Positions 1 through 34,990 of a DNA stretch of 34,990 nt are shown here, piece by piece; position 1 is the first letter of the stretch, and each line of letters starts with the position of its first letter. The stretch lies in IMG/VR virus record IMGVR_UViG_3300023272_000085, positions 1 through 34,990 of that record. One strand, 5' to 3'. This stretch comes from a virus. A program made the translations under genes and the position numbers. A model generated the notes under the pieces. It searched no databases and was not told where the DNA came from. It was given only the letters and a program-made list of their open reading frames with translations.

Positions 1-27
1 ATGACCACCCACAGCAAGGAAATGAAC

Positions 28-414
28 ATGAGCACGAACATCAAGACCCCTACGATCGAAGACCTAGTCCAACAACTCTCAGACGTTCGCCAAGCGCTCC
101 AAGACGAGCGTACCCGCTTGGTCGAGAGGATCGCGACGATCGATCAAGCCCTTGCCGTATCACCCTTGGTCCCCCGGAGCGTGCAGAAACCGAAGACCCC
201 GAAGCCCACCACCGGCATCCGTCAGGCGATCGGTGCTGTGTTGGCGAGTAGTCCGAACCTTACGATTCGCCAGATTCAAGAAGCGACCCCGGAGCATCCC
301 CCCAAATCGGTCGAGGCGACCGTGAGAGCCATGGCCAGCGAGGGGAAATTAGCCAAGGACGAGTCGAGCCCCAAGAAGTTCTCGCTGCCCACGAAGGCCA
401 ACGGTAAGAGCTAG
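28..414 (+). CDS. Coiled-coil plus winged-helix-like DNA-binding protein
   Basis: I choose the ATG at 28 because AAGGA lies 7 bases upstream of it; an in-frame ATG at position 1 has no visible ribosome site inside the window. The protein is about 128 residues. Its first part (about residues 8-45) is a charged helix with the look of a short coiled coil (VRQALQDERTRLVERIATID). A Lys/Pro-rich linker follows, then a C-terminal segment starting GIRQAIGAVLASSPNLTIRQ that has the helix pattern of a small winged helix ending in EGKLAKDESSPKKFSLP. Inference: a small DNA-binding or nucleoid-type regulator. It is followed after 33 bases by the next plus-strand gene. No specific family is recognised. Confidence 0.6.
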   Translation: MSTNIKTPTIEDLVQQLSDVRQALQDERTRLVERIATIDQALAVSPLVPRSVQKPKTPKPTTGIRQAIGAVLASSPNLTIRQIQEATPEHPPKSVEATVRAMASEGKLAKDESSPKKFSLPTKANGKS

Positions 415-447
415 CCGGCGTCGCTCCGACACGAGCAAAGGAGACAC

Positions 448-867
448 ATGAAAACTATTGGTCGCGCATCCAAGCTCTATCAGCTGGTACATCCCAAGTC
501 CGCCGTGGCTGCGGTCCTCGCGTACGACGGGGGGATCGCAGAAGAGTTTCAGCGGGAATTGGATGAATCCGCTGAGAACCCGATCGAGTCCAAGCCGTTC
601 GAGCTTACCCTCAGTGACCTCAGGGTTTTGTATTTCGGTTGGGCCGATGAATCGCCCCTCGGCGGATTTATCATCAAGGGCCAGAAGGTCATCAAGGGCA
701 GTAAGGCCGAGTACCTTCTCCGTGTAGATTCCATGCTCGGCACGCAATTTTGGAAGCTCATGGGCGAAGACATGAAGGACTGTCTGCTGATCGCAGAGTC
801 GCCTGTAGAACTGGTGAACCTGTTGGATGAAGTTCTTCACGCTGATGCCGCGGGGCAATGGCAATAA
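448..867 (+). CDS. Hypothetical protein, 139 aa
   Basis: The start is well supported: AAAGGAG sits four to five bases before the ATG. The product is a soluble, acidic alpha/beta-looking protein with no signal peptide or membrane segment. The middle (LTLSDLRVLYFGWADESPLGGFI) and the helical C-terminus (SPVELVNLLDEVLHADAAG) look like a folded domain, but I do not recognise the family. It lies 33 bases after the winged-helix-like gene and probably shares its transcript. The downstream 209 bases are non-coding and highly structured. Confidence 0.6.
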   Translation: MKTIGRASKLYQLVHPKSAVAAVLAYDGGIAEEFQRELDESAENPIESKPFELTLSDLRVLYFGWADESPLGGFIIKGQKVIKGSKAEYLLRVDSMLGTQFWKLMGEDMKDCLLIAESPVELVNLLDEVLHADAAGQWQ

Positions 868-904
868 TACGGCTTACATGAGTCGAGCCCGCCACTGACC
901 ACTA

Positions 905-1000
905 GGTCACGCGGGCCAGATGTAAATCAGGTCACGTGTGGACCGCCGGCCATTATCCTTTACAGCCGGCGCTCGGGCTCGAATCCCGAGGTGACCCCTA
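905..1000 (+). other. Structured intergenic element, tRNA-like in part
   Basis: The 209-base gap 868-1076 holds several pairing elements. GGTCAC (905-910) pairs with GTGACC (991-996). GGCC (914-917) can pair with GGTC (930-933) like a D stem. GCCGGC (945-950) pairs with GCCGGC (965-970). CTCGGG/CCCGAG (972-977 and 985-990) enclose the 7-base loop CTCGAAT, one base from a canonical T loop, and CTA follows the discriminator position where CCA would be. No proper anticodon stem with U33 can be drawn, so this is not a normal tRNA. The same bases also give TGACC/GGTCA operator-like repeats (897-909, again at 930) and a repeated CAGATGTA (917-924 and 1027-1034). Confidence 0.3.
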
Positions 1001-1076
1001 ACGCGAGACGAGCCCTTACGCGAGGGACAGATGTAGAGCGTTCAAACCGCTACCCTAATGCAGGGAGGGCCATCCC

Positions 1077-1415
1077 GTGCCCACATCCACACCATCGATC
1101 GATCAAAGGTTCGAGGCTTTTCACGCTCGCAACCCTGAAATTCTAGAGCAACTGATTCAGCTGGCGCGAGCTGCAAAAGCTAGAGGGTTTCGCTCGTATA
1201 CCATCAAGGGCCTCTGGGAGGTCGTGCGATTCCGGTCCGATCCCGTGACGGCCGAGCGCTATCGAATGAACAACGACTTTACGAGCCGCTATGCCCGGCT
1301 GGTCATGGCGAGTGAGCCCTCCCTCAAAGGGTTCTTCACTACCCGTGAGATCGGCACCGATCACACTATTGATGCCCGCGAGCAGTACCTCAACGACCTT
1401 CTTGGAGCAGTCTGA
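1077..1415 (+). CDS. Phage-type hypothetical protein, 112 aa
   Basis: It starts with GTG, supported by GGGAGGG about 8 bases upstream. The sequence has the pattern of a small phage protein type I have seen in many prophages: IDQRFEAFHARNPEI at the N-terminus, a basic central helix, then NNDFTSRYARLVMASEP and a FFTTREI segment. The function of that type is not established; it usually sits among early phage genes. Its stop overlaps the next start by one base (TGATG), so the two are translationally coupled. The family resemblance is from memory and should be treated as moderate. Confidence 0.65.
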   Translation: MPTSTPSIDQRFEAFHARNPEILEQLIQLARAAKARGFRSYTIKGLWEVVRFRSDPVTAERYRMNNDFTSRYARLVMASEPSLKGFFTTREIGTDHTIDAREQYLNDLLGAV

Positions 1416-1624
1416 TGAACGACCCTAAAGATCGCGCTCTCGAACGCCTCGCAAACCAAGAGGACCAATACAGCCGCAGCTGCGGGTGGACCGGCAACCC
1501 CGCGGACGCTGTCGAGGCCGAGTTCATGGAGGTCTTTGGCCGGCCGCCGGATGCCTATGATCGGCGGCTCGGCCTCGCTAGAGTGATCGAATTCCAAAAG
1601 TCACTCAGGCAACTACTTGGGTGA
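1415..1624 (+). CDS. Small hypothetical protein, 69 aa
   Basis: Its ATG shares one base with the TGA of the upstream 112-aa gene, a coupling that supports it being real. The protein is charged and soluble, with DAVEAEFMEVFGRPPDAYDRR in the middle and no membrane segment. No family is recognised. Its 3' end overlaps the 3' end of the convergent sigma-like gene on the minus strand by 20 bases, so the two transcription units meet tail to tail with no room for a separate terminator. Confidence 0.5.
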   Translation: MNDPKDRALERLANQEDQYSRSCGWTGNPADAVEAEFMEVFGRPPDAYDRRLGLARVIEFQKSLRQLLG

Positions 1625-2270
1625 CCGGACTCGCAAGACGCTCGGCATCGGACCGCCGGGCGTCTTGCGAGTAGTGCTGCACTCGGGTACAGAGCTGCCG
1701 GAAATAGTCGGCGTAACGACCGCAGTCTTCGCGGTGTTCGCCCGCCAGAATATCCAGGCTGGTGAGGATCGAGTGTCGCGTCGATCCGGGGGTGCGGTCC
1801 TGCTTCCTGGCGACGAGACTCATGTTCCGATACCGGGCGAACAGGACCAACGTCTCGACCCTTCCCGGATTTAGCCATGGGTCGAGGTCGAGCCGGATCT
1901 GTTCCTCGGTGATTTCCGGGAGGCTGGCGAGCCATCGCAGCGTTTCGAGGCCGTGCCTGATCCTGTACGAGATGTTGGCCTGCGAGCATCCGAATATGGC
2001 GGCCAAGTCTTCTTGATGGCAGCCCAACAGGGTGAGCTCTATCAGGTCGGCTTCGAAAGCAGGGAGCCGGTCCATCTCCCGTGAGAGCCTTTCGAGGTCT
2101 ACGGCCTCCCAGTCCAGCGATTCACCCCAAAGGTCTTGGGCGCTCTTGGTTCCGGCAAGATCAGCCAGCTTGCTCATCGGGTAGAGGACCTGCTTGGGGT
2201 CCTCCCGTGAAAGCATCCCGATGACGGGCTCGTCCCACAGTGGCTGTCTAGTGCTGCTCCGGTGCTGCAT
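1605..2270 (-). CDS. Sigma-region-4-like helix-turn-helix protein (paralogue 1)
   Basis: A 221-aa protein with a helix-turn-helix of the sigma-70 region 4 type at about residues 86-112 (QEDLAAIFGCSQANISYRI). A helical segment with LERLSREMDRLPAFEADLIEL precedes it, matching the layout of region 4.1. After the HTH comes an LPEITEEQIRLDLDPWL segment that is nearly repeated in the upstream neighbour (LPDITEAGIERDLSPYL), as is AQDLWG/AQELWG before it. The two genes are therefore a tandem duplication. Regions 2 and 3 of a sigma factor are absent. The start overlaps the upstream gene by 23 bases and has no strong ribosome site, so translation may be coupled. Likely role (inference): transcription activator or sigma subunit for phage genes. 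Confidence 0.7.
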   Translation of the reverse strand: MQHRSSTRQPLWDEPVIGMLSREDPKQVLYPMSKLADLAGTKSAQDLWGESLDWEAVDLERLSREMDRLPAFEADLIELTLLGCHQEDLAAIFGCSQANISYRIRHGLETLRWLASLPEITEEQIRLDLDPWLNPGRVETLVLFARYRNMSLVARKQDRTPGSTRHSILTSLDILAGEHREDCGRYADYFRQLCTRVQHYSQDARRSDAERLASPVTQVVA

Positions 2271-2955
2271 ACTCAGAGCCTAGCACCGTAAGTCGGTAAT
2301 GGTGACTCACTTCGTCGGTCTCGCCATCGCGTTCAGCGAGCTCTGCTTTCGTGAGTCGGTGTGTCCGACAGTCGCCCCAGCCAACAGGGTTAGCCACCAT
2401 GCCGCTGAAGAAATCGATATAGGGCTTGAGCTCTTGCGCGTTGATCTTCCGTAGCCGTCGAACGATCCCGACGAGCCGATGCTTGACCCCGATGGATGGG
2501 CTCTTGAGCTTCAGGCCCAGCACCTCGGCAGTTCTCAGGTAGTGCGATGTCCGAAAGTGCACGCACAGCAACCGAACTTGCTCGGGTGTCAGGTACGGCG
2601 AGAGATCCCGTTCGATGCCGGCCTCGGTAATGTCGGGTAAAGAGAGCAGCAACCGGATCGAGCCCTTGGCGCGAGTCAGGGTCGTGCTGACGTTGACTTG
2701 ACTCCAGCCGAGCAATAGGGCGATGCCGCGCTGTGATACTCCCTGAATGGTGAGCTCCCACACGTCAGCGTGTCGGGCGGGCAGAAGGTCGAGGATGCGC
2801 GCTAACCGCTCAGGGTCGTGCGGAGGCAGCTCGGGGGCCGAGCCCCAGAGCTCTTGAGCCGTCCGAGCATCGGCGAGTTCGGTCAGCTTTCGGGGACCAG
2901 CCAGCACCTCTTGGTATGACCAGGCGAGACTATCTTCAAGGGTCCACTCCCTCAC
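2248..2955 (-). CDS. Sigma-region-4-like helix-turn-helix protein (paralogue 2)
   Basis: A 235-aa paralogue of the downstream gene, alignable from about residue 22 (RKLTELADARTAQELWG) to about residue 165. The HTH is at about residues 74-100 (SQRGIALLLGWSQVNVSTT). The C-terminal region contains a basic segment (KHRLVGIVRRLRKINAQE) that could contact nucleic acid. There is no core-binding region 2. Its ATG overlaps the TGA of the 114-aa upstream gene (ATGA), so it belongs to the same operon. DNA binding is well supported by the HTH. A role with RNA polymerase rests on resemblance to region 4. Confidence 0.7.
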   Translation of the reverse strand: MREWTLEDSLAWSYQEVLAGPRKLTELADARTAQELWGSAPELPPHDPERLARILDLLPARHADVWELTIQGVSQRGIALLLGWSQVNVSTTLTRAKGSIRLLLSLPDITEAGIERDLSPYLTPEQVRLLCVHFRTSHYLRTAEVLGLKLKSPSIGVKHRLVGIVRRLRKINAQELKPYIDFFSGMVANPVGWGDCRTHRLTKAELAERDGETDEVSHHYRLTVLGSEYAAPEQH

Positions 2956-3296
2956 GTGATGACCCTCAAATGACGGGCCGCTTTCCGGAATGCTGACGGT
3001 AGCCCCATTTGATCAATTGCTTGCCGGGTGACCCCAAGCGCCTCGGCTACTTCACTGTCGTTCATGCCGCCCGCTTCTGCGGCCTTGAGGCTGCAACCGC
3101 CGTACGGCAGCCGCATCAAGCGCTCGACCAGCTGATCGTCAGTGAGCCGCTCGGGTTCTCGACCAATGGTGAGATGCCACGCGACCGAGCCGTTCATCAG
3201 GACCCTGTACACCGCGAGGTGGTGACGACATGAAATCCAAGCGCACGTACCTTCAGGGCAGCTAGCGCGAGTCGGCGGCAGTGAGCGAGCGGTCAC
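2952..3296 (-). CDS. Small Cys-containing sigma-region-4-like HTH protein
   Basis: A 114-aa product starting at GTG. It has a cysteine cluster in the first third (C13, C18, C23 followed by HH at 25-26; motif CAWISCRHHL), a further Cys at 68 (YGGCSLKAAEAGG), and an HTH at about 80-97 (DSEVAEALGVTRQAIDQ). Phage and prophage proteins with a CPW-x-SCRHHL segment followed by a region-4-like HTH ending in RERVRQIE are a recurrent type. Here the final motif has drifted to RQAIDQM. It overlaps the next gene by ATGA. Likely a DNA-binding transcription factor; metal binding by the Cys/His cluster is possible but unproven. Confidence 0.65.
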   Translation of the reverse strand: MTARSLPPTRASCPEGTCAWISCRHHLAVYRVLMNGSVAWHLTIGREPERLTDDQLVERLMRLPYGGCSLKAAEAGGMNDSEVAEALGVTRQAIDQMGLPSAFRKAARHLRVIT

Positions 3297-3319
3297 CCAA
3301 GAGCGGGTTTACAAATCGT

Positions 3320-3514
3320 TCAGTGAGTGCAGACCCATCCGCACGAGAACATGCTGGCCGACTGGCAGAGACACATCGGACGCTCGTTCAAATGGCAGAT
3401 GGGGCGGAGGGCACGGCACTGGCGATCGTGGTCACCCTGCGTTGCCGCTACAGCGCTCCCAAAGCTGGCGTGAAGGGCGAGACTCGCTAGCAAGATGGCG
3501 ACGAGGTGGCGCAT
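3320..3514 (-). CDS. Possible small exported Cys-rich protein, 64 aa
   Basis: The N-terminus has a classical secretion signal: a positive residue, a hydrophobic core (LVAILLASLALHASFG) and a SAVAA cleavage-like site at about residues 20-24. About 40 mature residues with six cysteines follow (RQC, PIC, MCLC, SC, VC), which could form disulphides in the periplasm. No strong ribosome site precedes the ATG. It sits 32 bases after the restored stop of the HEPN-like gene and 23 bases before the sigma-like operon, on the same strand. A plus-strand ORF overlaps it but lacks any protein-like features. Function unknown; being a chance ORF cannot be excluded. Confidence 0.4.
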   Translation of the reverse strand: MRHLVAILLASLALHASFGSAVAATQGDHDRQCRALRPICHLNERPMCLCQSASMFSCGWVCTH

Positions 3515-3546
3515 TTAAACGAGCTTAGCTCTACTTCCTTGAAGCG

Positions 3547-4268
3547 CTACACACCGAAGTGCGGAGGTAGGTTCAGCACGCTAAGCACGTGCTTCAAGAA
3601 TTTCTCCGCCGTTTCCGCCGCCCAAGCCGCACAGCCTCGACTGAGCACTGAGTCAGGGAAGAAGACGCCGCGACCCTCGAAGCTGTGGGTACGAATTTAT
3701 CCTTCAGTGCTTTCTCTAGGTCGATATCGCCTTTATCCCGCGCCGGCCAGTGTGAGGGCTTGGCGTGAATGCACCGGTTCCTCAGTCGAGTGAGCAAGTT
3801 CATCTCAGCCACGGCTGGGTGTTTTGGATCCAATTCGATCTCGGCCAGTGCGTTGGTCAGGAGCTCCCACTTCCTGACCCCATTGGGTTCCAGTCGAAAG
3901 TTATCCCAAATGAACGCGGCGACGGGAATACGGTCCTTTCGGAGCGTTTCAAACGTGTGGATGTTCGGAGTCTCCGCGCAGATGGAGAACACCTCGTTTC
4001 CGGACGCCTCGACCCAAGCGGCTGAGCCGATGACGATGGATAACACGCACGCTTCCACGTCAACGTCCGGCTTACCTGTGTCGGGCAGCGACGCCAGATG
4101 AGCACAGGTTGCTCGGACCGTTCGATAGAATAGATGACCTGATGATGTCTTGAGTGTCAACGTTGCAGCTCCGCTTTTTGCGCTCGAACGGCTACCCACG
4201 GCAACGCAAATTGGGTTGAAGGTCTGAGTCAGCGGATCCCCCAACTCCGTGTCGTCGTTTCCAGGCAT
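3547..4268 (-). pseudogene. HEPN-like protein gene with a frameshift near 3690
   Basis: Reading from the ATG at 4268 (a GTG at 4283 is also possible), the frame runs to a stop at 3594 with an implausible basic tail. If the frame is changed near 3685-3700, the sequence continues as THSFEGRGVFFPDSVLSRG, then CAAWAAETAEKFLKHVL, and stops at 3547. This is a much more protein-like helical C-terminus. The segment LLTRLRNRCIHAKP contains R-N-x3-H, the RX4H signature of HEPN ribonuclease domains. The gene is therefore a candidate HEPN-type toxin or abortive-infection protein that is broken, decoded by frameshifting, or carries a sequencing error. The gene lies just downstream of the virion operon, where cargo genes are common. 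Confidence 0.5.
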
Positions 4269-4305
4269 TCGGCACGGAAACACCCGGCGAACGGCCCGTC
4301 AATTG

Positions 4306-4368
4306 CTACTTCACCTGGCCGAGGATCGCGTCGAAAGTATGGGACAGCGGCTCGGGCTTGCCCGTCAC
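4306..4368 (-). CDS. Tiny coupled ORF, 20 aa
   Basis: Directly at the stop of the membrane-anchored gene, GTG overlaps TGA (GTGA at 4365-4368) and opens a 20-codon frame, MTGKPEPLSHTFDAILGQVK, ending in TAG at 4306. The overlap is of the same kind seen throughout this operon, and the residues look protein-like. It may be a real very small gene or the leftover N-terminus of a lost one. The remaining 37 bases before the HEPN-like gene show nothing. Confidence 0.3.
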   Translation of the reverse strand: MTGKPEPLSHTFDAILGQVK

Positions 4369-4643
4369 CACAGACCGAACGCCTTGAGCCCCATCCCGGC
4401 CAAGATCACGACCGTCAGGCAAACGATCAGCGCATAGAGGAATTTCACGCGGTCCGGGGGCGGGACAGCGGCAACCGTTTCGCTGAACACTTTCACGATC
4501 TTGGCGGCAACCGATTTGTCTTCATTGGCCTTGGCAGCCAGAACCGCCAAATGGTGAACCGCGCTCTCGTCTAGTTCATCGTCCGAGTAGCTTCGTAGAC
4601 GGCGCACCTGATCGCGGATCTCGTCCTGGTGTCGCCTAGCCAT
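4365..4643 (-). CDS. Small protein with C-terminal membrane anchor (candidate lysis gene)
   Basis: I use the ATG at 4643, which overlaps the end of the upstream coiled-coil gene by eight bases, giving 92 residues. The first 60 are charged and helical (DEIRDQVRRLRSYSDDELDE). Residues about 68-87 form one hydrophobic transmembrane helix (FLYALIVCLTVVILAGMGL), leaving only a few residues after it. One-helix small proteins at the end of a virion operon are often holin or spanin accessories, but no family motif is visible, so the lysis role is inference from position and topology. A longer frame up to 4706 lacks support. Confidence 0.6.
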   Translation of the reverse strand: MARRHQDEIRDQVRRLRSYSDDELDESAVHHLAVLAAKANEDKSVAAKIVKVFSETVAAVPPPDRVKFLYALIVCLTVVILAGMGLKAFGLW

Positions 4644-4917
4644 GGTTGGCTTCCAAGAGCTTGAGCCGGCGATCGGCCCGATCATCGACCTCGACCACCC
4701 GCTCACGGATCTGCTGGACGTCCTTGGCGAGTTCCGAGACCGCCGTCTCCAAGCGTTCGAGCGTAGTCCTGACCTCGCGGCGAAATACGTCGGCTGCCTC
4801 GGACTCGGCTTCGATGGTCGAGGCCATGACGGTCATGTTCAAGTCGAGGCGAATCAGGTTGTTCGCCAAAGTTTGGAGCGTAGAGAGGATCTCTTCCAGC
4901 TGCTTGGACTCAGCCAC
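4636..4917 (-). CDS. Coiled-coil protein, 93 aa
   Basis: Almost the whole protein is a heptad-rich helix: EILSTLQTLANNLIRL, then RREVRTTLERLETAVSELAK, then IRERVVEVDDRADRRLKLLE. No cysteine, no membrane segment. It lies between an unknown 143-aa gene (overlap eight bases) and the membrane-anchored small gene. This arrangement, a soluble coiled coil followed by a one-helix membrane protein, resembles the paired lysis-associated genes (XhlA/holin type) of some phages, though sequence homology cannot be claimed. It could also be a tail-associated structural coil. Confidence 0.6.
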   Translation of the reverse strand: MAESKQLEEILSTLQTLANNLIRLDLNMTVMASTIEAESEAADVFRREVRTTLERLETAVSELAKDVQQIRERVVEVDDRADRRLKLLEANHG

Positions 4918-5341
4918 GACTCACCAGGGGGTTGGTCAACCAATATATATTTTCACGAACGAACTCGGCCAGGCCGGGCGAGTCCTGGTTGGCTCGGAAA
5001 CGCCATTCTTGTGCGTACGTGTGGCTGGCTCGCCAAAAGGGTTTGCGCGGACCACGGCCGGGCGCTCGCCCCCCGACACCAAAGAAGCGTTGGCTCAGGC
5101 TCGGGTTGTAGGCGAGCGGCTCGATCCATCCCGCGTCGACCATCCAATCGAGCAATCGGTCCGCCACGTAGCAGTTGTCGGAGATCCCGTGCTGACCCTT
5201 GCGATCGAGCCGAGGCGTACCGAGCCCTTCCACGAGCGCCGATCCGTCGGCCTCGGTCATGCTGTAGATCCGATGCACCCATTCGATAGCGGCCGGGTCT
5301 GTGAGGCACCAAGGGCGCTTTATGTCGACCGCGGCCGTCAT
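4910..5341 (-). CDS. Hypothetical protein, 143 aa
   Basis: The start at 5341 overlaps the upstream TGA as ATGA, so I prefer it to the ATG at 5359. The product is rich in Trp and aromatic residues (RPWCLTDPAAIEWVHRIY, LLDWMVDAGWIEPLAY, FWRASHTYAQEWRF) and contains a Gly/Arg-rich stretch (GVGGRAPGRGPRKP). No catalytic signature of lysozymes, amidases or endopeptidases could be identified, although this is the position where a lytic enzyme would be expected. Its role is unknown. Confidence 0.6.
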   Translation of the reverse strand: MTAAVDIKRPWCLTDPAAIEWVHRIYSMTEADGSALVEGLGTPRLDRKGQHGISDNCYVADRLLDWMVDAGWIEPLAYNPSLSQRFFGVGGRAPGRGPRKPFWRASHTYAQEWRFRANQDSPGLAEFVRENIYWLTNPLVSRG

Positions 5342-5889
5342 GGCCTGCTGACCATCCACACGTGAACCTCTTGGCTGTCGACGTCTTCGATCGGTCCACT
5401 GGTCGCGATCATCCCATTGGGTCCGTAGGCCACCAAGAAGCCATCACCGATCCTGACGATGTGACCGCCAGCGAAAGCCGCACAAGCGAGCTTGAGCTTC
5501 TCGGGCCCGGTCGAGTCGACGGCGAATACCGTCACACCAAGCCGGATTGAATCCGCCGTGAGGTCATATTCGGTTGGCGGCTCGCCCATGCGGACGCCTA
5601 GTTCGCGGACGCCATGCTGGTTGATGCCGTCCACACCACCGATCGCCAGCAAGTGCTCGGGGCTGGGCACGAAAGGCAGGGGCGTACCCTTGCGCGCAAA
5701 CGAAGCCACAAGGGCCGCCGAGACGTGGTGCTCGAACGTGTCACCCAAGAGCTCCGTGTACGGCCTCAGATCGATCGCCTCCGGGATGTGGTCGCTCAAG
5801 CCAAGCTGGCCCACGGAGGGGTATTCAGCGCTTTTGGGCGGCTCGGACTTCGGAGAGGTCTTGGGCTTGGTCTTCTTTTCGGTGGTCAT
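5338..5889 (-). CDS. Hypothetical protein, 183 aa
   Basis: An N-terminal Lys/Pro-rich tail (residues about 1-20) is followed by a soluble, mixed alpha/beta domain: GVDGINQHGVRELGVRMGEP, SIRLGVTVFAVDSTG and CAAFAGGHIVRIGDGF. It starts and ends with ATGA overlaps, so it is co-translated with its neighbours, downstream of the tail fibre genes. No family recognised. Virion-associated or tail-fibre assembly roles are possible from position only. Confidence 0.6.
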   Translation of the reverse strand: MTTEKKTKPKTSPKSEPPKSAEYPSVGQLGLSDHIPEAIDLRPYTELLGDTFEHHVSAALVASFARKGTPLPFVPSPEHLLAIGGVDGINQHGVRELGVRMGEPPTEYDLTADSIRLGVTVFAVDSTGPEKLKLACAAFAGGHIVRIGDGFLVAYGPNGMIATSGPIEDVDSQEVHVWMVSRP

Positions 5890-6200
5890 TCTTGCTTCAC
5901 TCGCAATCCAAGGGTCTGCTGGTACACATCACCCAGCGCCGTCGAGGCCGTGCACCTCAGCCAATAGAGGCCCGTCACACCGCCGATCGGCCTGAAGAAC
6001 ACAGCGCCGGCCGAGTCGATGTATCCGGGCCGCACGTTCTCCAGGGCGAGAGCGGACCCCGTGATGATGGTCGTGCTGCTCTCGTCAACGATGTCGATCA
6101 CGCCGGTTGTGATTTCGTCGAGGTCGTTGAGCGCGAACCTGAACGCGAAGGTCTTTGCGTCGTCCGGATCGTGAACTTGCGGAAAACACGAAAAGGTCAT
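5886..6200 (-). CDS. Small beta-rich virion-type protein, 104 aa
   Basis: The sequence has the alternating pattern of an immunoglobulin-like or fibre-tip beta sandwich: FAFRFALNDLDEITTGVIDI, STTIITGSALALENV, and VTGLYWLRCTASTALGDV ending LGLRVKQE. Small proteins of this kind often follow tail fibre genes and describe an 'expected change' beta domain in phage neck or fibre proteins. Overlaps of four bases (ATGA) join it to the LamG fibre gene upstream and the 183-aa gene downstream. The fold is inferred from pattern alone. Confidence 0.55.
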   Translation of the reverse strand: MTFSCFPQVHDPDDAKTFAFRFALNDLDEITTGVIDIVDESSTTIITGSALALENVRPGYIDSAGAVFFRPIGGVTGLYWLRCTASTALGDVYQQTLGLRVKQE

Positions 6201-8047
6201 GCTGCCTCACTGAGCTGGCTGACAAAACGTTTGATGGGTCCGAGCCTCGTCGAGTCCCTGACGTCCTTGACGGGTCCACGTCTTCCAGGAGGCACGGGCG
6301 GATTGCCGGGCTTGATGAGCTCGACCGTGAGGCTCTCGCTGATCGCCACAGCATCGACGGCTGCCCGGATGTAGTCGGCTTCAGTCAGCAGATCGTCGGC
6401 CGCGCTCACGGCGTCGCTGACCGTCACAGCGATGACCGCCGGAAGGACCAGCTCGACCGTGAGCTCGTCCGTGAGCGTTAGGGTGTCGTTGGCGGCTCGC
6501 CCAACGACCAACGCCAGGGTCATGGCATCGAGGACCGAAAGGGCATCGGCGGCCGTCCTCGCCACCTCCAGGCCGGCTGTTGCCGCGTCGGAGGTGGCGA
6601 CCGCGTCCGAACCTGCGCGCAGGTAGTCCGCCGTCCGTAGGAGGGCATCGCTAACCGCCACCGAATCGCTGACCGACACGCTGATCAGGCTCGGGGTGAC
6701 GAGCTGCGCGTCCGTGTCGTCGGTGGCGACAACCGAATCCGTGAGGGCCCGAACGTAGTTGGCCGCCACTGAGAGGGCATCGGTCGTTGAGCCCGCGTCG
6801 GAAAGGGTGCGCCCGTATTCAAGTGAGCTTGATCCACTGTCGGTCGTGGCCGCCGTGTCGCTGGCCGTACGAGCGTACGTGAGCTCAAGCAAGCTTGAAT
6901 CGGTGGCCGTAGCGGCGTCTGAACCGGTGCGGCCGTAAGTGGCCTCAAGGACGATTGAGTCCGCCGCGGTATTCGTGTCACTGACCGCTACATTGAGAAT
7001 GCTGGGGGTGACGACCTGTGCGTCGATCGAATCTGAGGTGACGATCGACTCAGCGAGGATGCGGCCGTAGGTGGCCGCCCGGACGATTGAGTCCGACGTG
7101 CTGACCGAATCACTGGCAGCTCTCCCGTATTCGATCCCAAGGGTCAGCGAATCCGTGGTCGAGGCGGTGTCAGTTCCCGAGCGGCCGAACTCGGCACCCC
7201 TGGAGGCAGCATCGCCGACCGAAGCTGTATCGCCAAGGGCCCGGCCGAAGCCGACACTCCTCGAAGTGGCGTCGGTGACCGAGCAGGCATCGGCCGGGCT
7301 GTAGAGGTCCCATTCCGCCGCATCAGCGAGCCCAACCGTATCAGGTCCTACCTCGACATCGACGGTCGTCCCTCCGCTCGACTCGGCCGGCTCGGTTGCC
7401 GCATCCTGGAGGGTGCCGGTCACCGTCCAGTTGCCGGCCGTGCCGCCATTGGTCGCCGCTGTCGATGCACTCAGCAGCCGCAACCAATGCAGGGTCGTCC
7501 CTGCCGGAACGCTATTCAGGTTCTGGGACGCAGCCAAAAGTGCCGCGTCCGAAAGGTCCGCTTCTTGGACGAAGTAGTGACGGGTATCGGAGTCGACGGC
7601 GTGTTCACCAAACTGGTCGGACCCAATGTGCAACCCGCCGCCCACGGCTAGGATCTGGGTCGAGAGCGAAAGCGTGGTGGTCGTCCACGTGGTGTCGCCC
7701 TCCCGCCTAATGCTGATCCTGTAGTCGCCCGATCCGGGAGCGTGACGCCAAGCAACGCATGCCCAATCGGTATCGGAACCTGTCAGGATAGGGGTCTGCT
7801 GAAGTTCAGCGGCCCCAAGACGGAACGCCACGGCCGCCAAGGTCGTGTTGCCACTGATCCCGACGTCGAGCAGCAATCCCTCGGACGATCCGCCGGTGGT
7901 GCCCAGGCCAAGAATAATGTTCTCGGCACCCCCGCCGTACTCACCCGAGTTGAGCTTAATCCAGCTGCAAATGGTGAACGCGCCCGTCATCGTGGGCAAC
8001 GTGGTGGTGCTGAGAAAGTCCCCGTTCGTATGGCGAACGCTGGTCAT
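6197..8047 (-). CDS. LamG-like tail fibre or adhesin with 16 short repeats
   Basis: A 616-aa protein. Residues about 1-215 form a LamG/concanavalin-like lectin domain (FTICSWIKLNSGEYGGG, VAWRHAPGSGDYRISIRR, LHIGSDQF), typical of carbohydrate-binding fibre proteins. Residues about 252-580 are 16 tandem repeats with a 20-residue period, built on SD-x-x-x-x-x-D and an aromatic-x-R ending (for example SDSVSTSDSIVRAATYGRIL), with longer 24-residue units interspersed. The last 36 residues are Pro/Arg-rich. No signal peptide. It lies between a jelly-roll-like gene and small virion genes, so a receptor-binding distal fibre is the best interpretation. Confidence 0.75.
   Translation of the reverse strand: MTSVRHTNGDFLSTTTLPTMTGAFTICSWIKLNSGEYGGGAENIILGLGTTGGSSEGLLLDVGISGNTTLAAVAFRLGAAELQQTPILTGSDTDWACVAWRHAPGSGDYRISIRREGDTTWTTTTLSLSTQILAVGGGLHIGSDQFGEHAVDSDTRHYFVQEADLSDAALLAASQNLNSVPAGTTLHWLRLLSASTAATNGGTAGNWTVTGTLQDAATEPAESSGGTTVDVEVGPDTVGLADAAEWDLYSPADACSVTDATSRSVGFGRALGDTASVGDAASRGAEFGRSGTDTASTTDSLTLGIEYGRAASDSVSTSDSIVRAATYGRILAESIVTSDSIDAQVVTPSILNVAVSDTNTAADSIVLEATYGRTGSDAATATDSSLLELTYARTASDTAATTDSGSSSLEYGRTLSDAGSTTDALSVAANYVRALTDSVVATDDTDAQLVTPSLISVSVSDSVAVSDALLRTADYLRAGSDAVATSDAATAGLEVARTAADALSVLDAMTLALVVGRAANDTLTLTDELTVELVLPAVIAVTVSDAVSAADDLLTEADYIRAAVDAVAISESLTVELIKPGNPPVPPGRRGPVKDVRDSTRLGPIKRFVSQLSEAA
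6308..7294 (-). repeat. Protein-level tandem repeat, 16 units of 20 or 24 residues
   Basis: Units begin with (S/T/G/A)D and most end with YGR or a variant (FGR, YAR, YVR, YLR, VGR) plus two residues. Twelve units are 20 residues. Units 5, 10 and 14 are 24 residues and end in hydrophobic VTPS(I/L)xxVxV-like strands; unit 16 is cut short. The DNA is not exactly repeated, so the array is old and under selection at protein level. Confidence 0.8.
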
Positions 8048-8751
8048 GGCAGCTCCACGGCGGTGAAGTCAGTGAGGGCCCACTGGTTGAGCGAGCCGCT
8101 ACCCGACGTCTTGAAGGCGCCAATTCCTGGACACCCTGTGGTCCACATCGCTCCGCCTGAGTTGCGAGTGTCGGCGGCACTTCCGCTGCCATCCCCACCG
8201 TTGACCGCTACGAAGCCGTTGCCGTCATTTCGGTTCACAGCAACAGAGATCACATTGCCGATGCAACGAGTCCTGAACTTGTACCCACTGCTGACCCCAC
8301 CGTTCACGTAATACGTGCCGGTGGCGATCATGTACGTGAAACTAGGGAGCGTCGTATCGCCATCCCACGAGATAATGTCGACGTAGCTGCCGTCGTGGGC
8401 AACGTTGATCTCGTAGCAATGAACGATGCTCGACGAATCGGTGCACCGATGGAGGTGCTCGATCTCCATGATGCCGGAGGTCGACCCCTTGAAGACGGTG
8501 GTGACGACCTCGGTGTTGGCCGCCCAAACCCCGTTCACGTAGGCGTAGCTGTCGTCATACGCTCCGCCCACCTGGGTGCCGTACGCAACGCCCCCAGAGG
8601 TCCGCATGCGGGTGCGGTTCGTATCCCGGCTCGACCAGTTGCCGGACTCCGAGATGGGGTTCTCGGTAAGCCCGAAGCTGGTGCTGTAGCTACGTGGCGC
8701 CACCCAATCGCGTGACGACCGGTGGTTAAGATCAACCTCGATCAGAGCCAT
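8044..8751 (-). CDS. Jelly-roll/LamG-like virion protein
   Basis: I take the ATG at 8751 (MALIEVDL) over a GTG at 8760. The 235-aa product is almost all beta: NWSSRDTNRTRMRTSGG, EVVTTVFKGSTSGIMEIEH, YKFRTRCIGNVISVAVNRN, GCPGIGAFKTSGSGSLNQWA. This is the pattern of a concanavalin-like sandwich, where the last strands describe 'difference in position' display typical of fibre or host glycan-binding proteins. Its stop overlaps the start of the LamG/repeat gene (ATGA). Predicted role: part of the tail fibre or capsid-surface adhesion apparatus. Confidence 0.6.
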   Translation of the reverse strand: MALIEVDLNHRSSRDWVAPRSYSTSFGLTENPISESGNWSSRDTNRTRMRTSGGVAYGTQVGGAYDDSYAYVNGVWAANTEVVTTVFKGSTSGIMEIEHLHRCTDSSSIVHCYEINVAHDGSYVDIISWDGDTTLPSFTYMIATGTYYVNGGVSSGYKFRTRCIGNVISVAVNRNDGNGFVAVNGGDGSGSAADTRNSGGAMWTTGCPGIGAFKTSGSGSLNQWALTDFTAVELP

Positions 8752-8839
8752 CGGACGCACCCCCGCCCTTGCTGTCGATCAGCAGGTCGAACAATGAACC
8801 CTCGAATGTGCGCACCCATCGGGCCCCCGGAATCAGCAA
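8732..8839 (-). CDS. Possible small protein between fibre genes, 35 aa
   Basis: In the 128-base gap 8752-8879 a frame without ATG reads LLIPGARWVRTFEGSLFDLL and then IDSKGGGASDGSDRG before its TGA at 8732, overlapping the next gene by 20 bases. A TTG at 8839 or a GTG at 8815 could start it. The residue make-up is clearly protein-like and the overlap matches the operon style, but the start is weak and a hairpin lies just upstream. Confidence 0.3.
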   Translation of the reverse strand: MLIPGARWVRTFEGSLFDLLIDSKGGGASDGSDRG

Positions 8840-8840
8840 T

Positions 8841-8862
8841 AGTGCTCGGCCCCCCGAGCACT
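8841..8862 (-). terminator. Perfect 9-bp hairpin between fibre genes
   Basis: AGTGCTCGG and CCGAGCACT pair perfectly around a 4-base loop. On the minus strand the hairpin follows the stop of the 162-aa gene by 17 bases. The bases after it (ATTGCTGATT) are not a strong U tract, so it may be an mRNA processing or stability element or a weak attenuator rather than a full terminator. Confidence 0.45.
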
Positions 8863-8879
8863 GGGATCAACTTACCGAT

Positions 8880-9365
8880 TCAAGTGATCCGGCAACGGTA
8901 GGTTATTTTGAGCTTGTCCGCTTGGGTCTTCGAAACGGCGGTGAACACCGACCTAGAGAGAGCCGAACCGCCCGGTGAAGTGCGCTGATTCATCACCACC
9001 ACTTCGCGGATGTTGGTCGCGCTCTTGGTGCCAGCACCGCTCTGGTAGCTAACCACCCACTGAAATGTCCTCGTACCCGACAGCAAGGTGAAGTCGCTGA
9101 CGGTGCGGAGCGTGCCGGTCACCGGGCTAAGCACATTTGTCTGCCCACTCGCAGCGGCAGCGGCGCTTGTGCCAATGCGCATGAACTTGAAGAGCTTGGT
9201 TTGAAGACCAGTAGCGTTGCGCCACAGCTGACGCTTGCCCGTGTTGACCACCAAGTTCGGAGCAACCCTGCGTTGGATCACTTCGGGGCCGTTTTTGCCG
9301 TCACGGATCACTTCGATCGTGTAGATGCCCTGTGCAGATACTTCGTCGCTGTTGTCGGTGTTCAT
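8880..9365 (-). CDS. Beta-rich tail-fibre-associated protein, 161 aa
   Basis: I choose the ATG at 9365 because AAAGGA lies six bases before it; an ATG at 9383 also overlaps the upstream TGA (ATGA). The sequence resembles small phage tail-associated proteins that carry an 'APNLVVNTGK' segment followed by FMRIGTSAAAA and a 'TLLSGTRTFQWVVSYQSG' strand pair, then a V-x-V-M-N beta segment. In other phages such proteins sit next to tail fibre genes and are probably fibre or neck components. No enzymatic motif. Confidence 0.6.
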   Translation of the reverse strand: MNTDNSDEVSAQGIYTIEVIRDGKNGPEVIQRRVAPNLVVNTGKRQLWRNATGLQTKLFKFMRIGTSAAAAASGQTNVLSPVTGTLRTVSDFTLLSGTRTFQWVVSYQSGAGTKSATNIREVVVMNQRTSPGGSALSRSVFTAVSKTQADKLKITYRCRIT

Positions 9366-9379
9366 TCTGTTTCCTTTGT

Positions 9380-12178
9380 TCATGGCGAATAGAAGGCATT
9401 GACGGCCTTCAGCCGCATTCCGGATTGCCCCGTTTCGTCGTTGATCCGCAGCCAAGCAGTCCTGGCGTTCGCGATCGTCAATGGGGTTCCAAGCGTCAAG
9501 ACAAGCGTGTGATCGACCTCGTAAGCGGCTGTATTATTCGTCGCGTCGACGTACGAGCCGGCTAAGCCGGCCGTGGTGTGGGGGTACGGGCTCGTGACGT
9601 ACACTTGGACGAAGGGCATGCCTGCGGGCATGACACCGCCGTGAGTAGCTGCCGGCTCGATCGAAGCCGTAACCATTGTCAGCGCCAACCCTGGATAGAG
9701 AGGTATCGCGATGCCCATCGCGCCACCCACACCGTTTCCGCTGTAGTCATCGCCGATTCCGCCATACCAGCCAGCGGTGCCTAGCAACGGGATGATCGGA
9801 ATGCTGATGCCGTAGTACGCTGCCGCCTGAGCTGCGTTTAGTGCGTCAAGTGCGTCTGAGACAGTCGGACCGGAAACAGTTGCGGATTGATTCGCTACGT
9901 GGTCGCTGCCCTGAGTGTTTGCTCTCTGGGTCAGAGAAAACTCGTCGGCGCCGCCACCCGACGCCACGCAAACCAAGTCGTAGAAAACCCAAAGCGAGTC
10001 AACCTGAGTGCCGCCGGACGGAATGTTTACGTTGGCCCCGCTGCCAGCGAACGTGTGTGTGGTCCCGCCCATAACCACGAACGAGACCTTGTCGCGTGGC
10101 GTGAATATACCAGCCGGCACGGTGATCGCAGAGTTAGCTACCAGCCTGATCAGAGTGTTAACGTCGCTCGCTTGGAGCGTATAGCTGCCAGACTTGCTCT
10201 GAACCGAAGTGTAGCCAATCGGGCCGGTAGCTCCGGTCGCCCCCGTCGGACCAGTGGGTCCCGTTGTGCCGGTTGCCCCGGTAAGACCTGTTGGCCCCGT
10301 CAATCCGGTGGCACCTGTGGGGCCAGTTGGCCCCGTCGCTCCTACGGCACCGTTCGAGCCATTGGTTCCGGTTGCCCCTGTCGGGCCCGTTGTTCCAGTT
10401 GGTCCGGTTGGTCCTGTGAGGCCGATCGGTCCTGTGAGACCGATGGAACCAGTGGCCCCTGTTGCACCCGTCGGTCCTGTGGGGCCGGCCGCTCCGGTGG
10501 CGCCGGTCGGACCCGTTGCGCCAGTAGGTCCCGTAGCTCCGGTGAGATCATAGACAGTGGCCGGCGATGTGTCGCCAACACACGCCACGTCGTACGTTGG
10601 CTGGACGAAGTATTGGTAGGTTGCGTAATTGCGCGTCGGTGACCGCATTGGGGTGACGGCCGCGATCGTAGGCAACAAACCAAAGACCGCTCGCCCGCTC
10701 GCAAAGAAATAGAGCCCGTAACCAGTTGATCCGGTAACGCCCCAGAGCCGCAGCCCAAAACCCTGAGTAAAGATAGAGCCTGGACCAACCGTCAAGCACT
10801 GCACGCAGCGCTCGAACTGCATGCCGTACGATGACGAGCTTCCTGTCCAGTCCAAACTGAGCGAGACTGCGCAGTCATAAAACTGAAGACCCCCGTCGGT
10901 GATGCAATCACCACCGGAGAAATTGATCTTCGTCTTGGAGAAAAGGTAGTTGTTGATTAGGTAATTGCCGCCGAGGAACTCAATGTATCCGCCCGCACAA
11001 AACCACCTACCTTGGCAGCGCAAGAAGCCAGCGTAGGCGTGTACGGACGAGCTAAACCCTCCCGTGCATGCATCAAACAAGACGCTAAATACGTTATCGG
11101 CCCAGCACTCGTACGCGATGTCACCCGCGAAGTTCCTCAGGGTTACTCCCGCGTCGTAGCCGATCGCGCGTACATCGACTGCGCTTAGGGTCGCTGTATT
11201 TGTGTCGACGACGACGACATCACCAGCAGTGAGGTCGCATTGAATGCCACGATTTGCGCCAGCTTTGTGCCAGTGCGTGACGAAGGCATGCTGTGCATCG
11301 CCATCAAGCTCTTGGACGAAAGCAACCGCTCCGACCTGCGAACCCGAGACGCACCGAAGCATCTGGCCAACCACGAACGTTCCAGAGGCCGTGGCGATGC
11401 GTCCGCGAGTTCCGCCTCCGGTCGTTGTCCCGGGCACGGTGTTGGTGACCGAGCTCAACGTGATGTTGGACCCACTCGTAACCGCACCTTGGATCGTCAA
11501 CCGGAAGGCGCCAGCGATTGCGACACGAATCCGATCAGCTCCCGCGTACGTCCCGGCCGCAACGTGGAGGGTGGTTGCCTGACCTAGGGTTCGGGTCGCG
11601 CCATTGGGGCAAAGCCGGTTCGAAAACTCCAACAGAGTTGCCAGTGCAGTCCCGGCTGTTTCCCCATCGTTGTCGTCCGAACCGGTTGCTTGGTTGACGT
11701 ACCAAGCGGATTGAAATGCGAGATTCGGATTGGAGTCGATCGCCCGCCACGTCGTCAGGTCCGGCCCCAAGGAGTAGTAGACCTGCGTCGACTGGCTGTA
11801 GACGACCATCCCCTCGTGGCGGGACTCGATCGGGATTGCATTGCGTGCGGCGTTGTCGGCCACGACCACGAAGTTGCTCTCGGTACCGCCTCCACCTCCG
11901 CCGTCAGCTTGGCCAACTGCGATCACCCTTGCGAGTGACGGCACGGTAGTCCCCGCCGATACGCATCCCGCGCCCCCAACATTGATGAGCCGCACCCGAT
12001 TGACGTCGAGGATGCGATCGATCGTGTAGAACCCACCCCCGGCTACGTAGACCGAGATGTCGAGCGGCATCCAGTTGCTGGAGTCGACGCTGACCACCAC
12101 AGGCTCGCCGATCGTAGGCTGCACGTAAGCGGCCTGCGTCGACGTAAACGCCGTGAGCTGTTGATCGAGGAAGCTCAC
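9380..12178 (-). CDS. Large tail fibre with beta-helix-like shaft and collagen repeat
   Basis: GTG at 12178 overlaps the upstream TGA (GTGA) and gives about 932 residues starting [10 protein letters not shown]. An N-terminal attachment part and a Gly-rich hinge ([12 protein letters not shown]) lead into a stretch of about residues 165-540 with the short turns of a right-handed beta-helix ([39 protein letters not shown]), as in tailspike-type proteins. Residues 547-654 are 36 uninterrupted Gly-X-Y triplets, mostly GPT and GAT. A short beta domain ([15 protein letters not shown]) and a C-terminal domain follow. This is the main host-recognition fibre. Confidence 0.8.
10217..10540 (-). repeat. 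Collagen-like Gly-X-Y repeat, 36 triplets
   Basis: Thirty-six perfect Gly-X-Y triplets without interruption; X is mostly Ala, Pro or Leu and Y is almost always Thr. Threonine-rich collagen repeats are known in phage fibres and spore surface proteins, where they form trimeric rods. The antisense strand carries a misleading open frame of Gly-Pro-Val repeats. Confidence 0.9.
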
Positions 12179-12759
12179 GGGCGCCAAGCGTAGTCGATGA
12201 CATCCCAAGATCCGTCGTAAGCAATTGTGGCCCCGCGGATGGAGCCGCTGCTGTTTACGATCGTCGCAATGGTGTTGCCCGCTACGTCCTTGATGATGAT
12301 GGCGTTGCTCTGGGGATTAACCAGCTTCATGACCCATTGACGATCAGCCGATCCGGATGGCGGGGTCTCAACTTGCCAGATGACGCCGGTTCCCACTGGA
12401 CTGCCGAATCCGCCCGGGTAGACGTGCTCAGCGTAATAGGGGATTACCTTCGTGCCAGACGATGAGCAGTCCGGTGAAGAGACCCAATGCCGGCCCCTGA
12501 CGGCGCCAGCTAGGTGCACGTCGCCGCCGTCGGTCGGTGAATCAATGACCGTACCGTTCAGGGTGAGCGTCTTGGTGGTCGGGGTTGTGATCGCAGCGTC
12601 ACCGTTCGCGAAGTCGTAAACGGGCTTGAGCGCTCTCGTCCGATTGGCGACCGATTGAAGCGCTGGCACCAAGGAGGCGGCCGTCTCATCGTCGAGCCCG
12701 TCCTGCGGGACAATGACCTGCGGATCGAACGTAGCGGCTTCGGTGAGCGGAGTAGCCAT
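12175..12759 (-). CDS. Tail/baseplate-associated protein upstream of the fibre
   Basis: The ATG at 12759 is preceded by the start-associated motif (12766-12778) and a G-run. The 194-aa protein begins with a helical segment ([26 protein letters not shown]) of a type often found at the N-termini of phage tail-fibre connectors, followed by a beta domain ending [20 protein letters not shown], a motif typical of fibre proteins that describe surface values in tail fibre tips. GTGA coupling joins it to the large fibre gene. Likely links baseplate and fibre. Confidence 0.6.
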
Positions 12760-12765
12760 CACCCC

Positions 12766-12778
12766 CACTGGAGTGCGA
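12766..12778 (-). promoter_or_regulatory. Start-associated motif, copy 1 (fibre module)
   Basis: Sense TCGCACTCCAGTG followed by GGGGTG and the ATG at 12759. It fills the 27-base gap after the tail protein I-like gene. Confidence 0.7.
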
Positions 12779-12786
12779 TCAAGCCC

Positions 12787-13527
12787 TCAGATGCCGATCG
12801 GGATGCGGATCACTTTGCCGCCAGCGCCCCATTTGCCGCCGCCCGACCCCCACTTCCTTGGCGGGTAGCCCCAAACCCGACGACCGGGGCTTAGTAGGAC
12901 GATCACGCCCCTACAATGCGCGGCGTTCCATTCGGTCGGCACGAGCACGAGGTCACGAACTTGAGCGGGTGAAAGGCTCCCGGGAGCGACGCCCCAAAGA
13001 TTACCGTTGCCGCCCCAATTGGCTCCAGACGCGCCCCACAAGCCCAGAGGATTGATGGCAGTGGGCCAGTGATAGATCAACGTCCAGCGAGCCCATTGAG
13101 GCAGGTTGATGGAGCCGAAGTCCACATCGTCTCTGGTGATCGTGCCATCCGTCGCGAGCGAATAGCGCCGCCCGGTTGGATAGATGAGCTCGATCGGAAA
13201 CGGGGCTTGGGCAAAGTAGGCGTGAAGCTGAGCCAAGAGCGAGTACGGATTGCCTCGCGTCAGATGATCGTCGAGCCAGCGCCGTAGCCTCGGGGCGTAC
13301 ACGGAATCGGGCTCGACACTGCCGCGCCGGATCTTCCGGTCGCTACCTAGAAGCGCTAGAGCGTCTGGCCTCGCTTCGTTGGGAAATCGAGCTTTGACCG
13401 CCTCGGTGGTGGCATCGCCCAAAGCATCAAACTGGATCCCGAGGGCGTTGGCGATCTTTTGCGCTAGGCCGTTGCGGAGCCACCACGGCAAGATTTGGAG
13501 CAGTGTATCGCGGAAGGTGGTGAGCAT
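12787..13527 (-). CDS. Phage tail protein I-like (baseplate wedge)
   Basis: The 246-aa product follows baseplate J directly (stop and start share one base), the standard place of the P2 gpI/Mu gp48-like wedge protein. Early residues form a hydrophobic helix pair (LLQILPWWLRNGLAQKIANA), then DALALLGSDRKIRRG and ESVYAPRLRRWLDDHLTRGNPY-like segments common to this group. The C-terminus is rich in Trp and Gly (GLWGASGANWGGNGNLWG). It probably bridges baseplate wedge and fibres. Confidence 0.65.
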   Translation of the reverse strand: MLTTFRDTLLQILPWWLRNGLAQKIANALGIQFDALGDATTEAVKARFPNEARPDALALLGSDRKIRRGSVEPDSVYAPRLRRWLDDHLTRGNPYSLLAQLHAYFAQAPFPIELIYPTGRRYSLATDGTITRDDVDFGSINLPQWARWTLIYHWPTAINPLGLWGASGANWGGNGNLWGVAPGSLSPAQVRDLVLVPTEWNAAHCRGVIVLLSPGRRVWGYPPRKWGSGGGKWGAGGKVIRIPIGI

Positions 13528-14726
13528 CAGAGCCCCGGTGGTTTGAGCTGGATGACCGTGCCGTTCACTGCCCCGATGGTCGGCACCTCATCGGGACCTA
13601 GGAGGAAATCGCCGGAAGGTGTCGCGATCTCGACCTTCATGGGCAAAAGCGCAACTCCCTGAGGGGTCACGGCTCCGCCGATCGCGGACTCGATGGCCGA
13701 GAAATAGATCCTGCCGCTCGTGACCCCGATCAGGTTTCCACCGATCGGCTGATTGGCGATGAAGGTCGCGAGGTTGGCTTGGACGACGTCCTTGATCTGC
13801 TGCTCGGTCAGGCCGGACGTGTTGTAGAGCCAAATCGTGTAGGTGATGTCGACCTGCGCCTCGATGGCCGAGAACGTGTTGAGCGTGACGGCGAGCGGAG
13901 CGGCCTTCCGCTGCATGGCGTCATCCACGATGCCCAAAGGGGTCGCGAGGTTTCCGATCGTTCCGTCAACTCCACCATCAGCCTTGCCGAGGTAAACGTT
14001 GACGTTTCCGTACCCGTCGTTCGTGACCCGAACTCGCGTGATACCGAGAGAGCTCCCGTTGGCATCCACGGCCGAACGCGCCACGAAGGCATAGGCATCT
14101 GATGGCCCGTTGGGGCTCAGACTTCCGAGCTTGTCGAGGCAACGCTGACGAATCGAAGGGTCCGATTCCGCGTCGGTTCCGATCGCTGCTGTGTCGTTGG
14201 TGACGGTGACGTTGGGCGAGAGGCCCGCAGTCTGAAACTGGCTGATCTCACCCGGGTACGAGGTGCCAGCCGAGCCGGCCGTGTACGCTTGGACGATTAC
14301 GTCCTCGACGGTCGCGCCGCTGCCGATCGTGACCGACTCGACGTTAAAGTACGCTTGATGGGTGGTCGGGTTCAGGATCTGGAGGTCGCCGGGGTCGAAT
14401 GAATAGACCCCGCCCCCCGAATTCACGAACGTGACGGCAGTGGTGGCAAAGGTGGCGGGGATGCGCTCGACAGCAAAGACCTCCCTAGCGACATTCGTCA
14501 GCCAGTCGCCGGTAGCGGTCGACAGAAAGCCCGATTGAGCCAGCAGGGCCGTGAGGTTGCTGAGCCCCGAGGCGACGACCGCCACACCAGCGATCAGTGT
14601 TCGGACTACGGAGCCGGGCTTCCACGCGGTGGTGGTGACGCCCGTGGCGGCAAGGACGCTGTAGATCGATCGCTTTACGTCATCGACCGAGAGCGGCTTG
14701 GTGAGTTCAGCGAGGGAGAGCGGCAC
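13527..14726 (-). CDS. Baseplate J-like protein
   Basis: It starts with GTG at 14726, right after the start-associated motif. The 399-aa sequence has the baseplate J layout: an N-terminal helical part (KPGSVVRTLIAGVAVVASGL), the 'FLSTATGDWLTNVAREVFAV' segment, the 'AGTSYPGEISQF' turn and the C-terminal 'VDITYTIWL' and 'GGNLIGVTSGRIYFSAIESA' strands. Baseplate J forms the wedge that triggers sheath contraction. Length is normal for P2/Mu-type J. It sits between gp25-like and gpI-like genes, as expected. Confidence 0.85.
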   Translation of the reverse strand: MPLSLAELTKPLSVDDVKRSIYSVLAATGVTTTAWKPGSVVRTLIAGVAVVASGLSNLTALLAQSGFLSTATGDWLTNVAREVFAVERIPATFATTAVTFVNSGGGVYSFDPGDLQILNPTTHQAYFNVESVTIGSGATVEDVIVQAYTAGSAGTSYPGEISQFQTAGLSPNVTVTNDTAAIGTDAESDPSIRQRCLDKLGSLSPNGPSDAYAFVARSAVDANGSSLGITRVRVTNDGYGNVNVYLGKADGGVDGTIGNLATPLGIVDDAMQRKAAPLAVTLNTFSAIEAQVDITYTIWLYNTSGLTEQQIKDVVQANLATFIANQPIGGNLIGVTSGRIYFSAIESAIGGAVTPQGVALLPMKVEIATPSGDFLLGPDEVPTIGAVNGTVIQLKPPGL

Positions 14727-14730
14727 CCCC

Positions 14731-14743
14731 CACTGGAGTGCGA
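14731..14743 (-). promoter_or_regulatory. Start-associated motif, copy 2 (baseplate J)
   Basis: Sense TCGCACTCCAGTG, then GGGG and the GTG start of baseplate J at 14726. It occupies most of the 19-base gap after the gp25-like gene. Confidence 0.7.
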
Positions 14744-14745
14744 TG

Positions 14746-15231
14746 TCACGTCATCGCGGCGTTGATGGCCTCTAGCAAAGCCTCGCCATCAACCACGCTC
14801 ACGACGAGGCTAAAGGTCGTGAGCGCCGGGTCTGCGGGCGTGATCAGGATCGTGATCCGGTACGTGGACGGGAGCTCGAACGTCATGCTGACCGCCACAT
14901 CGACGATGCGGTCATCCTTGCGGAGTTCGCTCGCCATCTGACCGGACCAGCTTTGAATTTGCTGCGGGCTTTGCGGTTTGTTCAGCGCGGCCCGGATGTC
15001 GATTCCGTAGCTTGGATCATCGATCAGGCTAAGCCGCGCTGTCGTGATTCGATGAAATGAGTCTTGGGCCAGGCTCTCGATTGTGGCCGGGTCCGTCTCG
15101 GTCAAGTAGGGGTCGAGATCGGTGACACACACGAGGTCGACGCCGTAGCCGAGAGGCGGTACGGGCGTGCTGGACTGCCGAGTAAGAGCTGCGATTTCGG
15201 CCGCAATCATTTGGCGAACAATGTCGGTCAT
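14746..15231 (-). CDS. gp25/gpW-like baseplate wedge protein
   Basis: A 161-aa protein whose central region carries DLDPYLTETDPATIESLAQ, then RLSLIDDPSYGIDIRAALNK, a pattern seen in small baseplate wedge proteins located just before J. The C-terminus forms strands (YRITILITPADPALTTFSLV). It overlaps the upstream gene by ATGA. In the contractile system this protein joins the sheath base to the hub. Assignment rests on motif pattern and gene order. Confidence 0.65.
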   Translation of the reverse strand: MTDIVRQMIAAEIAALTRQSSTPVPPLGYGVDLVCVTDLDPYLTETDPATIESLAQDSFHRITTARLSLIDDPSYGIDIRAALNKPQSPQQIQSWSGQMASELRKDDRIVDVAVSMTFELPSTYRITILITPADPALTTFSLVVSVVDGEALLEAINAAMT

Positions 15232-15728
15232 GGTGTCGTCCGAAAGACCTCAGCAATCGCGAGCCACGAGGCCGGGATGTTCGTCGCGAAAATCAGAGCG
15301 TTGATGTGCTGGGTTGGGCCAAGGCCACCGGGCAAGCCAGCCGTGAAGGCGCTCGTTACCGTGCCGCCAAAACCACCAGCCGTGCCGTCATAGGCGTAGG
15401 CGTGCACGCTCGCCGCGAGCAGGCTCAGCAAATTGAAGATTTGTAGGAGTTGAAGCCGAAGTGTCTCTGTGAGCGACACCACGAGATTGATTTGGGCCGT
15501 CAGTGGCGGAGCTTGGAGTCCTAGGGCCAAGCCCGTTTGAAGGTTGTCCAGGATGCCGGCCGACAGTGTGATGAGCTGCGACATGTCGAGGCCCACCGTT
15601 GCGCTGAACCCCAGCAGGGCATTGATTCGGGACTGAAGATCGGCCTGCGCGGCCATCAGTGGCCCGATGAAGCCGGGCATGAGGTCGAGCAATGACGCCT
15701 CACCGATGTAGGTCAGCGTGTCGGCCAT
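15228..15728 (-). CDS. Hypothetical baseplate-region protein, 166 aa
   Basis: The sequence is unusually hydrophobic and helical (LLDLMPGFIGPLMAAQADLQ, LRLQLLQIFNLLSLLAASVH) with a Gly-rich C-terminal part (GTAGGFGGTVTSAFTAG). No signal peptide is evident. It sits between the hub/spike gene and the gp25-like gene and is overlapped at both ends, so it is probably a baseplate or tail-hub component. I do not recognise a family. Confidence 0.55.
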   Translation of the reverse strand: MADTLTYIGEASLLDLMPGFIGPLMAAQADLQSRINALLGFSATVGLDMSQLITLSAGILDNLQTGLALGLQAPPLTAQINLVVSLTETLRLQLLQIFNLLSLLAASVHAYAYDGTAGGFGGTVTSAFTAGLPGGLGPTQHINALIFATNIPASWLAIAEVFRTTP

Positions 15729-16906
15729 CAGGCGGCCCTGACCTTGTCGCTACACGTGGTGATCGAGCCCACAGTTTGGCCGGTCGCGCAGATCATGACC
15801 CCGGTTGCCGGTACTCCGCCGATGGTCCCATTGAACACGAATGGCGGAAGCGGGAACGTCACGGTGTCTCCCTGACGAGCCACCCCGGGGCCGTCCTCGC
15901 CTCCGAGCTCAAGCAGGGTTGGTACCGCCGCATCGTTTCCACGTCCCTCGAAGCCAGTGATCAACGGATCGTCCCGCATTCCGTCGATGAACTCGACGTA
16001 CACGATCGCACCGTTGGTCAACGTGGCGTGAGCACCCGCAATGCCCGGAGCCATCTGGACCCGGAGCATGTCGGGAGGGACCGTCAAAGAAGTGGTGCGC
16101 TTGACCCACTGAAGGTCAACGGCCGTTCCGTTTTGGGCAACGACCCTGTAGCGGAACTTGCCGGTCAGACGCTGGTCCGTGAGGCGCCCGACGATCGAGC
16201 GCATGGTCTGCGTCAGGAACGACTCGCCTTTGACACCGCACCAAACTCGGACCCGGAGCGAACTCGGGGCGATGGCGATCTCCATCTGCCGGACCGTAAC
16301 GGGTGTGGACAGCCTTTGTGCGTCAACCAGGGCTGAGCCGATCGTCACGGCATCGATCGAGTCGACCGACAGGACCGCTACGTTCGAGCGAGGGTCGTAG
16401 GACAGAAGAGTATAGGCACCGGGAGCCGGCACGTTCGGCCGAGTTCCGACGTGAGTGATGCCCGAATAGTCGACCCACCAAGAGGCACCGCGGGCAGCGT
16501 CTTCAAGCGTCCTTGATGCCGAGCCTGATTCTCTCGTGTAGTGCGCGCCCAAACGGTCGGCAGTACCAGCGAACGAGCCTAAAGTTTCCTTGACGGCCGA
16601 GGCAGCGTCCCCCGCCACTGTGCTGGCCTTGATGCCAGCGTCATTGGCGTAACCGCGAGCGCCGATCGACTTCTGCCAGCCATTCGCTCCGGCCACGATG
16701 CGCGCCGAACGCTTTTCGCCGAACGTGCCGGATTGATTGGGGTCGATCGTGCCGATGAAGGTGACAGAGCCGATCACCAGCTTCACGGGTCCGTCCGCGA
16801 CCTCGGGAGCTGAGTCGAGCCAAGACACATCAGCGAACCACGGCCCCTGGTAGGGGATATGGATCGAGGCGCGCTCGATCGGCCGGCCTCCACACGTGAT
16901 GCTCAC
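15728..16906 (-). CDS. Baseplate hub with spike-type OB domain
   Basis: A 392-aa protein. The N-terminal half contains segments typical of gpD-like hub proteins (VKLVIGSVTFIGTIDPNQSG, ASRTLEDAARGASWWVDYSG, PAPGAYTLLSYDPRSNVAV). The C-terminal part contains IVYVEFIDGMRDDPLITGFE followed by GRG, the hallmark of the gp5/VgrG/gpV OB fold, in which a beta barrel sits at the spike base. A single gene therefore carries hub and spike base functions. A 'GDTVTFPLPPF' strand segment closes it. ATGA overlap with the upstream gene. Confidence 0.75.
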   Translation of the reverse strand: MSITCGGRPIERASIHIPYQGPWFADVSWLDSAPEVADGPVKLVIGSVTFIGTIDPNQSGTFGEKRSARIVAGANGWQKSIGARGYANDAGIKASTVAGDAASAVKETLGSFAGTADRLGAHYTRESGSASRTLEDAARGASWWVDYSGITHVGTRPNVPAPGAYTLLSYDPRSNVAVLSVDSIDAVTIGSALVDAQRLSTPVTVRQMEIAIAPSSLRVRVWCGVKGESFLTQTMRSIVGRLTDQRLTGKFRYRVVAQNGTAVDLQWVKRTTSLTVPPDMLRVQMAPGIAGAHATLTNGAIVYVEFIDGMRDDPLITGFEGRGNDAAVPTLLELGGEDGPGVARQGDTVTFPLPPFVFNGTIGGVPATGVMICATGQTVGSITTCSDKVRAA

Positions 16907-17421
16907 TTGGCCAGCTCCTGGAACTGCTTGGTCAGCTGCTCGATCTTTTGGTCGTAAGGGTCCGTGCTCTTGTTGACGGCCGCAGCTTCGGGCTTGGCAA
17001 GCGCGAACTTGGGCTCACGGGTTTCCAAGAACTTGATCGCGATCGTGTAGGCGCCCGTATCGCCGTCTTCCTCAGGCTGACCCACTTCCTCGACACCAAC
17101 GGAGCTGATGTCGAGGAAGTCCAACCACGGATGCCAGATCGACATCGACTTGGGCTTGGTGCCGTTCGGTGGACGAGCGACGAGGGACTGGAATGAACTC
17201 CAGTCAGTCCAGTCTTGAGCGGTGATCAAATGAATGGTCGCGGTAAACTTGCTGATCTCGCGACCTCGATAGACCGTCACGCCACCGGAGAGGCCGTAGC
17301 CGGCTCGGATGTCCCACTTGCGAACGTCAGCCGCGCCGCTGATGACAGCAATGCCCGGCGACTTCTGACCTGCGAGCAAGAAGTAGTCGACCGGTGTGAG
17401 GTACGGATCGTACGCGGCCAT
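16903..17421 (-). CDS. Tail/baseplate connector protein, 172 aa
   Basis: Pattern of a small tail protein located between tape measure and hub in myovirus-like elements: DYFLLAGQKSPGIAVISGAA, DVRKWDIRAGYGLSGG, TIHLITAQDWTDWSSFQSL, then a SIWHPWLDFLDISSVGVEEV strand pair and a VIK-type end. The C-terminus is a charged helix (DQKIEQLTKQFQELAK). It probably joins tail tube to hub. The type is known to me from similar gene clusters, but the family has no settled function name. Confidence 0.6.
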   Translation of the reverse strand: MAAYDPYLTPVDYFLLAGQKSPGIAVISGAADVRKWDIRAGYGLSGGVTVYRGREISKFTATIHLITAQDWTDWSSFQSLVARPPNGTKPKSMSIWHPWLDFLDISSVGVEEVGQPEEDGDTGAYTIAIKFLETREPKFALAKPEAAAVNKSTDPYDQKIEQLTKQFQELAK

Positions 17422-19379
17422 CAGGGCACCACCGCGCCAAGTTCAGATGCCGAACCTGCGAAGATCTTGAAGACCAGATCCTTGAAGGCTTCGGCGTGTG
17501 CCTCGGGGGTGTCCGTTGCCGAATGAAGGTGTACTTCGCCGATGTGGACGGACGGTGCCGATCGAGGTTGTGGTGCCGGAGCTCCGTACGAGCCAAAGAT
17601 CGACGGACCCCTGGCGGGCTGCGCATGGGTGCCCTCGGGAGGGGGCTGGCGTTCTCGGGGTCCGGTCGGTAGCGACACAAGGCTTCGTCCTTCGCTTCGT
17701 CCTCCGAGCTGCCGAGTCGGGAACGAAACCAAGCTCTGAACGGCCCGCCGAACCTCCGGCCTTCCGGCATAAATGCCGCTCGCCACGCCTCTCGGGACCT
17801 CGATGGCGGATCGCATCGCAACCCGAGAGGGTGATGCGATCCCGAGCTTGGCCCGGAACGCCTTCATGGCGGACGTGCCGAGGTTTTCAATCGCCCGGAT
17901 GACCCAAGCGGCACCGCCCTTGATGCCCTCGACCAAGCCTTTGACGATGTTGCCGCCCGCGTCGTACGCCGCTACCGCTAGACTTCCGAGCGCTTTGACG
18001 CCGTAGTACAGGCCGGCCCCGAGCGCGACGATCGCCACGTAGGGGAGCATCAGCAGAGCCGCGACGTTCGCCGCGACTACGCCAACGAGAACGAGGGCTC
18101 CCACCATGCCGTAGAGCGCGATCTTGCCGGCCGTCACGGCTAGGCTCAGCGTGTCGATGTTTTTGAACAGCTTGGTGTCGCCGAACGTGTCGCGGAACCA
18201 GTTCCGAAGTTTGAGGACGACGATCCCGACCTGGAGAGCCGCGATGATCATCCCTTGGAAGAACCGCTTCATGAGCATGGACGCGGGTCCGCTCACTTGA
18301 TCGATCAGCGGGCCGAAGAGACCCTCGATGATCGCCTTGAGGGCTCGACCTGATGCACTGCTTTGGCTGAACAGCTCGGTGATCTTTTGGACGCCGGTCA
18401 GCAGCTTGTCGATCTTCAGGCCCGAGAACAGCATCGCGAAGCTCTCGCGAAGCTTCCGGCTTTGCACATCGAGGCTCAGCAGCTGGGCAGCGGCTATGCC
18501 TCCCAAGCGGGCTTTGACGTCATCGGCCAACGCCCGGACGGAATGACCGGTGAGGCCGGCTGCCAAGGCCATCCCCTTGAAGGCACCAGCGGCGGCTTCG
18601 CCCTGGGTTGCCGCAGTGATGGCCACACCCTGGAGCGCGGCCTGGAGGTTCCCGCCTCGCAGACCCGTGCGGTACAGGTCCTCGGCGTATCCCACCACTT
18701 GCTCACGCGAGAGCGCCACGGAGGCCGATACGTTGTCGATCGTGCTCTGGAGAAAGCTGGCTTTATCGGCCACCGGTCGGAAGCCAGTGGCCAGCGACAG
18801 GTAGCTGTAGCGGAGCTTGCCTAGCGCTTCGAGGTGCAACAGCTCATTGCGTCGAGCGTTGGCGACACCGACGCCGTACTTGAGCAAAGCAGCGGTGCCG
18901 ACACCAGCGGCGGCCGTGACGGCCAAGATGGCAGCCGCGACAGCAACAAGTCCCCCGGCCATCGCTCCGCCACCGAGGATTGAGCTCAGGCCGCCAAAGC
19001 TGGACGTGAGTTTCCCGAGAGGGCCCGGTGCTGATTGCACGACCTCCGTGAGGCTCTTGAGGCCGGCCCCCGCTTCCTTGCCGCCCTTGCCGATGTCGCG
19101 GAAGGTGCCGCCCATTTGCACGTAGCTCTGCGTCGTGGATGCGATCGTCGCCTTTTGGGCGCTGATCCGATCCTTGAGATCGCGTGCGACCTGGATGTTG
19201 ACCGCGGACCCGCCTTGAAGGTTCCGCAGTGCCTTTTGCATCTCCCGGAGCGCGGCTGTGTCGCCCTGGATCTTGGTTTGCAGATCCTGGAGGGCACGCG
19301 CTTGATCGCCCGCGAACTGGCCGGCGTTACCGTCCAGTTCCAGGCTAAATCTTGCTACTGCGTCACTCCCGCTGGCCAT
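17421..19379 (-). CDS. Tail tape measure protein
   Basis: At 652 aa it is the longest protein of the tail assembly block. The N-terminus is a long helix (ARALQDLQTKIQGDTAALRE), then a hydrophobic helix region (residues about 135-170, GGLVAVAAAILAVTAAAGVG) and a second group near 390-470 (YGMVGALVLVGVVAANVAAL). The C-terminus carries a 'FRAKLGIASPSRVAMRSAIE' segment, a motif typical of tape measure ends. Its ATG overlaps the TAA of the chaperone extension (TAATG). The short length predicts a short tail. Confidence 0.85.
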   Translation of the reverse strand: MASGSDAVARFSLELDGNAGQFAGDQARALQDLQTKIQGDTAALREMQKALRNLQGGSAVNIQVARDLKDRISAQKATIASTTQSYVQMGGTFRDIGKGGKEAGAGLKSLTEVVQSAPGPLGKLTSSFGGLSSILGGGAMAGGLVAVAAAILAVTAAAGVGTAALLKYGVGVANARRNELLHLEALGKLRYSYLSLATGFRPVADKASFLQSTIDNVSASVALSREQVVGYAEDLYRTGLRGGNLQAALQGVAITAATQGEAAAGAFKGMALAAGLTGHSVRALADDVKARLGGIAAAQLLSLDVQSRKLRESFAMLFSGLKIDKLLTGVQKITELFSQSSASGRALKAIIEGLFGPLIDQVSGPASMLMKRFFQGMIIAALQVGIVVLKLRNWFRDTFGDTKLFKNIDTLSLAVTAGKIALYGMVGALVLVGVVAANVAALLMLPYVAIVALGAGLYYGVKALGSLAVAAYDAGGNIVKGLVEGIKGGAAWVIRAIENLGTSAMKAFRAKLGIASPSRVAMRSAIEVPRGVASGIYAGRPEVRRAVQSLVSFPTRQLGGRSEGRSLVSLPTGPRERQPPPEGTHAQPARGPSIFGSYGAPAPQPRSAPSVHIGEVHLHSATDTPEAHAEAFKDLVFKIFAGSASELGAVVP

Positions 19380-19998
19380 TACTTCGAGTCCTTCGGCGGT
19401 GTCAGCAACCGTCTGATCCGGGTGAGCTCCGCGAGTCCCTCAGCGATCAAAAGTGCTGCGGTCGTGACCCTGATGATCTCGACGTCCTCTTCCGGTTCCC
19501 GCCCGAGTAGACTGGTGAGGACGTCAGCCGCGATCCCGAGGTCGTCTTTGGCCTCCCGACGCAGCTCGACTATTTTCCCGAGAGCCCGTCCTTGCGAACC
19601 CCCGCCAAGTGAGCGATGGCGTTCGCACAGCCGAACAAGATACCGGGCTGCTCGCGGAGCATTTCCTCGAACTCCGGTATCGTCGGGTACTTCACGCAAG
19701 GCGTGACCATCTGACGAACGTTCTCGACCTTGAAGTCTTGCTCCTGAAGGCGGTTGAACGCGGCCGGAGCTGAGCGAAGCAGGATCACTGCGCCCAAGTC
19801 GGTGTCGACCTTGGCAAGCTTCTTCGCCCCGTATTGCTCGACGAGCTTTTCGAGTGCCTGCTCTTCCTTGAGAGCCCGCTCTTCGGCTTCGAGCTCTTCA
19901 GCGAGTGCCTTGTCATCGTCGACTTCGGCGGCTTTTGCCTTCAAGGCTGAGCGAGCCGCTTTTGCGGCTGCCAAACGCTTCTTGATCTCTTCGCTCAC
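19379..19998 (-). CDS. Tail assembly chaperone GT fusion made by -1 frameshift
   Basis: A second frame (to 19379) overlaps the end of the 142-aa gene in the -1 register. Slipping at G-GGA-AAA (19573-19579) right before the first frame's TAG continues as GKIVELRREAKDDLGIAADV and ends KDSK, giving about 206 residues. This reproduces the G/GT arrangement of tailed phages, where the long form bridges tape measure and tail tube. It lies directly before the tape measure gene, as expected. Confidence 0.8.
19570..19998 (-). CDS. Tail assembly chaperone G, 142 aa
   Basis: The frame-0 product starts with a charged helix (KKRLAAAKAARSALKAKAAE, then EELEAEERALKEEQALEKL) and continues with a compact domain (TDLGAVILLRSAPAAFNRLQ, MVTPCVKYPTIPEFEEML). 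It overlaps the tail tube gene by ATGA and ends in the slippery site. Tail chaperones of this type keep the tape measure soluble during assembly and are not in the mature virion. Confidence 0.8.
   Translation of the reverse strand: MSEEIKKRLAAAKAARSALKAKAAEVDDDKALAEELEAEERALKEEQALEKLVEQYGAKKLAKVDTDLGAVILLRSAPAAFNRLQEQDFKVENVRQMVTPCVKYPTIPEFEEMLREQPGILFGCANAIAHLAGVRKDGLSGK
19573..19579 (-). other. Programmed -1 frameshift slippery heptamer
   Basis: Sense G GGA AAA immediately followed by TAG in frame 0 fits the X-XXY-YYZ rule exactly, with the new register matching the downstream open frame. Confidence 0.85.
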
Positions 19999-20474
19999 GG
20001 GCTACCTGCCGATCCGTCAAACTGGGTTTGACCGTTGCGACGGATCGACATGGCATCGATCTCGATCTCTTCCTGGAGGGGATCCGGGTTCTCTTCCTCG
20101 CTGGAGGAGGTGCCGACGTACACGCAACGCTCGATGTCGACGTACATTTCCGGCTCGAAGTTCTCGATGTACTGAGTGTTGATGTGGAACTCGTATTCGC
20201 CGTACGAGTTACCGTCGGGCGACTTGGCGGCGAGCTTGGCCCGGACCGCGTGCATCGTGCTCTTGGGCCCCTTGAGCTTCACGGGCTCGATGCTGTACTT
20301 GCCGCGGGTCCTGGCCCTGGGTGCGTGATGCTTACCCATGCCGTAATGCTTGGTGCGTTCCCGCTTGTCGGAGTACGAGATCGATGTGAAACCCACGAAG
20401 ATCTCGTCGTCAATCCGGAGGGTGATAGAACCCCACGAAACGATGTTGCCGTTGATCCTGATTTGGTCAGCCAT
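19995..20474 (-). CDS. Tail tube protein
   Basis: A 159-aa protein placed directly after the sheath and before the chaperones. It begins INGNIVSWGSITLRIDDEIF and GFTSISYSDKRERTKHYGMG, followed by ARTRGKYSIEPVKLKGPKST and a C-terminal EEEIEIDAMSIRRNG-like strand. This matches the tail tube proteins of contractile-tailed phages that follow the sheath gene. It would form the inner rigid tube through which DNA passes. Confidence 0.75.
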   Translation of the reverse strand: MADQIRINGNIVSWGSITLRIDDEIFVGFTSISYSDKRERTKHYGMGKHHAPRARTRGKYSIEPVKLKGPKSTMHAVRAKLAAKSPDGNSYGEYEFHINTQYIENFEPEMYVDIERCVYVGTSSSEEENPDPLQEEIEIDAMSIRRNGQTQFDGSAGSP

Positions 20475-20489
20475 TTAGCCCCCCGGCCT

Positions 20490-21938
20490 TCAAACTGCTT
20501 GCACCGACGGGTTGCTGAACCCGGTGTTGACGATGATCTTTTTCGGATAGAAGAGCGGGACCAAGCCCTCTTGAACCAAGAGGTCGTTGCCGCTCAGCAA
20601 GTTGGTTGTGCGATTGATTTTCACGAAAGCGTTCGGGCCGAACGCGCCGCCCGATGCCATTGGCTTGGCCATAATCGCCCCTCGGATCGCGGCGTTGCAG
20701 GCCGCTTCCATCGCAACCGCCTCGCTCTCAAGGATGAAGCCAGTCGTGGTGTCGACTTTGATGGGCTTTGACAGACGGCGCTGGAAGTAGATCCGTGTCG
20801 TCCGCTTAAGGAGGTTCATGATCCTGCGGTGCTGGAACCACTGGAAGTCCGATCCCGACGACGAGAACAGACGCGAGTTGCAGACGTAGATGCCTTGCTC
20901 GCCGTCCCACGTACGGAGCACCGTGAAGCGGCTGTCGTCGAGACCCGGAGTGACTAACTCGTCGTGCTCGTCCGGGTTGCCGTTCGCGTCCTTGATGATG
21001 ACTCCGGGCAGGTTCCCGACGTCGATCGCCGCGATGTCGACCTCATGGCTGACCGTTGCCGCCAACGGGGCTACGGCGAACGAGATCGGCCGCTTGTAGA
21101 GCCTGCCGCTTACGGCTGATGAAACCTTGGCGGAAGCCGCCGTCAGCATGCCGAAGGTGGTGCTGAGCGAGCTAAAAATGCCGTCGAGAGCCGTCTTGTA
21201 GGCGGACTCGGATTCACCGATCGTTGGGATGCGCGTATGACCGATCCACGCCTTCTCGGGCATCCCTGCGAAGCTCGTACCGATAGCGGCGAAGCTTGTG
21301 GCGTCGATCGGACCGACAATGGAGACGACATCCCAGGGGATGGTTCCGAGCTTCAGAGCCGTGAGTGCCGGGGTGAGATCACCAGCCGCCCAATTGGGTG
21401 CGATGGTCCGGAAGCTGGCGGTGTCGCCGGCCACGAGGGTGCCGGTTCCGAGCGCGAACCCGATACCGCCGGAGCCAGCGATCGTGATGCTGGTCGCCAC
21501 ACCTAGAGCGGTGACGGCCGACCAAGAACGCCCACCATCGAGGCTCGTTTGGTACGTGATGCCCGTCGTGCCGACCGTTCCGCCTGCAACGACCCTGAGC
21601 ACAACCTCGTAATCGTCGTTTGCGGTCGTGTCGGCACCGACCGTCACAGCGCTTGAGCCCGTGACGCCCGTCGTGACGATCACTGACTCGGTGGCCGCTA
21701 CGGAAGCGGTCGCTCGCACGAGCAGGACCGGCTGGTCATAGGCTGCGATAAAGTAGCAGGCGGCCTCTACGAGCGGGCCAGCGCCGTAGTTTGAGATCAC
21801 GTCTTGCGTGCGTGAAAACGCCGCTGGGGTAGCGATGGGTCCGGAGTCCGAGACCCCGACAATCGCGAAATACGAGGAGCCGCTCGGCAGTACGCCTAGC
21901 GCACCATCGAGCTCGTTGATTTGGACACTAGGCAGCAT
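20490..21938 (-). CDS. Contractile tail sheath protein
   Basis: The ATG at 21938 (MLPSVQINELDG) is preceded by CGGAGG nine bases upstream and by the start-associated motif at 21963-21975; an upstream extension to 21965 has no support. At 482 aa it has sheath features: the N-terminal Q-I-N-E strand, the 'ISNYGAGPLVEAACYFI' segment, and the C-terminal domain 'LLKRTTRIYFQRRLSKP', 'AACNAAIRGAIMAKPMASGG' and 'VKINRTTNLLSGNDL'. Sheath contraction drives the tube through the host envelope. Confidence 0.85.
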   Translation of the reverse strand: MLPSVQINELDGALGVLPSGSSYFAIVGVSDSGPIATPAAFSRTQDVISNYGAGPLVEAACYFIAAYDQPVLLVRATASVAATESVIVTTGVTGSSAVTVGADTTANDDYEVVLRVVAGGTVGTTGITYQTSLDGGRSWSAVTALGVATSITIAGSGGIGFALGTGTLVAGDTASFRTIAPNWAAGDLTPALTALKLGTIPWDVVSIVGPIDATSFAAIGTSFAGMPEKAWIGHTRIPTIGESESAYKTALDGIFSSLSTTFGMLTAASAKVSSAVSGRLYKRPISFAVAPLAATVSHEVDIAAIDVGNLPGVIIKDANGNPDEHDELVTPGLDDSRFTVLRTWDGEQGIYVCNSRLFSSSGSDFQWFQHRRIMNLLKRTTRIYFQRRLSKPIKVDTTTGFILESEAVAMEAACNAAIRGAIMAKPMASGGAFGPNAFVKINRTTNLLSGNDLLVQEGLVPLFYPKKIIVNTGFSNPSVQAV

Positions 21939-21962
21939 CGAGGATGACCTCCGGGTCAACCT

Positions 21963-21975
21963 CACTAGAGTGCGA
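21963..21975 (-). promoter_or_regulatory. Start-associated motif, copy 3 (sheath)
   Basis: Sense TCGCACTCTAGTG (one base from consensus), 24 bases before the sheath ATG. Here the G-run is replaced by a separate CGGAGG ribosome site, so the motif itself is not simply that site. Confidence 0.6.
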
Positions 21976-21990
21976 GACTCGATAACTGCC

Positions 21991-22560
21991 TTAAGGGTCG
22001 GGGACGATCTCTACCGGTGGATCGCTTTCAGTCGAGTTGTCCGGTCCAACAATGAAGCCAGTTGCTTCACCCGCTGTGCCGACCTCAGCGAACCTAAACG
22101 GCGCGTCCGGGATCACCGCTTGAATGGCCCCAACGACCTTGAGCGCGGCACCAAAGCGTCCCTCTTTGCGCGTCATGTCCCACGCTTGGGACTTGATCGC
22201 GAACGTGCCGACAGCTGCCAAGTAGACGGCACGGAGCCACGCATCGTAGTTCAAGCGGGCTTGATGGTACTGAGCACGATCGTCTTCCTTGGCTTGCGGG
22301 TCAGCTCCGACGATCAAGCACGTGAACAGCTCGTTGAGCATCGCCAACGGGCGAGCCGGGAGGCCGCCGGGATAGCGAGGGCCGCCGAGGTCACCGAGTG
22401 CGCTGGAGCCATCGCTGGGCGTCCAAATGATCCGGTTCGGATTCCCGCCTTGCCGTGGAGGCTCCTTCCAACCGAACGTGTTTTCGATCAGCGTCTTCTC
22501 GTCGGCGAACCGTTGGACGACCTTGTCGAACAGGTTTTCGAGCGCGAAGATGACGGCCAT
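21991..22560 (-). CDS. Tail completion/terminator-like protein
   Basis: A 189-aa protein between the morphogenesis gene and the sheath. It starts with FALENLFDKVVQRFADEKTL and contains IENTFGWKEPPRQGGNPN, PLAMLNELFTCLIVGAD, and a helix pair around RLNYDAWLRAVYLAAVGTF. Gene order places it where neck or tail terminator proteins are found in Mu-like and P2-like phages. The fold is not certain from sequence. Confidence 0.55.
   Translation of the reverse strand: MAVIFALENLFDKVVQRFADEKTLIENTFGWKEPPRQGGNPNRIIWTPSDGSSALGDLGGPRYPGGLPARPLAMLNELFTCLIVGADPQAKEDDRAQYHQARLNYDAWLRAVYLAAVGTFAIKSQAWDMTRKEGRFGAALKVVGAIQAVIPDAPFRFAEVGTAGEATGFIVGPDNSTESDPPVEIVPDP
22252..22263. repeat. Palindrome-like CAAGCGGGCTTG
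   Basis: Leftmost of the seven CAAGCNGGCTTG sites, inside the tail completion gene (codons for QARLN). Confidence 0.4.
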
Positions 22561-22970
22561 CAGCGCCCCTTCGTCATGTGGGCGTTGAAGCGCTTGATCG
22601 ACACGGCCTTGACGGCTTCGGTCATGGGTTGGGGAAGCCGTGAACTCGGGAGGATCTGCCGGCGGACGTTGCCTCGGGCGGCCCCAAGGTGATGTAGCGC
22701 GACGTGGCCTTCGAGCTTGGCTTGGACCACTGAGCTGATGGCTCTAACCGTGAGGGCCGCCCCTGCGTTGGTAAGTGGCTTCTTGCCGTCCTTGGTCAGC
22801 TGCCAAGGCTTACCCTCAGGGTCCACGCCGGCGCTGATGTTCTTGCGGATCTCGGCGTCGAGGACGGGCGCTACGTCTTTGGCGATCTCGGAGGGAAGAG
22901 CTCCGAGCGTGTTGACCTTGTCGATCCAACCCTGCATTTCGGCGAACGCGGCCCCGTTATCCCGAGCCAT
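22560..22970 (-). CDS. Virion morphogenesis / gp10-like neck protein
   Basis: I use the ATG at 22970 (MARDNGAAFAEM), which has GAGGA five bases upstream; the longer frame to 23159 lies in the upstream gene. The 136-aa sequence has ISAGVDPEGKPWQLTKDGKKP, a pattern shared by Mu gpG-like and HK97-gp10-like morphogenesis proteins (usually G-x-D-P-x-G-x-x-W). It joins head completion and tail attachment. The start overlaps the upstream connector gene by 14 bases. Confidence 0.65.
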   Translation of the reverse strand: MARDNGAAFAEMQGWIDKVNTLGALPSEIAKDVAPVLDAEIRKNISAGVDPEGKPWQLTKDGKKPLTNAGAALTVRAISSVVQAKLEGHVALHHLGAARGNVRRQILPSSRLPQPMTEAVKAVSIKRFNAHMTKGR

Positions 22971-23442
22971 TGCGATCCTCTTGGCGTCCGATCGCCTCTT
23001 GCTGATCCATCCACACGTACGGGCTGGACTCCGTGTAGGCCAACGGCGCGCCACGAGTGATGCCCTGACCGCCGGGAGCGTCCTGCCTGAGCGGGAGCTC
23101 ATACAAGCCATCCTTGGCATTGGCCGCCTCGGCGAGTTCGTCGACCGCTGCCTTGGCATCGTCTTGGACGGCTACGATTTGGGCGTCGGTATTGTCGACG
23201 CCACGCTTCAAGTAGATCTTGGGTGTGACAAGCCTGGCCAACCACCCTTGAACGACGATCGGCGGTGAGTCGACGTCGAACGGTGTCGCGTACCTCTTGG
23301 CCAGTCTGGAGTCGATGTAGCCGCTCCAAAATGCGAGCTGGCCATCGACCCACCCGGGTTGCTGAGTCTCGATGTAGTCGACGTATTCGCTCGGGCAAAT
23401 CGCCAAGTCGGTGAACGTTTCGACCGTGAGATATGCGGCCAT
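22957..23442 (-). CDS. Head-tail connector, DUF1320/Mu gp36-like
   Basis: A 161-aa protein beginning MAAYLTVETFTDLAICP with WVDGQLAFWSGYIDSRLAKRY, then PFDVDSPPIVVQGWLARLVT, the layout of the Mu gp36-like head completion protein (a helical adaptor with a conserved 'D-x-R-L-x-x-R-Y' helix). It lies right after the capsid gene, separated by a hairpin. The C-terminus is a charged linker. Confidence 0.7.
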   Translation of the reverse strand: MAAYLTVETFTDLAICPSEYVDYIETQQPGWVDGQLAFWSGYIDSRLAKRYATPFDVDSPPIVVQGWLARLVTPKIYLKRGVDNTDAQIVAVQDDAKAAVDELAEAANAKDGLYELPLRQDAPGGQGITRGAPLAYTESSPYVWMDQQEAIGRQEDRNGSG

Positions 23443-23461
23443 TCAGAACCCCCAAAGACGA

Positions 23462-23483
23462 AAGGGCACCGTGAGGCGCCCTT
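23462..23483 (-). terminator. Hairpin after the major capsid gene
   Basis: Sense AAGGGCGCC and GGTGCCCTT pair over nine positions (one G-U) around a TCAC loop, 27 bases after the capsid stop; TCGTCTTT follows. This is a plausible partial terminator that would raise capsid mRNA over the genes downstream. Confidence 0.55.
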
Positions 23484-23510
23484 CAATCCTGCTTGACCAA
23501 CCCGCTAGGG

Positions 23511-24554
23511 TTAGGTCGCGTCAACGCGAAAAATCAAATACGGCATTCCGGGCGCCGTGGTGTTCTCACCCCGGGTGATCCATTGGAGGCCGTTGTCGAT
23601 GGCGAGCTGAGCGTCAGTGACACCATCGTTGTAGACGATGCGGAACGGATTCCTCACGCCGTAGACGATCGCGCCAAGCTGGCTTGATGCGGCCTGCTCG
23701 GCCACCAAGTAGTAGCTGGTGTCCGAGCCGCCGAATGCTGCGCCGAGTTCGGGCGCTTCAATGGGCTCGATGCCCCAACGGCTGATGAGTCCTGAGATAT
23801 CGCCCGAGCCGCCACCAGAGGCAGCGCCCATGGCGATGAACTTGGCGTCTGTCACAAGCGTTGCTCGGGTTGCGAGCTTGCTCGGGTAGATCAGCTTCTT
23901 GACCTTCAGATTGCGGGGAAGCAATCCGTTGGCCGTGGGCACCACTGCGATTTGAGCAATCGCCTTGGAGAGATTGTTGATCGCGACGTCGAGGGTTGCC
24001 GCGTTGGTCTCGTCGATCGGGCACGCTCCGGGTTGCACACCGGAAGCCGATCCCTTGAACCAGTTGCAGTAGACACCGGGCGACGGATCGAACGGATTGA
24101 GCGGATGATCGACCGCGAACAACGCCTTGCCGTCGAAAGCGATCACGGACGTGCCGTTCTTGATCAGGTTCGCGGTCTGGCGCTGCGGCCAGTGCGCGAA
24201 GAGCTCACCCTGCATACGAGCCCACTCGGTGGCGGAGCTCACGCCGTTGCCATCGAGGTCCTCGAATTGGTTCCTGTTGATCCGGTAGCCCTTGGTGGCC
24301 GCCTGGTAGCTGATCTCGGTGCTAGCCGTAGCGAGTTCTTCGAACTCGACAGTAGAACCGAAACGATCGCCCGTGTAATCGATGTCCGCGGTGTCCAAAA
24401 ACCAGGTGAAGCGCTCACGCTTACTACGGAGAGGTGTCTCCTTGGCAACGTTCGCCCACCAGTTCTTGGCTAGGATTTCATTGTATGCGTTCTCGGCAAT
24501 GAGACGCATGTTGGACTCAAGGTCCCACGTAAAAGATGGTGTCAGAATAGCCAT
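23511..24554 (-). CDS. Major capsid protein, Mu gpT-like
   Basis: A 347-aa protein with the head of gpT-family capsid proteins: LTPSFTWDLESNMRLIAENA, WWANVAKETPLRSKRERFTW, then TEWARMQGELFAHWPQRQTA and the FDGKALFAVDHPLN turn near residue 140 that is characteristic of Mu-like capsids. The C-terminus has NPFRIVYNDGVTD and a TTAPGMPYLIFRV end. It follows protease/scaffold and decoration genes. The upstream gap holds an AGGG ribosome site. Confidence 0.85.
   Translation of the reverse strand: MAILTPSFTWDLESNMRLIAENAYNEILAKNWWANVAKETPLRSKRERFTWFLDTADIDYTGDRFGSTVEFEELATASTEISYQAATKGYRINRNQFEDLDGNGVSSATEWARMQGELFAHWPQRQTANLIKNGTSVIAFDGKALFAVDHPLNPFDPSPGVYCNWFKGSASGVQPGACPIDETNAATLDVAINNLSKAIAQIAVVPTANGLLPRNLKVKKLIYPSKLATRATLVTDAKFIAMGAASGGGSGDISGLISRWGIEPIEAPELGAAFGGSDTSYYLVAEQAASSQLGAIVYGVRNPFRIVYNDGVTDAQLAIDNGLQWITRGENTTAPGMPYLIFRVDAT
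23675..23686. repeat. Palindrome-like CAAGCTGGCTTG
   Basis: Variant site inside the capsid gene, read in another codon frame (SSQLG) than the QARL sites. Confidence 0.4.
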
Positions 24555-24595
24555 GTCCTGCCCTAAAATTCCCGCCCCTAAAGCTCAGACAGCGA

Positions 24596-25018
24596 TCAAG
24601 CCGGCAGCGCCAGCTCGACGAGAACGCCTTTAGTGGCGTCGACTTTCCAGACGCGACCGGCAACCGATCGAGCGCTGGAGTTGGATGTTTTGGCGACCGT
24701 TTGATCGTCGACCACGTAGCAATTGGAGCCGACTTCGGTCTGAGCGATCAGATCGGTTGAAGCCGAGTTGACGAACCACATCGCGTTCAACTCACGGAAG
24801 AACTCGACGTTGGCAGTTCCGCCGGAGGCCACGAGCTGGTCCTCACGGTAACGACCGATTGGAATGAGCGTGGTTGAAGCCGCGCCCTTCTTGACCAAGC
24901 CGGTCGACGTGTCAAAGCACGCCATGCCGCCCTGGTAGACCTGTTCAGCTGTGCTGGGCAGTGCCATGCCGGTCGATTTCACGACCCGGGTCATGCGCAT
25001 CTTTGCGAGCGCGGTCAT
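24596..25018 (-). CDS. Capsid decoration/cement protein
   Basis: A 140-aa beta-rich protein between protease and capsid. It has LPSTAEQVYQGGMACFDTST, LIPIGRYREDQLVASGGT, and QTEVGSNCYVVDDQTVAKTS, the pattern of the DUF2190-like 'capsid cement' proteins that trimerise on the shell. It overlaps the protease stop (ATGA). The next gene, after 41 bases, is the capsid gene. Confidence 0.65.
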   Translation of the reverse strand: MTALAKMRMTRVVKSTGMALPSTAEQVYQGGMACFDTSTGLVKKGAASTTLIPIGRYREDQLVASGGTANVEFFRELNAMWFVNSASTDLIAQTEVGSNCYVVDDQTVAKTSNSSARSVAGRVWKVDATKGVLVELALPA

Positions 25019-25611
25019 TTGCTACCCCCTTGAACCGTGACGGCGCCGAACACTTGCGAGTTCGCCTCGTAGGCGACGCCTTGAGTCTTCTTGATGAGCC
25101 CCATTTGCTCGTTGAGTTCAGCGTTGCTGCTCAGCCCTGGGCGACCGCCGTTAGCGCCCAAGGTCGGGCGAGTCGCCGGAAGGGTCATGTGTGGATTGAC
25201 GAAACCGGCAGTGACCGGAATCGCATCGAGAACCGCCTTGAGAGCGCTCGTGGGAGTGGCCTTGAGGGACTCGATCAACTCGGGTTTCACGTCCGGGCGA
25301 GCCGCGAAGAGCGAAGCACGCTTGGAGGCGTCCGCTTCTGCCTTGAGGGCCTGGAGCTCTGCCTGCTGAGCCGCAACCTGCTTGGCCAACGGAACGACCG
25401 CCTGAGCGAGCGAGGCACTTGCCTTGCTGTCTTCGTCGTCCTTCTTGGCCGGCGTTTCGTCCTCACCCTTTGCGGCGTTCTCGTCGTCATACGCCGCGAG
25501 AGCCCGCTTGGCCTTGCCGGCCTTTTCTTCGTCATCGCTTTCGGAAGCGGTCACGAGGGCTGCTCGGACAGCGTCTTCCTTCGGCTTGTCGTCTTTATTG
25601 TCGTCTGCCAT
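25015..25611 (-). CDS. Possible nested scaffold protein (internal start)
   Basis: An in-frame ATG at 25611 ([13 protein letters not shown]) begins exactly where the protease domain ends. GGAG lies nine bases before it and a start-associated motif at 25633-25645. The 198-aa product would be a coiled-coil scaffold. This reproduces the lambda C/Nu3 arrangement, in which the scaffold is translated from within the protease gene. Confidence 0.55.
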   Translation of the reverse strand: MADDNKDDKPKEDAVRAALVTASESDDEEKAGKAKRALAAYDDENAAKGEDETPAKKDDEDSKASASLAQAVVPLAKQVAAQQAELQALKAEADASKRASLFAARPDVKPELIESLKATPTSALKAVLDAIPVTAGFVNPHMTLPATRPTLGANGGRPGLSSNAELNEQMGLIKKTQGVAYEANSQVFGAVTVQGGSK

Positions 25612-26397
25612 TGATGGGGTCTCCGTCGTCTGCACTGGAGTGCGAGACGCGGTGATCCGTTCGGTGAACGCCGAAAAAGACTCGACTGAGTCCGCAAGCC
25701 CGACCCCGATGGCGTTGGCGCCCACGAAGACGGCGGCCTGATAGGCGGCTACCGTCTCGGGCGTTAGACCCCTTCGCTCAGCTACGAGTGCGAAGAACAC
25801 AGCCGCCGTTTGGTCGACCGTCGCTTGCATGGCCTCAAGGACCGAGTCGGTCGTCCCAGCGTGCGGGTTTCCGTCGGCCTTCCGGGCTCCGCTCTTGATC
25901 ACCGAGTAGGAGAGGCCCATCGCGCCATCGAGCCGTGTGGCGTCGACCAACATGGCGATGACGCCGATGGACCCGATGACAGCCGTATCGGAGATGGAGA
26001 TCTCGTCGGCCGCGCACGCCAGGGCGTAGGCGGCTGAGCAGCAAGCGGCGTCCGAGTGAGCTACGAGGCGCTTGCCGGCAGCCGTGGCGATCTGCCGGAT
26101 TTCCCTACTGGTATCGAAGTTTCCGAAGACATCGCCACCGGGCGAGTTGATCTTGAGCACCACCGTCGTGATGCCGGGAGCCGCACATGCGGCGCGCACC
26201 TCATCGACGATCTGGCGGTAGCTTTGGAAGTGCGCGTCGGCTCCGTGAACGAGCGGCCCGCTGATCTCGACACACGCCACAGAAGGGGAGAGCATGCAGA
26301 GCTCGCCCGCTTTCGGCGCTGCTTGGTAATCGAGGCCGTAAGCCTGTTGCTGGATCGCGACGATCCCCCGAGGGGCGTACGCCCGTAACTCGCTCAT
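25015..26397 (-). CDS. Head maturation protease (S49) with scaffold-like C-terminus
   Basis: A 460-aa protein. Residues about 1-230 are an S49 (SppA/ClpP-like) protease: [13 protein letters not shown] (84-96), the nucleophile segment [12 protein letters not shown] with S121, the strand [15 protein letters not shown] and the [16 protein letters not shown] segment with candidate catalytic Lys. Residues about 263-460 are charged and helical ([40 protein letters not shown]), as in phage scaffolds. An internal in-frame ATG at 25611 would release this part separately. The start overlaps the portal stop (ATGA). Confidence 0.8.
25633..25645 (-). promoter_or_regulatory. Start-associated motif, copy 4 (inside protease gene)
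   Basis: Sense TCGCACTCCAGTG inside the coding sequence (S-R-T-P-V), 21 bases before the internal ATG. Flanks GTCT and AGAC extend the inverted repeat here. Confidence 0.6.
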
Positions 26398-27773
26398 GCT
26401 GCTTTCCCCTGTGCTCCGGGCTTGTCAGCCGGCGGAGGTGCGTCTGGTTTTGGTCCCGGCCCCAAAAGTTCTTCGTCGCCCGGGTCGGGAGTGCCGTCAG
26501 CGACGGGGATCCCGAAGCGAGCGATCATCTCGTCCACGTCCAGCCGCTTCTTGCTCTTGGCGAGGACGGCCCTGAGCTTGTCGATCGCGTCGCCGAGACC
26601 GTTGAGCGCCTTGGCTTCTTTTTCCCGGTCAGCCGCTGGATCGGTGTCCCACTCGATGCGCGGGCTCTCGGACAAGGCATCCGGCCCGAACTCGCTGAAC
26701 ACGTAAGGCGGTAGGATCTGTGTGTTGATCGTGTGGCTCAGGCTGTCGGCCGTGAGCTTGATCAAGTCACTGCGGATCGTCTGGTGAATGGCTGCGTTCG
26801 CGAAGCCGGTGCCGCCGTCAACCGTAACGGTCTGACCGGCGAGCGAGATCATGATCTCGTTGTCGGAGGTTGCTACCTCGGTCCCGAAGACCTCCCACCC
26901 ACGGCCGTTGCTCTCGACCAGCGACACCGTCCACCCCGGCGGCATCTCAAAGACCGAGTTGACGCCCCACGAAATCAGGCTGGCGAGGAAGCCCTTCCGC
27001 TGTTCCTCGGTCGCGCCTTGAACGGTGGTCGCTACACGAGCCGGGTTGGCGAGCTTCGAGCTGAAATTTGCTCGATTGCTGAGAGCGTGCTCTTTATGGA
27101 TGTACGCTCGCCCGAGTGCGGGCCATAGCCCGGCATGCCACGGCGATAGGCGCGCACGGCAGTGCAGCACCCAACGGCCATCACCCGGCGTGATTGGCAG
27201 TGAGCCCGCGACGCTCTGATAGAACCAGCGGTCTTTGGACCAATCGTAGTAGAGAAATTCGGGGTCCAGCCGCTGAAGGACGGGATACGACCGACCCACC
27301 ACGGGGACGAGTTCGGCCACCCCTACGCCGAGAATCATCTCGTCGGCAGCCAAGAGCGCCAATTCGGTCGGGGGGCAGAGCTCGTCAAAGACGCTTCTCG
27401 TGGCGGTCTGAGCCGTGAGCGTCTCGATGATCTTGTCGTTGCCTCGCCACCTCTTGGGCAGCGAAACGAGGCCGGATGTGCGGGTTTGCGTAAGCCCGTT
27501 GATCAGGCCGTCACGCCGCATGGCGCGGTGAAGCTGCCCGGCGGTCCGCAACCGACCGGAGTCACATTCGTGGACGATTCGCTCTAGGTCAGCGAGGTAC
27601 CAGCGAGTCTGTGTCGATACGAGCGGCTGGATCTGCCCGCCCATGGCGCGCCGAATGCTGTCGACGTTCTCGGAGCCGAGATCCGGCATCGAGTTCGGCG
27701 CCATCGCCGAATACGCGGAGATGCCCAGCAACGCCTTCGCGGCATCTCGGAAGCGTGTGGCGAGCGGTGGCAT
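26394..27773 (-). CDS. Portal protein, DUF935/Mu gp29-like
   Basis: The ATG at 27773 follows directly after the start-associated motif and a G-run. The 459-aa protein contains segments typical of Mu gp29-like portals: [76 protein letters not shown] and the C-terminal [20 protein letters not shown]. The last 40 residues are Pro-rich. It forms the dodecameric ring that docks terminase. Confidence 0.8.
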
Positions 27774-27778
27774 CCCCC

Positions 27779-27791
27779 CACTGGAGTGCGA
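27779..27791 (-). promoter_or_regulatory. Start-associated motif, copy 5 (portal)
   Basis: Sense TCGCACTCCAGTG followed by GGGGG and the portal ATG at 27773, in the 25-base gap after the terminase stop. Confidence 0.7.
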
Positions 27792-27798
27792 TCAGCCG

Positions 27799-29433
27799 TC
27801 AGCGTCGGAAGGCGTCCATCGCGGAGTAGGGGTCAAAGACCGGGGGAGCGTAAGCGTCGTAGGCGCGCTCCGGTACGTGCACCTCCGTGTAGGCGGACCC
27901 GCCGGCTGCGTCTTCCTGGCGGATCGCGAGCGGCTCCCACAAGCTCATGACGAAGGCGTCGCCAACGTCAGGGCTTCTCCCGAGAAGCTTTCGAAGATCC
28001 CTTTTGGCGGTGACCTTCAGATGGCCTCGCACGGTCGAGTAGAACTCGGGAGCGTGAAGGTCATCCTCCAGCTTGGCGTGGAGAGGAAAGCACCCGCCGT
28101 CCCGCACCCATTGGCGAGCTCCGCCCCACATTTCGTCACGGAGGCGGTCGTAGACCTCTGCCTGACGCCTTGGCTTGTCCGAGGTGCGGAGCCTGCACAG
28201 GACGAAATGGTCGTTGGTGTCGGTGTACTCCCTGACGGCCGAGTACACCCTGGCCCCCGTCTCACCCTCGGATTCGAGCACTACAACCGGCTGAGGACCG
28301 CCCCTTCGGTACTTGGAGATCAGCGTTTCGACTTGCTCGATGTGCTGCTGGGGCGAAAGCCCACTACGGGCCACGAGCTCTAGGACACGGTCGCCGATAC
28401 GAGCGCAAAAGCCCGACTCGTCACCGCCCGTTCCATCACCAGCAGGGTCGACGCCGATGTAGAGTCGACCCTTGGGATAGGGGAGGTCCTTGGTTGCTTC
28501 CCACCGCTTGTTGGCTTCGGCAATCAGCGTGAGGGGGAAGATCTTGGCCGCTTCCGCGACACTGAACTTGCCGGCGACTCGAATCAGGAAGCGCGGATCA
28601 TCTTCACCCCACTCGCGCTGCTTGCGAGCAACCCACTCGGGTGTAGCGAGCCCTTTGATGGGCTTGTCGGCGAGATGCTGCCATTCGCCGGTGACGTTCG
28701 GGCTTTCTCGGCTGTCGATGTGGATGTTGTGCCAGCCGTCACCCTTAAGAACCTTTTTCGACTTGCTGTGAAAAGCGTCAAAGAACTCACCCGATGCTCG
28801 TGTCGGGTTCGAGATCATGAACACCCAAGCGTTGCCGCCCGCCAGGTTCCCCTCGATCGCCTCGAAAATCTCGTCTTTGACGCCCGAGGCTTCGTCAACG
28901 AGATACAGAATGTGCGACCCTGAAGTTCCGGCGATGGCTTCAGCCTGCTTTGAGGTATAGCCCTTGATCTCCGAGTACGTTGTGGGGTCCGTGAGGCCGG
29001 AGAACGCTCGGACGTTGATGTCCTTGGCTGCCGGGATCGGGATCTTCGACTTGCGGCAGAAGCGCTTGATCTCACGCCAGATGACGCGATTCACCTGCCC
29101 GTCGGTGACGGCCGTGATCACGACGCGGGCGTCGGGATACGAGCAGTAGAACCACAGCGCGAGGATCGCCAAGCTGGTCGACTTGCCGAGCTTGTGCCCG
29201 CTGACGACGGCGACGCGCTCGTACAGGGTGATGGCCTCGATGATCTCCCGCTGCCTGGACCAGAGGGTGATGCCCAGCACGTCACGAGCGAAGCCCACCG
29301 GGTCGGGCGGGTTGGCGTACGCTCGAACCCGATCGGCGTCGGTAGTGGGTGGCGCGATCTCGTCCGCTGCGGCCAAGAGGTGGCGAGCAAGCCGGCTTGC
29401 GATCGTGTCGCTGTGTCCGCCCGCCAGACTCAT
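27799..29433 (-). CDS. terL: Terminase large subunit
   Basis: A 544-aa packaging ATPase-nuclease. Walker A is SGHKLGKST at residues 78-86, Walker B ILYLVDEASG with D180-E181, followed by the coupling segment WVFMISNPTRASGEFFDAF. The C-terminal nuclease begins LYIGVDPAGDGTGGDES (D329), with later acidic sites in VVVLESEG and DVGDAFVMSLWEP. These complete the RNase H-like triad. The start overlaps the sigma-like gene stop by ATGA, coupling packaging to that protein. Length is typical of the family. Confidence 0.9.
   Translation of the reverse strand: MSLAGGHSDTIASRLARHLLAAADEIAPPTTDADRVRAYANPPDPVGFARDVLGITLWSRQREIIEAITLYERVAVVSGHKLGKSTSLAILALWFYCSYPDARVVITAVTDGQVNRVIWREIKRFCRKSKIPIPAAKDINVRAFSGLTDPTTYSEIKGYTSKQAEAIAGTSGSHILYLVDEASGVKDEIFEAIEGNLAGGNAWVFMISNPTRASGEFFDAFHSKSKKVLKGDGWHNIHIDSRESPNVTGEWQHLADKPIKGLATPEWVARKQREWGEDDPRFLIRVAGKFSVAEAAKIFPLTLIAEANKRWEATKDLPYPKGRLYIGVDPAGDGTGGDESGFCARIGDRVLELVARSGLSPQQHIEQVETLISKYRRGGPQPVVVLESEGETGARVYSAVREYTDTNDHFVLCRLRTSDKPRRQAEVYDRLRDEMWGGARQWVRDGGCFPLHAKLEDDLHAPEFYSTVRGHLKVTAKRDLRKLLGRSPDVGDAFVMSLWEPLAIRQEDAAGGSAYTEVHVPERAYDAYAPPVFDPYSAMDAFRR
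29388..29399. repeat. Palindrome CAAGCCGGCTTG, copy in terminase gene
   Basis: Extends to GCAAGCCGGCTTGC. One of seven CAAGCNGGCTTG sites. Confidence 0.5.
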
Positions 29434-30014
29434 CGGCGACCCCGGGTCAAGCGGGCTTGAGTGGCGGGCGTCAGGCGCTCGAAACGCCTTTTGGCGTCCA
29501 AGAGATCCTCAATCTCGATTGAGTCGTTCTCGGCCGAGTAGGTGCCGAACTCGCGGTCCTCACCGTCAACGTCGGAAATGGCCTCGACCAGGACCACGGG
29601 GTCCGGTCGGAGTGCGCGCTCGACCGCGGCGGGTGTCGGAGCCCGAGAGCCTGACCACGCTTCGAGGATCTCGGCGGTGGTCGGGTCGCGGCCCAGTACG
29701 TGGCCGAGCGTCGCTACATGCCTCTGGATGGCGATCCGTTCGTGGTACGCACGGGGGCGGATGAGCCGTCGACCTGAGGCCAGGCTGTGCCGGGCCAGCT
29801 CAGAGATGATGCAGGTCCGAGCGTAGCTAGAGAACCTGCCCACAATACGATTGGCCTCGAAGCTGTCGACCGCGATGCACAGCCCGATCAAGCCGGCTTG
29901 ATTCAGGTCTTCGTCATGGGCTGCCCGCTGCCCGTATTTGGCAATAATCAGCGAGCGAACCAGCTTGAGGTTCTGGAGCACTTTTACATTTCGGGATGGC
30001 CGCTTTCGGCTCAT
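29430..30014 (-). CDS. Sigma-70-like protein with regions 2-3 but no region 4
   Basis: The 194-aa protein contains EDLNQAGLIGLCIAVDSFEA then GRFSSYARTCIISELARHS (residues about 35-77), a clear sigma-70 region 2.1-2.2 signature. It is followed by RRLIRPRAYHERIAIQRHV and GHVLGRDPTTAEILEAWSG, which resembles region 3. The protein ends at DLLDAKRRFERLTPATQARL plus TRGRR, where region 4.1 would start, so the -35-binding part is missing. It sits between the small and large terminase genes with ATGA overlaps at both sides. Likely a late-gene sigma subunit; partner proteins may supply region 4. Confidence 0.7.
   Translation of the reverse strand: MSRKRPSRNVKVLQNLKLVRSLIIAKYGQRAAHDEDLNQAGLIGLCIAVDSFEANRIVGRFSSYARTCIISELARHSLASGRRLIRPRAYHERIAIQRHVATLGHVLGRDPTTAEILEAWSGSRAPTPAAVERALRPDPVVLVEAISDVDGEDREFGTYSAENDSIEIEDLLDAKRRFERLTPATQARLTRGRR
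29448..29459. repeat. Palindrome-like CAAGCGGGCTTG
   Basis: At the 3' end of the sigma-like gene. The flanks match the copy at 34955-34966 over about 20 positions. Confidence 0.5.
29889..29900. repeat. Palindrome CAAGCCGGCTTG inside sigma-like gene
   Basis: Extended perfect palindrome ATCAAGCCGGCTTGAT at 29887-29902, within the region 2 codons for NQAGLI. It shares 19 bases with the intergenic palindrome at 31643. Confidence 0.55.
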
Positions 30015-30592
30015 TGCCCGCCCCTCGTGGCGTCGATCGCTCGGGCCACAGCTCGAAGGGCGTCAGGCCATGGCGTAAGGGCCTTGATGATCTTGCCCTC
30101 AAGGATCCGCCAGTTGGGCGAGTCCAGGATCTTGCGCTCACTGATGGAGAGGCCGACTCCCGTCAGCTTGCCCAGCATCACCAGCGTCTTTGCGGCGTTG
30201 GCCAGTAGGGCCGCTCGTCCCCGGGTGTCGTTGGCGAGCGTCGGGATCTCGGCCCTGAACCCTTCGAGCTCCGCTAGCCAATGGTCCGCTTCAGCGATGA
30301 CGGCGGCTGCCGTGGCCTTGCGTGGCTTCCGTCGCTTTTTGGATGGCGGCGATTTCGCCTTCGGCTGCCGCGAAGGATGCGGCGCAGCTGGGGCAGCTGT
30401 CGGCGGTTGGTCGTCCCAAGCAGTCGGCTCTGGACCACCGAGCGCGTGGATCCGCTTTCGTGTCTCGGCGCCCGGCCGGACCTTGCCAGCACGCCAGCGG
30501 CTTACATTCGCTTCAGCGGTCTTAAGGAGCGCGGCCCATTCCGCGCCCGTCCGGTGATCGTTGCTAAATTCGAGTGATCCCTTGGAGTTCAC
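30011..30592 (-). CDS. Candidate terminase small subunit
   Basis: A 193-aa protein opening the virion operon, with an N-terminal HTH (residues about 15-48: TGAEWAALLKTAEANVSRWR and GKVRPGAETRKRI), a basic Lys/Arg-Pro linker (KAKSPPSKKRRKPRK) and a helical C-terminus (EADHWLAELEGFRAEIPTLA). This layout, DNA-binding HTH then oligomerising helix, fits a small terminase and the gene is two positions before the large subunit. GTG at 30592 is used; no strong ribosome site is visible. It could alternatively be a regulatory protein. Confidence 0.55.
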   Translation of the reverse strand: MNSKGSLEFSNDHRTGAEWAALLKTAEANVSRWRAGKVRPGAETRKRIHALGGPEPTAWDDQPPTAAPAAPHPSRQPKAKSPPSKKRRKPRKATAAAVIAEADHWLAELEGFRAEIPTLANDTRGRAALLANAAKTLVMLGKLTGVGLSISERKILDSPNWRILEGKIIKALTPWPDALRAVARAIDATRGGQ

Positions 30593-30744
30593 CCATGAGC
30601 GAGCTCACAAGAAGTTTATGTAAGGGCGCGTGTAAGGCTGTAACTCGGCCCGTGGTTCGAGGCGTAAAGAGCGGACCCTGGGGCCATTTCGACCCCTAAC
30701 ACTGTGAATAGACATCACGATCCGGCTGGATTCATGCTGCATTC
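30593..30744. promoter_or_regulatory. Divergent promoter region between operon and cargo
   Basis: 152 bases between the small terminase candidate (minus) and the DUF2971 gene (plus). An AT-richer stretch around 30610-30650 reads TTACAG then TACATA in the minus direction, a weak sigma-70-like arrangement. No operator repeat is obvious. This is the most likely start of the long virion transcript. Confidence 0.35.
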
Positions 30745-31620
30745 ATGCCGCGCTGCTACCTTGGGCAGATCCATTGTAGACCGTTCGCGAACATGGACAT
30801 CACCCCCCCACCGCCGCGCACCAAGCCCAACCGCCCTGAGAAGCTCTACAAATTCAGGGTAATGAACGAGTATACGAGGGCTGCGGTCGCTGACCGGCAG
30901 CTCTATCTTTCATCGCCTAGCCAGTTCAACGACCCCTTCGAGTTTCGCTTTCGCGGCGAAGTCCAAAAGGACGCTAAGCCCGAAGAGTGGGCCAAGATGT
31001 GGGATGGGGATACCGGATTGACTGATGACCAGCTTAAGCACGTTAAGGCGCTGACGCCTGAGCAAATTGAACGGGTAATACCGTGGGTTGTCGGGCAACA
31101 CCAAGAGCAGTTGGAGCGGGAGTGCGGCGTGTTCTCTCTCTCCGAGGATCCTTGCAATCTTCTGATGTGGGTCCACTACGCGGGCATGCATCAGGGCATC
31201 TGTCTGGAGTTCGACACCAGCGTGGCGCCTATCAATGCGGACCTACATCAAGTCATCTATCAAGATGCCCTCCCACTCCTGGCAATGCCGAACGTCGACT
31301 TTGAGACATTTGCGGACAGCGTCTTGCTCGGCAAGTCGCCCCATTGGGGCTACGAGCAGGAATGGCGTTTGGTGAAGCAAAAATTGACCCCCGCTGAACG
31401 CATTGTTGTCTATCCCGCGGAGGCGCTCACTGGCGTGATCCTGGGCAGCAGGTTCCCGAAGAAGTCACGCCCGGAGTTGGACGCTTGGATTGCGGCCTCG
31501 GGCGCAAAGCCGAAGATCTATCGGGCGCGGCAGAGCAAGGCGAACTACGCGATCGAGATCAACCTAGAGGCGAATGAGATCGCTCGCCACATCTTCATGG
31601 GCGAGCCGCTTCCGGACTAG
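30745..31620 (+). CDS. DUF2971-family protein (defence-island type)
   Basis: A 291-aa protein with DUF2971 hallmarks: LYKF near residue 34, LYLSSPSQFNDPFEFRF (53-69), NLLMWVHYAGMHQGICLEFD in the middle and PHWGYEQEWRLVKQKL later. A second ATG at 30793 would fit the family start better; neither has a ribosome site. Proteins of this family are often found near defence and toxin genes and include abortive-infection candidates, but the biochemical activity is unknown. It stands alone, divergent from the virion operon and convergent with the FRG gene. Confidence 0.75.
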   Translation: MPRCYLGQIHCRPFANMDITPPPPRTKPNRPEKLYKFRVMNEYTRAAVADRQLYLSSPSQFNDPFEFRFRGEVQKDAKPEEWAKMWDGDTGLTDDQLKHVKALTPEQIERVIPWVVGQHQEQLERECGVFSLSEDPCNLLMWVHYAGMHQGICLEFDTSVAPINADLHQVIYQDALPLLAMPNVDFETFADSVLLGKSPHWGYEQEWRLVKQKLTPAERIVVYPAEALTGVILGSRFPKKSRPELDAWIAASGAKPKIYRARQSKANYAIEINLEANEIARHIFMGEPLPD

Positions 31621-31642
31621 CTTGATCGCTGATTGCCGATTA

Positions 31643-31666
31643 TTGAATCAAGCCGGCTTGATTCAA
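31643..31666. repeat. 24-bp perfect palindrome, strongest CAAGCNGGCTTG site
   Basis: Half-site TTGAATCAAGCC followed directly by its complement, with no spacer. It lies in the 150-base gap between two convergent cargo genes, 23 bases after the DUF2971 stop. It could be an operator, centromere-like or packaging site, or help end transcription. Confidence 0.7.
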
Positions 31667-31668
31667 GT

Positions 31669-31732
31669 GCTCAGGGCCAGGGGCGGCACGCATATAGGGA
31701 GGGTCCGCGTCATCACCCCTGACGCCCTGAGC
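31669..31732. terminator. Long inverted repeat between convergent genes
   Basis: GCTCAGGGC-AGGGG (31669-31683) pairs with CCCCT-GCCCTGAGC (31716-31732) apart from a two-base bulge, with a 32-base loop. In the gap between convergent genes it may serve as a two-way terminator, though no U tract follows. GCTAAGGG is repeated at 31731 and about 31751. Confidence 0.4.
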
Positions 31733-31770
31733 TAAGGGCGTTGTAGCACGGCTAAGGGGATAGGCGAGGC

Positions 31771-32664
31771 TCACCAGTAGGCAGTGTTCCAAATACCGTG
31801 TTCTCTAAGGGCTCTGGCGACTCCATCATACCCAGGGAACAGAGTGGACCCATCGATCCCCTCTTGATGTAGAAGCTGAAGAAGAACCCCACCGAGCTTG
31901 GCCGGGAGGGTGAGCTTGTGCATCAAGGGGAAGCTCGGCAACGGTTTCTTAACCAAGCTATCCGGGTTGGGCTCAACCTCTTCCACGTAGTCAGCCACAT
32001 CCAGCTCGGGACCCCACTCCCCGAGCATGCGCGTGAAGACGCCCGACTGCGCGTGTAAGTTGGAATTGGAGGAGCGCGGGGCGGTTCGGAGAACGAGAGA
32101 CGCTCTATCGCTCCGGTAAAGCTGGCGGTCATGCTCAACCTTCAGCAAGGACCGCCTAAGAGCCCAGATTACCATATGGTCGTGCTTTGGTGGGTGTTCC
32201 TTCGGGATAGCGAAATAGGCCGCTACGTAGGCTCGGGTGCTCCAATCCAAGAGTGGCGTCGGCAGGCCGAGGTGCTGTGCCAGAGCGAGCTGAGGTTGTA
32301 GAGCTCGCTCATACTCCTCGCTCATGGCGACGATGCTGGATGACTCCTCCTGGACCGAGGTCGGTACGTCAACCGGTATTGGAAGGCCGGAGTCAGCCAA
32401 CTTGGCCTGGAACCGCTTGAGCATTTCCTCGCCCGCTATATTGAGCTCTTCCCACGATGGGGTGCCGTCGACGTGAATCCCCAAGTCCCGGTAACAATTG
32501 CCTTGGTCCCGGTATGCCTTCGGGAGCAGGTCATGGTCGCCATCTTGCCCGCGGAAGATCCAGTCAGTGGGAGGTGTCTTGCCCCACAGAGTGCTTCGCG
32601 GGCTCAGGTGGTTGAGCAGCTCGCTGGCCGACGTGCAGTGCATCACGTGAATTCGATCAGTCAT
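31771..32664 (-). CDS. FRG-domain protein
   Basis: A 297-aa protein with both FRG signatures: DWIFRGQDGDHDLLPKAYRD (residues 34-53) and AQHLGLPTPLLDWSTRAYVA (129-148) followed by AYFAIP. FRG proteins (named for the Phe-Arg-Gly motif) are widespread on mobile elements and in defence islands, with no settled reaction. The SD-like GAAGAG before the ATG lies in the loop of a small hairpin (ACTGG/CCAGT), so initiation may be restrained. It is read towards the DUF2971 gene. Confidence 0.8.
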   Translation of the reverse strand: MTDRIHVMHCTSASELLNHLSPRSTLWGKTPPTDWIFRGQDGDHDLLPKAYRDQGNCYRDLGIHVDGTPSWEELNIAGEEMLKRFQAKLADSGLPIPVDVPTSVQEESSSIVAMSEEYERALQPQLALAQHLGLPTPLLDWSTRAYVAAYFAIPKEHPPKHDHMVIWALRRSLLKVEHDRQLYRSDRASLVLRTAPRSSNSNLHAQSGVFTRMLGEWGPELDVADYVEEVEPNPDSLVKKPLPSFPLMHKLTLPAKLGGVLLQLLHQEGIDGSTLFPGYDGVARALREHGIWNTAYW

Positions 32665-32877
32665 ACTGGCTCTTCACCAGTTACTGAATCAACCGGCGAG
32701 TGTCGAGTCGTGTCTGACAGAGGATAGCCGATACCGCGGTCCAAATTCGCGCTGAAAAAATGACTATGCCACTGGACCCGTCATTCACGACTAGTCGTTG
32801 ATCTTGGCAGCTGAATCGACGACATTGAACGGTAACGCGATCCAGCTCGGACGCTAATTTCCAATCAGGGATAGACG
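32665..32877. promoter_or_regulatory. Divergent intergenic region, 213 bp
   Basis: Region between the FRG gene (minus) and the membrane-OB gene (plus), so it must hold promoters in both directions. TTGAAC near 32829 is a possible -35 element; no convincing -10 partner at proper spacing was found. An A-run (AAAAAA at about 32755) makes it less GC-rich than its flanks. Nothing else is visible. Confidence 0.3.
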
Positions 32878-33627
32878 ATGACTCAGCAGCAGCCACCATC
32901 AGGGAACGGTCCACCTCCGGAATATCCACCCAACACTGGATACGGGCCGCCACAGCAGGGCTACGGCCCGCCACCTGGGTACGGCTATGCGCCGCTGCCT
33001 CCCAAGGCGTCCTGGTACCATTCTGGGGCTATCGTAGGGCTCTCGCTATTCTTCTGCTGGCCAATCGGCTTGGTACTGCTCTGGTCGAGCCGAACGATAT
33101 CGACGGTCACCAAGCTCGTGGGGACGGCAGTCTTTGGCGGGATAGGGCTGATCTTCGTGATCGCGGCGATGGTCGGGGCCGGCAAGTCGAAAGCGTCGTC
33201 TTCTGTGTCGCCGACGCCAGCCAGTGAGCCGGCGTCGGAACACGCGGCTGCCGCTCGTCCGGCCAAAGCCGCTGAACCGGCCGTGGAAGCAATTACCGAT
33301 TCGTGTCTGTCGCTCGCGACCAAGTTCGGGACCAGCTCGAAGCTTTCAGACCTTCAAAAGGATGAGGCGTGGAAATCCTACAAGGGCAAGGCGTTCGAGT
33401 GGAAACTGAAGATCACCGAGGTCAGCGCGGGTACTTTCGGCGGCTATAGCGTGCAGGCCAAGTGCTCACCGCAATCGCCTTCGCTTATCCAGGACGTGGT
33501 GATCTCGTATGACGGTGATGCGAAGGATTTCGTCATGAAGCTCCAGAAGGATGACGTCTACACGCTGAAGGGCGTGCTGAAGAACTCGTCGACGTTGCTT
33601 GGAGTCATGGCGGACGGGACGCCGTAG
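32878..33627 (+). CDS. Membrane-anchored protein with OB-like domain
   Basis: A 249-aa protein. Residues 1-45 are Pro/Gly/Gln/Tyr-rich and disordered (YGPPQQGYGPPPGYGYAP), two hydrophobic helices follow (about 50-70 and 80-102), then a Ser/Ala/Pro linker, and a C-terminal domain (about 140-245) with KGKAFEWKLKITEVSAGTFG and YTLKGVLKN, the strand pattern of the tRNA_anti-like OB fold seen in small envelope proteins. The ribosome site AGGG is 8 bases upstream. The stop overlaps the next GTG (TAGTG), so both genes are made together. Confidence 0.6.
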   Translation: MTQQQPPSGNGPPPEYPPNTGYGPPQQGYGPPPGYGYAPLPPKASWYHSGAIVGLSLFFCWPIGLVLLWSSRTISTVTKLVGTAVFGGIGLIFVIAAMVGAGKSKASSSVSPTPASEPASEHAAAARPAKAAEPAVEAITDSCLSLATKFGTSSKLSDLQKDEAWKSYKGKAFEWKLKITEVSAGTFGGYSVQAKCSPQSPSLIQDVVISYDGDAKDFVMKLQKDDVYTLKGVLKNSSTLLGVMADGTP

Positions 33628-34589
33628 TGGCTGCCACCCGTCGCAAGAAGCCAGGGCAGCTGCCAGCTGAGGCAGTGACTTGGGTAAGGCGAGTCTTCGC
33701 TTCGGCCAACAAGTCGGTGACGGGAATGTTGAGTACCATTCCGACGCACCACGAGCCGGAGCTTGACATGGCGCTTCTAAACGCCCTGAACCACGCTCCG
33801 CCGGTAGCTGACCCTGGAGGTTGGACAGTTTATATTCAGACTCACTTTCTAGGTGGTCGACGGCACTTCCGCAACTGGGAGGTAGCCGACATTGGCCTAC
33901 TTGTGATCTTCCGCGACCGCGGGAAGGTCCTCAGGATTAAGGTCGGCCTGCTCCAGAGTAAACGGCTTTATCCGATTGAACAGAAGCAGCTACCCGACCT
34001 TCGAGAAAAGTTCGAGATTGGATTTGGCACTCTTCTTCACGTTCCGGAGGCTTACCAGGTACTGGCTGGCGGACGGAACTTCAACTTCACGAAGAATTCG
34101 CAGTACGCGGCCCTAAGCAAGAATTCGGAGCAAGAGAAGAGCTTGCTTGAGTACAGTCAGTCTAGCGGAATCCCGGTCTACTATTTGCTCTACAACCCTG
34201 CAGAAATTCCCTGGTCGGCAACGGTTCCGGCGACGAAACTCGGGGCATACCCCGAGCCGAAGGTCGGTTGCCGAGTGGTCCCTGCACCGGTGCTCTCGCA
34301 GAAGCTTACGAGCGTCTCGAACGTGCATCCCTCGTTCGGAGACCTGACACAGCTTGGTAAGCCGTTCGTCGGAGAACATAAGGCCGGCTGGCGCTTGGAG
34401 CACTTCGTTGCTGACTTGCTGCTGCCTTGCAAAGAAGGGTATGTCGTGACCGGCGAGACCGATCAGGTCCTCGAACGGTTGTTCTATCGCCGGAGCGGAC
34501 CGATCGCGGCGGCCGTTGCTCTCACGATAGAGGCGCCCGACGGCGTTGAGTTTGAGCTTCCCGAGTTGCCAGCTCCTGCTGGGGAATAG
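33627..34589 (+). CDS. Candidate PD-(D/E)XK-fold effector, 320 aa
   Basis: It starts with GTG overlapping the upstream TAG by one base, so it is coupled to the membrane-OB gene. Residues 83-113 read NWEVADIGLLVIF, then VGLLQSKRLYP. The pattern E85-x2-D88, then Q110-x-K112 after a hydrophobic strand, resembles the core of PD-(D/E)XK nuclease-like proteins, with an earlier acidic helix (HHEPELDMALLNAL). The C-terminal part (HKAGWRLEHFVADLLLPCKE) is helical. No family recognised. The likely role (inference) is an accessory defence or toxin protein. Confidence 0.5.
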   Translation: MAATRRKKPGQLPAEAVTWVRRVFASANKSVTGMLSTIPTHHEPELDMALLNALNHAPPVADPGGWTVYIQTHFLGGRRHFRNWEVADIGLLVIFRDRGKVLRIKVGLLQSKRLYPIEQKQLPDLREKFEIGFGTLLHVPEAYQVLAGGRNFNFTKNSQYAALSKNSEQEKSLLEYSQSSGIPVYYLLYNPAEIPWSATVPATKLGAYPEPKVGCRVVPAPVLSQKLTSVSNVHPSFGDLTQLGKPFVGEHKAGWRLEHFVADLLLPCKEGYVVTGETDQVLERLFYRRSGPIAAAVALTIEAPDGVEFELPELPAPAGE

Positions 34590-34591
34590 GG

Positions 34592-34990
34592 TCAGCAAAT
34601 CGGGTGATCATCCAAGAGGCGGTCCCATCGTGATCGTGGCGCGGGCTTTTGCGGGGCGGTCTTCTTGGCCTCGATGAATTCCGTAACTCTCTCCGTGAGC
34701 CGATCGAGGCCGGTCAGCGGCTGCGGGTCTGCGTAGGTGATCCGCTGAGTGACCTCGTAGCTCACCTCATCGCTGGTACGGCCAATGGCTGGCTCCGGAA
34801 TCACCTCGGCCTCAATCACGACCCTGCTGGTCAGGCGCCCAACCGTACGCGCCATCGTCCGGCCACCGTCGTACCTCGTCACGCGGTCAAGCTCGATTGA
34901 ATCGTCCTGCCGGGCGTGCACGTCACGGAGCTCGTACGTTCGGCCGTCGATGGTCAAGCGGGCTTGATTGGCGCGGATGGGGAGGGGCAT
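34592..34990 (-). CDS. Hypothetical protein, possibly continuing past the window
   Basis: A 132-aa frame opening exactly at the window end, so its true start may lie outside. The first part is beta-like (QARLTIDGRTYELRDVHARQ), then MARTVGRLTSRVVIEAEVIP; the end is basic and Pro-rich (KKTAPQKPAPRSRWDRLLDD). It ends only two bases from the convergent PD-(D/E)XK-like gene, with no room for a terminator. No family recognised. It marks the return to minus-strand, probably phage, genes. Confidence 0.5.
   Translation of the reverse strand: MPLPIRANQARLTIDGRTYELRDVHARQDDSIELDRVTRYDGGRTMARTVGRLTSRVVIEAEVIPEPAIGRTSDEVSYEVTQRITYADPQPLTGLDRLTERVTEFIEAKKTAPQKPAPRSRWDRLLDDHPIC
34955..34966. repeat. Palindrome-like CAAGCGGGCTTG near window end
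   Basis: Within the 132-aa gene. Together with the copy at 31649 it bounds the right part of the cargo block. Confidence 0.5.

Follow-up and report, generated by a model that had tools for sequence, protein, structure and literature searches.

Gene organization and repeat layout at the locus

The window, our term for the entire stretch of DNA analyzed here, corresponds to a virus record of 34,990 bases (IMGVR_UViG_3300023272_000085) from a contractile-tail phage. PHROGs matches define a baseplate wedge/J-like protein (13527-14726), a tape measure (17421-19379), a tail sheath (20490-21965), a major head protein (23511-24554), a portal (26394-27773), and a large terminase (27799-29433); the named phages nearest by their baseplate protein are remote, at about 30% identity (Meiothermus, Thermus, and Myxococcus). 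On the minus strand at 6197..8047 lies an open reading frame for a 616-residue protein that combines a LamG-like domain with a tandem repeat, herein the SD repeat; the gene overlaps each of its same-strand neighbors by four bases. Downstream, a 104-residue gene product (5886..6200, minus strand) gives a weak match to Gp77 (Pfam PF23148, E = 0.034, below the cut-off) and is a possible, weakly indicated Gp77-type fiber-tail adaptor; upstream, a gene at 8044..8760 (minus strand) encodes 238 residues. Judged from this gene neighborhood, the 616-residue protein is probably a component of the virion. A second fiber of the same phage, encoded at 9380-12208 (minus strand), contains a collagen-like G-x-T-G-P-T-G stretch (Pfam Collagen, E = 1.1e-15).

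The N-terminal domain (residues 1 to about 230; 7358..8047, minus strand) is predicted to adopt a LamG/ConA-like jelly-roll fold. AlphaFold2 models residues 20-130 with pLDDT 65-92, and the top Protein Data Bank (PDB) matches in Foldseek are neurexin LNS and laminin LG domains (neurexin LNS2, 6pnq; E = 4.7e-4, prob 1.00). In VIA-align, galectin and laminin-G-type jelly rolls match with Z scores as high as 8.1, with several ConA-like families tied, and homologs of the domain are found in the loci L006 and L007. The predicted jelly roll is common to phage LamG/Laminin_G_3 proteins, but the window domain differs from them in having no sequence match to PF13385 (Laminin_G_3). One relative, L054, has a clear PF13385 domain ahead of its own SD array.

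The main array (residues 252-583; 6299..7294, minus strand) comprises 16 units, of which 13 have 20 residues and three have 24, and it runs without slippage over 332 residues. Both the 20-residue period and the placement of the 24-residue units in the 5th, 10th, and 14th slots had been proposed in a previous sequence-only reading and are borne out. All on the minus strand, the long units are AESIVTSDSIDAQVVTPSILNVAV (residues 332-355; 6983..7054), TDSVVATDDTDAQLVTPSLISVSV (436-459; 6671..6742), and NDTLTLTDELTVELVLPAVIAVTV (520-543; 6419..6490). The array that this reading placed at 6308-7294 is thus real, but its lower limit truncates the last unit, and a further unit precedes its start: DTVGLADAAEWDLYSP (residues 235-251; 7295..7345, minus strand), a 17-residue first unit of a W-D-x-Y type also present in L002, L036, and L072. 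The last unit, VDAVAISESLTVELIKPGNPPVPP (residues 564-587; 6287..6358, minus strand; 13/20 identities in L002), resembles the long unit NDTLTLTDELTVELVLPAVIAVTV and continues as a basic tail at the C terminus, RRGPVxDxRDSTRLGPIKRF... (6197..6286, minus strand), which is conserved and near-identical in L002. With this last unit counted as the long type, the runs of short units number 4, 4, 3, and 1, each closed by a long-type unit.

Within the 616-residue protein the unit follows the motif [S]-D-x5-D-x7-Y-x-R. Over 17 laid-out 20-residue frames, the aspartates at positions 2 and 8 are each conserved in 15, the arginine at position 18 in 12, and an aromatic Y/F at position 16 in 10. Amino-acid autocorrelation at lags of 20, 84, and 104 reaches 0.30, 0.31, and 0.29, respectively, and none of 1000 shuffles exceeds 0.187. 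Tandem Repeats Finder detects no DNA-level repeat in the array region; either protein-level selection has therefore maintained the period, or it is so old that the copies have diverged in their DNA. The array is rich in A, S, T, and D and strongly acidic, with a net charge of -31 over its 332 residues.

A family of SD repeats in viral and cellular proteins

The repeat is no peculiarity of this fiber: roughly a hundred further viral proteins carry SD repeats. A DNA pattern requiring D2, D8, and R18 in three consecutive units at 20-residue spacing matched at least 120 viral stretches and 118 stretches in bacterial and archaeal genomes. After profile iteration, real arrays (≥5 units) were found in 99 of 120 viral stretches among the matches listed and in eight genome stretches, some of the stretches counted sharing a contig. 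The genome members are actinomycetes (Actinomadura, Dactylosporangium, Peterkaempfera, Cellulosimicrobium, and metagenome-assembled genomes) and the archaeon Nitrosotalea devanaterra. In the latter, L236 (LN890280.1, 87-7289) encodes a 2401-residue protein that combines LamG, NHL repeats, and an SD array of great regularity.

Among the matches listed, 112 loci with at least five units yield 1857 distinct units, with the consensus [SAT]-D-[ST]-[VLIA]-[GTSA]-[LVI]-[TS]-D-[SAT]-[AVL]-x-R-x-[LAV]-x-[FLY]-x-R-[TS]-x, a 20-residue core that was picked by a pattern with that very spacing. The window protein carries the tandem unit by which we define the family, [SAT]-D-[ST]-h-x-h-[TS]-D...R-[TS]-x with a modal period of 20. 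About three-quarters of successive unit starts are exactly 20 residues apart, a spacing that the search pattern favors, and the next most frequent spacings are 21, 18, 22, and 24. Unit lengths vary from 17 to 25; residues 1 to 8 stay constant, and changes in length fall in the remainder.

As the search pattern fixed three columns, the other 17 were tested separately. With D2, D8, and R18 omitted and a model built from the window and L002 only, 88 of 103 other proteins exceed the 95th percentile of nulls made by permuting columns. A profile from the same two proteins matched all ten family records, with E values as low as 1e-41, and not one of ten controls (chance matches to the DNA pattern). 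The likeness across proteins may reflect shared ancestry, or a simple repeat reached by convergence. Structural genes (tail-fiber, sheath, portal, major head, or tape-measure) lie near the arrays of L127, L101, L059, L102, and L015. L014, a member of less biased sequence, led to diverged SD-like arrays in WIF21959.1 of Shewanella phage Y11 and AZF89921.1 of Methanosarcina virus MetMV, each annotated as "hypothetical protein"; by eye, an apparently shared C-terminal domain follows the array in each. The full protein and its repeats gave no tblastn match to INPHARED phages, probably because BLAST masks low-complexity sequence.

Searches of Pfam, NCBIfam, and PDB sequences with the window protein and members of the family bear out the earlier statement that no named repeat has this layout. 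The window protein matches no Pfam family at E ≤ 1, including collagen, adenovirus shaft, and phage fiber repeat families, and has no meaningful match in NCBIfam or among PDB sequences. For 59 members, Pfam returned scattered single matches to unrelated families and none to a phage fiber repeat; these matches were dismissed as compositional. PDB matches to designed helical repeats (DHR14) were also judged compositional, because the SD repeat has an odd/even alternation and many β-branched residues. In PHROGs, 17 of the 59 members match phrog_12240 and five match phrog_23524, both of unknown function; the window protein itself matches no PHROG at E ≤ 0.001. The two PHROGs contain the SD repeat without naming it, and the matches to them exclude the LamG head. 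Our literature searches, of limited coverage and hence weak as evidence, returned no description of the repeat.

The window array is thus one member of a common, unnamed phage repeat rather than a one-off. Sampled viral stretches that contain the SD repeat number at least about a hundred, and actinomycete contigs and an ammonia-oxidizing archaeon carry it too; it has neither a named family model nor a solved structure. It marks a gap in annotation, the genes that carry it being labeled "hypothetical protein" at present.

Whole-unit variation, alternative shafts, and the spacing of long units

The sequence-only reading had proposed comparing unit number among relatives. The sole ortholog found with the block profile, L002 (IMGVR_UViG_3300012988_000021), is full length (619 residues), about 47% identical end to end, and shares the LamG domain, the plan of the array, and, with few differences, the C-terminal tail. 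The flanking genes also correspond in order, a 238/270-residue gene lying upstream and a 104-residue gene downstream. L002 has one 20-residue unit fewer in the second block (a gap of exactly 20) and extra repeat units near the N-terminal end (a 23-residue gap). As exactly one 20-residue unit is missing, the number of repeats varies by whole units.

LamG homologs show that the domain can be followed by other sequences. L006 is 53% identical in the LamG domain and carries behind it an unrelated repeat (S-T-P-x-A...G-A-E) with an exact 20-residue period, giving autocorrelation peaks at 20, 40, 60, 80, 100, and 120. Since L006 was found through its LamG domain and not through its period, the agreement at 20 residues counts as an independent observation, of one case. 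In L007/L008 the LamG domain stands alone and the shaft is absent; directly after the shaftless LamG gene, L007:5704-6570 has the look of a patatin-like phospholipase (GGATKGAYQVG, GVSVGA), named by eye. Repeats of the type in L006 (x-T-P-x-A ... G-A-x; herein TP; L006:4995-7502) were sought with a pattern that has the 20-residue period built in, and ~10 further viral proteins matched; TP-type loci include L309, L311, L313, L325, L336, L339, L340, L342, and L349.

The long units of the window, L127, L036, and L072 have lost Y-x-R and have a hydrophobic end strand instead, in agreement with the hydrophobic strand that the sequence-only reading saw in the window. Of the higher-order pattern proposed there, the slots of the long units hold, but the regularity of their spacing is not significant in the window protein alone (P = 0.16). 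In L031, one of 16 arrays tested, 21-residue units occur at spacings of 4, 4, 3, 4, 4, 3, 4, 4, 7, and 3 units (P = 0.0006). The L031 record, G011 (IMGVR_UViG_3300046469_000011), has a 2737-residue open frame at 17531-24049 (minus strand) in which most of the listed stretch matches the SD repeat and a 21-residue unit recurs at every third or fourth position. Long units are nearly evenly spaced in L127, L002, and L106 and irregularly placed in most members.

Short units that occupy equivalent slots in different blocks share 7.6 identities of 20, vs 7.75 otherwise; the blocks in the window are therefore not recent block duplications, and an origin of the 4+1 pattern by block duplication was rejected as unsupported. 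The 20/24 hierarchy might then be incidental, with long units placed randomly and serving no periodic function. To this reading we give somewhat less than an even chance: the window spacing falls short of significance, same-slot units are no more alike than others, and placement is irregular in most members, but the spacing in L031, the near-even arrays of three other members, and the hydrophobic replacement of Y-x-R common to long units of four proteins all speak against it. Long joint units are thus a feature of the SD family, evenly spaced in some members; the regularity in the window is suggestive only.

Structure of the repeat and the proposed stalk

A new β shaft had been suggested for the array, and the evidence divides: the residue pattern fits β-strands, but AlphaFold2 monomer models have low confidence. 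Odd positions of the unit are small and even positions are D, hydrophobic, or R, an alternation reached in 0 of 2000 column permutations for the family and in 1 of 2000 for the window. This is the dyad pattern of a β-strand and supports β-strands independently of any model. In the full-length AlphaFold2 model the repeats have pLDDT of about 35-69; the first block (59-69) shows two strands per unit and the rest is poor. Residues 252-459 alone, modeled with an in-register alignment of 72 rows, give pLDDT 31 and no secondary structure. AlphaFold2 tends to over-predict β-solenoids for perfect repeats (PMC11795689), so its failure on the SD array is not an artifact of that kind; the failure would be compatible with an intertwined oligomer or a flexible chain. 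Fold searches list no match for the repeat part, which is uninformative given the low confidence of the model; the BFVD match list is headed by Sphingobium phage Lacusarx.

Comparison of units adds a second line of evidence. Mean identity between units within a protein is 0.40 at a distance of one unit and 0.37 at 12, and 0.25 between proteins. The within-protein likeness sits in the D-x5-D segment whatever the distance, which points to a constraint that the units have in common, such as stacking as equal rungs would impose, and not to recent local duplication. Mean-field couplings link the same position in neighboring units at positions 2-10; they were dropped as evidence for contacts in view of the homogeneity within arrays. 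A Kyte-Doolittle moment analysis placed Asp and Arg on the hydrophobic face and was for that reason uninformative.

We consider it probable that the array is a widespread, unnamed SD repeat forming an extended, mainly β stalk in a tail-associated virion protein, with the LamG domain at its N terminus and the basic tail at its C terminus. The SD repeat itself, its family, its unit-wise changes in length, and its pairing with LamG and other domains are observed directly; the place in the virion, the stalk function, the β fold, and the role of the long units as joints are what we infer. Each unit would pair a conserved D-x5-D segment with a second, less constant one that terminates in Y/F-x-R. 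Gain or loss of whole units would set the length of the stalk, and hence its reach; the long units, with a hydrophobic strand in place of Y-x-R, could act as joints, bends, or register breaks; and the stalk would keep the LamG domain away from the baseplate. Phage fibers are, as a general rule, trimeric, and from this rule comes our guess that the array might be a homotrimer. If this reading is right, the protein would resemble the trimeric shafts of phages and adenoviruses (triple β-spiral, triple β-helix, and collagen) in having a long repetitive shaft that runs from a head domain to an attachment end and whose length is set by the number of units; it would differ from them in its 20-residue unit with D-x5-D and Y-x-R and in having no Pfam shaft match.

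Two other accounts of the array have to be weighed against a β stalk. It could be a flexible, largely unfolded acidic linker that merely tethers the LamG domain. Staphylococcal MSCRAMM stalks (ClfA, SdrC, and SdrD) are Ser/Asp-rich and join a binding domain to the surface, and eight SD relatives match Ser-Asp MSCRAMM or serine-rich models in NCBIfam. The A/S/T/D-rich, acidic composition and the missing fold in the model of the isolated array would suit such a linker, yet it would need neither an exact 20-residue period, nor invariant D2, D8, and R18, nor an odd/even alternation, nor a within-protein homogeneity that peaks at defined positions. The ClfA/Sdr matches look compositional, moreover, and the window segment has none; MSCRAMM stalks are runs of SD dipeptides, whereas the SD repeat has Asp at two fixed positions per 20 residues with hydrophobics and Arg between them. 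We therefore regard a flexible linker as unlikely.

Rather less probable still is a monomeric β-solenoid or β-roll with one coil per 20-residue unit, in which ladders of D2 and D8 would bind a metal such as calcium. The two invariant aspartates in each unit, the pair of strands that the full-length model predicts for a unit, and the couplings between neighboring units all suit such a coil, but the couplings may merely reflect homogenized arrays, and no confident monomer model emerged despite the 72-row alignment and the reported solenoid bias of AlphaFold2. Unit lengths of 17 to 25 also argue against a regular coil, as does the absence from the array, read directly in translation, of the GGxGxD motif of the RTX calcium β-roll.

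A wider proposal extends the extended β stalk to the family as a whole: the SD repeat would be a new fibrous β fold with a 20-residue rung, serving bacterial and archaeal phages as a general stalk; the TP type of L006 would be interchangeable with it through the same shaft geometry; and the quasi-regular long units would be joints. We hold this only tentatively and think it, on balance, doubtful. Stalk repeats govern the length and flexibility of receptor-binding fibers, and a true β shaft would be a simple, countable ruler of 20 residues per rung, with natural swaps of the shaft behind a constant head domain.

A separate observation concerns a contig of the viral collection, L278 (IMGVR_UViG_3300024300_000015), which carries from position 1727 to about 4600 a CRISPR-like array of 47 copies with a 61-nt period, repeat CGGTTCATCCCCACGGGCGTGGGGAAC, and a type I-E look.

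Follow-up and report, generated by a model that had tools for sequence, protein, structure and literature searches.

The question raised by this locus is what is signalled by a 13-bp motif, TCGCACTCYAGTG, that stands at the heads of gene modules in the virion operon of a phage. The window, by which we mean the whole stretch of 34,990 nucleotides analysed here, is also the whole record, and the five copies in the virion operon (Table 1) are the sole matches that it contains. By chance 0.09 copies would be expected at up to one mismatch, none of 100 shuffles reached five, and the plus strand, scanned at the same tolerance, has no copy. A preliminary description had reported these copies on the sense strand ahead of the portal, sheath, baseplate J and fibre-side genes and before one internal start; all its coordinates and gene assignments are correct. 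It had also placed four of them in the only sizeable gaps of the operon. However, two further gaps, one of 41 bp (24555-24595) and one of 68 bp (23443-23510), carry no copy; the latter may hold a transcription terminator, a weak candidate not among the consensus-scanner predictions. The notion of a phage-wide signal stands insofar as module heads carry a motif, here and in relatives, but not in its reach, as the copies are confined to the virion operon. What we are left with is a short, well conserved, low-copy motif that precedes late genes on the sense strand. We consider it probable (about 0.8) that the five copies are the cores of late promoters, read by the host RNA polymerase together with a phage sigma factor whose gene lies between those of the small and large terminase.

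Table 1. Motif copies, putative promoter cores, genes and other elements of the operon in the window
Feature	Position	Strand	Remarks
Motif TCGCACTCYAGTG	12766, 14731, 25633, 27779 (exact); 21963 (one mismatch)	(-)	Sense strand of the virion operon
Putative promoter core, junction of tail gene I and fibre-side gene	12766..12778	(-)	Putative -10 at 12767-12772; 7 nt to ATG 12759
Baseplate J gene	13527-14726	(-)	
Putative baseplate J promoter core	14731..14743	(-)	Putative -10 at 14732-14737; 5 nt to GTG 14726
Putative sheath promoter core, TCGCAC-TCTAGT-G	21963..21975	(-)	Putative -10 at 21964-21969; 25 nt to ATG 21938
Possible transcription terminator 3' of capsid gene	23443..23510	(-)	10-bp stem, T-rich tail; z -1.66
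Nested scaffold-like reading frame in protease gene	25015..25611	(-)	Internal ATG, then acidic stretch, in the C-terminal part of the protease; kept in relatives
S49 head-protease gene	25015-26397	(-)	PF01343
Putative promoter core within protease gene	25633..25645	(-)	Putative -10 at 25634-25639; 22 nt to ATG 25611
Portal gene	26394-27773	(-)	
Putative portal promoter core, TCGCAC-TCCAGT-G	27779..27791	(-)	Putative -10 at 27780-27785; 6 nt to ATG 27773
Large terminase	27799..29433	(-)	PHROG 2, E 4e-37; sigma gene just upstream
Phage sigma factor, regions 2-3	29430..30014	(-)	Stops where region 4 begins; putative motif reader
Probable small terminase	30011..30592	(-)	Directly upstream of sigma; function suggested by position

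All five sites are conserved in the related phage G001, where 62 of 65 motif bases are identical as against 439 of 584 in the flanks (p 6e-5). The baseplate J copy is unchanged there, the sheath copy is identical in both G001 and L032, the protease-gene copy lies in 28 identical bp, and the orthologous portal copy reads TCGCACTCCATTA. An exact-motif search of IMG/VR found matches, besides G001, solely in unrelated contexts. Relatives were found to carry motifs at the same boundaries. These sigma-bearing relatives have repeated motifs of their own, such as GCACTAAACTA (seven copies, in G028), a CGGTGGTATAAT-type sequence (six copies, in G010, as CGGTGGTAYRM) and CAGTTCCTTAG (four copies, in G016); GGYGCTAYRMT is found five times in G009, and the motif of G008 three times. 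Their shared places are the portal, the scaffold start that lies inside the protease gene (G008, G009, G010, G016 and G028), the sheath, and the junction of gene I and the fibre-side gene (G009, G010, G016 and G028). Positions are thus kept while the sequence varies from phage to phage, and the relatives most likely retain such promoters at the same places, each with its own sequence. Canonical -10 hexamers lie within the motifs of G028 and G010 (TAAACT; TATAAT/TATACT), and (T/C)CGCAC is common to the G028 motif and that of the window. Since two relatives' motifs contain textbook -10 hexamers, alignment points to TCYAGT as the -10 element of the window. With TCCAGT this element would be an unusual one; an A at position 2 is nearly universal.

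The candidate reader is a sigma-70 family protein by its matches to PF04542 (E 6e-6) and, across residues 5-166, to RpoD (E 4e-9). A predicted structure (pLDDT 74 from seven sequences, 37 from the single sequence) adds supporting model and fold matches, the latter with low TM-scores. Six relatives retain region 4, which is absent in the window and G001. In the motif-bearing phages the sigma gene adjoins terL, and homologues of the small terminase occupy the same place in G001, G009, G010, G011, G014, G016 and G028. When a uniform test was applied, the median z was 4.0 in phages with the sigma gene and -0.5 in those without, with significant motifs in 5/8 and 0/16, respectively; an earlier, position-constrained test on larger regions had less power. 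The sixteen relatives without detectable sigma, which have no such motif, are what remained of twenty once more than 1 kb was required to be visible upstream of terL. The association does not reflect independent events, because the sigma-bearing phages share descent. Among these, G014 yielded no motif and G011 only a weak one, and beyond the pair G000/G001 motif likeness shows no correspondence with sigma likeness, the comparison with the sigma tree having no resolution past that pair. The sigma proteins share 18-32% identity among relatives (closest pair 66%), the terminases 42-61% (closest pair 79%). No upstream box is conserved in the window and G001, whose sigma lacks region 4, and little is conserved upstream in G028 and G016, whose sigma has it.

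Whether the motif acts in translation or in transcription had been left undecided at the outset, and the evidence now favours the latter. If ribosomes or a phage protein recognized the motif in RNA, selected starts might be favoured, and three window copies do finish a few bases from a start codon, with another at the nested scaffold start. However, the spacing to the start codon varies in the relatives from 4 to 145 nt (often 5-7), the longest distance placing the motif inside the preceding gene, so that we regard a translation signal as improbable. Moreover, the relatives' motifs contain -10 hexamers and no Shine-Dalgarno sequence, the scaffold and sheath copies already have one of their own (GGAG in the leader between the protease-gene copy and ATG 25611, GGAGG in the sheath leader), and only one of the five sites folds better as RNA than its shuffles do. 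The start-associated sequences of Cluster K, to which the motif had been likened, are of comparable size and position (PMC3203893): both are 13-bp repeats in a single orientation, set a few bases ahead of the start codon in some of the genes (PMC3203893, PMC11373665). The likeness holds for position but not for sequence content, genome region or promoter arrangement. Cluster K sequences contain AGGAG and occupy the half of the genome that carries non-structural genes; those accompanied by an ESAS are preceded by a distinct putative promoter (PMC3203893, PMC11373665). They read GGGATAGGAGCCC, with a Shine-Dalgarno core (PMC3203893), and belong to non-structural genes, whereas the window copies are all in the virion operon; they keep a fixed 3-9 bp to the start codon, where the window's relatives vary as above, and no alternative motifs containing -10 hexamers take their place. 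On sequence, location and spacing alike, the window motif is not a Cluster K start-associated sequence.

In each of the five window copies the core CACT-NN-AGTG reads as an inverted repeat and could in principle be bound as an operator by a phage repressor or another dimeric regulator. Yet the portal copy of G001 (CACTCCATTA) has lost this symmetry, and the motifs found at the same places in G028 (GCACTAAACTA), G010 and G016 lack it; every copy has the same orientation, and operators seldom lie on or before starts within a polycistronic operon, all of which makes this idea very hard to sustain. Because of its loss in relatives and the foldings mentioned above, the symmetry is probably incidental. 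An RNA hairpin was rejected on those foldings; the one exception, the scaffold site (z -2.4), is inside coding sequence. It is also worth considering that the promoters are read by something else: a host sigma helped by an activator from the phage, a phage RNA polymerase of the single-subunit type, or the products of two tandem ORFs (1605-2955), homologous to a G001 locus and bearing sigma-region-4-like helix-turn-helix domains, acting with the truncated sigma. The G-run following three copies is reminiscent of T7-like start sites. We nevertheless find such a reader unlikely: the motif accompanies the terL-adjacent sigma across relatives, a host factor would leave phage-specific motifs unexplained, and the -10 hexamers in G010 and G028 argue against a T7-like promoter. 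A search of 24 records for PF00940 (T7-like RNA polymerase) gave no match, nor did the control genomes. The operon shows no enrichment of host-type promoters, with 1 found where 2.9 are expected.

Late promoters read by a phage sigma factor have several precedents. T4 uses the small sigma gp55 on a short, single -10 element, with gp33 and the sliding clamp required, and PBSX has Xpf, a small sigma for late genes whose gene adjoins the terminase genes; the promoter sequences of both differ from the window motif. Closer are the late promoters of phiEco32 (sigma gp36, tAATGTAtA) and 7-11 (sigma gp47, GTAAtg-16-aCTA) (PMC8948821, PMC4331800). There too a few short conserved copies precede late genes, the sigma is phage-encoded, RNA starts 6-8 bp downstream (as predicted from sequence in the window), and promoter positions but not sequences are kept between relatives; in phiEco32, moreover, a region-4-less sigma accompanies single-element promoters (PMC8948821). 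The window phage differs in belonging to an unrelated contractile-tail family, in its motif sequences, in the at least six motif types, in the putative promoter nested in the protease gene and in having putative hexamers 5-7 nt ahead of start codons. Most likely its motif is of the phiEco32/7-11 kind, in a new family and in a new variant. Leaderless genes of Deinococcus-Thermus, in which some 6-7 bp separate the -10 from the start codon, offer a parallel for a start-like signal that acts in transcription, as we propose for the window; their reader is the host RpoD, recognizing TANNNT (PMC12340547), whereas in the window the sigma would be the phage's own and the sequences phage-specific. A search of open-licence papers found no direct counterpart among phages for such leaderless late promoters.

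How might the proposed promoters work? TCGCAC would serve as an extended -10 ahead of the TCYAGT hexamer, no -35 box being needed, presumably because the sigma lacks region 4, and RNA would begin about 6-8 nt past the hexamer. At the portal, J and fibre sites, and at many sites in the relatives, the start codon follows the putative hexamer at about 5-8 nt (5-25 nt over all window sites). As the start codon often falls 5-7 nt past the hexamer, where RNA should begin, messages from these three sites would be leaderless, which would account for the association of the motif with start codons and cautions that a start-codon motif can be a promoter of leaderless mRNAs, not a translation signal. At the nested scaffold and sheath sites RNA would start some 15-18 nt before the start codon, leaving leaders that retain their Shine-Dalgarno sequence. 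Additional late RNAs would thus issue from the portal, the scaffold-decoration-capsid block, the sheath, J and the fibre genes. It is tempting to speculate further, though we hold this for somewhat less than an even chance, that sigma and promoters are rapidly co-diverging pairs whose positions are kept while sequences are rewritten, with a region-4-less sigma reading an A2-lacking TCYAGT, leaderless mRNAs, and a promoter in the protease gene setting the ratio of scaffold to protease. Related phages, in which no fewer than six late-promoter sequences occupy matching gene boundaries, would then exemplify joint change of promoter and sigma, and the G028 sigma should read GCACTAAACTA and not TCGCACTCCAGTG, the window sigma the reverse. 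The nested frame presumably encodes the scaffold, as nested scaffold genes of phages do; the predicted promoter ahead of it would yield scaffold and capsid in excess of protease and help to set a ratio usually credited to nested translation alone. At the fibre-side site, an in-frame GTG lies closer to the motif than ATG 12759.

The 13-bp repeat TCGCACTCCAGTG occurs at the five positions given in the preliminary description, each time on the minus strand, which encodes the virion operon. Four copies are exact and one carries a single mismatch (TCGCACTCTAGTG, at 21963); the plus strand of the window has none. The window covers the entire virus record; at ≤1 mismatch 0.09 copies are expected, and five were reached in 0 of 100 shuffles. 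The gene content identifies a contractile-tail phage: probable terS, sigma factor, terL, portal, S49 head protease, decoration protein, capsid and neck genes, then sheath, tube, tape measure, baseplate W, J, tail gene I and the fibre side. The earlier claim that four copies occupy the only sizeable gaps does not hold, since the motif is missing from two further gaps, of 41 and 68 bp.

Features of the window and of two related loci
Feature	Position	Strand	Remark
Motif copy	27779	minus	before portal
Motif copy	25633	minus	before internal ATG 25611 of protease gene (putative scaffold start)
Motif copy	21963	minus	before sheath (ATG 21938)
Motif copy	14731	minus	before J
Motif copy	12766	minus	before gene after I
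Sigma-70 family protein	29430-30014	minus	between probable terS and terL; PF04542 E 6e-6, RpoD E 4e-9
Tandem ORF	1605-2270	minus	sigma-region-4-like helix-turn-helix domain
Tandem ORF	2248-2955	minus	sigma-region-4-like helix-turn-helix domain
Palindrome ATCAAGCSSGCTTGAT	22250-22265		
Palindrome ATCAAGCSSGCTTGAT	29446-29461		in sigma gene
Palindrome ATCAAGCSSGCTTGAT	29887-29902		in sigma gene
Palindrome ATCAAGCSSGCTTGAT	31647-31662		
Palindrome ATCAAGCSSGCTTGAT	34953-34968		
Tail-fibre-like protein	9380-12208	minus	collagen-like Gly-X-Y stretch
GGTGCTAAACTAT	L040:5055-5067		before portal GTG; record G013
GCGGAATAGGCCCACT-ATG	L038:9985-9993 (G011:15786-15794)		portal site; record G011

A relative (G001, a 46.7-kb record whose portal is 88% identical) has the motif at 5/5 orthologous places. 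Of the motif columns 62/65 are identical, compared with 439/584 for flanking sequence (p 6e-5), and around the scaffold copy identity is unbroken over 28 bp. In a third, short relative (L032) the sheath copy is identical to that of the window and the scaffold copy has two changes. Profile searches with portal and terminase yielded more than 30 related loci, in which motifs were sought by a de novo repeat scan and pattern scans. Several relatives carry a repeated motif of their own at the same gene boundaries. G028 has seven sense copies of GCACTAAACTA, with no antisense copy at ≤1 mismatch (portal, protease, nested scaffold, sheath, tape measure, W, fibre); G010 has six exact sense copies of CGGTGGTAYRM and no exact antisense one (portal, scaffold, before sheath, before tape measure, the I/fibre junction, a later tail gene); G016 has four of CAGTTCCTTAG (portal, scaffold, before sheath, I/fibre junction). 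Five copies of GGYGCTAYRMT were found in G009, three of a CCCCCTCWAGT-like motif in G008, and a weak GCGGAATAG-like motif in G011. Conserved positions occupied by sequences that are phage-specific, and coherent inside each phage, are the appearance expected of sites for a diverging trans-acting factor. In G013, where no sigma gene was detected, a single GGTGCTAAACTAT has the form of an extended -10, placed as for a leaderless mRNA; it may be a lone late promoter that host sigma reads.

The anatomy of the motifs points to promoters. We read the G010 copies as an extended -10, TGG followed by TATAAT, TATACT, TACAAT or TATGCT, and most of them as preceded at 17-18 bp by a TGNAAC-like box. The G028 motif is GCAC-TAAACT-A; since its left half, (T/C)CGCAC, is shared with the window, TCYAGT would hold the hexamer position there. 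The portal start codon falls 5-7 nt after the hexamer in 7/8 phages listed, and spacing is comparably near at J and fibre in the window and G001 and at tape measure, W and fibre in G028; at the remaining sites 9-145 nt intervene. RNA usually starts about 7 nt downstream of a -10 hexamer, so the near sites are predicted to yield leaderless mRNAs and the far ones ordinary leaders. At the window's two far sites, those of scaffold and sheath, the leader contains GGAG or GGAGG. The motif had been proposed to signal translation or transcription of modules. Its free spacing to starts speaks against its being conserved as a ribosome signal, and its association with starts would follow from leaderless geometry; transcription is thus the favoured half of the proposal.

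A candidate reader is encoded beside terL. Sigma genes occupy this place in the window, G001, G009, G010, G011, G014, G016 and G028, and outside the closest pair their products are 18-32% identical (terminases, 42-61%). A model built from seven relatives (pLDDT 74) drew only sigma factors among its top 50 PDB fold matches, at E-values >1e-3 and low TM-scores. The window and G001 proteins both end where region 4 begins, and both overlap terL, which makes an isolated sequencing error unlikely; the other six retain region 4. Region 2.4 normally captures the A at hexamer position 2. In the window protein the residues that by eye correspond, in sigma-70 numbering, to the aromatic pair W433-W434 are T-C, and those at Q437/T440 are S/A; these changes would fit the putative window hexamer, which has no A at that position. 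The two tandem ORFs are homologous to one another and to a G001 locus, and might supply the -35 function absent from this sigma.

Eight sigma-bearing records were compared with 16 relatives without detectable sigma, all 16 with >1 kb visible upstream of terL, in a uniform motif test over three regions. Median z was 4.0 versus -0.5, with 5/8 versus 0/16 individually significant, in records that share descent and are not independent cases. Among sigma bearers, no repeated motif was found in G014, and that of G011 is weak. Co-occurrence, anatomy and precedent lead us to infer that the sigma reads the motif.

In the most likely scheme, terS-sigma-terL would be transcribed early or by host-type transcription and so supply the sigma, which would then direct host polymerase to begin late RNAs at portal, scaffold, sheath, J and fibre. 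The sites, their conservation, the sigma gene and its co-occurrence with motifs are observed, and from these we infer recognition, start sites, leaderless translation and timing. RNA from the scaffold start would run on into decoration and capsid. Part of it may end at a hairpin after the capsid gene, a weak suggestion since this hairpin is absent from the consensus scanner's list.

The closest known case is that of phages phiEco32 and 7-11. In phiEco32, a sigma without region 4 recognises a single promoter element, and transcription begins 6-8 bp downstream of it. The 7-11 promoter is bipartite and similarly placed, and the authors remark that promoter locations are conserved while sequences are not (PMC8948821). 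By analogy, the present system would work likewise in another phage family. Beyond that precedent go the number of motif types, the putative promoter lying inside the protease gene, and hexamers adjoining start codons, an arrangement also described for leaderless Deinococcus-Thermus genes (PMC12340547). The suggested likeness to Cluster K start-associated sequences was right about the differing sequence; genome region and spacing are also unlike, and we reject membership of that class (PMC3203893, PMC11373665). The G011 portal site GCGGAATAGGCCCACT-ATG superficially resembles the Cluster K sequence GGGATAGGAGCCC.

The window also holds a second repeat, the palindrome ATCAAGCSSGCTTGAT, with five copies at ≤2 mismatches against 0.03 expected; G001 has none beyond one two-mismatch match. 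One copy is intergenic, and the palindrome is possibly an operator.
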